Assembly: GCA_026545225.1 (NCBI GenBank)
Contig: CM048850.1
Location: 372,001-436,000 of the forward strand
DNA length: 64,000 bases
Direction: 5' to 3'
Source: Cornus controversa
Taxonomy: Eukaryota; Streptophyta; Magnoliopsida; Cornales; Cornaceae
Of the stretch, positions 1 to 64,000 are shown one piece after another; the first letter of the stretch is position 1, and every line of letters begins with the position of its first letter. The notes below the pieces were generated by a model. It had not been told where the DNA came from. It saw only the letters and a list, made by a program, of their open reading frames with translations, and did not search any database. The translations under genes and the position numbers were made by a program.

Positions 1-7
1 AGCTTTG

Positions 8-150
8 TTTGAGATGCTTTGATTTAAAAAGTCCCATTCCTAAAGAAATTGTGCCATAATTAAAACCGTACGTTGCTTTTTCCCGAATTCGACCGTCTGG
101 ACGTCAAAAGCAAGCAATGATCGTGCCAATCCGATCTTCATCCTATTTTG
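8..150 (+). repeat. Subunit A1 of the HOR (reference copy in U1)
   Basis: 143 bp type A subunit, measured from its leading TTTGAG. It carries the CATTCC..AGAAAT box, a CCGAATTCGACCGTCTGG box and a modified AAAAG box (GTCAAAAGCAAGCAATG). It ends with the A-type tail CCGATCTTCATCCT. In other units it is the most informative subunit, with three alleles after CTGG (ACGTC, ACATC, AAATC) and CCGAATTC or CCAAATTC. Bases 1-7 of the window are the tail of the preceding B5. Confidence 0.9.
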
Positions 151-291
151 TTTAAGTCGTTCTGATTCAGAAAGAGCAATTCTTTACAGAAATGGTGCGT
201 GATCACAACCGTATGGTGCTTTGTGCCAAAATCGACCATATGTACATCCGAAAGAAATGGGCATGGCAACCACAATTTTCAACTAGCTTCA
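151..291 (+). repeat. Subunit B1 of the HOR (reference copy in U1)
   Basis: 141 bp type B subunit starting TTTAAGTCGTTCTG. It includes the 8 bp palindrome GTGATCAC, a diverged TCGACCATATG version of the central box, CGAAAGAAATGGGCATGG, and the B-type tail (AATTTTCAACTAGCTTC). Across units the tail alternates between CAACCAC..ACTAGC and CAACAAC..ACTAAC, which is a useful lineage marker. Confidence 0.88.
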
Positions 292-434
292 TTTGAGTTG
301 TTTTGATTTTAAAAGTCGTATTCCAAGAGAAATCGTGCTATACTTAGAATCATGCATTGCTTTGTGCCGAATTCGACCGTTTAGAGGTCGAAAAGAAACA
401 ACGAGCTTGTCGATCCCAACTTGATCCTGTTCTG
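292..434 (+). repeat. Subunit A2 of the HOR (reference copy in U1)
   Basis: 143 bp type A subunit starting TTTGAGTTGTTTTGATTTT. It has the ATTCCAAGAGAAATCG box, TTCGACCGTTTAGAGG, GAAAAGAAACAACGAGC, and an A-type tail in the form CCCAACTTGATCCTGTTC. Later units read GATCTTGTTC here. It is absent from the two partial units U20b and U23b because their 504 bp deletion removes it. Confidence 0.88.
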
Positions 435-574
435 TTTGAGTCATTTTATTCAATACCAGCAATTCGTAGCGGAAATTGCGCATGATCACAACTGTGGGAT
501 GCTTTGTCACGAATTCGACCGTCTAGACATCCAAAAGAAAGGAGCAAGTCAACAACGATTTTAAACTTGCTTTG
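435..574 (+). repeat. Subunit B2 of the HOR (reference copy in U1)
   Basis: 140 bp type B subunit with the sequence TTTTATTCAATACC (TTAAATACC in most later units), GCATGATCACAACTGTGGGA, an EcoRI-type GAATTC at 511, CCAAAAGAAAGGAGC, and the B tail GATTTTAAACTTGC. The dimorphism GCTTTGTC or GCTCTGTC next to GAATTC alternates between neighbouring units in the right third of the window. Confidence 0.88.
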
Positions 575-705
575 TCTGAGTTGCTTCGACTCGAAAAGTC
601 CCATTCCAGGAGAAATTATGTCGTGTGTTGCTTTTTCCCGAATTCGACCGTCTGGAAGTCGGAAAGAAACAATGTGCACGTCAATCCGGTCTCCATCCAT
701 TTTTG
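575..705 (+). repeat. Subunit A3 of the HOR, 131 bp
   Basis: Type A subunit shorter than its siblings. Aligning GAGAAATTATGTCGTGTGTTGC with A1 shows about 12 bp missing just after the AGAAAT box. The CCGAATTCGACCGTCTGG and GGAAAGAAACAATGTGC boxes are intact, and the tail is CCGGTCTCCATCCA. The short form is present in every unit, so it predates HOR amplification. Confidence 0.87.
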
Positions 706-847
706 TTTGATTTGTTCTGATTCGAAAAGACCCATTCCAAGAAGAAACCTTGCACGATCATAAACTGTGCGGTGTTTTGTGCCAGATTCTACCGTCTTGA
801 CTTGCAGAAGAAATGAGCATCGCAACAACGATTTTAAACTAGTTTCG
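706..847 (+). repeat. Subunit B3 of the HOR (reference copy in U1)
   Basis: 142 bp type B subunit with GACCCATTCCAAGAAGAAAC, the GCACG..CGTGC inverted pair around ATCATAAAC (mutated to TGTGC in U1), GATTCTACCGTCTTG, GCAGAAGAAATGAGC, and the tail AACGATTTTAAACTAG. A GTTCTGATTCG or GTTCTTATTCG dimorphism marks unit lineages. Confidence 0.87.
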
Positions 848-990
848 TTTGAGTTTTTTTGATTCGAAAAGTCTCATTCCTTGAGAAATCTTGCCACAAT
901 CAGTTTCGTATGTTGCTTTTTGCGAAACTCGCTCGGTTTGATGTCCAAAAGAAACGACAAGCACGTTGATCAGATCTTCGTCCTACTTTT
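848..990 (+). repeat. Subunit A4 of the HOR (reference copy in U1)
   Basis: 143 bp type A subunit: CATTCCTTGAGAAATCTT box, then a diverged central box (GCGAAACTCGCTCGGTTTG), TCCAAAAGAAACGACAAGC, and the tail GATCAGATCTTCGTCCTAC. The A4-B4 boundary carries a run of seven T. The left side of the 435 bp deletion at 3659 falls within the A4 copy of U3. Confidence 0.87.
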
Positions 991-1134
991 TTTGAGTAGT
1001 TACGAATCGAAGTGAGCAACTCCGTGTAGAAATCGTGTATGATAATAACCTTGTGCTGCTTTGTGCCAACTTTGATTGTCTGGACGTTTAAAAGGAACAA
1101 TGAGCAAGCTGTCAACGATTTTAAACTAGTTTCG
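991..1134 (+). repeat. Subunit B4 of the HOR (reference copy in U1)
   Basis: 144 bp type B subunit, the longest of the ten. It has AACTCCGTGTAGAAATCG, the most diverged central box (AACTTTGATTGTCTGG), TTAAAAGGAACAATGAGC, and the tail CAACGATTTTAAACTAG. TTACGAATCG here becomes TTATGAATTG in many units from U18 on. Confidence 0.87.
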
Positions 1135-1277
1135 TTTGAGTTATTTTGATTCGAGAAGCCCCATTCCTGGAGAAATCGTGCCACAATCAGAATTGTACGT
1201 CGCTGGTTGCCAAATTAGACCGTCAAGACGTCCAAAAGAAACGACGAGCATGTCGATCCGATCTTCATCATGTTTTG
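1135..1277 (+). repeat. Subunit A5 of the HOR (reference copy in U1)
   Basis: 143 bp type A subunit: CCCCATTCCTGGAGAAATCG box, ATTAGACCGTCAAGACG, TCCAAAAGAAACGACGAGC, and the tail CGATCCGATCTTCATCATG. Two haplotypes recur along the array: CCTGG with CACAATCAG, and CCTAG with CACAGTCAG. Confidence 0.88.
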
Positions 1278-1354
1278 TTTGAGTCGTTACGAATCGAAAA
1301 GAACAATTCCTTGCAGAAATCAAGCATGACAACAACAATTTTAAACTAGCTTTG
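1278..1354 (+). repeat. Subunit B5 of the HOR, 77 bp internally deleted
   Basis: Only 77 bp separate this TTTGAG from the next. B5 keeps the B-type start (GTCGTTACGAATCGAAAAG), the ATTCCTTGCAGAAATC box and the B-type tail (CAACAACAATTTTAAACTAG). It lacks about 65 bp between them, including the central box and the AAAAGAAA box. Every complete unit has the same deletion, so it was fixed in the founder HOR. Five units carry a further 2 bp loss here (TTGCTTATC instead of TTGCAGAAATC). Confidence 0.88.
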
Positions 1355-2694
1355 TTTGAGATGCTTTGATTTAAAAAGTCCCATTCCAAGAGAAATTGTG
1401 CCATAATTAAAACCGTACGTTGCTTTTTCCCGAATTCGACCGTCTGGACGTCAAAAGCAAGCAATGATCGTGCCAATCCGATCTTCATCCTATTTTGTTT
1501 AAGTCGTTCTGATTCAGAAAGAGCAATTCTTTACAGAAATGGTGCGTGATCACAACCGTATGGTGCTTTGTGCCAAAATCGACCATATGTACATCCGAAA
1601 GAAATGGGCATGGCAACCACAATTTTCAACTAGCTTCATTTGAGTTGTTTTGATTTTAAAAGTCGAATTCCAAGAGAAATCGTGCTATACTCAGAATCAT
1701 GCATTGCTTTGTGCCAAATTCGACCGTTTAGAGGTCGAAAAGAAACAACGAGCTTGTCGATCCCAACTTGATCCTGTTCTGTTTGAGTCATTTTATTCAA
1801 TACCAGCAATTCGTAGCAGAAATTGTGCATGATCACAACTGTGGGATGCTTTGTCACGAATTCGACCGTCTAGACATCCAAAAGAAAGGAGCAAGTCAAC
1901 AACGATTTTAAACTTGCTTTGTCTGAGTTGCTTCGACTCGAAAAGTCCCATTCCAGGAGAAATTATGTCGTGTGTTGCTTTTTCCCGAATTCGACCGTCT
2001 TGAAGTCGGAAAGAAACAACGTGCACGTCAATCCGATCTCCATCCATTTTTGTTTGATTTGTTCTGATTCGAAAAGACCCATTCCAAGAAGAAACCTTGC
2101 ACGATCATAAACCGTGCGGTGTTTTGTGCCAGATTCTACCGTCTTGACTTGCAGAAGAAATGAGCATCGCAACAACGATTTTAAACTAGTTTCGTTTGAG
2201 TTGTTTTGATTCGAAAAGTCTCATTCCTTGAGAAATCTTGCCACAATCAGTTTCGTATGTTGCTTTTTGCGAAACTCGCTCGGTTTGATGTCCAAAAGAA
2301 ACGACAAGCACGTTGATCAGATCTTCGTCCTACTTTTTTTGAGTAGTTACGAATCGAAGTGAGCAACTCCGTGTAGAAATCGTGTATGATAATAACCTTG
2401 TGCTGCTTTGTGCCAACTTTGATTGTGTAGACGTTTAAAAGGAACAATGAGCAAGCTGTCAACGATTTTAAACTAGTTTCGTTTGAGTTATTTTGATTCG
2501 AGAAGCCCCATTCCTAGAGAAATCGTGCCACAATCAGAATTGTACGTCGCTGGTTGCCAAATTAGACCGTCAAGACGTCCAAAAGAAACGACGAGCATGT
2601 CGATCCGATCTTCATCATGTTTTGTTTGAGTCGTTACAAATCGAAAAGAACAATTCCTTGCAGAAATCAAGCATGACAACAACAGTTTTAAACG
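1348..2694 (+). repeat. HOR unit U2
   Basis: Complete. Differs from U1 by CCAAGAGAAATTG in A1, GTCGAATTCC in A2 (an extra GAATTC), GTAGCAGAAATTG in B2, GTCTTGAAGTCGG in A3 and TTGTGTAGACG in B4. Confidence 0.93.
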
Positions 2695-3659
2695 AGCTTT
2701 GTTTGAGATGCTTTCATTTAAAAAGTCCCATTCCAAGAGAAATTGTGCCATAATTAAAACCGTACGTTGCTTTTTCCCGAATTCGACCGTCTGGACGTCA
2801 AAAGCAAGCAATTATCGTGCCAATACGATCTTCATCCTATTTTGTTTAAGTCGTTCTGATTCAGAAAGAGCAATTCTTTACAGAAATGGTGCGTGATCAC
2901 AACCGTATGGTGCTTTGTGCCAAAATCGACCATATGTACATCCGAAAGAAATGGGCATGGCAACCACAATTTTCAACTAGCTTCATTTGAGTTGTTTTGA
3001 TTTTAAAAGTCGCATTCCAAGAGAAATCCTGCTATACTCAGAATCATTCATTGCTTTGTGCGAAATTCGACCGTTTAGAGGTCGAAAAGAAACAACGAGC
3101 ATGTCGATCCCAACTTGATCCTGTTCTGTTTGAGTCATTTTATTCAATACCAGCAATTCGTAGCGGAAATTATGCATGATCACAACTGTGGGACGCTTTG
3201 TCACGAATTCGACCCTCTAGACATCCAAAAGAAAGGAGCAAGTCAACAACGATTTTAAACTTGCTTTGTCTGAGTTGCTTCGACTCGAAAAGTCCCATTC
3301 CAGGAGAAATTATGTCGTGTGTTGCTTTTTCCCGAATTCGACCGTCTGGAAGTCGGAAAGAAACAATGTGCACGTCAATCCGGTCTCCATCCATTTTTGT
3401 TTGATTTGTTCTTATTCGAAAAGACCCATTCCAAGAAGAAACCTTGCACGATCATAAACCGTGCGGTGTTTTGTGCCAGATTCTACCGTCTTGACCTGCA
3501 GAAGAAATGAGCATCGCAACAACGATTTTAAACTAGTTTCGTTTGAGTTTTTTTTATTCGAAAAGTCTCATTCCTTGAGAAATCTTGCCACAATCAGTTT
3601 CGTATGTTGCTTTTTGCGAAACTCGCTCGGTTTGATGTCCAAAAGAAACGACAAGCACG
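2695..3659 (+). repeat. HOR unit U3, truncated at its right end
   Basis: Contains A1 to the middle of A4 and then stops at ACAAGCACG. The last 382 bp of the unit are missing. Shares GGGACGCTTTG in B2 with U8, U11 and U13. Has a private CAAGCAATTATCG in A1 and GAGTTTTTTTTATTCG in A4. Confidence 0.92.
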
Positions 3660-3662
3660 GTT
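3660..3662. other. Out-of-register deletion junction with 3 bp insertion
   Basis: U3 A4 sequence ending ACAAGCACG at 3659 is followed by GTT, which fits neither side. A1 sequence TAATTAAAACCG of the next unit resumes at 3663. Relative to the regular array, 438 bp are lost and 3 bp gained (net 435 bp). The two ends lie at different positions within the ~142 bp subunit, so this was not an in-register exchange. Confidence 0.85.
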
Positions 3663-4953
3663 TAATTAAAACCGTACGTTGCTTTTTCCCGAATTCGACC
3701 GTCTGGATATCAAAAGCAAGCAATGATCGTGCCAATCCGATCTTCATCCTATTTTGTTTAAGTCGTTCTGATTCAGAAAGAGCAATTCTTTACAGAAATG
3801 GTGCGTGATCACAACCGTATGGTGCTTTGTGCCAAAATCGACCATATGTACATCCGAAAGAAATGGGCATGGCAACCACAATTTTCAACTAGCTTCATTT
3901 GAGTTGTTTTGATTTTAAAAGTCGCATTCCAAGAGAAATCGTGCTATACTCAGAATCATGCATTGCTTTGTGCCAAATTCGACCGTTTAGAGGTCGAAAA
4001 GAAACAACGAGCTTGTCGATCCCAACTTGATCCTGTTCTGTTTGAGTCATTTTATTAAATACCAGCAATTCGTAGCGGAAATTGTGCATGATCACAACTG
4101 TGGGATGCTTTGTCACGAATTCGACCGTCTAGACATCCAAAAGAAAGGAGCAAGTCAACAACGATTTTAAACTTGCTTTGTCTGAGTTGCTTCGACTCGA
4201 AAAGTCACATTCCAAGAGAAATTATGTCGTGTGTTGCTTTTTCCTGAATTCGGTCGTCTGGAAGTCAGAAAGAAACAATGTGCACGTCAATCCGGTCTCC
4301 ATCCATTTTTGTTTGATTTGTTCTTATTCGAAAAGACCCATTCCAAGAAGAAACCTTGCACGATCATAAACCGTGCGGTGTTTTGTGCCAGATTCTACCG
4401 TCTTGACTTGCAGAAGAAATGAGCATCGCAACAACGATTTTAAACTAGTTTCGTTTGAGTTGTTTTGATTCGAAAAGTCTCATTCCTTGAGAAATCTTGC
4501 CACAATCAGTTTCGTATGTTGCTTTTTGCGAAACTCGCTCGGTTTGATGTCCAAAAGAAACGACAAGCACGTTGATCAGATCTTCGTCCTACTTTTTTTG
4601 AGTAGTTACGAATCGAAGTGAGCAACTCCGTGTAGAAATCGTGTATGATAATAACCTTGTGCTGCTTTGTGCCAACTTTGATTGTTTGGACGTTTAAAAG
4701 GAACAATGAGCAAGCTGTCAACGATTTTAAACTAGTTTCGTTTGAGTTATTTTGATTCGAGAAGCCCCATTCCTGGAGAAATCGTGCCACAATCAGAATT
4801 GTACGTCGCTGGTTGCCAAATTAGACCGTCAAGACGTCCAAAAGAAACGACGAGCATGTCGATCCGATCTTCATCATGTTTTGTTTGAGTCGTTACGAAT
4901 CGAAAAGAACAATTCCTTGCAGAAATCAAGCATGACAACAACAATTTTAAACT
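3663..4953 (+). repeat. HOR unit U4, lacking its first 56 bp
   Basis: Begins inside A1 after the junction. Rare variants: CTGGATATC in A1, AAGTCACATTCC with CCTGAATTCGGTCGTCTGG in A3 (shared only with U9), and TTGTTTGGACG in B4. Confidence 0.92.
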
Positions 4954-6300
4954 AGCTTTGTTTGAGATGCTTTGATTTAAAAAGTCCTATTCCTAGAGAA
5001 ATTGTGCCATAATTAAAACCGTACGTTGCTTTTTCCCGAATTCGACCGTCTGGACATCAAAAGCAAGCAATGATCGTGCCAATCCGATCTTCATCCTATT
5101 TTGTTTAAGTCGTTCTGATTCAGAAAGAGCAATTCTTTACAGAAATGGTGCGTGATCACAACCGTATGGTGCTTTGTGCCAAAATCGACCATATGTACAT
5201 CCGAAAGAAATGGGCATGGCAACCACAATTTTCAACTAGCTTCATTTGAGTTGTTTTGATTTTAAAAGTCGCATTCCAAGAGAAATCGTGCTATACTCAG
5301 AATCATGCATTGCTTTGTGCCAAATTCGACCGTTTAGAGGTCGAAAAGAAACAACGAGCTTGTCGATCCCAACTTGATCCTGTTCTGTTTGAGTCATTTT
5401 ATTAAATACCAGCAATTCGTAGCGGAAATTGTGCATGATCACAACTGTGGGATGCTTTGTCACGAATTCGACCCTCTAGACATCCAAAAGAAAGGAGCAA
5501 GTCAACAACGATTTTAAACTTTCTTTGTCTGAGTTGCTTCGACTCGAAAAGTCCCATTCCAGGAGAAATTATGTCGTGTGTTGCTTTTTCCCGAATTCGA
5601 CCGTCTGGAAGTCGGAAAGAAACAATGTGCACGTCAATCCGGTCTCCATCCATTTTTGTTTGATTTGTTCTGATTCGAAAAGACCCATTCCAAGAAGAAA
5701 CCTTGCACGATCATAAACCGTGCGGTGTTTTGTGCTAGATTCTACCGTCTTGACTTGCAGAAGAAATGAGCATCGCAACAACGATTTTAAACTAGTTTCG
5801 TTTGAGTTGTTTTGATTCGAAAAGTCTCATTCCTTGAGAAATCTTGCCACAATCAGTTTCGTATGTTGCTTTTTGCGAAACTCGCTCGGTTTGATGTCCA
5901 AAAGAAACGACAAGCACGTTGATCAGATCTTCGTCCTACTTTTTTTGAGTAGTTACGAATCGAAGTGAGCAACTCCGTGTAGAAATCGTGTATGATAATA
6001 ACCTTGTGCTGCTTTGTGCCAACTTTGATTGTCTGGACGTTTAAAAGGAACAATGAGCAAGCTGTCAACGATTTTAAACTAGTTTCGTTTGAGTTATTTT
6101 GATTCGAGAAGCCCCATTCCTGGAGAAATCGTGCCACAATCAGAATTGTACGTCGCTGGTTGCCAAATTAGACCGTCAAGACGTCCAAAAGAAACGACGA
6201 GCATGTCGATCCGATCTTCATCATGTTTTGTTTGAGTCGTTACGAATCGAAAAGAACAATTCCTTGCAGAAATCAAGCATGACAACAACAGTTTTAAACT
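4954..6300 (+). repeat. HOR unit U5
   Basis: Complete. AGTCCTATTCC in A1, CTGGACATC, AAACTTTCTTTGTC at the B2/A3 border (shared with U6), and a private GTGCTAGATTC in B3. Confidence 0.93.
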
Positions 6301-7647
6301 AGCTTTGTTTGAGATGCTTTCATTTAAAAAGTCCCATTCCTAGAGAAATTGTGCCATAATTAAAACCGTACGTTGCTTTTTCCCGAATTCGACCGTCTGG
6401 ACGTCAAAAGCAAGCAATGATCGTGCCAATACGATCTTCATCCTATTTTGTTTAAGTCGTTCTGATTCAGAAAGAGCAATTCTTTACAGAAATGGTGCGT
6501 GATCACAACCGTATGGTGCTTTGTGCCAAAATCGACCATATGTACATCCGAAAGAAATGGGCATGGCAACCACAATTTTCAACTAGCTTCATTTGAGTTG
6601 TTTTGATTTTAAAAGTCGCATTCCAAGAGAAATCGTGCTATACTCAGAATCATGCATTGCTTTGTGCCAAATTCGACCGTTTAGAGGTCGAAAAGAAACA
6701 ACGAGCTTGTCGATCCCAACTTGATCCTGTTCTGTTTGAGTCATTTTATTAAATACCAGCAATTCGTAGCGGAAATTGTGCATGATCACAACTGTGGGAT
6801 GCTTTGTCACGAATTCGACCCTCTAGACATCCAAAAGAAAGGAGCAAGTCAACAACGATTTTAAACTTTCTTTGTCTGAGTTGCTTCGACTCGAAAAGTC
6901 CCATTCCAGGAGAAATTATGTCGTGTGTTGCTTTTTCCCGAATTCGACCGTCTGGAAGTCGGAAAGAAACAATGTGCACGTCAATCCGGTCTCCATCCAT
7001 TTTTGTTTGATTTGTTCTGATTCGAAAAGACCCATTCCAAGAAGAAACCTTGCACGATCATAAACCGTGCGGTGTTTTGTGCCAGATTCTACCGTCTTGA
7101 CTTGCAGAAGAAATGAGCATCGCAACAACGATTTTAAACTAGTTTCGTTTGAGTTGTTTTGATTCGAAAAGTCTCATTCCTTGAGAAATCTTGCCACAAT
7201 CAGTTTCGTATGTTGCTTTTTGCGAAACTCGCTCGGTTTGATGTCCAAAAGAAACGACAAGCACGTTGATAAGATCTTCGTCCTACTTTTTTTGAGTAGT
7301 TATGAATCGAAGTGAGCAACTCCGTGTAGAAATCGTGTATGATAATAACCTTGTGCTGCTTTGTGCCAACTTTGATTGTCTCGACGTTTAAAAGGAACAA
7401 TGAGCAAGCTGTCAACGATTTTAAACTAGTTTCGTTTGAGTTATTTTGATTCGAGAAGCCCCATTCCTAGAGAAATCGTGCCACAGTCAGAATTGTACGT
7501 CGCTGGTTGCCAAATTAGACCGTCAAGACGTCCAAAAGAAACGACGAGCATGTCGATCCGATCTTCATCATGTTTTGTTTGAGTCGTTACGAATCGAAAA
7601 GAACAATTCCTTGCAGAAATCAAGCATGACAACAACAATTTTAAACT
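6301..7647 (+). repeat. HOR unit U6
   Basis: Complete. GCTTTCATTTA and CCAATACGATC in A1, AAACTTTCTTTGTC as in U5, private GATAAGATCTTCG in A4 and TTGTCTCGACG in B4. A5 has the CCTAG/CACAGTCAG haplotype. Confidence 0.93.
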
Positions 7648-8994
7648 AGCTTTGTTTGAGATGCTTTGATTTAAAAAGTCCCATTCCTAGAGAAATTGTG
7701 CCATAATTAAAACCGTACGTTGCTTTTTCCCGAATTCGACCGTCTGGACATCAAAAGCAAGCAATGATCGTGCCAATCCGATCTTCATCCTATTTTGTTT
7801 AAGTCGTTCTGATTCAGAAAGAGCAATTCTTTACAGAAATGGTGCGTGATCACAACCGTATGGTGCTTTGTGCCAAAATCGACCATATGTACATCCGAAA
7901 GAAATGTGCATGGCAACAACAATTTTCAACTAGCTTCATTTGAGTTGTTTTGATTTTAAAAGTCGCATTCCAAGAGAAATCGTGCTATACTCAGAATCAT
8001 TCATTGCTTTGTGTGAAATTCGACCGTTTAGAGGTCGAAAAGAAACAACGAGCTTGTCGATCCCAACTTGATCCTGTTCTGTTTGAGTCATTTTTTTAAA
8101 TACCAGCAATTAGTAGCGAAAATTGTGCATGATCACAACTGTGGGATGCTTTGTCACGAATTCGACCCTCTAGACATCCAAAAGAAAGGAGCAAGTCAAC
8201 AACGATTTTAAACTTGCTTTGTCTGAGTTGCTTCGACTCGAAAAGTCCCATTCCAGGAGAAATTATGTCGTGTGTTGCTTTTTCCCGAATTCGACCGTCT
8301 GGAAGTCGGAAAGAAACAATGTGCACGTCAATCCGGTCTCCATCCATTTTTGTTTGATTTGTTCTTATTCGAAAAGACCCATTCCAAGAAGAAACCTTGC
8401 ACGATCATAAACCGTGCGGTGTTTTGTGCCAGATTCTACCGTCTTGACTTGCAGAAGAAATGAGCATCGCAACAATGATTTTAAACTAGTTTCGTTTGAG
8501 TTGTTTTGATTCGAAAAGTCTCATTCCTTGAGAAATCTTGCCACAATCAGTTTCGTATGTTGCTTTTTGCGAAACTCGCTCGGTTTGATGTCCAAAAGAA
8601 ACGACAAGCACGTTGATCAGATCTTCGTCCTACTTTTTTTGAGTAGTTACGAATCGAAGTGAGCAACTCCGTGTAGAAATCGTGTATGATAATAACCTTG
8701 TGCTGCTTTGTGCCAACTTTGATTGTCTGGACGTTTAAAAGGAACAATGAGCAAGCTGTCAACGATTTTAAACTAGTTTCGTTTGAGTTATTTTGATTCG
8801 AGAAGCCCCATTCCTGGAGAAATCGTGCCACAATCAGAATTGTACGTCGCTGGTTGCCAAATTAGACCGTCAAGACGTCCAAAAGAAACGACGAGCATGT
8901 CGATCCGATCTTCATCATGTTTTGTTTGAGTCGTTACGAATCGAAAAGAACAATTCCTTGCAGAAATCAAGCATGACAACAACAGTTTTAAACT
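7648..8994 (+). repeat. HOR unit U7
   Basis: Complete. GAAATGTGCATGG in B1, GTGTGAAATTC in A2, TTTTTTTAAATACC and CAATTAGTAGCG in B2 (the latter shared with U10, 4,041 bp away), and AACAATGATTTT in the B3 tail. Confidence 0.93.
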
Positions 8995-10341
8995 AGCTTT
9001 GTTTGAGATGCTTTGATTTAAAAAGTCCCATTCCTAGAGAAATTGTGCCATAATTAAAACCGTACGTTGCTTTTTCCCGAATTCGACCGTCTGGACGTCA
9101 AAAGCAAGCAATGATCGTGCCAATACGATCTTCATCCTATTTTGTTTAAGTCGTTCTGATTCAGAAAGAGCAATTCTTTACAGAAATGGTGCGTGATCAC
9201 AACCGTATGGTGCTTTGTGCCAAAATCGACCATATGTACATCCGAAAGAAATGGGCATGGCAACCACAATTTTCAACTAGCTTCATTTGAGTTGTTTTGA
9301 TTTTAAAAGTCGCATTCCAAGAGAAATCGTGCTATACTCAGAATCATTCATTGCTTTGTGCGAAATTCGACCGTTTAGAGGTCGAAAAGAAACAACGAGC
9401 ATGTCGATCCCAACTTGATCCTGTTCTGTTTGAGTCATTTTATTCAATACCAGCAATTCGTAGCGGAAATTATGCATGATCACAACTGTGGGACGCTTTG
9501 TCACGAATTCGACCGTCTAGACATCCAAAAGAAAGGAGCAAGTCAACAACGATTTTAAACTTGCTTTGTCTGAGTTGCTTCGACTCGAAAAGTCCCATTC
9601 CAGGAGAAATTATGTCGTGTGTTGCTTTTTCCCGAATTCGACCGTCTGGAAGTCGGAAAGAAACAATGTGCACGTCAATCCGGTCTCCATCCATTTTTGT
9701 TTGATTTGTTCTGATTCGAAAAGACCCATTCCAAGAAGAAACCTTGCACGATCATAAACCGTGCGGTGTTTTGTGCCAGATTCTACCGTCTTGACTTGCA
9801 GAAGAAATGAGCATCGCAACAACGATTTTAAACTAGTTTCGTTTGAGTTGTTTTGATTCGAAAAGTCTCATTCCTTGAGAAATCTTGCCACAATCAGTTT
9901 CGTATGTTGCTTTTTGTGAAACTCGCTCGGTTTGATGTCCAAAAGAAACGACAAGCACGTTGATCAGATCTTCGTCCTACTTTTTTTGAGTAGTTACGAA
10001 TCGAAGTAAGCAACTCCGTGTAGAAATCGTGTATGATAATAACCTTGTGCTGCTTTGTGCCAACTTTGATTGTCTGGACGTTTAAAAGGAACAATGAGCA
10101 AGCTGTCAACGATTTTAAACTAGTTTCGTTTGAGTTATTTTGATTCGAGAAGCCCCATTCCTGGAGAAATCGTGCCACAATCAGAATTGTACGTCGCTGG
10201 TTGCCAAATTAGACCGTCAAGACGTCCAAAAGAAACGACGAGCATGTCGATCCGATCTTCATCATGTTTTGTTTGAGTCGTTACGAATCGAAAAGAACAA
10301 TTCCTTGCAGAAATCAAGCATGACAACAACAATTTTAAACT
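8995..10341 (+). repeat. HOR unit U8
   Basis: Complete. CCAATACGATC in A1, GGGACGCTTTG in B2, TTTTGTGAAACTCG in A4, and GAAGTAAGCAAC in B4, shared with U11 (4,041 bp away) and U13. Confidence 0.93.
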
Positions 10342-11688
10342 AGCTCTGTTTGAGATGCTTTGATTTAAAAAGTCCCATTCCTAGAGAAATTGTGCCATAA
10401 TTAAAACCGTACGTTGCTTTTTCCCGAATTCGACCGTCTGGACATCAAAAGCAAGCAATGATCGTGCCAATCCGATCTTCATCCTATTTTGTTTAAGTCG
10501 TTCTGATTCAGAAAGAGCAATTCTTTACAGAAATGGTGCGTGATCACAACCGTATGGTGCTTTGTGCCAAAATCGACCATATGTACATCCGAAAGAAATG
10601 GGCATCGCAACAACAATTTTCAACTAACTTCATTTGAGTTGTTTTGATTTTAAAAGTCGCATTCCAAGAGAAATCGTGCTATACTAAGAATCATTCATTG
10701 CTTTGTGCGAAATTCGACCGTTTAGAAGTCGAAAAGAAACAACGAGCATGTCGATCCCAACTTGATCTTGTTCTGTTTGAGTCATTTTATTAAATACCAG
10801 CAATTCGTAGCGGAAATTGTGCATGATCACAACTGTGGGATGCTTTGTCACGAATTCGACCGTCTAGACATCCAAAAGAAAGGAGCAAGTCAACAACGAT
10901 TTTAAACTTGCTTTGTCTGAGTTGCTTCGATTCGAAAAGTCACATTCCAAGAGAAATTATGTCGTGTGTTGCTTTTTCCTGAATTCGGTCGTCTGGAAGT
11001 CAGAAAGAAACAATGTGCACGTCAATCCGATCTCCATCCATTTTTGTTTGATTTGTTCTTATTCGAAAAGACCCATTCCAAGAAGAAATCTTGCACGATC
11101 ATAAACCGTGCGGTGTTTTGTGCCAGATTCTACCGTCTTGACTTGCAGAAGAAATGAGCATCGCAACAACGATTTTAAACTAGTTTCGTTTGGGTTGTTT
11201 TGATTCGAAAAGTCTCATTCCTTGAGAAATCTTGCCACAATCAGTTTCGTATGTTGCTTTTTGCGAAACTCGCTCGGTTTGATGTCCAAAAGAAACGACA
11301 AGCACGTTGATCAGATCTTCGTCCTACTTTTTTTGAGTAGTTACGAATCGAAGTGAGCAACTCCGTGTAGAAATCGTGTATGATAATAACCTTGTGCTGC
11401 TTTGTGCCAACTTTGATTGTCTGGACGTTTAAAAGGAACAATGAGCAAGCTGTCAACGATTTTAAACTAGTTTCGTTTGAGTTATTTTGATTCGAGAAGC
11501 CCCATTCCTGGAGAAATCGTGCCACAATCAGAATTGTACGTCGCTGGTTGCCAAATTAGACCGTCAAGACGTCCAAAAGAAACGACGAGCATGTCGATCC
11601 GATCTTCATCATGTTTTGTTTGAGTCGTTATGAATCGAAAAGAACAATTCCTTGCAGAAATCAAGCATGACAACAACAATTTTAAACT
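10342..11688 (+). repeat. HOR unit U9
   Basis: Complete. AGCTCTGTTTGAG at the start, GGGCATCGCAACAAC in B1, TACTAAGAATC and TTTAGAAGTCG in A2, the CGGTCGTCTGG variant in A3 shared with U4, and GTTTGGGTTG at the start of A4. Confidence 0.93.
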
Positions 11689-13035
11689 AGCTTTGTTTGA
11701 GATGCTTTGATTTAAAAAGTCCCATTCCTAGAGAAATTGTGCCATAATTAAAACCGTACGTTGCTTTTTCCCAAATTCGACCGTCTGGACATCAAAAGCA
11801 AGCAATGATCGTGCCAATCCGATCTTCATCCTATTTTGTTTAAGTCGTTCTGATTCAGAAAGAGCAATTCTTTACAGAAATGGTGCGTGATCACAACCGT
11901 ATGGTGCTTTGTGCCAAAATCGACCATATGTACATCCGAAAGAAATGGGCATGGCAACCACAATTTTCAACTAGCTTCATTTGAGTTGTTTTGATTTTAA
12001 AAGTCGCATTCCAAGAGAAATCGTGCTATACTCAGAATCATGCATTGCTTTGTGCCAAATTCGACCGTTTAGAGGTCAAAAAGAAACAACGAGCTTGTCG
12101 ATCCCAACTTGATCCTGTTCTGTTTGAGTCATTTTATTAAATACCAGCAATTAGTAGCGGAAATTGTGCATGATCACAACTGTGGGATGCTTTGTCACGA
12201 ATTCGACCGTCTAGACATCCAAAAGAAAGGAGCAAGTCAACAACGATTTTAAACTTGCTTTGTCTGAGTTGCTTCGACTCGAAAAGTCCCATTCCAGGAG
12301 AAATTATGTCGTGTGTTGCTTTTTCCCGAATTCGACCGTCTGGAAGTCGGAAAGAAACAATGTGCACGTCAATCCGGTCTCCATCCATTTTTGTTTGATT
12401 TGTTCTTATTCGAAAAGACCCATTCCAAGAAGAAACCTTGCACGATCATAAACCGTGCGGTGTTTTGTGCCAGATTCTACCGTCTTGACTTGCAGAAGAA
12501 ATGAGCATCGCAACAACGATTTTAAACTAGTTTCGTTTGAGTTGTTTTGATTCGAAAAGTCTCATTCCTTGAGAAATCTTGCCACAATCAGTTTCGTATG
12601 TTGCTTTTTGCGAAACTCGCTCGGTTTGATGTCCAAAAGAAACGACAAGCACGTTGATCAGATCTTCGTCCTACTTTTTTTGAGTAGTTACGAATCGAAG
12701 TGAGCAACTCCGTGTAGAAATCGTGTATGATAATAACCTTGTGCTGCTTTGTGCCAACTTTGATTGTCTGGACGTTTAAAAGGAACAATGAGCAAGCTGT
12801 CAACGATTTTAAACTAGTTTCGTTTGAGTTATTTTGATTCGAGAAGCCCCATTCCTGGAGAAATCGTGCCACAATCAGAATTGTACGTCGCTGGTTGCCA
12901 AATTAGACCGTCAAGACGTCCAAAAGAAACGACGAGCATGTCGATCCGATCTTCATCATGTTTTGTTTGAGTCGTTACGAATCGAAAAGAACAATTCCTT
13001 GCAGAAATCAAGCATGACAACAACAGTTTTAAACT
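11689..13035 (+). repeat. HOR unit U10
   Basis: Complete. First unit with CCCAAATTC in A1 (EcoRI-type site lost). GAGGTCAAAAAG in A2 and CAATTAGTAGCG in B2, shared with U7. Confidence 0.93.
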
Positions 13036-14382
13036 AGCTTTGTTTGAGATGCTTTGATTTAAAAAGTCCCATTCCTAGAGAAATTGTGCCATAATTAAAA
13101 CCGTACGTTGCTTTTTCCCGAATTCGACCGTCTGGACGTCAAAAGCAAGCAATGATCGTGCCAATACGATCTTCATCCTATTTTGTTTAAGTCGTTCTGA
13201 TTCAGAAAGAGCAATTCTTTACAGAAATGGTGCGTGATCACAACCGTATGGTGCTTTGTGCCAAAATCGACCATATGTACATCCGAAAGAAATGGGCATG
13301 GCAACCACAATTTTCAACTAGCTTCATTTGAGTTGTTTTGATTTTAAAAGTCGCATTCCAAGAGAAATCGTGCTATACTCAGAATCATTCATTGCTTTGT
13401 GCGAAATTCGACCGTTTAGAGGTCGAAAAGAAACAACGAGCATGTCGATCCCAACTTGATCCTGTTCTGTTTGAGTCATTTTATTCAATACCAGCAATTC
13501 GTAGCGGAAATTATGCATGATCACAACTGTGGGACGCTTTGTCACGAATTCGACCGTCTAGACATCCAAAAGAAAGGAGCAAGTCAACAACGATTTTAAA
13601 CTTGCTTTGTCTGAGTTGCTTCGACTCGAAAAGTCCCATTCCAGGAGAAATTATGTCGTGTGTTGCTTTTTCCCGAATTCGACCGTCTGGAAGTCGGAAA
13701 GAAACAATGTGCACGTCAATCCGGTCTCCATCCATTTTTGTTTGATTTGTTCTGATTCGAAAAGACCCATTCCAAGAAGAAACCTTGCACTATCATAAAC
13801 CGTGCGGTGTTTTGTGCCAGATTCTACCGTCTTGACTTGCAGAAGAAATGAGCATCGCAACAACGATTTTAAACTAGTTTCGTTTGAGTTGTTTTGATTC
13901 GAAAAGTCTCATTCCTTGAGAAATCTTGCCACAATCTGTTTCGTATGTTGCTTTTTGCGAAACTCGCTCGGTTTGATGTCCAAAAGAAACGACAAGCACG
14001 TTGATCAGATCTTCGTCCTACTTTTTTTGAGTAGTTACGAATCGAAGTAAGCAACTCCGTGTAGAAATCGTGTATGATAATAACCTTGTGCTGCTTTGTG
14101 CCAACTTTGATTGTCTGGACGTTTAAAAGGAACAATGAGCAAGCTGTCAACGATTTTAAACTAGTTTCGTTTGAGTTATTTTGATTCGAGAAGCCCCATT
14201 CCTGGAGAAATTGTGCCACAATCAGAATTGTACGTCGCTGGTTGCCAAATTAGACCGTCAAGACGTCCAAAAGAAACGACGAGCATGTCGATCCGATCTT
14301 CATCATGTTTTGTTTGAGTCGTTATGAATCGAAAAGAACAATTCCTTGCAGAAATCAAGCATGACAACAACAATTTTAAACT
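13036..14382 (+). repeat. HOR unit U11
   Basis: Complete. CCAATACGATC at 13161 in A1 marks the left limit of the 2,694 bp duplication. GCACTATCATAAAC in B3 and CACAATCTGTTTCG in A4 are otherwise found only in U13. Confidence 0.93.
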
Positions 14383-15860
14383 AGCTTTGTTTGAGATGCT
14401 TTGATTTAAAAAGTCCCATTCCTAGAGAAATTGTGCCATAATTAAAACCGTACGTTGCTTTTTCCCAAATTCGACCGTCTGGACATCAAAAGCAAGCAAT
14501 GATCGTGCCAATCCGATCTTCATCCTATTTTGTTTAAGTCGTTCTGATTCAGAAAGAGCAATTCTTTACAGAAATGGTGCGTGATCACAACCGTATGGTG
14601 CTTTGTGCCAAAATCGACCATATGTACATCCGAAAGAAATGGGCATGGCAACCACAATTTTCAACTAGCTTCATTTGAGTTGTTTTGATTTTAAAAGTCG
14701 CATTCCAAGAGAAATCGTGCTATACTCAGAATCATTCATTGCTTTGTGCGAAATTCGACCGTTTAGAGGTCGAAAAGAAACAACGAGCATGTCGATCCCA
14801 ACTTGATCTTGTTCTGTTTGAGTCATTTTATTAAATACCAGCAATTCGTAGCGGAAATTGTGCATGATCACAACTGTGGGATGCTCTGTCACGAATTCGA
14901 CCGTCTAGACATCCAAAAGAAAGGAGCAAGTCAACAACGATTTTAAACTTGCTTTGTCTGAGTTGCTTCGACTCGAAAAGTCCCATTCCAAGAGAAATTA
15001 TGTCGTGTGTTGCTTTTTCCCGAATTCGACCGTCTGGAAGTCGGAAAGAAACAATGTGCACGTCAATCCGGTCTCCATCCATTTTTGTTTGATTTGTTCT
15101 GATTCGAAAAGACTCATTCCAAGAAGAAACCTTGCACGATCATAAACCGTGCGGTGATTTGTGCCAGATTCTACCGTCTTGACTTGCAGAAGAAATGAGC
15201 ATCGCAACAACGATTTTAAACTAGTTTCATTTGAGTTGTTTTGATTCGAAAAGTCTCATTCCTTGAGAAATCTTGCCACAATCAGTTTCGTATGTTGCTT
15301 TTTGCGAAACTCGCTCGGTTTGATGTCCAAAAGAAACGACAAGCACGTTGATCAGATCTTCGTCCTACTTTTTTTGAGTAGTTACGAATCGAAGTGAGCA
15401 ACTCCGTGTAGAAATCGTGTATGATAATAACCTTGTGCTGCTTTGTGCCAACTTTGATTGTCTGGACGTTTAAAAGGAACAATGAGCAAGTTGTCAACGA
15501 TTTTAAACTAGTTTCGTTTGAGTTATTTTGATTCGAGAAGCCCCATTCCTGGAGAAATCGTGCCACAATCAGAATTGTACGTCGCTGGTTGCCAAATTAG
15601 ACCGTCAAGACGTCCAAAAGAAACGACGAGCATGTCGATCCGATCTTCATCATGTTTTGTTTGAGTCGTTACGAATCGAAAAGAACAATTCCTTGCAGAA
15701 ATCAAGCATGACAACAACAATTTTAAACTAGCTTTGTTTGAGATGCTTTGATTTAAAAAGTCCCATTCCTAGAGAAATTGTGCCATAATTAAAACCGTAC
15801 GTTGCTTTTTCCCGAATTCGACCGTCTGGACGTCAAAAGCAAGCAATGATCGTGCCAATC
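13167..15860. repeat. 2,694 bp tandem duplication, copy 1
   Basis: Two HORs (most of U11 and U12, start of U13). Near-identical to 15,861 onward at a fixed offset of 2,694 bp. The left limit is the CCAATACG/CCAATCCG difference at 13,166. High identity runs on to 16,155, so the exact exchange point within the following ~295 bp is not resolved. Confidence 0.85.
14383..15729 (+). repeat. HOR unit U12
   Basis: Complete. CCCAAATTC and CTGGACATC in A1, GCTCTGTC in B2, AAGACTCATTCC and GGTGATTTGTG in B3, AGTTTCATTTGAG at A4. All are shared with U14. Confidence 0.93.
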
Positions 15861-17076
15861 CGATCTTCATCCTATTTTGTTTAAGTCGTTCTGATTCAGA
15901 AAGAGCAATTCTTTACAGAAATGGTGCGTGATCACAACCGTATGGTGCTTTGTGCCAAAATCGACCATATGTACATCCGAAAGAAATGGGCATGGCAACC
16001 ACAATTTTCAACTAGCTTCATTTGAGTTGTTTTGATTTTAAAAGTCGCATTCCAAGAGAAATCGTGCTATACTCAGAATCATTCATTGCTTTGTGCGAAA
16101 TTCGACCGTTTAGAGGTCGAAAAGAAACAACGAGCATGTCGATCCCAACTTGATCCTGTTCTGTTTGAGTCATTTTATTCAATACCAGCAATTCGTAGCG
16201 GAAATTATGCATGATCACAACTGTGGGACGCTTTGTCACGAATTCGACCGTCTAGACATCCAAAAGAAAGGAGCAAGTCAACAACGATTTTAAACTTGCT
16301 TTGTCTGAGTTGCTTCGACTCGAAAAGTCCCATTCCAGGAGAAATTATGTCGTGTGTTGCTTTTTCCCGAATTCGACCGTCTGGAAGTCGGAAAGAAACA
16401 ATGTGCACGTCAATCCGGTCTCCATCCATTTTTGTTTGATTTGTTCTGATTCGAAAAGACCCATTCCAAGAAGAAACCTTGCACTATCATAAACCGTGCG
16501 GTGTTTTGTGCCAGATTCTACCGTCTTGACTTGCAGAAGAAATGAGCATCGCAACAACGATTTTAAACTAGTTTCGTTTGAGTTGTTTTGATTCGAAAAG
16601 TCTCATTCCTTGAGAAATCTTGCCACAATCTGTTTCGTATGTTGCTTTTTGCGAAACTCGCTCGGTTTGATGTCCAAAAGAAACGACAAGCACGTTGATC
16701 AGATCTTCGTCCTACTTTTTTTGAGTAGTTACGAATCGAAGTAAGCAACTCCGTGTAGAAATCGTCTATGATAATAACCTTGTGCTGCTTTGTGCCAACT
16801 TTGATTGTCTGGACGTTTAAAAGGAACAATGAGCAAGCTGTCAACGATTTTAAACTAGTTTCGTTTGAGTTATTTTGATTCGAGAAGCCCCATTCCTGGA
16901 GAAATTGTGCCACAATCAGAATTGTACGTCGCTGGTTGCCAAATTAGACCGTCAAGACGTCCAAAAGAAACGACGAGCATGTCGATCCGATCTTCATCAT
17001 GTTTTGTTTGAGTCGTTATGAATCGAAAAGAACAATTCCTTGCAGAAATCAAGCATGACAACAACAATTTTAAACT
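15730..17076 (+). repeat. HOR unit U13
   Basis: Complete. From base 15,861 it repeats U11 almost exactly, with one visible private change in B4 (ATCGTCTATG near 16,765 where U11 has ATCGTGTATG). Confidence 0.93.
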
Positions 17077-18554
17077 AGCTTTGTTTGAGATGCTTTGATT
17101 TAAAAAGTCCCATTCCTAGAGAAATTGTGCCATAATTAAAACCGTACGTTGCTTTTTCCCAAATTCGACCGTCTGGACATCAAAAGCAAGCAATGATCGT
17201 GCCAATCCGATCTTCATCCTATTTTGTTTAAGTCGTTCTGATTCAGAAAGAGCAATTCTTTACAGAAATGGTGCGTGATCACAACCGTATGGTGCTTTGT
17301 GCCAAAATCGACCATATGTACATCCGAAAGAAATGGGCATGGCAACCACAATTTTCAACTAGCTTCATTTGAGTTGTTTTGATTTTAAAAGTCGCATTCC
17401 AAGAGAAATCGTGCTATACTCAGAATCATTCATTGCTTTGTGCGAAATTCGACCGTTTAGAGGTCGAAAAGAAACAACGAGCATGTCGATCCCAACTTGA
17501 TCTTGTTCTGTTTGAGTCATTTTATTAAATACCAGCAATTCGTAGCGGAAATTGTGCATGATCACAACTGTGGGATGCTCTGTCACGAATTCGACCGTCT
17601 AGACATCCAAAAGAAAGGAGCAAGTCAACAACGATTTTAAACTTGCTTTGTCTGAGTTGCTTCGACTCGAAAAGTCCCATTCCAAGAGAAATTATGTCGT
17701 GTGTTGCTTTTTCCCGAATTCGACCGTCTGGAAGTCGGAAAGAAACAATGTGCACGTCAATCCGGTCTCCATCCATTTTTGTTTGATTTGTTCTGATTCG
17801 AAAAGACTCATTCCAAGAAGAAACCTTGCACGATCATAAACCGTGCGGTGATTTGTGCCAGATTCTACCGTCTTGACTTGCAGAAGAAATGAGCATCGCA
17901 ACAACGATTTTAAACTAGTTTCATTTGAGTTGTTTTGATTCGAAAAGTCTCATTCCTTGAGAAATCTTGCCACAATCAGTTTCGTATGTTGCTTTTTGCG
18001 AAACTCGCTCGGTTTGATGTCCAAAAGAAACGACAAGCACGTTGATCAGATCTTCGTCCTACTTTTTTTGAGTAGTTACGAATCGAAGTGAGCAACTCCG
18101 TGTAGAAATCGTGTATGATAATAACCTTGTGCTGCTTTGTGCCAACTTTGATTGTCTGGACGTTTAAAAGGAACAATGAGCAAGTTGTCAACGATTTTAA
18201 ACTAGTTTCGTTTGAGTTATTTTGATTCGAGAAGCCCCATTCCTGGAGAAATCGTGCCACAATCAGAATTGTACGTCGCTGGTTGCCAAATTAGACCGTC
18301 AAGACGTCCAAAAGAAACGACGAGCATGTCGATCCGATCTTCATCATGTTTTGTTTGAGTCGTTACGAATCGAAAAGAACAATTCCTTGCAGAAATCAAG
18401 CATGACAACAACAATTTTAAACTAGCTTTGTTTGAGATGCTTTGATTTAAAAAGTCCCATTCCTAGAGAAATTGTGCCATAATTAAAACCGTACGTTGCT
18501 TTTTCCCGAATTCGACCGTCTGGACGTCAAAAGCAAGCAATGATCGTGCCAATC
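15861..18554. repeat. 2,694 bp tandem duplication, copy 2
   Basis: Carries the otherwise unique GCACTATCATAAAC, CACAATCTGTTTCG, AAGACTCATTCC and AGTTTCATTTGAG variants of copy 1. Identity with copy 1 continues to 18,849. One substitution was seen (near 16,765). Confidence 0.85.
17077..18423 (+). repeat. HOR unit U14
   Basis: Complete. Duplicate of U12 with all its rare variants; I saw no difference on reading. Confidence 0.93.
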
Positions 18555-19768
18555 CGATCTTCATCCTATTTTGTTTAAGTCGTTCTGATTCAGAAAGAGC
18601 AATTCTTTACAGAAATGGTGCGTGATCACAACCGTATGGTGCTTTGTGCCAAAATCGACCATATGTACATCCGAAAGAAATGGGCATGGCAACCACAATT
18701 TTCAACTAGCTTCATTTGAGTTGTTTTGATTTTAAAAGTCGCATTCCAAGAGAAATCGTGCTATACTCAGAATCATTCATTGCTTTGTGCGAAATTCGAC
18801 CGTTTAGAGGTCGAAAAGAAACAACGAGCATGTCGATCCCAACTTGATCTTGTTCTGTTTGAGTCATTTTATTAAATACCAGCAATTCGTAGCGGAAATT
18901 GTGCATGATCACAACTGTGGGATGCTCTGTCACGAATTCGACCGTCTAGACATCCAAAAGAAAGGAGCAAGTCAACAACGATTTTAAACTTGCTTTGTCT
19001 GAGTTGCTTCGACTCGAAAAGTCCCATTCCAGGAGAAATTATGTCGTGTGTTGCTTTTTCCCGAATTCGACCGTCTGGAAGTCGGAAAGAAACAATGTGC
19101 ACGTCAATCCGGTCTCCATCCATTTTTGTTTGATTTGTTCTGATTCGAAAAGACCCATTCCAAGAAGAAACCTTGCACGATCATAAACCGTGCGGTGTTT
19201 TGTGCCAGATTCTACCGTCTTGACTTGCAGAAGAAATGAGCATTGCAACAACGATTTTAAACTAGTTTCGTTTGAGTTGTTTTGATTCGAAAAGTCTCAT
19301 TCCTTGAGAAATCTTGCCACAATCAGTTTCGTATGTTGCTTTTTGCGAAATTCGCTCGGTTTGATGTCCAAAAGAAACGACAAGCACGTTGATCAGATCT
19401 TCGTCCTACTTTTTTTGAGTAGTTACGAATCGAAGTGAGCAACTCCGTGTAGAAATCGTGTATGATAATAACCTTGTGCTGCTTTGTGCCAACTTTGATT
19501 GTCTGGACGTTTAAAAGGAACAATGAGCAAGCTGTCAACGATTTTAAACTAGTTTCGTTTGAGTTATTTTGATTCGAGAAGCCCCATTCCTGGAGAAATC
19601 GTGCCACAATCAGAATTGTACGTCGCTGGTTGCCAAATTAGACCGTCAAGACGTCCAAAAGAAACGACGAGCATGTCGATCCGATCTTTATCATGTTTTG
19701 TTTGAGTCTTTACGAATCGAAAAGAACAATTCCTTGCTTATCAAGCATGACAACAACAATTTTAAACT
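18424..19768 (+). repeat. HOR unit U15, 1,345 bp
   Basis: First unit with the short B5 haplotype (ATCTTTATC in A5, GAGTCTTTACG, then TTGCTTATC), 2 bp shorter. Private AGCATTGCAAC in B3 and GCGAAATTCGC in A4. Confidence 0.93.
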
Positions 19769-21115
19769 AGCTTTGTTTGAGATGCTTTGATTTAAAAAGT
19801 CCCATTCCTAGAGAAATTGTGCCATAATTAAAACCGTACGTTGCTTTTTCCCGAATTCGACCGTCTGGACATCAAAAGCAAGCAATGATCGTGCCAATCC
19901 GATCTTCATCCTATTTTGTTTAAGTCGTTCTGATTCAGAAAGAGCAATTCTTTACAGAAATGGTGCGTGATCACAACCGTATGGTGCTTTGTGCCAAAAT
20001 CGACCATATGTACATCCGAAAGAAATGTGCATGGCAACCACAATTTTCAACTAGCTTCATTTGAGTTGTTTTGATTTTAAAAGTCGCATTCCAAGAGAAA
20101 TCGTGCTATACTCAGAATCATTCATTGCTTTGTGCGAAATTCGACCGTTTAGAGGTCGAAAAGAAACAACGAGCATGTCGATCCCAACTTGATCTTGTTC
20201 TGTTTGAGTCATTTTATTAAATACCAGCAATTCGTAGCGGAAATTGTGCATGATCACAACTGTGGGATGCTCTGTCACGAATTCGACCGTCTAGACATCC
20301 AAAAGAAAGGAGCAAGTCAACAACGATTTTAAACTTGCTTTGTCTGAGTTGCTTCGACTCGAAAAGTCCCATTCCAAGAGAAATTATGTCGTGTGTTGCT
20401 TTTTCCCGAATTCGACCGTCTGGAAGTCGGAAAGAAACAATGTGCACGTCAATCCGGTCTCCATCCATTTTTGTTTGATTTGTTCTGATTCGAAAAGACC
20501 CATTCCAAGAAGAAACCTTGCACGATCATAAACCGTGCGGTGATTTGTGCCAGATTCTACCGTCTTGACTTGCAGAAGAAATGAGCATCGCAACAACGAT
20601 TTTAAACTAGTTTCGTTTGAGTTGTTTTGATTCGAAAAGTCTCATTCCTTGAGAAATCTTGCCACAATCAGTTTCGTATGTTGCTTTTTGCAAAACTCGC
20701 TCGGTTTGATGTCCAAAAGAAACGACAAGCACGTTGATCAGATCTTCGTCCTACTTTTTTTGAGTAGTTACGAATCGAAGTGAGCAACTCCGTGTAGAAA
20801 TCGTGTATGATAATAACCTTGTGCTGCTTTGTGCCAACTTTGATTGTCTGGACGTTTAAAAGGAACAATGAGCAAGCTGTCAACGATTTTAAACTAGTTT
20901 CGTTTGAGTTATTTTGATTTGAGAAGCCCCATTCCTAGAGAAATCGTGCCACAGTCAGAATTGTACGTCGCTGGTTGCCAAATTAGACCGTCAAGACGTC
21001 TAAAAGAAACGACGAGCATGTCGATCCGATCTTCATCATGTTTTGTTTGAGTCGTTACGAATCGAAAAGAACAATTCCTTGCAAAAATCAAGCATGACAA
21101 CAACAATTTTAAACT
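19769..21115 (+). repeat. HOR unit U16
   Basis: Complete. GAAATGTGCATGG in B1, GGTGATTTGTG in B3, TTTGCAAAACTCG in A4, TTTTGATTTGAG with CACAGTCAG in A5, and TTGCAAAAATC in B5. Confidence 0.93.
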
Positions 21116-22462
21116 AGCTTTGTTTGAGATGCTTTGATTTAAAAAGTCCCATTCCTAGAGAAATTGTGCCATAATTAAAACCGTACGTTGCTTTTTCCCG
21201 AATTCGACCGTCTGGACGTCAAAAGCAAGCAATGATCGTGCCAATCCGATCTTCATCCTATTTTGTTTAAGTCGTTCTGATTCAGAAAGAGCAATTCTTT
21301 ACAGAAATGGTGCGTGATCACAACCGTATGGTGCTTTGTGCCAAAATCGACCATATGTACATCCGAAAGAAATGGGCATGGCAACAACAATTTTCAACTA
21401 ACTTCATTTGAGTTGTTTTGATTTTAAAAGTCGCATTCCAAGAGAAATCGTGCTATACTCAGAATCATTCGTTGCTTTGTGCGAAATTCGACCGTTTAGA
21501 GGTCGAAAAGAAACAACGAGCATGTCGATCCCAACTTGATCTTGTTCTGTTTGAGTCATTTTATTAAATACCAGCAATTCGTAGCGGAAATTGTGCATGA
21601 TCACAACTGTGGGATGCTCTGTCACGAATTCGACCGTCTAGACATCCAAAAGAAAGGAGCAAGTCAACAACGATTTTAAACTTGCTTTGTCTGAGTTGCT
21701 TCGACTCGAAAAGTCCCATTCCAGGAGAAATTATGTCGTGTGTTGCTTTTTCCCGAATTCGACCGTCTGGAAGTCGGAAAGAAACAATGTGCACGTCAAT
21801 CCGGTCTCCATCCATTTTTGTTTGATTTGTTCTTATTCGAAAAGACCCATTCCAAGAAGAAATCTTGCACGATCATAAACCGTGCGGTGTTTTGTGCCAG
21901 ATTCTACCGTCTTGACTTGCAGAAGAAATGAGCATCGCAACAACGATTTTAAACTAGTTTCGTTTGAGTTGTTTTGATTCGAAAAGTCTCATTCCTTGAG
22001 AAATCTTGCCACAATCAGTTTCGTATGTTGCTTTTTGCGAAACTCGCTCGGTTTGATGTCCAAAAGAAACGACAAGCACGTTGATCAGATCTTCGTCCTA
22101 CTTTTTTTGAGTAGTTACAAATCGAAGTGAGCAACTCCGTGTAGAAATCGTGTATGATAATAACCTTGTGCTGCTTTGTGCCAACTTTGATTGTCTGGAC
22201 GTTTAAAAGGAACAATGAGCAAGCTGTCAACGATTTTAAACTAGTTTCGTTTGATTTATTTTGATTCGAGAAGCCCCATTCCTAGAGAAATCGTGCCACA
22301 GTCAGAATTGTACGTCGCTGGTTGCCAAATTAGACCGTCAAGACATCCAAAAGAAACGACGAGCATGTCGATCCGATCTTCATCATATTTTGTTTGAGTC
22401 GTTACGAATCGAAAAGAACAATTCCTTGCAGAAATCAAGCATGACAACAACAATTTTAAACT
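21116..22462 (+). repeat. HOR unit U17
   Basis: Complete. CAACAAC and ACTAAC tail in B1, CATTCGTTGC in A2, GTTACAAATCG in B4, TTTGATTTATTTTG at A5, and CATCATATTTTG in the A5 tail. Confidence 0.93.
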
Positions 22463-23809
22463 AGCTTTGTTTGAGATGCTTTGATTTAAAAAGTCCCATT
22501 CCTAGAGAAATTGTGCCATAATTAAAACCGTACGTTGCTTTTTCCCGAATTCGACCGTCTGGACGTCAAAAGCAAGCAATGATCGTGCCAATCCGATCTT
22601 CATCCTATTTTGTTTAAGTCGTTCTGATTCAGAAAGAGCAATTCTTTACAGAAATGGTGCGTGATCACAACCGTATGGTGCTTTGTGCCAAAATCGACCA
22701 TATGTACATCCGAAAGAAATGGGCATGGCAACAACAATTTTCAACTAACTTCATTTGAGTTGTTTTGATTTTAAAAGTCGCATTCCAAGCGAAATTGTGC
22801 TATACTCAGAATCATTCATTGCTTTGTGCGAAATTCGACCGTTTGGAGGTCGAAAAGAAACAACGAGCATGTCGATCCCAACTTGATCTTGTTCTGTTTG
22901 AGTCATTTTATTAAATACCAGCAATTCGTAGCGGAAATTGTGCATGATCACAACTGTGGGATGCTTTGTCACGAATTCGACCGTCTAGACATCCAAAAGA
23001 AAGGAGCAAGTCAACAACGATTTTAAACTTGCTTTGTCTGAGTTGCTTCGACTCGAAAAGTCCCATTCCAGGAGAAATTATGTCGTGTGTTGCTTTTTCC
23101 CGAATTCGACCGTCTGGAAGTCGGAAAGAAACAATGTGCACGTCAATCCGGTCTCCATCCATTTTTGTTTGATTTGTTCTTATTCGAAAAGACCCATTCC
23201 AAGAAGAAATCTTGCACGATCATAAACCGTGCGGTGTTTTGTGCCAGATTCTACCGTCTTGACTTGCAGAAGAAATGAGCATCGCAACAACGATTTTAAA
23301 CTAGTTTCGTTTGAGTTGTTTTGATTCGAAAAGTCTCATTCCCTGAGAAATCTTGCCACAATCAGTTTCGTATGTTGCTTTTTGCGAAACTCGCTCGGTT
23401 TGTTGTCCAAAAGAAACGACAAGCACGTTGATCAGATCTTCGTCCTACTTTTTTTGAGTAGTTATGAATTGAAGTGAGCAACTCCGTGTAGAAATCGTGT
23501 ATGATAATAACCTTGTGCTACTTTATGCCAACTTTGATTGTCTGGACGTTTAAAAGGAACAATGAGCAAGTTGTCAACGATTTTAAACTAGTTTCGTTTG
23601 AGTTATTTTGATTCGAGAAGCCCCATTCCTGGAGAAATCGTGCCACAATCAGAAATGTACGTCGCTGGTTGCCAAATTAGACCGTCAAGACGTCCAAAAG
23701 AAACGACGAGCATGTCGATCCGATCTTCATCATGTTTTGTTTGAGTCGTTACGAATCGAAAAGAACAATTCCTTGCAGAAATCAAGCATGACAACAACAA
23801 TTTTAAACT
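22463..23809 (+). repeat. HOR unit U18
   Basis: Complete. CCAAGCGAAATTG and GTTTGGAGGTC in A2. First appearance of ATTCCCTGAG and TTTGTTGTCC in A4 and of TTATGAATTG in B4. Private GTGCTACTTTATGCC in B4 and CAGAAATGTACG in A5. Confidence 0.93.
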
Positions 23810-25156
23810 AGCTTTGTTTGAGATGCTTTGATTTAAAAAGTCCCATTCCTAGAGAAATTGTGCCATAATTAAAACCGTACGTTGCTTTTTCCCGAATTCG
23901 ACCGTCTGGACGTCAAAAGCAAGCAATGATCGTGCCAATCCGATCTTCATCCTATTTTGTTTAAGTCGTTCTGATTCAGAAAGAGCAATTCTTTACAGAA
24001 ATGGTGCGTGATCACAACCGTATGGTGCTTTGTGCCAAAATCGACCATATATACATCCGAAAGAAATGGGCATGGCAACAACAATTTTCAACTAACTTCA
24101 TTTGAGTTGTTTTGATTTTAAAAGTCGCATTCCAAGAGAAATTGTGCTATACTCAGAATCATTCATTGCTTTGTGCGAAATTCGACCGTTTAGAGGTCGA
24201 AAAGAAACAACGAGCATGTCGATCCCAACTTGATCTTGTTCTGTTTGAGTCATTTTATTAAATACCAGCAATTCGTAGCGGAAATTGTGCATGATCACAA
24301 CTGTGGGATGCTCTGTCACGAATTCGACCGTCTAGACATCCAAAAGAAAGGAGCAAGTCAACAACGATTTTAAACTTGCTTTGTCTGAGTTGCTTCGACT
24401 CGAAAAGTCCCATTCCAGGAGAAATTATGTCGTGTGTTGCTTTTTCCCGAATTCGACCGTCTGGAAGTCGGAAAGAAACAATGTGCACGTCAATCCGGTC
24501 TCCATCCATTTTTGTTTGATTTGTTCTTATTCGAAAAGACCCATTCCAAGAAGAAATCTTGCACGATCATAAACCGTGCGGTGTTTTGTGCCAGATTCTA
24601 CAGTCTTGACTTGCAGAAGAAATGAGCATCGCAACAACGATTTTAAACTAGTTTCGTTTGAGTTGTTTTGATTCGAAAAGTCTCATTCCCTGAGAAATCT
24701 TGCCACAATCAGTTTCGTATGTTGCTTTTTGCGAAACTCGCTCGGTTTGTTGTCCAAAAGAAACGACAAGCACGTTGATCAGATCTTCGTCCTACTTTTT
24801 TTGAGTAGTTATGAATTGAAGTGAGCAACTCCGTGTAGAAATCGTGTATGATAATAACCTTGTGCTGCTTTATGCCAACTTTGATTGTCTGGACGTTTAA
24901 AAGGAACAATGAGCAAGTTGTCAACGATTTTAAACTAGTTTCGTTTGAGTTATTTTGATTCGAGAAGCCCCATTCCTGGAGAAATCGTGCCACAATCAGA
25001 ATTGTACGTCGCTGGTTGCCAAATTAGACCGTCAAGACGTCCAAAAGAAACGACGAGCATGTCGATCCGATCTTCATCATGTTTTGTTTGAGTCGTTACG
25101 AATCGAAAAGAACAATTCCTTGCAGAAATCAAGCATGACAACAACAATTTTAAACT
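23810..25156 (+). repeat. HOR unit U19
   Basis: Complete. Private CATATATACATCC at 24,051 marks the left limit of the 4,883 bp duplication. TTCTACAGTCTTG in B3 is shared with its duplicate U22. Confidence 0.93.
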
Positions 25157-26433
25157 AGCTTTGTTTGAGATGCTTTGATTTAAAAAGTCCCATTCCTAGA
25201 GAAATTGTGCCATAATTAAAACCGTACGTTGCTTTTTCCCGAATTCGACCGTCTGGACGTCAAAAGCAAGCAATGATCGTGCCAATCCGATCTTCATCCT
25301 ATTTTGTTTAAGTCGTTCTGATTCAGAAAGAGCAATTCTTTACAGAAATGGTGCGTGATCACAACCGTATGGTGCTTTGTGCCAAAATCGACCATATGTA
25401 CATCCGAAAGAAATGGGCATGGCAACAACAATTTTCAACTAACTTCATTTGAGTTGTTTTGATTTTAAAAGTCGCATTCCAAGAGAAATTGTGCTATACT
25501 CAGAATCATTCATTGCTTTGTGCGAAATTCGACCGTTTAGAGGTCGAAAAGAAACAACGAGCATGTCGATCCCAACTTGATCTTGTTCTGTTTGAGTCAT
25601 TTTATTAAATACCAGCAATTCGTAGCGGAAATTGTGCATGATCACAACTGTGGGATGCTCTGTCACGAATTCGACCGTCTAGACATCCAAAAGAAAGGAG
25701 CAAGTCAACAACGATTTTAAACTTGCTTTGTCTGAGTTGCTTCGACTCGAAAAGTCCCATTCCAGGAGAAATTATGTCGTGTGTTGCTTTTTCTCGAATT
25801 CGACCGTCTGGAAGTCGGAAAGAAACAATGTGCACGTCAATCCGGTCTCCATCCATTTTTGTTTGATTTGTTCTTATTCGAAAAGACCCATTCCAAGAAG
25901 AAATCTTGCACGATCATAAACCGTGCGGTGTTTTGTGCCAGATTCTACCGTCTTGACTTGCAGAAGAAATGAGCATCGCAACAACGATTTTAAACTAGTT
26001 TCGTTTGAGTTGTTTTGATTCGAAAAGTCTCATTCCCTGAGAAATCTTGCCACAATCAGTTTCGTATGTTGCTTTTTGCGAAACTCGCTCGGTTTGTTGT
26101 CCAAAAGAAACGACAAGCACGTTGATCAGATCTTCGTCCTACTTTTTTTGAGTAGTTATGAATTGAAGTGAGCAACTCCGTGTAGAAATCGTGTATGATA
26201 ATAACCTTGTGCTGCTTTATGCCAACTTTGATTGTCTGGACGTTTAAAAGGAACAATGAGCAAGTTGTCAACGATTTTAAACTAGTTTCGTTTGAGTTAT
26301 TTTGATTCGAGAAGCCCCATTCCTGGAGAAATCGTGCCACAATCAGAATTGTACGTCGCTGGTTGCCAAATTAGACCGTCAAGACGTCCAAAAGAAACGA
26401 CGAGCATGTCGATCCGATCTTCATCATGTTCTG
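25157..26433 (+). repeat. HOR unit U20, ends at the first B5/B2 hybrid
   Basis: A1 to A5 present. TTTTTCTCGAATTCG in A3 is shared only with U23. Its B5 is replaced at its start by B2 sequence of the next partial unit. Confidence 0.92.
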
Positions 26434-26445
26434 TTTGAGTCATTT
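26425..26445. other. In-register 504 bp deletion point, B5/B2 hybrid
   Basis: A5 tail CGATCTTCATCATG runs into TTCTGTTTGAGTCATTTT, which is the start of B2. The lost segment is B5, A1, B1 and A2 (77+143+141+143 = 504 bp). The exchange point lies in the shared TGTT..TGTTTGAG stretch. Confidence 0.88.
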
Positions 26446-27345
26446 TATTAAATACCAGCAATTCGTAGCGGAAATTGTGCATGATCACAACTGTGGGATG
26501 CTCTGTCACGAATTCGACCGTCGAGACATCCAAAAGAAAGGAGCAAGTCAACAACGATTTTAAACTTGCTTTGTCTGAGTTGCTTCGACTCGAAAAGTCC
26601 TATTCCAGGAGGAAATTATGTCGTGTGTTGCTTTTTCCCGAATTCGACCGTCTGGAAGTCAGAAAGAAACAATGTGCACGTCAATCCGGTCTCCATCCAT
26701 TTTTGTTTGATTTGTTCTGATTCGAAAAGACCCATTCCAAGAAGAAACCTTGCACGATCATAAACCGTGCGGTGTTTTGTGCCAGATTCTACCGTCTTGA
26801 CTTTCAGAAGAAATGAGCATCGCAACAACGATTTTAAACTAGTTTCGTTTGAGTTGTTTTGATTCGAAAAGTCTCATTCCTTGAGAAATCTTGCCACAAT
26901 CAGTTTCGTATGTTGCTTTTTGCGAAACTCGCTCGGTTTGATGTCCAAAAGAAACGACAAGCACGTTGATCAGATCTTCGTCCTACTTTTTTTGAGTAGT
27001 TACGAATCGAAGTGAGCAACTCCGTGTAGAAATCGTGTATGATAATAACCTTGTGCTGCTTTGTGCCAACTTTGATTGTCTGGACGTTTAAAAGGAACAA
27101 TGAGCAAGCTGTCAACGATTTTAAACTAGTTTCGTTTGAGTTATTTTGATTCGAGAAGCCCCATTCCTGGAGAAATCGTGCCACAATCAGAATTGTACGT
27201 CGCTGGTTGCCAAATTAGACCGTCAAGACGTCCAAAAGAAACGACGAGCATGTCGATCCGATCTTTATCATGTTTTGTTTGAGTCTTTACGAATCGAAAA
27301 GAACAATTCCTTGCTTATCAAGCATGACAACAACAATTTTAAACT
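26434..27345 (+). repeat. Partial HOR unit U20b (B2 to B5)
   Basis: 912 bp. Lacks A1, B1 and A2. Rare variants: CCGTCGAGACATCC in B2, TCCTATTCCAGGAGGAAATT in A3 (1 bp insertion), GACTTTCAGAAG in B3, and the 2 bp short B5. U23b has all of them. Confidence 0.92.
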
Positions 27346-28692
27346 AGCTTTGTTTGAGATGCTTTGATTTAAAAAGTCCCATTCCTAGAGAAATTGTGCC
27401 ATAATTAAAACCGTACGTTGCTTTTTCCCGAATTCGACCGTCTGGACATCAAAAGCAAGCAATGATCGTGCCAATCCGATCTTCATCCTATTTTGTTTAA
27501 GTCGTTCTGATTCAGAAAGAGCAATTCTTTACAGAAATGGTGCGTGATCACAACCGTATGGAGCTTTGTGCCAAAATCGACCATATGTACATCCGAAAGA
27601 AATGGGCATGGCAACCACAATTTTCAACTAGCTTCATTTGAGTTGTTTTGATTTTAAAAGTCGCATTCCAAGAGAAATCGTGCTATACTCAGAATCATTC
27701 ATTGCTTTGTGCGAAATTCGACCGTTTAGAGGTCGAAAAGAAACAACGAGCATGTCGATCCCAACTTGATCTTGTTCTGTTTGAGTCATTTTATTAAATA
27801 CCAGCAATTCGTAGCGGAAATTGTGCATGATCACAACTGTGGGATGCTCTGTCACGAATTCGACCGTCTAGACATCCAAAAGAAAGGAGCAAGTCAACAA
27901 CGATTTTAAACTTGCTTTGTCTGAGTTGCTTCGACTCGAAAAGTCCCATTCCAAGAGAAATTATGTCGTGTGTTGCTTTTTCCCGAATTCGACCGTCTGG
28001 AAGTCGGAAAGAAACAATGTGCACGTCAATCCGGTCTCCATCCATTTTTGTTTGATTTGTTCTGATTCGAAAAGACCCATTCCAAGAAGAAACCTTGCAC
28101 GATCATAAACCGTGCGGTGATTTGTGCCAGATTCTACCGTCTTGACTTGCAGAAGAAATGAGCATCGCAACAACGATTTTAAACTAGTTTCGTTTGAGTT
28201 GTTTTGATTCGAAAAGTCTCATTCCTTGAGAAATCTTGCCACAATCAGTTTCGTATGTTGCTTTTTGCGAAACTCGCTCGGTTTGATGTCCAAAAGAAAC
28301 GACAAGCACGTTGATCAGATCTTCGTCCTACTTTTTTTGAGTAGTTACGAATCGAAGTGAGCAACTCCGTGTAGAAATCGTGTATGATAATAACCTTGTG
28401 CTGCTTTGTGCCAACTTTGATTGTCTGGACGTTTAAAAGGAACAATGAGCAAGCTGTCAACGATTTTAAACTAGTTTCGTTTGAGTTATTTTGATTTGAG
28501 AAGCCCCATTCCTAGAGAAATCGTGCCACAGTCAGAATTGTACGTCGCTGGTTGCCAAATTAGACCGTCAAGACATCCAAAAGAAACGACGACCATGTCG
28601 ATCCGATCTTCATCATGTTTTGTTTGAGTCGTTACGAATCGAAAAGAACAATTCCTTGCAGAAATCAAGCATGACAACAACAATTTTAAACT
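27346..28692 (+). repeat. HOR unit U21
   Basis: Complete. ATGGAGCTTTG in B1 and GACGACCATGTCG in A5 occur elsewhere only in U24. GGTGATTTGTG in B3. Confidence 0.93.
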
Positions 28693-30039
28693 AGCTTTGT
28701 TTGAGATGCTTTGATTTAAAAAGTCCCATTCCAAGAGAAATTGTGCCATAATTAAAACCGTACGTTGCTTTTTCCCGAATTCGACCGTCTGGACGTCAAA
28801 AGCAAGCAATGATCGTGCCAATCCGATCTTCATCCTATTTTGTTTAAGTCGTTCTGATTCAGAAAGAGCAATTCTTTACAGAAATGGTGCGTGATCACAA
28901 CCGTATGGTGCTTTGTGCCAAAATCGACCATATGTACATCCGAAAGAAATGGGCATGGCAACAACAATTTTCAACTAACTTCATTTGAGTTGTTTTGATT
29001 TTAAAAGTCGCATTCCAAGAGAAATTGTGCTATACTCAGAATCATTCATTGCTTTGTGCGAAATTCGACCGTTTAGAGGTCGAAAAGAAACAACGAGCAT
29101 GTCGATCCCAACTTGATCTTGTTCTGTTTGAGTCATTTTATTAAATACCAGCAATTCGTAGCGGAAATTGTGCATGATCACAACTGTGGGATGCTCTGTC
29201 ACGAATTCGACCGTCTAGACATCCAAAAGAAAGGAGCAAGTCAACAACGATTTTAAACTTGCTTTGTCTGAGTTGCTTCGACTCGAAAAGTCCCATTCCA
29301 GGAGAAATTATGTCGTGTGTTGCTTTTTCCCGAATTCGACCGTCTGGAAGTCGGAAAGAAACAATGTGCACGTCAATCCGGTCTCCATCCATTTTTGTTT
29401 GATTTGTTCTTATTCGAAAAGACCCATTCCAAGAAGAAATCTTGCACGATCATAAACCGTGCGGTGTTTTGTGCCAGATTCTACAGTCTTGACTTGCAGA
29501 AGAAATGAGCATCGCAACAACGATTTTAAACTAGTTTCGTTTGAGTTGTTTTGATTCGAAAAGTCTCATTCCCTGAGAAATCTTGCCACAATCAGTTTCG
29601 TATGTTGCTTTTTGCGAAACTCGCTCGGTTTGTTGTCCAAAAGAAACGACAAGCACGTTGATCAGATCTTCGTCCTACTTTTTTTGAGTAGTTATGAATT
29701 GAAGTGAGCAACTCCGTGTAGAAATCGTGTATGATAATAACCTTGTGCTGCTTTATGCCAACTTTGATTGTCTGGACGTTTAAAAGGAACAATGAGCAAG
29801 TTGTCAACGATTTTAAACTAGTTTCGTTTGAGTTATTTTGATTCGAGAAGCCCCATTCCTGGAGAAATCGTGCCACAATCAGAATTGTACGTCGCTGGTT
29901 GCCAAATTAGACCGTCAAGACGTCCAAAAGAAACGACGAGCATGTCGATCCGATCTTCATCATGTTTTGTTTGAGTCGTTACGAATCGAAAAGAACAATT
30001 CCTTGCAGAAATCAAGCATGACAACAACAATTTTAAACT
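28693..30039 (+). repeat. HOR unit U22
   Basis: Complete. CCAAGAGAAATTG in A1, then from about 28,935 a duplicate of U19 including TTCTACAGTCTTG. Confidence 0.93.
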
Positions 30040-31316
30040 AGCTTTGTTTGAGATGCTTTGATTTAAAAAGTCCCATTCCTAGAGAAATTGTGCCATAATT
30101 AAAACCGTACGTTGCTTTTTCCCGAATTCGACCGTCTGGACGTCAAAAGCAAGCAATGATCGTGCCAATCCGATCTTCATCCTATTTTGTTTAAGTCGTT
30201 CTGATTCAGAAAGAGCAATTCTTTACAGAAATGGTGCGTGATCACAACCGTATGGTGCTTTGTGCCAAAATCGACCATATGTACATCCGAAAGAAATGGG
30301 CATGGCAACAACAATTTTCAACTAACTTCATTTGAGTTGTTTTGATTTTAAAAGTCGCATTCCAAGAGAAATTGTGCTATACTCAGAATCATTCATTGCT
30401 TTGTGCGAAATTCGACCGTTTAGAGGTCGAAAAGAAACAACGAGCATGTCGATCCCAACTTGATCTTGTTCTGTTTGAGTCATTTTATTAAATACCAGCA
30501 ATTCGTAGCGGAAATTGTGCATGATCACAACTGTGGGATGCTCTGTCACGAATTCGACCGTCTAGACATCCAAAAGAAAGGAGCAAGTCAACAACGATTT
30601 TAAACTTGCTTTGTCTGAGTTGCTTCGACTCGAAAAGTCCCATTCCAGGAGAAATTATGTCGTGTGTTGCTTTTTCTCGAATTCGACCGTCTGGAAGTCG
30701 GAAAGAAACAATGTGCACGTCAATCCGGTCTCCATCCATTTTTGTTTGATTTGTTCTTATTCGAAAAGACCCATTCCAAGAAGAAATCTTGCACGATCAT
30801 AAACCGTGCGGTGTTTTGTGCCAGATTCTACCGTCTTGACTTGCAGAAGAAATGAGCATCGCAACAACGATTTTAAACTAGTTTCGTTTGAGTTGTTTTG
30901 ATTCGAAAAGTCTCATTCCCTGAGAAATCTTGCCACAATCAGTTTCGTATGTTGCTTTTTGCGAAACTCGCTCGGTTTGTTGTCCAAAAGAAACGACAAG
31001 CACGTTGATCAGATCTTCGTCCTACTTTTTTTGAGTAGTTATGAATTGAAGTGAGCAACTCCGTGTAGAAATCGTGTATGATAATAACCTTGTGCTGCTT
31101 TATGCCAACTTTGATTGTCTGGACGTTTAAAAGGAACAATGAGCAAGTTGTCAACGATTTTAAACTAGTTTCGTTTGAGTTATTTTGATTCGAGAAGCCC
31201 CATTCCTGGAGAAATCGTGCCACAATCAGAATTGTACGTCGCTGGTTGCCAAATTAGACCGTCAAGACGTCCAAAAGAAACGACGAGCATGTCGATCCGA
31301 TCTTCATCATGTTCTG
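30040..31316 (+). repeat. HOR unit U23, ends at the second B5/B2 hybrid
   Basis: Duplicate of U20 at 4,883 bp distance, including TTTTTCTCGAATTCG in A3 and the same hybrid boundary. Confidence 0.92.
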
Positions 31317-31328
31317 TTTGAGTCATTT
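31308..31328. other. In-register 504 bp deletion point, duplicate
   Basis: Identical hybrid boundary 4,883 bp downstream of the first. It is a copy made by the 4,883 bp duplication, not an independent event. Confidence 0.88.
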
Positions 31329-32228
31329 TATTAAATACCAGCAATTCGTAGCGGAAATTGTGCATGATCACAACTGTGGGATGCTCTGTCACGAATTCGA
31401 CCGTCGAGACATCCAAAAGAAAGGAGCAAGTCAACAACGATTTTAAACTTGCTTTGTCTGAGTTGCTTCGACTCGAAAAGTCCTATTCCAGGAGGAAATT
31501 ATGTCGTGTGTTGCTTTTTCCCGAATTCGACCGTCTGGAAGTCAGAAAGAAACAATGTGCACGTCAATCCGGTCTCCATCCATTTTTGTTTGATTTGTTC
31601 TGATTCGAAAAGACCCATTCCAAGAAGAAACCTTGCACGATCATAAACCGTGCGGTGTTTTGTGCCAGATTCTACCGTCTTGACTTTCAGAAGAAATGAG
31701 CATCGCAACAACGATTTTAAACTAGTTTCGTTTGAGTTGTTTTGATTCGAAAAGTCTCATTCCTTGAGAAATCTTGCCACAATCAGTTTCGTATGTTGCT
31801 TTTTGCGAAACTCGCTCGGTTTGATGTCCAAAAGAAACGACAAGCACGTTGATCAGATCTTCGTCCTACTTTTTTTGAGTAGTTACGAATCGAAGTGAGC
31901 AACTCCGTGTAGAAATCGTGTATGATAATAACCTTGTGCTGCTTTGTGCCAACTTTGATTGTCTGGACGTTTAAAAGGAACAATGAGCAAGCTGTCAACG
32001 ATTTTAAACTAGTTTCGTTTGAGTTATTTTGATTCGAGAAGCCCCATTCCTGGAGAAATCGTGCCACAATCAGAATTGTACGTCGCTGGTTGCCAAATTA
32101 GACCGTCAAGACGTCCAAAAGAAACGACGAGCATGTCGATCCGATCTTTATCATGTTTTGTTTGAGTCTTTACGAATCGAAAAGAACAATTCCTTGCTTA
32201 TCAAGCATGACAACAACAATTTTAAACT
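31317..32228 (+). repeat. Partial HOR unit U23b (B2 to B5)
   Basis: 912 bp duplicate of U20b with the same 1 bp insertion in A3 and 2 bp loss in B5. Confidence 0.92.
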
Positions 32229-33575
32229 AGCTTTGTTTGAGATGCTTTGATTTAAAAAGTCCCATTCCTAGAGAAATTGTGCCATAATTAAAACCGTACG
32301 TTGCTTTTTCCCGAATTCGACCGTCTGGACATCAAAAGCAAGCAATGATCGTGCCAATCCGATCTTCATCCTATTTTGTTTAAGTCGTTCTGATTCAGAA
32401 AGAGCAATTCTTTACAGAAATGGTGCGTGATCACAACCGTATGGAGCTTTGTGCCAAAATCGACCATATGTACATCCGAAAGAAATGGGCATGGCAACCA
32501 CAATTTTCAACTAGCTTCATTTGAGTTGTTTTGATTTTAAAAGTCGCATTCCAAGAGAAATCGTGCTATACTCAGAATCATTCATTGCTTTGTGCGAAAT
32601 TCGACCGTTTAGAGGTCGAAAAGAAACAACGAGCATGTCGATCCCAACTTGATCTTGTTCTGTTTGAGTCATTTTATTAAATACCAGCAATTCGTAGCGG
32701 AAATTGTGTATGATCACAACTGTGGGATGCTCTGTCACGAATTCGACCGTCTAGACATCCAAAAGAAAGGAGCAAGTCAACAACGATTTTAAACTTGCTT
32801 TGTCTGAGTTGCTTCGACTCGAAAAGTCCCATTCCAGGAGAAATTATGTCGTGTGTTGCTTTTTCCCGAATTCGACCGTCTGGAAGTCGGAAAGAAACAA
32901 TGTGCACGTCAATCCGGTCTCCATCCATTTTTGTTTGATTTGTTCTGATTCGAAAAGACCCATTCCAAGAAGAAACCTTGCACGATCATAAACCGTGCGG
33001 TGATTTGTGCCAGATTCTACCGTCTTGACTTGCAGAAGAAATGAGCATCGCAACAACGATTTTAAACTAGTTTCGTTTGAGTTGTTTTGATTCGAAAAGT
33101 CTCATTCCTTGAGAAATCTTGCCACAATCAGTTTCGTATGTTGCTTTTTGCGAAACTCGCTCGGTTTGATGTCCAAAAGAAACGACAAGCACGTTGATCA
33201 GATCTTCGTCCTACTTTTTTTGAGTAGTTACGAATCGAAGTGAGCAACTCCGTGTAGAAATCGTGTATGATAATAACCTTGTGCTGCTTTGTGCCAACTT
33301 TGATTGTCTGGACGTTTAAAAGGAACAATGAGCAAGCTGTCAACGATTTTAAACTAGTTTCGTTTGAGTTATTTTGATTTGAGAAGCCCCATTCCTAGAG
33401 AAATCGTGCCACAGTCAGAATTGTACGTCGCTGGTTGCCAAATTAGACCGTCAAGACATCCAAAAGAAACGACGACCATGTCGATCCGATCTTCATCATG
33501 TTTTGTTTGAGTCGTTACGAATCGAAAAGAACAATTCCTTGCAGAAATCAAGCATGACAACAACAATTTTAAACT
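32229..33575 (+). repeat. HOR unit U24
   Basis: Duplicate of U21 (ATGGAGCTTTG, GACGACCATGTCG). Private GTGTATGATCAC near 32,708; A3 reads CCAGGAG where U21 has CCAAGAG. Confidence 0.93.
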
Positions 33576-34922
33576 AGCTTTGTTTGAGATGCTTTGATTT
33601 AAAAAGTCCCATTCCTAGAGAAATTGTGCCATAATTAAAACCGTACGTTGCTTTTTCCCGAATTCGACCGTCTGGACGTCAAAAGCAAGCAATGATCGTG
33701 CCAATCCGATCTTCATCCTATTTTGTTTAAGTCGTTCTGATTCAGAAAGAGCAATTCTTTACAGAAATGGTGCGTGATCACAACCGTATGGTGCTTTGTG
33801 CCAAAATCGACCATATGTACATCCGAAAGAAATGGGCATGGCAACAACAATTTTCAACTAACTTCATTTGAGTTGTTTTGATTTTAAAAGTCGCATTCCA
33901 AGAGAAATTGTGCAATACTCAGAATCATTCATTGCTTTGTGCGAAATTCGACCGTTTAGAGGTCGAAAAGAAACAACGAGCATGTCGATCCCAACTTGAT
34001 CTTGTTCTGTTTGAGTCATTTTATTAAATACCAGCAATTCGTAGCGGAAATTGTGCATGATCACAACTGTGGGATGCTCTGTCACGAATTCGACCGTCTA
34101 GACATCCAAAAGAAAGGAGCAAGTCAACAACGATTTTAAACTTGCTTTGTCTGAGTTGCTTCGACTCGAAAAGTCCCATTCCAGGAGAAATTATGTCGTG
34201 TGTTGCTTTTTCCCGAATTCGACCGTCTGGAAGTCGGAAAGAAACAATGTGCACGTCAATCCGGTCTCCATCCATTTTTGTTTGATTTGTTCTTATTCGA
34301 AAAGACCCATTCCAAGAAGAAATCTTGCACGATCATAAACCGTGCGATGTTTTGTGCCAGATTCTACCGTCTTGACTTGCAGAAGAAATGAGCATCGCAA
34401 CAACGATTTTAAACTAGTTTCGTTTGAGTTGTTTTGATTCGAAAAGTCTCATTCCCTGAGAAATCTTGCCACAATCAGTTTTGTATGTTGCTTTTTGCGA
34501 AACTCGCTCGGTTTGATGTCCAAAAGAAACGACAAGCACGTTGATCAGATCTTCGTCCTACTTTTTTTGAGTAGTTATGAATTGAAGTGAGCAACTCCGT
34601 GTAGAAATCGTGTATGATAATAACCTTGTGCTGCTTTATGCCAACTTTGATTGTCTGGACGTTTAAAAGGAACAATGAGCAAGTTGTCAACGATTTTAAA
34701 CTAGTTTCGTTTGAGTTATTTTGATTCGAGAAGCCCCATTCCTGGAGAAATCGTGCCACAATCAGAATTGTACGTCGCTGGTTGCCAAATTAGACCGTCA
34801 AGACGTCCAAAAGAAACGACGAGCATGTCGATCCGATCTTCATCATGTTTTGTTTGAGTCGTTACGAATCGAAAAGAACAATTCTTTGCAGAAATCAAGC
34901 ATGACAACAATAATTTTAAACT
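33576..34922 (+). repeat. HOR unit U25
   Basis: Complete. GTGCAATACTC in A2 and GTGCGATGTTTTG in B3 (both shared with U27). Private TTTTGTATGTTG in A4 and ATTCTTTGCAG in B5. Confidence 0.93.
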
Positions 34923-36269
34923 AGCTTTGTTTGAGATGCTTTGATTTAAAAAGTCCCATTCCTAGAGAAATTGTGCCATAATTAAAACCGTACGTTGCTT
35001 TTTCCCAAATTCGACCGTCTGGAAATCAAAAGCAAGCAATGATCGTGCCAATCCGATCTTCATCCTATTTTGTTTAAGTCGTTCTGATTCAGAAAGAGCA
35101 TTTCTTTACAGAAATGGTGCGTGATCACAACCGTATGGTGCTTTGTGCCAAAATCGACCATATGTACATCCGAAAGAAATGGGCATGGCAACCACAATTT
35201 TCAACTAGCTTCATTTGAGTTGTTTTGATTTTAAAAGTCGCATTCCAAGAGAAATCGTGCTATACTCAGAATCATTCATTGCTTTGTGCGAAATTCGACC
35301 GTTTAGAGGTCGAAAAGAAACAACGAGCATGTCGATCCCAACTTGATCTTGTTCTGTTTGAGTCATTTTATTAAATACCAGCAATTCGTAGCGGAAATTG
35401 TGCATGATCACAACTGTGGGATGCTCTGTCACGAATTCGACCGTCTAGACATCCAAAAGAAAGGAGCAAGTCAACAACGATTTTAAACTTGCTTTGTCTG
35501 AGTTGCTTCGACTCGAAAAGTCCCATTCCAGGAGAAATTATGTCGTGTGTTGCTTTTTCCCGAATTCGACCGTCTGGAAGTCAGAAAGAAACAATGTGCA
35601 CGTCAATCCGGTCTCCATCCATTTTTGTTTGATTTGTTCTTATTCGAAAAGACCCATTCCAAGAAGAAATCTTGCACGATCATAAACCGTGCGATGTTTT
35701 GTGCCAGATTCTACAGTCTTGACTTGCAGAAGAAATGAGCATCGCAACAACGATTTTAAACTAGTTTCGTTTGAGTTGTATTGATTCGAAAAGTCTTATT
35801 CCTTGAGAAATCTTGCCACAATCAGTTTCGTATGTTGCTTTTTGCGAAACTCGCTCGGTTTGATGTCCAAAAGAAACGACAAGCACGTTGATCAGATCTT
35901 CGTCCTACTTTTTTTGAGTAGTTACGAATTTAAGTGAGCAACTCCGTGTAGAAATCGTGTATGATAATAACCTTGTGCTGCTTTGTGCCAACTTTGATTG
36001 TCTGGACGTTTAAAAGGAACAATGAGCAAGCTGTCAACGATTTTAAACTAGTTTCGTTTGAGTTATTTTGATTTGAGAAGCCCCATTCCTAGAGAAATCG
36101 TGCCACAGTCAGAATTGTACGTCGCTGGTTGCCAAATTAGACCGTCAAGACATCCAAAAGAAACGACGAGCATGTCGATCCGATCTTCATCATGTTTTGT
36201 TTGAGTCGTTATGAATCGAAAAGAACAATTCCTTGCAGAAATCAAGCATGACAACAACAATTTTAAACT
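34923..36269 (+). repeat. HOR unit U26
   Basis: Complete. First unit with the CTGGAAATC allele in A1. Private GAGCATTTCTTTAC in B1, GTTGTATTGATTCG in A4, and GAATTTAAGTG in B4. Confidence 0.93.
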
Positions 36270-37617
36270 AGCTTTGTTTGAGATGCTTTGATTTAAAAAG
36301 TCCCATTCCTAGAGAAATTGTGCCATAATTAAAACCGTACGTTGCTTTTTCCCAAATTCGACCGTCTGGACATCAAAAGCAAGCAATGATCGTGCCAATC
36401 CGATCTTCATCCTATTTTGTTTAAGTCGTTCTGATTCAGAAAGAGCAATTCTTTACAGAAATGGTGCGTGATCACAACCGTATGGTGCTTTGTGCCAAAA
36501 TCGACCATATGTACATCCGAAAGAAATGGGCATGGCAACAACAATTTTCAACTAACTTCATTTGAGTTGTTTTGATTTTAAAAAGTCGCATTCCAAGAGA
36601 AATTGTGCAATACTCAGAATCATTCATTGCTTTGTGCGAAATTCGACCGTTTAGAGGTCGAAAAGAAACAACGAGCATGTCGATCCCAACTTGATCTTGT
36701 TCTGTTTGAGTCATTTTATTAAATACCAGCAATTCGTAGCGGAAATTGTGCATGATCACAACTGTGGGATGCTCTGTCACGAATTCGACCGTCTAGACAT
36801 CCAAAAGAAAGGAGCAAGTCAACAACGATTTTAAACTTGCTTTGTCTGAGTTGCTTCGACTCGAAAAGTCCCATTCCAGGAGAAATTATGTCGTGTGTTG
36901 CTTTTTCCCGAATTCGACCGTCTGGAAGTCGGAAAGAAACAATGTGCACGTCAATCCGGTCTCCATCCATTTTTGTTTGATTTGTTCTTATTCGAAAAGA
37001 CCCATTCCAAGAAGAAATCTTGCACGATCATAAACCGTGCGATGTTTTGTGCCAGATTCTACCGTCTTGACTTGCAGAAGAAATGAGCATCGCAACAACG
37101 ATTTTAAACTAGTTTCGTTTGAGTTGTTTTGATTCGAAAAGTCTCATTCCCTGAGAAATCTTGCCACAATCAGTTTCGTATGTTGCTTTTTGCGAAACTC
37201 GCTCGGTTTGATGTCCAAAAGAAACGACAAGCACGTTGATCAGATCTTCGTCCTACTTTTTTTGAGTAGTTATGAATTGAAGTGAGCAACTCCGTGTAGA
37301 AATCGTGTATGATAATAACCTTGTGCTGCTTTATGCCAACTTTGATTGTCTGGACGTTTAAAAGGAACAATGAGCAAGTTGTCAACGATTTTAAACTAGT
37401 TTCGTTTGAGTTATTTTGATTCGAGAAGCGCCATTCCTGGAGAAATCGTGCCACAATCAGAATTGTACGTCGCTGGTTGCCAAATTAGACCGTCAAGACG
37501 TCCAAAAGAAACGACGAGCATGTCGATCCGATCTTCATCATGTTTTGTTTGAGTCGTTACGAATCGAAAAGAACAATTCCTTGCAGAAATCAAGCATGAC
37601 AACAACAATTTTAAACT
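36270..37617 (+). repeat. HOR unit U27, 1,348 bp
   Basis: Only unit with five A in GATTTTAAAAAGTCG of A2 (1 bp insertion near 36,581). Shares GTGCAATACTC and GTGCGATG with U25, and GAAGCGCCATTCC in A5 with U28. Confidence 0.93.
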
Positions 37618-38964
37618 AGCTTTGTTTGAGATGCTTTGATTTAAAAAGTCCCATTCCTAGAGAAATTGTGCCATAATTAAAATCGTACGTTGCTTTTTCC
37701 CGAATTCGACCGTCTGGACGTCAAAAGCAAGCAATGATCGTGCCAATCCGATCTTCATCCTATTTTGTTTAAGTCGTTCTGATTCAGAAAGAGCAATTCT
37801 TTACAGAAATGGTGCGTGATCACAACCGTATGGTGCTTTGTGCCAAAATCGACCATATGTACATCCGAAAGAAATGGGCATGGCAACCACAATTTTCAAC
37901 TAGCTTCATTTGAGTTGTTTTGATTTTAAAAGTCGCATTCCAAGAGAAATCGTGCTATACTCAGAATCATTCATTGCTTTGTGCGAAATTCGACCGTTTA
38001 GAGGTCGAAAAGAAACAACGAGCATGTCGATCCCAACTTGATCTTGTTCTGTTTGAGTCATTTTATTAAATACCAGCAATTCGTAGCGGAAATTGTGCAT
38101 GATCACAACTGTGGGATGCTTTGTCACGAATTCGACCGTCTAGACATCCAAAAGAAAGGAGCAAGTCAACAACGATTTTAAACTTGCTTTGTCTGAGTTG
38201 CTTCGACTCGAAAAGTCCCATTCCAGGAGAAATTATGTCGTGTGTTGCTTTTTCCCGAATTCGACCGTCTGGAAGTCGGAAAGAAACAATGTGCACGTCA
38301 ATCCGGTCTCCATCCATTTTTGTTTGATTTGTTCTTATTCGAAAAGACCCATTCCAAGAAGAAATCTTGCACGATCATAAACCGTGCGGTGTTTTGTGCC
38401 AGATTCTACAGTCTTGACTTGCAGAAGAAATGAGCATCGCAACAACGATTTTAAACTAGTTTCGTTTGAGTTGTTTTGATTCGAAAAGTCTTATTCCTTG
38501 AGAAATCTTGCCACAATCAGTTTCGTATGTTGCTTTTTGCGAAACTCGCTCGGTTTGATGTCCAAAAGAAACGACAAGCACGTTGATCAGATCTTCGTCC
38601 TACTTTTTTTGAGTAGTTATGAATCGAAGTGAGCAACTCCGTGTAGAAATCGTGTATGATAATAACCTTGTGCTGCTTTATGCCAACTTTGATTGTCTGG
38701 ACGTTTAAAAGGAACAATGAGCAAGCTGTCAACGATTTTAAACTAGTTTCGTTTGAGTTATTTTGATTCGAGAAGCGCCATTCCTGGAGAAATCGTGCCA
38801 CAATCAGAATTGTACGTCGCTGGTTGCCAAATTAGACCGTCAAGACGTCCAAAAGAAACGACGAGCATGTCGATCCGATCTTCATCATGTTTTGTTTGAG
38901 TCGTTACGAATCGAAAAGAACAATTCCTTGCAGAAATCAAGCATGACAACAACAATTTTAAACT
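37618..38964 (+). repeat. HOR unit U28
   Basis: Complete. Private AAAATCGTACG in A1, TTCTACAGTCTTG in B3, GAAGCGCCATTCC in A5 as in U27. Confidence 0.93.
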
Positions 38965-40309
38965 AGCTTTGTTTGAGATGCTTTGATTTAAAAAGTCCCA
39001 TTCCTAGAGAAATTGTGCCATAATTAAAACCGTACGTTGCTTTTTCCTGAATTCGACCGTCTGGACATCAAAAGCAAGCAATGATCGTGCCAATCCGATC
39101 TTCATCCTATTTTGTTTAAGTCGTTCTGATTCAGAAAGAGCAATTCTTTACAGAAATGGTGCGTGATCACAACCGTATGGTGCTTTGTGCCAAAATCGAC
39201 CATATGTACATCCGAAAGAAATGGGCATGGCAACCACAATTTTCAACTAGCTTCATTTGAGTTGTTTTGATTTTAAAAGTCGCATTCCAAGAGAAATCGT
39301 GCTATACTCAGAATCATTCATTGCTTTGTGCGAAATTCGACCGTTTAGAGGTCGAAAAGAAACAACGAGCATGTCGATCCCAACTTGATCTTGTTCTGTT
39401 TGAGTCATTTTATTAAATACCAGCAATTCGTAGCGGAAATTGTGCATGATCACAACTGTGGGATGCTCTGTCACGAATTCGACCGTCTAGACATCCAAAA
39501 GAAAGGAGCAAGTCAACAACGATTTTAAACTTGCTTTGTCTGAGTTGCTTCGACTCGAAAAGTCCCATTCCAGGAGAAATTATGTCGTGTGTTGCTTTTT
39601 CCCGAATTCGACCGTCTGGAAGTCAGAAAGAAACAATGTGCACGTCAATCCGGTCTCCATCCATTTTTGTTTGATTTGTTCTGATTCGAAAGGACCCATT
39701 CCAAGAAGAAACCTTGCACGATCATAAACCGTGCGGTGTTTTGTGCCAGATTCTACCGTCTTGACTTGCAGAAGAAATGAGCATCGCAACAACGATTTTA
39801 AACTAGTTTCGTTTGAGTTGTTTTGATTCGAAAAGTCTCATTCCCTGAGAAATCTTGCCACAATCAGTTTCGTATGTTGCTTTTTGCGAAACTCGCTCGG
39901 TTTGATGTCCAAAAGAAACGACAAGCACGTTGATCAGATCTTCGTCCTACTTTTTTTGAGTAGTTACGAATCGAAGTGAGCAACTCCGTGTAGAAATCGT
40001 GTATGATAATAACCTTGTGCTGCTTTGTGCCAACTTTGATTGTCTGGACGTTTAAAAGGAACAATGAGCAAGCTGTCAACGATTTTAAACTAGTTTCGTT
40101 TGAGTTATTTTGATTCGAGAAGCCCCATTCCTGGAGAAATCGTGCCACAATCAGAATTGTACGTCGCTGGTTGCCAAATTAGACCGTCAAGACGTCCAAA
40201 AGAAACGACGAGCATGTCGATCCGATCTTTATCATGTTTTGTTTGAGTCTTTACGAATCGAAAAGAACAATTCCTTGCTTATCAAGCATGACAACAACAA
40301 TTTTAAACT
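38965..40309 (+). repeat. HOR unit U29, 1,345 bp
   Basis: TTTCCTGAATTC in A1 and GAAAGGACCC in B3. Short B5 haplotype. The 13,468 bp duplication starts inside its A1, after 39,066. Confidence 0.93.
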
Positions 40310-41656
40310 AGCTTTGTTTGAGATGCTTTGATTTAAAAAGTCCCATTCCTAGAGAAATTGTGCCATAATTAAAACCGTACGTTGCTTTTTCCCGAATTCG
40401 ACCGTCTGGACATCAAAAGCAAGCAATGATCGTGCCAATCCGATCTTCATCCTATTTTGTTTAAGTCGTTCTGATTCAGAAAGAGCAATTCTTTACAGAA
40501 ATGGTGCGTGATCACAACCGTTTGGTGCTTTGTGCCAAAATCGACCATATGTACATCCGAAAGAAATGGGCATGGCAACCACAATTTTCAACTAGCTTCA
40601 TTTGAGTTGTTTTGATTTTAAAAGTCGCATTCCAAGAGAAATCGTGCTATACTCAGAATCATTCATTGCTTTGTGCGAAATTCGACCGTTTAGAGGTCGA
40701 AAAGAAACAACGAGCATGTCGATCCCAACTTGATCTTGTTCTGTTTGAGTCATTTTATTAAATACCAGCAATTCGTAGCGGAAATTGTGCATGATCACAA
40801 CTGTGGGATGCTCTGTCACGAATTCGACCGTCTAGACATCCAAAAGAAAGGAGCAAGTCAACAACGATTTTAAACTTGCTTTGTCTAAGTTGCTTCGACT
40901 CGAAAAGTCCCATTCCAGGAGAAATTATGTCGTGTGTTGCTTTTTCCCGAATTCGACCGTCTGGAAGTCGGAAAGAAACAATGTGCACGTCAATCCGGTC
41001 TCCATCCATTTTTGTTTGATTTGTTCTGATTCGAAAAGACCCATTCCAAGAAGAAACCTTGCACGATCATAAACCGTGCGGTGATTTGTGCCAGATTCTA
41101 CCGTCTTGACTTGCAGAAGAAATGAGCATCGCAACAACGATTTTAAACTAGTTTCGTTTGAGTTGTTTTGATTCGAAAAGTCTCATTCCTTGAGAAATCT
41201 TGCCACAATCAGTTTCGTATGTTGCTTTTTGTGAAACTCGCTCGGTTTGATGTCCAAAAGAAACGACAAGCACGTTGATCAGATCTTCGTCCTACTTTTT
41301 TTGAGTAGTTACGAATCGAAGTGAGCAACTCCGTGTAGAAATCGTGTATGATAATAACCTTGTGCTGCTTTGTGCCAACTTTGATTGTCTGGACGTTTAA
41401 AAGGAACAATGAGCAAGCTGTCAATGATTTTAAACTAGTTTCGTTTGAGTTATTTTGATTTGAGAAGCCCCATTCCTAGAGAAATCGTGCCACAGTCAGA
41501 ATTGTACGTCGCTGGTTGCCAAATTAGACCGTCAAGACGTCCAAAAGAAACGACGAGCATGTCGATCCGATCTTCATCATGTTTTGTTTGAGTCGTTACG
41601 AATCGAAAAGAACAATTCCTTGCAGAAATCAAGCATGACAACAACAATTTTAAACT
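40310..41656 (+). repeat. HOR unit U30
   Basis: Complete. Private CCGTTTGGTGC in B1, GTCTAAGTTGC in A3 and TTTTGTGAAACTCG in A4. GTCAATGATTTT in B4 is shared with U40. Confidence 0.93.
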
Positions 41657-43003
41657 AGCTTTGTTTGAGATGCTTTGATTTAAAAAGTCCCATTCCTAGA
41701 GAAATTGTGCCATAATTAAAACCGTACGTTGCTTTTTCCCGAATTCGACCGTCTGGACGTCAAAAGCAAGCAATGATCGTGCCAATCCGATCTTCATCCT
41801 ATTTTGTTTAAGTCGTTCTGATTCAGAAAGAGCAATTCTTTACAGAAATGGTGCGTGATCACAACCGTATGGTGCTTTGTGCCAAAATCGACCATATGTA
41901 CATCCGAAAGAAATGGGCATGGCAACAACAATTTTCAACTAACTTCATTTGAGTTGTTTTGATTTTAAAAGTCGCATTCCAAGAGAAATTGTGCTATACT
42001 CAGAATCATTCATTGCTTTGTGCGAAATTCGACCGTTTAGAGGTCGAAAAGAAACAACGAGCATGTCGATCCCAACTTGATCTTGTTCTGTTTGAGTCAT
42101 TTTATTAAATACCAGCAATTCGTAGCGGAAATTGTGCATGATCACAACTGTGGGATGCTCTGTCACGAATTCGACCGTCTAGACATCCAAAAGAAAGGAG
42201 CAAGTCAACAACGATTTTAAACTTGCTTTGTCTGAGTTGCTTCGACTCGAAAAGTCCCATTCCAGGAGAAATTATGTCGTGTGTTGCTTTTTCCCGAATT
42301 CGACCGTCTGGAAGTCGGAAAGAAACAATGTGCACGTCAATCCGGTCTCCATCCATTTTTGTTTGATTTGTTCTTATTCGGAAAGACCCATTCCAAGAAG
42401 AAATCTTGCACGATCATAAACCGTGCGGTGTTTTGTGCCAGATTCTACCGTCTTGACTTGCAGAAGAAATGAGCATCGCAACAACGATTTTAAACTAGTT
42501 TCGTTTGAGTTGTTTTGATTCGAAAAGTCTCATTCCCTGAGAAATCTTGCCACAATCAGTTTCGTATGTTGCTTTTTGCGAAACTCGCTCGGTTTGATGT
42601 CCAAAAGAAACGACAAGCACGTTGATCAGATCTTCGTCCTACTTTTTTTGAGTAGTTATGAATTGAAGTGAGCAACTCCGTGTAGAAATCGTGTATGATA
42701 ATAACCTTGTGCTGCTTTATGCCAACTTTGATTGTCTGGACGTTTAAAAGGAACAATGAGCAAGTTGTCAACGATTTTGAACTAGTTTCGTTTGAGTTAT
42801 TTTGATTCGAGAAGCCCCATTCCTGGAGAAATCGTGCCACAATCAGAATTGTACGTCGCTGGTTGCCAAATTAGACCGTCAAGGCGCCCAAAAGAAACGA
42901 CGAGCATGTCGATCCGATCTTCATCATGTTTTGTTTGAGTCGTTACGAATCGAAAAGAACAATTCCTTGCAGAAATCAAGCATGACAACAATAATTTTAA
43001 ACT
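41657..43003 (+). repeat. HOR unit U31
   Basis: Complete. ATTCGGAAAGACCC in B3, GATTTTGAACTAG in B4 and CAAGGCGCCCAAAAG in A5, all shared only with U41. Confidence 0.93.
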
Positions 43004-44350
43004 AGCTTTGTTTGAGATGCTTTGATTTAAAAAGTCCCATTCCTAGAGAAATTGTGCCATAATTAAAACCGTACGTTGCTTTTTCCCAAATTCGACCGTC
43101 TGGAAATCAAAAGCAAGCAATGATCGTGCCAATCCGATCTTCATCCTATTTTGTTTAAGTCGTTCTGATTCAGAAAGAGCAATTCTTTACAGAAATGGTG
43201 CGTGATCACAACCGTATGGTGCTTTGTGCCAAAATCGACCATATGTACATCCGAAAGAAATGGGCATGGCAACCACAATTTTCAACTAGCTTCATTTGAG
43301 TTGTTTTGATTTTAAAAGTCGCATTCCAAGAGAAATCGTGTTATACTCAGAATCATTCATTGCTTTGTGCGAAATTCGACCGTTTAGAGGTCGAAAAGAA
43401 ACAACGAGCATGTCGATCCCAACTTGATCTTGTTCTGTTTGAGTCATTTTATTAAATACCAGCAATTCGTAGCGGAAATTGTGCATGATCACAACTGTGG
43501 GATGCTTTGTCACGAATTCGACCGTCTAGACATCCAAAAGAAAGGAGCAAGTCAACAACGATTTTAAACTTGCTTTGTCTGAGTTGCTTCGACTCGAAAA
43601 GTCCCATTCCAGGAGAAATTATGTCGTGTGTTGCTTTTTCCCGAATTCGACCGTCTGGAAGTCGGAAAGAAACAATGTGCACGTCAATCCGGTCTCCATC
43701 CATTTTTGTTTGATTTGTTCTTATTCGAAAAGACCCATTCCAAGAAGAAATCTTGCACGATCATAAACCGTGCGGTGTTTTGTGCCAGATTCTACAGTCT
43801 TGACTTGCAGAAGAAATGAGCATCGCAACAACGATTTTAAACTAGTTTCGTTTGAGTTGTTTTGATTCTAAAAGTCTTATTCCTTGAGAAATCTTGCCAC
43901 AATCAGTTTCGTATGTTGCTTTTTGCGAAACTCGCTCGGTTTGATGTCCAAAAGAAACGACAAGCACGTTGATCAGATCTTCGTCCTACTTTTTTTGAGT
44001 AGTTATGAATCGAAGTGAGCAACTCCGTGTAGAAATCGTGTATGATAATAACCTTGTGCTGCTTTATGCCAACTTTGATTGTCTGGACGTTTAAAAGGAA
44101 CAATGAGCAAGCTGTCAACGATTTTAAACTAGTTTCGTTTGAGTTATTTTGATTCGAGAAGCCCCATTCCTGGAGAAATCGTGCCACAATCAGAATTGTA
44201 CGTCGCTGGTTGCCAAATTAGACCGTCAAGACGTCCAAAAGAAACGACGAGCATGTCGATCCGATCTTCATCATGTTTTGTTTGAGTCGTTACGAATCGA
44301 AAAGAACAATTCCTTGCAGAAATCAAGCATGACAACAACAATTTTAAACT
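43004..44350 (+). repeat. HOR unit U32
   Basis: Complete. CCCAAATTC and CTGGAAATC in A1, CGTGTTATACTC in A2 (shared with U42), GATTCTAAAAGTCTTATTCC in A4. Confidence 0.93.
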
Positions 44351-45697
44351 AGCTTTGTTTGAGATGCTTTGATTTAAAAAGTCCCATTCCTAGAGAAATT
44401 GTGCCATAATTAAAACCGTACGTTGCTTTTTCCCGAATTCGACCGTCTGGACATCAAAAGCAAGCAATGATCGTGCCAATCCGATCTTCATCCTATTTTG
44501 TTTAAGTCGTTCTGATTCAGAAAGAGCAATTCTTTACAGAAATGGTGCGTGATCACAACCGTATGGTGCTTTGTGCCAAAATCGACCATATGTACATCCG
44601 AAAGAAATGGGCATGGCAACCACAATTTTCAACTAGCTTCATTTGAGTTGTTTTGATTTTAAAAGTCGCATTCCAAGAGAAATCGTGCTATACTCAGAAT
44701 CATTCATTGCTTTGTGCGAAATTCGACCGTTTAGAGGTCGAAAAGAAACAACGAGCATGTCGATCCCAACTTGATCTTGTTCTGTTTGAGTCATTTTATT
44801 AAATACCAGCAATTCGTAGCGGAAATTGTGCATGATCACAACTGTGGGATGCTCTGTCACGAATTCGACCGTCTAGACATCCAAAAGAAAGGAGCAAGTC
44901 AACAACGATTTTAAACTTGCTTTGTCTGAGTTGCTTCGACTCGAAAAGTCCCATTCCAGGAGAAATTATGTCGTGTGTTGCTTTTTCCCGAATTCGACCG
45001 TCTGGAAGTCGGAAAGAAACAATGTGCACGTCAATCCGGTCTCCATCCATTTTTGTTTGATTTGTTCTTATTCGAAAAGACCCATTCCAAGAAGAAATCT
45101 TGCACGATCATAAACCGTGCGGTGTTTTGTGCCAGATTCTACCGTCTTGACTTGCAGAAGAAATGAGCATCGCAACAACGATTTTAAACTAGTTTCGTTT
45201 GAGTTGTTTTGATTCGAAAAGTCTCATTCCCTGAGAAATCTTGCCACAATCAGTTTCGTATGTTGCTTTTTGCGAAACTCGCTCGGTTTGATGTCCAAAA
45301 GAAACGACAAGCACGTTGATCAGATCTTCGTCCTACTTTTTTTGAGTAGTTATGAATTGAAGTGAGCAACTCCGTGTAGAAATCGTGTATGATAATAACC
45401 TTGTGCTGCTTTATGCCAACTTTGATTGTCTGGACGTTTAAAAGGAACAATGAGCAAGTTGTCAACGATTTTAAACTAGTTTCGTTTGAGTTATTTTGAT
45501 TCGAGAAGCCCCATTCCTGGAGAAATCGTGCCACAATCAGAATTGTACGTCGCTGGTTGCCAAATTAGACCGTCAAGACGTCCAAAAGAAACGACGAGCA
45601 TGTCGATCCGATCTTCATCATGTTTTGTTTGAGTCGTTACGAATCGAAAAGAACAATTCCTTGCAGAAATCAAGCATGACAACAATAATTTTAAACT
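44351..45697 (+). repeat. HOR unit U33
   Basis: Complete, close to the regional consensus. CTGGACATC in A1, GCTCTGTC in B2, TTATGAATTG in B4. Confidence 0.93.
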
Positions 45698-47044
45698 AGC
45701 TTTGTTTGAGATGCTTTGATTTAAAAAGTCCCATTCCTAGAGAAATTGTGCCATAATTAAAACCGTACGTTGCTTTTTCCCAAATTCGACCGTCTGGAAA
45801 TCAAAAGCAAGCAATGATCGTGCCAATCCGATCTTCATCCTATTTTGTTTAAGTCGTTCTGATTCAGAAAGAGCAATTCTTTACAGAAATGGTGCGTGAT
45901 CACAACCGTATGGTGCTTTGTGCCAAAATCGACCATATGTACATCCGAAAGAAATGGGCATGGCAACCACAATTTTCAACTAGCTTCATTTGAGTTGTTT
46001 TGATTTTAAAAGTCGCATTCCAAGAGAAATCGTGCTATACTCAGAATCATTCATTGCTTTGTGCGAAATTCGACCGTTTAGAGGTCGAAAAGAAACAACG
46101 AGCATGTCGATCCCAACTTGATCTTGTTCTGTTTGAGTCATTTTATTAAATACCCGCAATTCGTAGCGGAAATTGTGCATGATCACAACTGTGGGATGCT
46201 TTGTCACGAATTCGACCGTCTAGACATCCAAAAGAAAGGAGCAAGTCAACAACGATTTTAAACTTGCTTTGTCTGAGTTGCTTCGACTCGAAAAGTCCCA
46301 TTCCAGGAGAAATTATGTCGTGTGTTGCTTTTTCCCGAATTCGACCGTCTGGAAGTCGGAAAGAAACAATGTGCACGTCAATCCGGTCTCCATCCATTTT
46401 TGTTTGATTTGTTCTTATTCGAAAAGACCCATTCCAAGAAGAAATCTTGCACGATCATAAACCGTGCGGTGTTTTGTGCCAGATTCTACCGTCTTGACTT
46501 GCAGAAGAAATGAGCATCGCAACAACGATTTTAAACTAGTTTCGTTTGAGTTGTTTTGATTCTAAAAGTCTTATTCCTTGAGAAATCTTGCCACAATCAG
46601 TTTCGTATGTTGCTTTTTGCGAAACTCGCTCGGTTTGATGTCCAAAAGAAACGACAAGCACGTTGATCAGATCTTCGTCCTACTTTTTTTGAGTAGTTAT
46701 GAATCGAAGTGAGCAACTCCGTGTAGAAATCGTGTATGATAATAACCTTGTGCTGCTTTATGCCAACTTTGATTGTCTGGACGTTTAAAAGGAACAATGA
46801 GCAAGCTGTCAACGATTTTAAACTAGTTTCGTTTGAGTTATTTTGATTCGAGAAGCCCCATTCCTGGAGAAATCGTGCCACAATCAGAATTGTACGTCGC
46901 TGGTTGCCAAATTAGACCGTCAAGACGTCCAAAAGAAACGACGAGCATGTCGATCCGATCTTCATCATGTTTTGTTTGAGTCGTTACGAATCGAAAAGAA
47001 CAATTCCTTGCAGAAATCAAGCATGACAACAACAATTTTAAACT
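45698..47044 (+). repeat. HOR unit U34
   Basis: Complete. CTGGAAATC in A1, TACCCGCAATTCG in B2 (shared with U36 and U44), GATTCTAAAAGTC in A4. Confidence 0.93.
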
Positions 47045-48391
47045 AGCTTTGTTTGAGATGCTTTGATTTAAAAAGTCCCATTCCTAGAGAAATTGTGCCA
47101 TAATTAAAACCGTACGTTGCTTTTTCCCGAATTCGACCGTCTGGACATCAAAAGCAAGCAATGATCGTGCCAATCCGATCTTCATCCTATTTTGTTTAAG
47201 TCGTTCTGATTCAGAAAGAGCAATTCTTTACAGAAATGGTGCGTGATCACAACCGTATGGTGCTTTGTGCCAAAATCGACCATATGTACATCCGAAAGAA
47301 ATGGGCATGGCAACCACAATTTTCAACTAGCTTCATTTGAGTTGTTTTGATTTTAAAAGTCGCATTCCAAGAGAAATCGTGCTATACTCAGAATCATTCA
47401 TTGCTTTGTGCGAAATTCGACCGTTTAGAGGTCGAAAAGAAACAACGAGCATGTCGATCCCAACTTGATCTTGTTCTGTTTGAGTCATTTTATTAAATAC
47501 CAGCAATTCGTAGCGGAAATTGTGCATGATCACAACTGTGGGATGCTCTGTCACGAATTCGACCGTCTAGACATCCAAAAGAAAGGAGCAAGTCAACAAC
47601 GATTTTAAACTTGCTTTGTCTGAGTTGCTTCGACTCGAAAAGTCCCATTCCAGGAGAAATTATGTCGTGTGTTGCTTTTTCCCGAATTCGACCGTCTGGA
47701 AGTCGGAAAGAAACAATGTGCACGTCAATCCGGTCTCCATCCATTTTTGTTTGATTTGTTCTTATTCGAAAAGACCCATTCCAAGAAGAAATCTTGCACG
47801 ATCATAAACCGTGCGGTGTTTTGTGCCAGATTCTACCGTCTTGACTTGCAGAAGAAATGAGCATCGCAACAACGATTTTAAACTAGTTTCGTTTGAGTTG
47901 TTTTGATTCGAAAAGTCTCATTCCCTGAGAAATCTTGCCACAATCAGTTTCGTATGTTGCTTTTTGCGAAACTCGCTCGGTTTGATGTCCAAAAGAAACG
48001 ACAAGCACGTTGATCAGATCTTCGTCCTACTTTTTTTGAGTAGTTATGAATTGAAGTGAGCAACTCCGTGTAGAAATCGTGTATGATAATAACCTTGTGC
48101 TGCTTTATGCCAACTTTGATTGTCTGGACGTTTAAAAGGAACAATGAGCAAGTTGTCAACGATTTTAAACTAGTTTCGTTTGAGTTATTTTGATTCGAGA
48201 AGCCCCATTCCTGGAGAAATCGTGCCACAATCAGAATTGTACGTCGCTGGTTGCCAAATTAGACCGTCAAGACGTCCAAAAGAAACGACGAGCATGTCGA
48301 TCCGATCTTCATCATGTTTTGTTTGAGTCGTTACGAATCGAAAAGAACAATTCCTTGCAGAAATCAAGCATGACAACAATAATTTTAAACT
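47045..48391 (+). repeat. HOR unit U35
   Basis: Complete. Matches U33 at every marker I followed. Confidence 0.93.
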
Positions 48392-49738
48392 AGCTTTGTT
48401 TGAGATGCTTTGATTTAAAAAGTCCCATTCCTAGAGAAATTGTGCCATAATTAAAACCGTACGTTGCTTTTTCCCAAATTCGACCGTCTGGAAATCAAAA
48501 GCAAGCAATGATCGTGCCAATCCGATCTTCATCCTATTTTGTTTAAGTCGTTCTGATTCAGAAAGAGCAATTCTTTACAGAAATGGTGCGTGATCACAAC
48601 CGTATGGTGCTTTGTGCCAAAATCGACCATATGTACATCCGAAAGAAATGGGCATGGCAACCACAATTTTCAACTAGCTTCATTTGAGTTGTTTTGATTT
48701 TAAAAGTCGCATTCCAAGAGAAATCGTGCTATACTCAGAATCATTCATTGCTTTGTGCGAAATTCGACCGTTTAGAGGTCGAAAAGAAACAACGAGCATG
48801 TCGATCCCAACTTGATCTTGTTCTGTTTGAGTCATTTTATTAAATACCCGCAATTCGTAGCAGAAATTGTGCATGATCACAACTGTGGGATGCTTTGTCA
48901 CGAATTCGACCGTCTAGACATCCAAAAGAAAGGAGCAAGTCAACAACGATTTTAAACTTGCTTTGTCTGAGTTGCTTCGACTCGAAAAGTCCCATTCCAG
49001 GAGAAATTATGTCGTGTGTTGCTTTTTCCCGAATTCGACCGTCTGGAAGTCGGAAAGAAACAATGTGCACGTCAATCCGGTCTCCATCCATTTTTGTTTG
49101 ATTTGTTCTGATTCGAAAAGACCCATTCCAAGAAGAAACCTTGCACGATCATAAACCGTGCGGTGTTTTGTGCCAGATTCTACCGTCTTGACTTGCAGAA
49201 GAAATGAGCATCGCAACAACGATTTTAAACTAGTTTCGTTTGAGTTGTTTTGATTCGAAAAGTCTCATTTCTTGAGAAATCTTGCCACAATCAGTTTCGT
49301 ATGTTGCTTTTTGCGAAACTCGCTCGGTTTGATGTCCAAAAGAAACGACAAGCACGTTGATCAGATCTTCGTCCTACTTTTTTTGAGTAGTTACGAATCA
49401 AAGTGAGCAACTCCGTGTAGAAATCGTGTATGATAATAACCTTGTGCTGCTTTGTGCCAACTTTGATTGTCTGGACGTTTAAAAGGAACAATGAGCAAGC
49501 TGTCAACGATTTTAAACTAGTTTCGTTTGAGTTATTTTGATTCGAGAAGCCCCATTCCTAGAGAAATCGTGCCACAGTCAGAATTGTACGTCGCTGGTTG
49601 CCAAATTAGACCGTCAAGACGTCCAAAAGAAACGACGAGCATGTCGATCCGATCTTCATCATGTTTTGTTTGAGTCGTTACGAATCGAAAAGAACAATTC
49701 CTTGCAGAAATCAAGCATGACAACAATAATTTTAAACT
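48392..49738 (+). repeat. HOR unit U36
   Basis: Complete. TACCCGCAATTCG with private GTAGCAGAAATTG in B2, CTCATTTCTTGAG in A4, GAATCAAAGTG in B4, CACAGTCAG in A5. Confidence 0.93.
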
Positions 49739-51085
49739 AGCTTTGTTTGAGATGCTTTGATTTAAAAAGTCCCATTCCTAGAGAAATTGTGCCATAATTA
49801 AAACCGTACGTTGCTTTTTCCCGAATTCGACCGTCTGGACGTCAAAAGCAAGCAATGATCGTGCCAATCCGATCTTCATCCTATTTTGTTTAAGTCGTTC
49901 TGATTTAGAAAGAACAATTCTTTACAGAAATGGTGCGTGATCACAACCGTCTGGTGCTTTGTGCCAAAATCGACCATATGTACATCCGAAAGAAATGGGC
50001 ATGGCAACAACAATTTTCAACTAACTTCATTTGAGTTGTTTTGATTTTAAAAGTCGCATTCCAAGAGAAATCGTGCTATACTCAGAATCATTCATTGCTT
50101 TGTGCGAAATTCGACCGTTTAGAGGTCGAAAAGAAACAACGAGCATGTCGATCCCAACTTGATCTTGTTCTGTTTGAGTCATTTTATTAAATACCAGCAA
50201 TTCGTAGCGGAAATTGTGCATGATCACAACTGTGGGATGCTCTGTCACGAATTCGACCGTCTAGACATCCAAAAGAAAGGAGCAAGTCAACAACGATTTT
50301 AAACTTGCTTTGTCTGAGTTGCTTCGACTCGAAAAGTCCCATTCCAGGAGAAATTATGTCGTGTGTTGCTTTTTCCCGAATTCGACCGTCTGGAAGTCGG
50401 AAAGAAACAATGTGCACGTCAATCCGGTCTCCATCCATTTTTGTTTGATTTGTTCTTATTCGAAAAGACCCATTCCAAGAAGAAATCTTGCACGATCATA
50501 AACCGTGCGGTGTTTTGTGCCAGATTCTACCGTCTTGACTTGCAGAAGAAATGAGCATCGCAACAACGATTTTAAACTAGTTTCGTTTGAGTTGTTTTGA
50601 TTCGAAAAGTCTCATTCCCTGAGAAATCTTGCCACAATCAGTTTCGTATGTTGCTTTTTGCGAAACTCGCTCGGTTTGATGTCCAAAAGAAACGACAAGC
50701 ACGTTGATCAGATCTTCGTCCTACTTTTTTTGAGTAGTTATGAATTGAAGTGAGCAACTCCGTGTAGAAATCGTGTATGATAATAACCTTGTGCTGCTTT
50801 ATGCCAACTTTGATTGTCTGGACGTTTAAAAGGAACAATGAGCAAGTTGTCAACGATTTTAAACTAGTTTCGTTTGAGTTATTTTGATTCGAGAAGCCCC
50901 ATTCCTGGAGAAATCGTGCCACAATCAGAATTGTACGTCGCTGGTTGCCAAATTAGACCGTCAAGACGTCCAAAAGAAACGACGAGCATGTCGATCCGAT
51001 CTTCATCATGTTTTGTTTGAGTCGTTACGAATCGAAAAGAACAATTCCTTGCAGAAATCAAGCATGACAACAATAATTTTAAACT
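49739..51085 (+). repeat. HOR unit U37
   Basis: Complete. GATTTAGAAAGAACAATT and CCGTCTGGTGC in B1, both shared with U45; CAACAAC and ACTAAC tail. Confidence 0.93.
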
Positions 51086-52432
51086 AGCTTTGTTTGAGAT
51101 GCTTTGATTTAAAAAGTCCCATTCCTAGAGAAATTGTGCCATAATTAAAACCGTACGTTGCTTTTTCCCAAATTCGACCGTCTGGAAATCAAAAGCAAGC
51201 AATGATCGTGCCAATCCGATCTTCATCCTATTTTGTTTAAGTCGTTCTGATTCAGAAAGAGCAATTCTTTACAGAAATGGTGCGTGATCACAACCGTATG
51301 GTGCTTTGTGCCAAAATCGACCATATGTACATCCGAAAGAAATGGGCATGGCAACCACAATTTTCAACTAGCTTCATTTGAGTTGTTTTGATTTTAAAAG
51401 TCGCATTCCAAGAGAAATCGTGCTATACTCAGAATCATTCATTGCTTTGTGCGAAATTCGACCGTTTAGAGGTCGAAAAGAAACAACGAGCATGTCGATC
51501 CCAACTTGATCTTGTTCTGTTTGAGTCATTTTATTAAATACCAGCAATTCGTAGCGGAAATTGTGCATGATCACAACTGTGGGATGCTTTGTCACGAATT
51601 CGACCGTCTAGACATCCAAAAGAAAGGAGCAAGTCAACAACGATTTTAAACTTGCTTTGTCTGAGTTGCTTCGACTCGAAAAGTCCCATTCCAGGAGAAA
51701 TTATGTCGTGTGTTGCTTTTTCCCGAATTCGACCGTCTGGAAGTCGGAAAGAAACAATGTGCACGTCAATCCGGTCTCCATCCATTTTTGTTTGATTTGT
51801 TCTGATTCGAAAAGACCCATTCCAAGAAGAAACCTTGCACGATCATAAACCGTGCGGTGTTTTGTGCCAGATTCTACCGTCTTGACTTGCAGAAGAAATG
51901 AGCATCGCAACAACGATTTTAAACTAGTTTCGTTTGAGTTGTTTTGATTCGAAAAGTCTCATTCCTTGAGAAATCTTGCCACAATCAGTTTCGTATGTTG
52001 CTTTTTGCGAAACTCGCTCGGTTTGATGTCCAAAAGAAACGACAAGCACGTTGATCAGATCTTCGTCCTACTTTTTTTGAGTAGTTACGAATCAAAGTGA
52101 GCAACTCCGTGTAGAAATCGTGTATGATAATAACCTTGTGCTGCTTTGTGCCAACTTTGATTGTCTGGACGTTTAAAAGGAACAATGAGCAAGCTGTCAA
52201 CGATTTTAAACTAGTTTCGTTTGAGTTATTTTGATTCGAGAAGCCCCATTCCTAGAGAAATCGTTCCACAGTCAGAATTGTACGTCGCTGGTTGCCAAAT
52301 TAGACCGTCAAGACGTCCAAAAGAAACGACGAGCATGTCGATCCGATCTTCATCATGTTTTGTTTGAGTCGTTACGAATCGAAAAGAACAATTCCTTGCA
52401 GAAATCAAGCATGACAACAATAATTTTAAACT
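51086..52432 (+). repeat. HOR unit U38
   Basis: Complete. CTGGAAATC in A1, GAATCAAAGTG in B4, and ATCGTTCCACAGTC in A5, shared only with U46. Confidence 0.93.
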
Positions 52433-53777
52433 AGCTTTGTTTGAGATGCTTTGATTTAAAAAGTCCCATTCCTAGAGAAATTGTGCCATAATTAAAACCG
52501 TACGTTGCTTTTTCCCAAATTCGACCGTCTGGAAATCAAAAGCAAGCAATGATCGTGCCAATCCGATCTTCATCCTATTTTGTTTAAGTCGTTCTGATTC
52601 AGAAAGAGCAATTCTTTACAGAAATGGTGCGTGATCACAACCGTATGGTGCTTTGTGCCAAAATCGACCATATGTACATCCGAAAGAAATGGGCATGGCA
52701 ACCACAATTTTCAACTAGCTTCATTTGAGTTGTTTTGATTTTAAAAGTCGCATTCCAAGAGAAATCGTGCTATACTCAGAATCATTCATTGCTTTGTGCG
52801 AAATTCGACCGTTTAGAGGTCGAAAAGAAACAACGAGCATGTCGATCCCAACTTGATCTTGTTCTGTTTGAGTCATTTTATTAAATACCAGCAATTCGTA
52901 GCGGAAATTGTGCATGATCACAACTGTGGGATGCTCTGTCACGAATTCGACCGTCTAGACATCCAAAAGAAAGGAGCAAGTCAACAACGATTTTAAACTT
53001 GCTTTGTCTGAGTTGCTTCGACTCGAAAAGTCCCATTCCAGGAGAAATTATGTCGTGTGTTGCTTTTTCCCGAATTCGACCGTCTGGAAGTCAGAAAGAA
53101 ACAATGTGCACGTCAATCCGGTCTCCATCCATTTTTGTTTGATTTGTTCTGATTCGAAAGGACCCATTCCAAGAAGAAACCTTGCACGATCATAAACCGT
53201 GCGGTGTTTTGTGCCAGATTCTACCGTCTTGACTTGCAGAAGAAATGAGCATCGCAACAACGATTTTAAACTAGTTTCGTTTGAGTTGTTTTGATTCGAA
53301 AAGTCTCATTCCCTGAGAAATCTTGCCACAATCAGTTTCGTATGTTGCTTTTTGCGAAACTCGCTCAGTTTGATGTCCAAAAGAAACGACAAGCACGTTG
53401 ATCAGATCTTCGTCCTACTTTTTTTGAGTAGTTACGAATCGAAGTGAGCAACTCCGTGTAGAAATCGTGTATGATAATAACCTTGTGCTGCTTTGTGCCA
53501 ACTTTGATTGTCTGGACGTTTAAAAGGAACAATGAGCAAGCTGTCAACGATTTTAAACTAGTTTCGTTTGAGTTATTTTGATTCGAGAAGCCCCATTCCT
53601 GGAGAAATCGTGCCACAATCAGAATTGTACGTCGCTGGTTGCCAAATTAGACCGTCAAGACGTCCAAAAGAAACGACGAGCATGTCGATCCGATCTTTAT
53701 CATGTTTTGTTTGAGTCTTTACGAATCGAAAAGAACAATTCCTTGCTTATCAAGCATGACAACAACAATTTTAAACT
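52433..53777 (+). repeat. HOR unit U39, 1,345 bp
   Basis: Its first ~100 bp have the CTGGAAATC allele. After 52,534 it becomes a copy of U29 (GAAAGGACCC, short B5). Private CTCGCTCAGTTTG in A4. Confidence 0.93.
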
Positions 53778-55124
53778 AGCTTTCTTTGAGATGCTTTGAT
53801 TTAAAAAGTCCCATTCCTAGAGAAATTGTGCCATAATTAAAACCGTACGTTGCTTTTTCCCGAATTCGACCGTCTGGACATCAAAAGCAAGCAATGATCG
53901 TGCCAATCCGATCTTCATCCTATTTTGTTTAAGTCGTTCTGATTCAGAAAGAGCAATTCTTTACAGAAATGGTGCGTGATCACAACCGTATGGTGCTTTG
54001 TGCCAAAATCGACCATATGTACATCCGAAAGAAATGGGCATGGCAACCACAATTTTCAACTAGCTTCATTTGAGTTGTTTTGATTTTAAAAGTCGCATTC
54101 CAAGAGAAATCGTGCTATACTCAGAATCATTCATTGCTTTGTGCGAAATTCGACCGTTTAGAGGTCGAAAAGAAACAACGAGCATGTCGATCCCAACTTG
54201 ATCTTGTTCTGTTTGAGTCATTTTATTAAATACCAGCAATTCGTAGCGGAAATTGTGCATGATCACAACTGTGGGATGCTCTGTCACGAATTCGACCGTC
54301 TAGACATCCAAAAGAAAGGAGCAAGTCAACAACGATTTTAAACTTGCTTTGTCTGAGTTGCTTCGACTCGAAAAGTCCCATTCCAGGAGAAATTATGTCG
54401 TGTGTTGCTTTTTCCCGAATTCGACCGTCTGGAAGTCGGAAAGAAACATTGTGCACGTCAATCCGGTCTCCATCCATTTTTGTTTGATTTGTTCTGATTC
54501 GAAAAGACCCATTCCAAGAAGAAACCTTGCACGATCATAAACCGTGCGGTGATTTGTGCCAGATTCTACCGTCTTGACTTGCAGAAGAAATGAGCATCGC
54601 AACAATGATTTTAAACTAGTTTCGTTTGAGTTGTTTTGATTCGAAAAGTCTCATTCCTTGAGAAATCTTGCCACAATCAGTTTCGTATGTTGCTTTTTGC
54701 GAAACTCGCTCGGTTTGATGTCCAAAAGAAACGACAAGCACGTTGATCAGATCTTCGTCCTACTTTTTTTGAGTAGTTACGAATCGAAGTGAGCAACTCC
54801 GTGTAGAAATCGTGTATGATAATAACCTTGTGCTGCTTTGTGCCAACTTTGATTGTCTGGACGTTTAAAAGGAACAATGAGCAAGCTGTCAATGATTTTA
54901 AACTAGTTTCGTTTGAGTTATTTTGATTTGAGAAGCCCCATTCCTAGAGAAATCGTGCCACAGTCAGAATTGTACGTCGCTGGTTGCCAAATTAGACCGT
55001 CAAGACGTCCAAAAGAAACGACGAGCATGTCGATCCGATCTTCATCATGTTTTGTTTGAGTCGTTACGAATCGAAAAGAACAATTCCTTGCAGAAATCAA
55101 GCATGACAACAACAATTTTAAACT
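53778..55124 (+). repeat. HOR unit U40
   Basis: Copy of U30. Private AGCTTTCTTTGAG at its start, GAAACATTGTGC in A3 and AACAATGATTTT in B3. Confidence 0.93.
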
Positions 55125-56471
55125 AGCTTTGTTTGAGATGCTTTGATTTAAAAAGTCCCATTCCTAGAGAAATTGTGCCATAATTAAAACCGTACGTTGC
55201 TTTTTCCCGAATTCGACCGTCTGGACGTCAAAAGCAAGCAATGATCGTGCCAATCCGATCTTCATCCTATTTTGTTTAAGTCGTTCTGATTCAGAAAGAG
55301 CAATTCTTTACAGAAATGGTGCGTGATCACAACCGTATGGTGCTTTGTGCCAAAATCGACCATATGTACATCCGAAAGAAATGGGCATGGCAACAACAAT
55401 TTTCAACTAACTTCATTTGAGTTGTTTTGATTTTAAAAGTCGCATTCCAAGAGAAATTGTGCTATACTCAGAATCATTCATTGCTTTGTGCGAAATTCGA
55501 CCGTTTAGAGGTCGAAAAGAAACAACGAGCATGTCGATCCCAACTTGATCTTGTTCTGTTTGAGTCATTTTATTAAATACCAGCAATTCGTAGCGGAAAT
55601 TGTGCATGATCACAACTGTGGGATGCTCTGTCACGAATTCGACCGTCTAGACATCCAAAAGAAAGGAGCAAGTCAACAACGATTTTAAACTTGCTTTGTC
55701 TGAGTTGCTTCGACTCGAAAAGTCCCATTCCAGGAGAAATTATGTCGTGTGTTGCTTTTCCCCGAATTCGACCGTCTGGAAGTCGGAAAGAAACAATGTG
55801 CACGTCAATCCGGTCTCCATCCATTTTTGTTTGATTTGTTCTTATTCGGAAAGACCCATTCCAAGAAGAAATCTTGCACGATCATAAACCGTGCGGTGTT
55901 TTGTGCCAGATTCTACCGTCTTGACTTGCAGAAGAAATGAGCATCGCAACAACGATTTTAAACTAGTTTCGTTTGAGTTGTTTTGATTCGAAAAGTCTCA
56001 TTCCCTGAGAAATCTTGCCACAATCAGTTTCGTATGTTGCTTTTTGCGAAACTCGCTCGGTTTGATGTCCAAAAGAAACGACAAGCACGTTGATCAGATC
56101 TTCGTCCTACTTTTTTTGAGTAGTTATGAATTGAAGTGAGCAACTCCGTGTAGAAATCGTGTATGATAATAACCTTGTGCTGCTTTATGCCAACTTTGAT
56201 TGTCTGGACGTTTAAAAGGAACAATGAGCAAGTTGTCAACGATTTTGAACTAGTTTCGTTTGAGTTATTTTGATTCGAGAAGCCCCATTCCTGGAGAAAT
56301 CGTGCCACAATCAGAATTGTACGTCGCTGGTTGCCAAATTAGACCGTCAAGGCGCCCAAAAGAAACGACGAGCATGTCGATCCGATCTTCATCATGTTTT
56401 GTTTGAGTCGTTACGAATCGAAAAGAACAATTCCTTGCAGAAATCAAGCATGACAACAATAATTTTAAACT
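55125..56471 (+). repeat. HOR unit U41
   Basis: Copy of U31, with one visible private change (GCTTTTCCCCGAATTC in A3, near 55,759). Confidence 0.93.
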
Positions 56472-57818
56472 AGCTTTGTTTGAGATGCTTTGATTTAAAA
56501 AGTCCCATTCCTAGAGAAATTGTGCCATAATTAAAACCGTACGTTGCTTTTTCCCAAATTCGACCGTCTGGAAATCAAAAGCAAGCAATGATCGTGCCAA
56601 TCCGATCTTCATCCTATTTTGTTTAAGTCGTTCTGATTCAGAAAGAGCAATTCTTTACAGAAATGGTGCGTGATCACAACCGTATGGTGCTTTGTGCCAA
56701 AATCGACCATATGTACATCCGAAAGAAATGGGCATGGCAACCACAATTTTCAACTAGCTTCATTTGAGTTGTTTTGATTTTAAAAGTCGCATTCCAAGAG
56801 AAATCGTGTTATACTCAGAATCATTCATTGCTTTGTGCGAAATTCGACCGTTTAGAGGTCGAAAAGAAACAACGAGCATGTCGATCCCAACTTGATCTTG
56901 TTCTGTTTGAGTCATTTTATTAAATACCAGCAATTCGTAGCGGAAATTGTGCATGATCACAACTGTGGGATGCTTTGTCACGAATTCGACCGTCTAGACA
57001 TCCAAAAGAAAGGAGCAAGTCAACAACGATTTTAAACTTGCTTTGTCTGAGTTGCTTCGACTCGAAAAGTCCCATTCCAGGAGAAATTATGTCGTGTGTT
57101 GCTTTTTCCCGAATTCGACCGTCTGGAAGTCGGAAAGAAACAATGTGCACGTCAATCCGGTCTCCATCCATTTTTGTTTGATTTGTTCTTATTCGAAAAG
57201 ACCCATTCCAAGAAGAAATCTTGCACGATCATAAACCGTGCGGTGTTTTGTGCCAGATTCTACAGTCTTGACTTGCAGAAGAAATGAGCATCGCAACAAC
57301 GATTTTAAACTAGTTTCGTTTGAGTTGTTTTGATTCTAAAAGTCTTATTCCTTGAGAAATCTTGCCACAATCAGTTTCGTATGTTGCTTTTTGCGAAACT
57401 CGCTCGGTTTGATGTCCAAAAGAAACGACAAGCACGTTGATCAGATCTTCGTCCTACTTTTTTTGAGTAGTTATGAATCGAAGTGAGCAACTCCGTGTAG
57501 AAATCGTGTATGATAATAACCTTGTGCTGCTTTATGCCAACTTTGATTGTCTGGACGTTTAAAAGGAACAATGAGCAAGCTGTCAACGATTTTAAACTAG
57601 TTTCGTTTGAGTTATTTTGATTCGAGAAGCCCCATTCCTGGAGAAATCGTGCCACAATCAGAATTGTACGTCGCTGGTTGCCAAATTAGACCGTCAAGAC
57701 GTCCAAAAGAAACGACGAGCATGTCGATCCGATCTTCATCATGTTTTGTTTGAGTCGTTACGAATCGAAAAGAACAATTCCTTGCAGAAATCAAGCATGA
57801 CAACAACAATTTTAAACT
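56472..57818 (+). repeat. HOR unit U42
   Basis: Copy of U32, including CGTGTTATACTC and GATTCTAAAAGTC. Confidence 0.93.
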
Positions 57819-59165
57819 AGCTTTGTTTGAGATGCTTTGATTTAAAAAGTCCCATTCCTAGAGAAATTGTGCCATAATTAAAACCGTACGTTGCTTTTTC
57901 CCGAATTCGACCGTCTGGACATCAAAAGCAAGCAATGATCGTGCCAATCCGATCTTCATCCTATTTTGTTTAAGTCGTTCTGATTCAGAAAGAGCAATTC
58001 TTTACAGAAATGGTGCGTGATCACAACCGTATGGTGCTTTGTGCCAAAATCGACCATATGTACATCCGAAAGAAATGGGCATGGCAACCACAATTTTCAA
58101 CTAGCTTCATTTGAGTTGTTTTGATTTTAAAAGTCGCATTCCAAGAGAAATCGTGCTATACTCAGAATCATTCATTGCTTTGTGCGAAATTCGACCGTTT
58201 AGAGGTCGAAAAGAAACAACGAGCATGTCGATCCCAACTTGATCTTGTTCTGTTTGAGTCATTTTATTAAATACCAGCAATTCGTAGCGGAAATTGTGCA
58301 TGATCACAACTGTGGGATGCTCTGTCACGAATTCGACCGTCTAGACATCCAAAAGAAAGGAGCAAGTCAACAACGATTTTAAACTTGCTTTGTCTGAGTT
58401 GCTTCGACTCGAAAAGTCCCATTCCAGGAGAAATTATGTCGTGTGTTGCTTTTTCCCGAATTCGACCGTCTGGAAGTCGGAAAGAAACAATGTGCACGTC
58501 AATCCGGTCTCCATCCATTTTTGTTTGATTTGTTCTTATTCGAAAAGACCCATTCCAAGAAGAAATCTTGCACGATCATAAACCGTGCGGTGTTTTGTGC
58601 CAGATTCTACCGTCTTGACTTGCAGAAGAAATGAGCATCGCAACAACGATTTTAAACTAGTTTCGTTTGAGTTGTTTTGATTCGAAAAGTCTCATTCCCT
58701 GAGAAATCTTGCCACAATCAGTTTCGTATGTTGCTTTTTGCGAAACTCGCTCGGTTTGATGTCCAAAAGAAACGACAAGCACGTTGATCAGATCTTCGTC
58801 CTACTTTTTTTGAGTAGTTATGAATTGAAGTGAGCAACTCCGTGTAGAAATCGTGTATGATAATAACCTTGTGCTGCTTTATGCCAACTTTGATTGTCTG
58901 GACGTTTAAAAGGAACAATGAGCAAGTTGTCAACGATTTTAAACTAGTTTCGTTTGAGTTATTTTGATTCGAGAAGCCCCATTCCTGGAGAAATCGTGCC
59001 ACAATCAGAATTGTACGTCGCTGGTTGCCAAATTAGACCGTCAAGACGTCCAAAAGAAACGACGAGCATGTCGATCCGATCTTCATCATGTTTTGTTTGA
59101 GTCGTTACGAATCGAAAAGAACAATTCCTTGCAGAAATCAAGCATGACAACAATAATTTTAAACT
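57819..59165 (+). repeat. HOR unit U43
   Basis: Copy of U33 at 13,468 bp distance. Confidence 0.93.
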
Positions 59166-60512
59166 AGCTTTGTTTGAGATGCTTTGATTTAAAAAGTCCC
59201 ATTCCTAGAGAAATTGTGCCATAATTAAAACCGTACGTTGCTTTTTCCCAAATTCGACCGTCTGGAAATCAAAAGCAAGCAATGATCGTGCCAATCCGAT
59301 CTTCATCCTATTTTGTTTAAGTCGTTCTGATTCAGAAAGAGCAATTCTTTACAGAAATGGTGCGTGATCACAACCGTATGGTGCTTTGTGCCAAAATCGA
59401 CCATATGTACATCCGAAAGAAATGGGCATGGCAACCACAATTTTCAACTAGCTTCATTTGAGTTGTTTTGATTTTAAAAGTCGCATTCCAAGAGAAATCG
59501 TGCTATACTCAGAATCATTCATTGCTTTGTGCGAAATTCGACCGTTTAGAGGTCGAAAAGAAACAACGAGCATGTCGATCCCAACTTGATCTTGTTCTGT
59601 TTGAGTCATTTTATTAAATACCCGCAATTCGTAGCGGAAATTGTGCATGATCACAACTGTGGGATGCTTTGTCACGAATTCGACCGTCTAGACATCCAAA
59701 AGAAAGGAGCAAGTCAACAACGATTTTAAACTTGCTTTGTCTGAGTTGCTTCGACTCGAAAAGTCCCATTCCAGGAGAAATTATGTCGTGTGTTGCTTTT
59801 TCCCGAATTCGACCGTCTGGAAGTCGGAAAGAAACAATGTGCACGTCAATCCGGTCTCCATCCATTTTTGTTTGATTTGTTCTGATTCGAAAAGACCCAT
59901 TCCAAGAAGAAACCTTGCACGATCATAAACCGTGCGGTGTTTTGTGCCAGATTCTACCGTCTTGACTTGCAGAAGAAATGAGCATCGCAACAACGATTTT
60001 AAACTAGTTTCGTTTGAGTTGTTTTGATTCGAAAAGTCTCATTTCTTGAGAAATCTTGCCACAATCAGTTTCGTATGTTGCTTTTTGCGAAACTCGCTCG
60101 GTTTGATGTCCAAAAGAAACGACAAGCACGTTGATCAGATCTTCGTCCTACTTTTTTTGAGTAGTTACGAATCAAAGTGAGCAACTCCGTGTAGAAATCG
60201 TGTATGATAATAACCTTGTGCTGCTTTGTGCCAACTTTGATTGTCTGGACGTTTAAAAGGAACAATGAGCAAGCTGTCAACGATTTTAAACTAGTTTCGT
60301 TTGAGTTATTTTGATTCGAGAAGCCCCATTCCTAGAGAAATCGTGCCACAGTCAGAATTGTACGTCGCTGGTTGCCAAATTAGACCGTCAAGACGTCCAA
60401 AAGAAACGACGAGCATGTCGATCCGATCTTCATCATGTTTTGTTTGAGTCGTTACGAATCGAAAAGAACAATTCCTTGCAGAAATCAAGCATGACAACAA
60501 TAATTTTAAACT
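59166..60512 (+). repeat. HOR unit U44, U34/U36 hybrid
   Basis: Left part matches U34 (GTAGCGGAAATTG at 59,636). Right part matches U36 (GTTCTGATTCG at 59,884, CTCATTTCTTGAG, GAATCAAAGTG). The switch lies between those two markers. Confidence 0.92.
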
Positions 60513-61859
60513 AGCTTTGTTTGAGATGCTTTGATTTAAAAAGTCCCATTCCTAGAGAAATTGTGCCATAATTAAAACCGTACGTTGCTTTTTCCCGAAT
60601 TCGACCGTCTGGACGTCAAAAGCAAGCAATGATCGTGCCAATCCGATCTTCATCCTATTTTGTTTAAGTCGTTCTGATTTAGAAAGAACAATTCTTTACA
60701 GAAATGGTGCGTGATCACAACCGTCTGGTGCTTTGTGCCAAAATCGACCATATGTACATCCGAAAGAAATGGGCATGGCAACAACAATTTTCAACTAACT
60801 TCATTTGAGTTGTTTTGATTTTAAAAGTCGCATTCCAAGAGAAATCGTGCTATACTCAGAATCATTCATTGCTTTGTGCGAAATTCGACCGTTTAGAGGT
60901 CGAAAAGAAACAACGAGCATGTCGATCCCAACTTGATCTTGTTCTGTTTGAGTCATTTTATTAAATACCAGCAATTCGTAGCGGAAATTGTGCATGATCA
61001 CAACTGTGGGATGCTCTGTCACGAATTCGACCGTCTAGACATCCAAAAGAAAGGAGCAAGTCAACAACGATTTTAAACTTGCTTTGTCTGAGTTGCTTCG
61101 ACTCGAAAAGTCCCATTCCAGGAGAAATTATGTCGTGTGTTGCTTTTTCCCGAATTCGACCGTCTGGAAGTCGGAAAGAAACAATGTGCACGTCAATCCG
61201 GTCTCCATCCATTTTTGTTTGATTTGTTCTTATTCGAAAAGACCCATTCCAAGAAGAAATCTTGCACGATCATAAACCGTGCGGTGTTTTGTGCCAGATT
61301 CTACCGTCTTGACTTGCAGAAGAAATGAGCATCGCAACAACGATTTTAAACTAGTTTCGTTTGAGTTGTTTTGATTCGAAAAGTCTCATTCCCTGAGAAA
61401 TCTTGCCACAATCAGTTTCGTATGTTGCTTTTTGCGAAACTCGCTCGGTTTGATGTCCAAAAGAAACGACAAGCACGTTGATCAGATCTTCGTCCTACTT
61501 TTTTTGAGTAGTTATGAATTGAAGTGAGCAACTCCGTGTAGAAATCGTGTATGATAATAACCTTGTGCTGCTTTATGCCAACTTTGATTGTCTGGACGTT
61601 TAAAAGGAACAATGAGCAAGTTGTCAACGATTTTAAACTAGTTTCGTTTGAGTTATTTTGATTCGAGAAGCCCCATTCCTGGAGAAATCGTGCCACAATC
61701 AGAATTGTACGTCGCTGGTTGCCAAATTAGACCGTCAAGACGTCCAAAAGAAACGACGAGCATGTCGATCCGATCTTCATCATGTTTTGTTTGAGTCGTT
61801 ACGAATCGAAAAGAACAATTCCTTGCAGAAATCAAGCATGACAACAATAATTTTAAACT
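60513..61859 (+). repeat. HOR unit U45
   Basis: Copy of U37 at 10,774 bp distance (GATTTAGAAAGAACAATT, CCGTCTGGTGC). Confidence 0.93.
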
Positions 61860-63206
61860 AGCTTTGTTTGAGATGCTTTGATTTAAAAAGTCCCATTCCT
61901 AGAGAAATTGTGCCATAATTAAAACCGTACGTTGCTTTTTCCCAAATTCGACCGTCTGGAAATCAAAAGCAAGCAATGATCGTGCCAATCCGATCTTCAT
62001 CCTATTTTGTTTAAGTCGTTCTGATTCAGAAAGAGCAATTCTTTACAGAAATGGTGCGTGATCACAACCGTATGGTGCTTTGTGCCAAAATCGACCATAT
62101 GTACATCCGAAAGAAATGGGCATGGCAACCACAATTTTCAACTAGCTTCATTTGAGTTGTTTTGATTTTAAAAGTCGCATTCCAAGAGAAATCGTGCTAT
62201 ACTCAGAATCATTCATTGCTTTGTGCGAAATTCGACCGTTTAGAGGTCGAAAAGAAACAACGAGCATGTCGATCCCAACTTGATCTTGTTCTGTTTGAGT
62301 CATTTTATTAAATACCAGCAATTCGTAGCGGAAATTGTGCATGATCACAACTGTGGGATGCTTTGTCACGAATTCGACCGTCTAGACATCCAAAAGAAAG
62401 GAGCAAGTCAACAACGATTTTAAACTTGCTTTGTCTGAGTTGCTTCGACTCGAAAAGTCCCATTCCAGGAGAAATTATGTCGTGTGTTGCTTTTTCCCGA
62501 ATTCGACCGTCTGGAAGTCGGAAAGAAACAATGTGCACGTCAATCCGGTCTCCATCCATTTTTGTTTGATTTGTTCTGATTCGAAAAGACCCATTCCAAG
62601 AAGAAACCTTGCACGATCATAAACCGTGCGGTGTTTTGTGCCAGATTCTACCGTCTTGACTTGCAGAAGAAATGAGCATCGCAACAACGATTTTAAACTA
62701 GTTTCGTTTGAGTTGTTTTGATTCGAAAAGTCTCATTCCTTGAGAAATCTTGCCACAATCAGTTTCGTATGTTGCTTTTTGCGAAACTCGCTCGGTTTGA
62801 TGTCCAAAAGAAACGACAAGCACGTTGATCAGATCTTCGTCCTACTTTTTTTGAGTAGTTACGAATCAAAGTGAGCAACTCCGTGTAGAAATCGTGTATG
62901 ATAATAACCTTGTGCTGCTTTGTGCCAACTTTGATTGTCTGGACGTTTAAAAGGAACAATGAGCAAGCTGTCAACGATTTTAAACTAGTTTCGTTTGAGT
63001 TATTTTGATTCGAGAAGCCCCATTCCTAGAGAAATCGTTCCACAGTCAGAATTGTACGTCGCTGGTTGCCAAATTAGACCGTCAAGACGTCCAAAAGAAA
63101 CGACGAGCATGTCGATCCGATCTTCATCATGTTTTGTTTGAGTCGTTACGAATCGAAAAGAACAATTCCTTGCAGAAATCAAGCATGACAACAATAATTT
63201 TAAACT
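61860..63206 (+). repeat. HOR unit U46
   Basis: Copy of U38 at 10,774 bp distance, including ATCGTTCCACAGTC. Confidence 0.93.
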
Positions 63207-64000
63207 AGCTTTGTTTGAGATGCTTTGATTTAAAAAGTCCCATTCCTAGAGAAATTGTGCCATAATTAAAACCGTACGTTGCTTTTTCCCGAATTCGACC
63301 GTCTAGACGTCAAAAGCAAGCAATGATCGTGCCAATCCGATCTTCATCCTATTTTGTTTAAGTCGTTCTGATTTAGAAAGAACAATTCTTTACAGAAATG
63401 GTGCGTGATCACAACCGTATGGTGCTTTGTGCCAAAATCGACCATATGTACATCCGAAAGAAATGGGCATGGCAACAACAATTTTCAACTAACTTCATTT
63501 GAGTTGTTTTGATTTTAAAAGTCGCATTCCAAGAGAAATCGTGCTATACTCAGAATCATTCATTGCTTTGTGCGAAATTCGACCGTTTAGAGGTCGAAAA
63601 GAAACAACGAGCATGTCGATCCCAACTTGATCTTGTTCTGTTTGAGTCATTTTATTAAATACCAGCAATTCGTAGCGGAAATTGTGCATGATCACAACTG
63701 TGGGATGCTCTGTCACGAATTCGACCGTCTAGACATCCAAAAGAAAGGAGCAAGTCAACAACGATTTTAAACTTGCTTTGTCTGAGTTGCTTCGACTCGA
63801 AAAGTCCCATTCCAGGAGAAATTATGTCGTGTGTTGCTTTTTCCCGAATTCGACCGTCTGGAAGTCGGAAAGAAACAATGTGCACGTCAATCCGGTCTCC
63901 ATCCATTTTTGTTTGATTTGTTCTTATTCGAAAAGACCCATTCCAAGAAGAAATCTTGCACGATCATAAACCGTGCGGTGTTTTGTGCCAGATTCTACCG
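63207..64000 (+). repeat. HOR unit U47, cut by the window end
   Basis: First 794 bp (A1 to mid B3). Resembles U45/U37 in B1 (GATTTAGAAAGAACAATT) but has CCGTATGGTGC, and a private CCGTCTAGACGTC in A1. The array continues past the window. Confidence 0.93.

Follow-up and report, generated by a model that had tools for sequence, protein, structure and literature searches.

The question raised by this locus is how a stretch of DNA that consists of one repeat from end to end is organised, how it has grown and what it may do. When the window (the whole stretch that was analysed, 64,000 bp) was compared with itself at lags of 20 to 15,999, the top autocorrelation lag was 1,347, at 85.7% identity. 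A BLAST search with the unit at 1348-2694 as query gave 221 rows, 47 of which (>90% identity) were kept, while the other 174 (90% or less) were dropped and taken as cross-matches between different sub-units. The retained rows represent 42 complete units and five partial or rearranged pieces. The complete units are 97.5-100% identical to the query unit, the 100% being the query itself, and have lengths of 1,347 bp (38 units), 1,345 bp (three) and 1,348 bp (one). Matches at least 90% identical to the consensus of the 42 units cover 63,997 of the 64,000 bases; on the minus strand of the 64-kb window no match to that consensus was obtained at E 1e-5. Moreover, exact matches to a 22-base junction motif number 131, whereas 100 shuffles gave an expectation of 0.00. 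The regular order of the array is broken at three rearranged places, two of them being identical copies of each other. The window is satellite DNA with higher-order repeats (HORs), in which one monomer family is arrayed head to tail. Its features are collected in Table 1.

Table 1. Features of the satellite array, in coordinates of the window.
Feature	Coordinates	Strand	Length (bp)	Basis or remark
Satellite array, head to tail, single orientation	1-64000	+		Unit-consensus matches
Reference HOR unit, ten sub-units (A1 B2 A3 B4 A5 B6 A7 B8 A9 B10)	1348-2694	+	1,347	BLAST, cuts, alignment
Sub-unit 1, type A	1348-1490	+	143	Consensus cut
Sub-unit 2, type B	1491-1631	+	141	Consensus cut
Sub-unit 3, type A	1632-1774	+	143	Consensus cut
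Sub-unit 4, type B	1775-1914	+	140	Consensus cut
Sub-unit 5, type A with short internal deletion	1915-2045	+	131	Cut and alignment
Sub-unit 6, type B	2046-2187	+	142	Consensus cut
Sub-unit 7, type A	2188-2330	+	143	Consensus cut
Sub-unit 8, type B	2331-2474	+	144	Consensus cut
Sub-unit 9, type A	2475-2617	+	143	Consensus cut
Sub-unit 10, type B with large internal deletion (middle lost)	2618-2694	+	77	Cut and alignment
Rearranged double unit	2695-4953	+	2,259	Out-of-phase joint of sub-units 7 and 1
Compound unit	25157-27345	+	2,189	Overlapping BLAST matches in two registers
Copy of the compound unit	30040-32228	+	2,189	0 differences in 2,189 bp; 4,883 bp downstream
22 complete units, variants tending to alternate; imperfect fourth tier of 2,694 bp	33576-63206	+		Unit distances; the unit at 32229 lies outside and is uncounted
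Source of the recent block duplication	39050-52533	+		Blocks at lag 13,468, then lag 10,774, joined
Copy of the duplicated block, shorter than its source by one unit pair	about 52518-63418	+		Same joined lags, 13,468/10,774

Whole units differ from one another by 1.35% on average and by 2.52% at most, 36 of the 42 being distinct, and are far more alike than the monomers inside them (1.35% versus sub-unit differences of 20-47%). The three 1,345-bp units, at 18424, 38965 and 52433, have one 2-bp deletion in common; as 20 kb separate the first of them from the next, this variant has spread along the array by being copied or moved. Within the window neither an open reading frame of at least 120 amino acids, nor a tRNA, nor an Rfam family at gathering threshold was detected, and the 1,347-bp unit is free of inverted repeats of at least 12 bp. 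As to structure and mode of growth, we hold with high confidence that this is a non-coding satellite array that has grown by repeated rounds of amplification. The G+C content of the array is about 40%. The composition of the repeat is strand-asymmetric over positions 1-64000, GG being strongly depleted (observed/expected 0.35) and CC not (0.89), and TA is low across the same positions (0.38).

Common centromeric satellites likewise have monomers close to the nucleosome core in length and form long, uniform arrays, and a putative centromeric function has, in our estimate, an even chance; in that case each monomer would carry about one nucleosome and the array would act as a centromeric or pericentromeric platform. 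The WW periodicity near 10 bp (2.62) exceeds the 95th percentile of mononucleotide shuffles (2.23) by a little, a margin on which no claim is based. A CENP-B box, which would not be expected in plants, did not stand out: the best match to the core had 7 of 9 bases (at least 7 in 90 of 100 shuffles) and the best match to the full box 12 of 17 (at least 12 in 84 of 200 shuffles). The same kind of array, differing in role only, could also form a subtelomeric or interstitial block of heterochromatin that has no part in the kinetochore. The resemblance in monomer length and uniformity to centromeric satellites argues against such a block without being decisive; the window holds no centromere mark, and the non-centromeric Palv148 arrays of poplar form HORs without CENH3 peaks (PMC12046899), so that a non-centromeric block is a real possibility, somewhat short of probable. 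The array could also serve as a probe to map centromeres or heterochromatin in the source species.

The order of the units along the array revealed a further level of organisation. With the 42 units taken in order, the mean distance between units at every even lag from 2 to 28 (14 of 14) is below that at both adjacent odd lags, and the contrast was reached in 0 of 5,000 shuffles of the order. The alternation is visible by eye in a table of 32 informative columns. It is found in the right half of the array (22 units; 1 of 5,000 shuffles as high) and within the 14 units at 33-52 kb (0 of 5,000), whereas none was detected among the 20 units of the left half, for which 1,061 of 5,000 permutations gave a contrast as high. 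A local test on 34 neighbouring triples of units had 21 for and 13 against alternation (sign p 0.11), a count of 21 being reached in 27 of 2,000 order shuffles with a mean of 14.2; four consecutive triples at 34923-38965 run against alternation, the lag-1 neighbours being closer there. A tier of 2,694-bp pairs is present in the right half, where it is local and imperfect, and was not detected in the left; with it the right half contains a superHOR, a larger repeat whose units are HORs. With this alternation the tiers continue past the three that were described in the sequence-only reading, and the anatomy is slightly richer than given there.

Larger blocks have also been copied. A scan for exact runs of at least 2,200 bp at lags of 1,000-49,999 gave five runs, at lags 13,468, 4,883, 10,774 (twice) and 2,694, and each of the five lags amounts to a whole number of units after correction for the 2-bp deletion that three units share and for the 2,189-bp compound unit. 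Among the near-identical blocks are one of 5,581 bp (lag 13,468; 5 differences), one of 7,060 bp (lag 10,774; 8 differences) and one of 5,888 bp (lag 4,883; 8 differences); the lags tried for these blocks were mostly multiples of the unit, so their register is partly a matter of choice, and the exact-run scan alone is free of this bias. A stretch of about 11-13 kb has recently been copied. The lags 13,468 and 10,774 differ by 2,694, which means that either the source or the copy later gained or lost one unit pair. Long exact runs, such as those of 4,123, 3,774 and 3,654 bp, are where assemblers err, and both the pair alternation and the block copies might in principle be products of collapsed or duplicated reads. 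We consider this unlikely, because the 14 units that precede the block copy already alternate significantly and because the copied blocks carry the scattered substitutions just given.

The two compound units are identical and constitute a very recent duplication. Within the compound unit the repeat passes from sub-units 9/10 to sub-units 3/4. The crossover lies at about 26382-26441 and was placed no more narrowly when the bases were compared one by one; the switch is in phase and the A-B alternation is thereby kept. The double unit, in turn, has three unmatched bases at 3660-3662, at the joint of sub-unit 7 to sub-unit 1, and this joint points to what end joining would leave. Thus one of the two distinct rearrangements is out of phase, a point against the course of growth given below, and the other is in phase, a point in its favour. 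The joint (3655-3670) is the sole one of end-joining type among the rearranged units found.

The tiers inside the unit are older and less uniform. The sequence-only reading had proposed a three-tier satellite, with a monomer of about 142 bp, an A-B heterodimer and a ten-sub-unit HOR, and had divided the unit at spacings of 143, 141, 143, 140, 131, 142, 143, 144, 143 and 77 bp, which sum to 1,347. These lengths were imposed here as cuts. No leading gaps arise when the ten pieces are aligned, which shows that the imposed cuts are in phase, and the positions of the sub-unit tails agree with them. More specifically, the tail of the odd sub-units, CCGATCTTCATCCT, was found (at most 4 mismatches) at unit positions 131, 415, 686, 971 and 1258, and the tail of the even ones, ATTTTAAACTAG, was found (at most 3 mismatches) at 275, 558, 831 and 1118, with the fifth crossing the unit boundary. 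The spacings of the tails equal sums of the sub-unit lengths, a check that is independent of the cuts. The TTTGAG-like start that had been noted for the sub-units is loosely conserved, with sub-units 2, 5 and 6 off by one base. Lag 143 is the best of all lags below 1,340 in the window and ties for best within the unit with its circular complement, 1,204. The monomer of primate alpha satellite is 171 bp long; the sub-units here measure 140-144 bp, and the shortened ones 131 and 77 bp.

The split of odd versus even sub-units is the best of the 126 possible splits into five and five, with a branch support of 100/99 for the ten sub-units, and the two clades on which the proposed heterodimer depended were thus obtained. 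A tree of 380 sub-units, taken from 38 of the 42 units (the four units not exactly 1,347 bp long were left out), supports the same split at 0.998, and all ten positions form single splits in it, with supports of 0.86-1.0. Among the seven inner branches, A versus B alone is strongly supported, and the order in which the dimers originated is without strong support. Tail spacings, tree and score tests together bear out the three tiers. On a joint alignment the mean identity is 75% among A, 72% among B and 60% between A and B. The free-gap identity of 16 A-B pairs (mean 72.0%) did not discriminate them from shuffles (mean 68.1%, largest 78.6%), and this control was replaced by a test on alignment scores, covering nine of the 25 possible A-B pairs with 300 shuffles each. 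All nine pairs gave z values of 6.8-11.6 and no shuffle scored as high. On the strength of these comparisons we regard A and B as copies of a single monomer that have diverged. That the basic repeat should be a dimer of about 284 bp with unrelated halves agrees with the A-B identity of merely 60% and with free-gap identities inseparable from shuffles, but is very improbable in view of the scores of all nine pairs and of the rank of lag 143 in both window and unit.

The dimers seem to have spread as units. When the distances among A sub-units were compared with those among their partner B sub-units, the correlation was 0.571 in the A-B phase (rank 5 of 120 orderings) and -0.244 in the B-A phase (rank 95 of 120). 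The distances of A thus mirror those of the partner B in the A-B phase, which is suggestive, not strong, evidence for A-B dimers that may have moved together, as the test rests on five dimers.

The variation between units carries a possible trace of methylation. With the rarer base at a variable site taken as derived, transitions at C/G affect 16 of 69 sites in the CHG context and 26 of 142 in the CG context, against 23 of 331 in the CHH context (Fisher p 0.00018 and 0.00031); transitions at A/T affect 20 of 805 sites. With rare variants only, the counts were 12 of 69, 17 of 142 and 18 of 331, respectively (p 0.0018 and 0.013). An excess of transitions at CHG besides CG points to plant-type methylation, and we regard the enrichment as a moderate hint of such a footprint, with a plant as the probable host. 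Against it stand the many transversions that CAG sites also have (5 of 24), the single CTG site among the rare transitions (1 of 24), and a CpG content that is not depleted (observed/expected 1.29).

The following course of growth best accounts for these observations. A monomer of about 143 bp was duplicated, and the copies diverged into A and B. The A-B dimer next seems to have spread as a unit, and five such dimers, by then diverged and with the B of the fifth shortened, were captured as a single HOR of 1,347 bp. Copying and homogenisation of this unit followed, both by pairs and by longer stretches. The inner tiers are 60-75% identical and the units 1.35% apart, so a young outer tier lies upon old inner tiers. 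Judging by the duplication footprint, out-of-register homologous exchange or break-induced replication between near-identical units is the likely engine. The footprint itself fits in-register exchange and break-induced replication alike, which are the two models set out in the literature on human satellites (PMC8997354). The value of the array lies in the fact that one 64-kb stretch keeps a record of stepwise growth, from old 143-bp monomers through dimer, ten-sub-unit unit and unit pairs to a recent block copy, and that it is useful for testing models of unequal exchange versus break-induced replication. A bolder proposal would be that the complete design of the human dimer-based HORs has arisen independently in a plant satellite. 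A and B would then serve different roles (e.g. binding different proteins, or setting the nucleosome phase at every second monomer), the alternation would be kept through unequal exchange, and nesting would go up to the 2,694-bp HOR pair and runs of 8-10 units; we think this quite improbable.

Relatives of the family were sought by sequence and in print. In distant mode the 1,347-bp unit had no match among plasmids, phages and E. coli genomes, a 22-base pattern none in viral contigs, and a 26-base pattern none in genome contigs of bacteria and archaea; as the collections searched were microbial and viral rather than of plants or animals, these blanks say little about relatives. A text search of the literature with short motifs of the unit gave one match, by its listing a gastric cancer study and apparently unrelated. 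No satellite of 142, 143, 284 or 1,347 bp appeared in the text searched, whose scope leaves aside supplements and most subscription papers, and the matches listed for 'superHOR' together with 'plant' were both unrelated by title. On the basis of these searches by motif and satellite length, we know of no printed record of the sequence family.

The architecture, in contrast to the sequence, can be compared with several known systems. It had been suggested that HORs built from alternating dimers are less often documented outside primates. This is overstated, considering that a survey of tandem repeats across plants and animals reported clear HORs in 76 of the 171 species for which it had Sanger data, yet it is not plainly wrong, since the short reads seldom allowed HORs of three or more monomers to be identified there (PMC4053949). 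The centromeric HORs of switchgrass, of 1,131 bp and 792 bp, resemble the present unit in that a kilobase HOR combines full monomers with a truncated one (six of type B1 plus 53 bp), but the monomer is 175 bp versus about 143 bp here and an A-B alternation is not reported in the consulted part of the survey (PMC4053949). The AB dimer of the sorghum centromere does have alternating A and B monomers that cluster separately, whereas the HOR there is the dimer only (PMC4053949). The poplar satellites Palv156 and Palv148 are also plant satellites of similar monomer length arranged in HORs, but their monomers are 156 and 148 bp, and they were set apart by their descriptions rather than by their sequences (PMC12046899). 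VaccSat1 of Vaccinium, which has monomers of 138-148 bp and higher-order subunits, was set aside, likewise by description and not by sequence, as its G+C content is 18.4% versus about 40% here (PMC7290377).

Human alpha satellite is a further parallel. The longer HORs of its families SF1 and SF2 are based on A/B dimers, and its monomers are 50-70% identical while the HOR copies are nearly identical; unlike the present array, in which no CENP-B box rises above shuffle level, it has such boxes in every other monomer (PMC8997354). The superHORs of human centromeres likewise consist of HORs organised into a larger repeat, but they are described for alpha satellite, whereas here variants of one unit alternate locally (PMC8336445). 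General knowledge of satellites is unchanged by the array. A non-primate HOR of several A-B dimers, or a report of all tiers together outside primates, was not found in those parts of the literature that were compared, which does not make it unreported. Every tier taken by itself has a described counterpart somewhere in the sources compared, and many plants and animals are known to have nested satellite arrays of this broad type.
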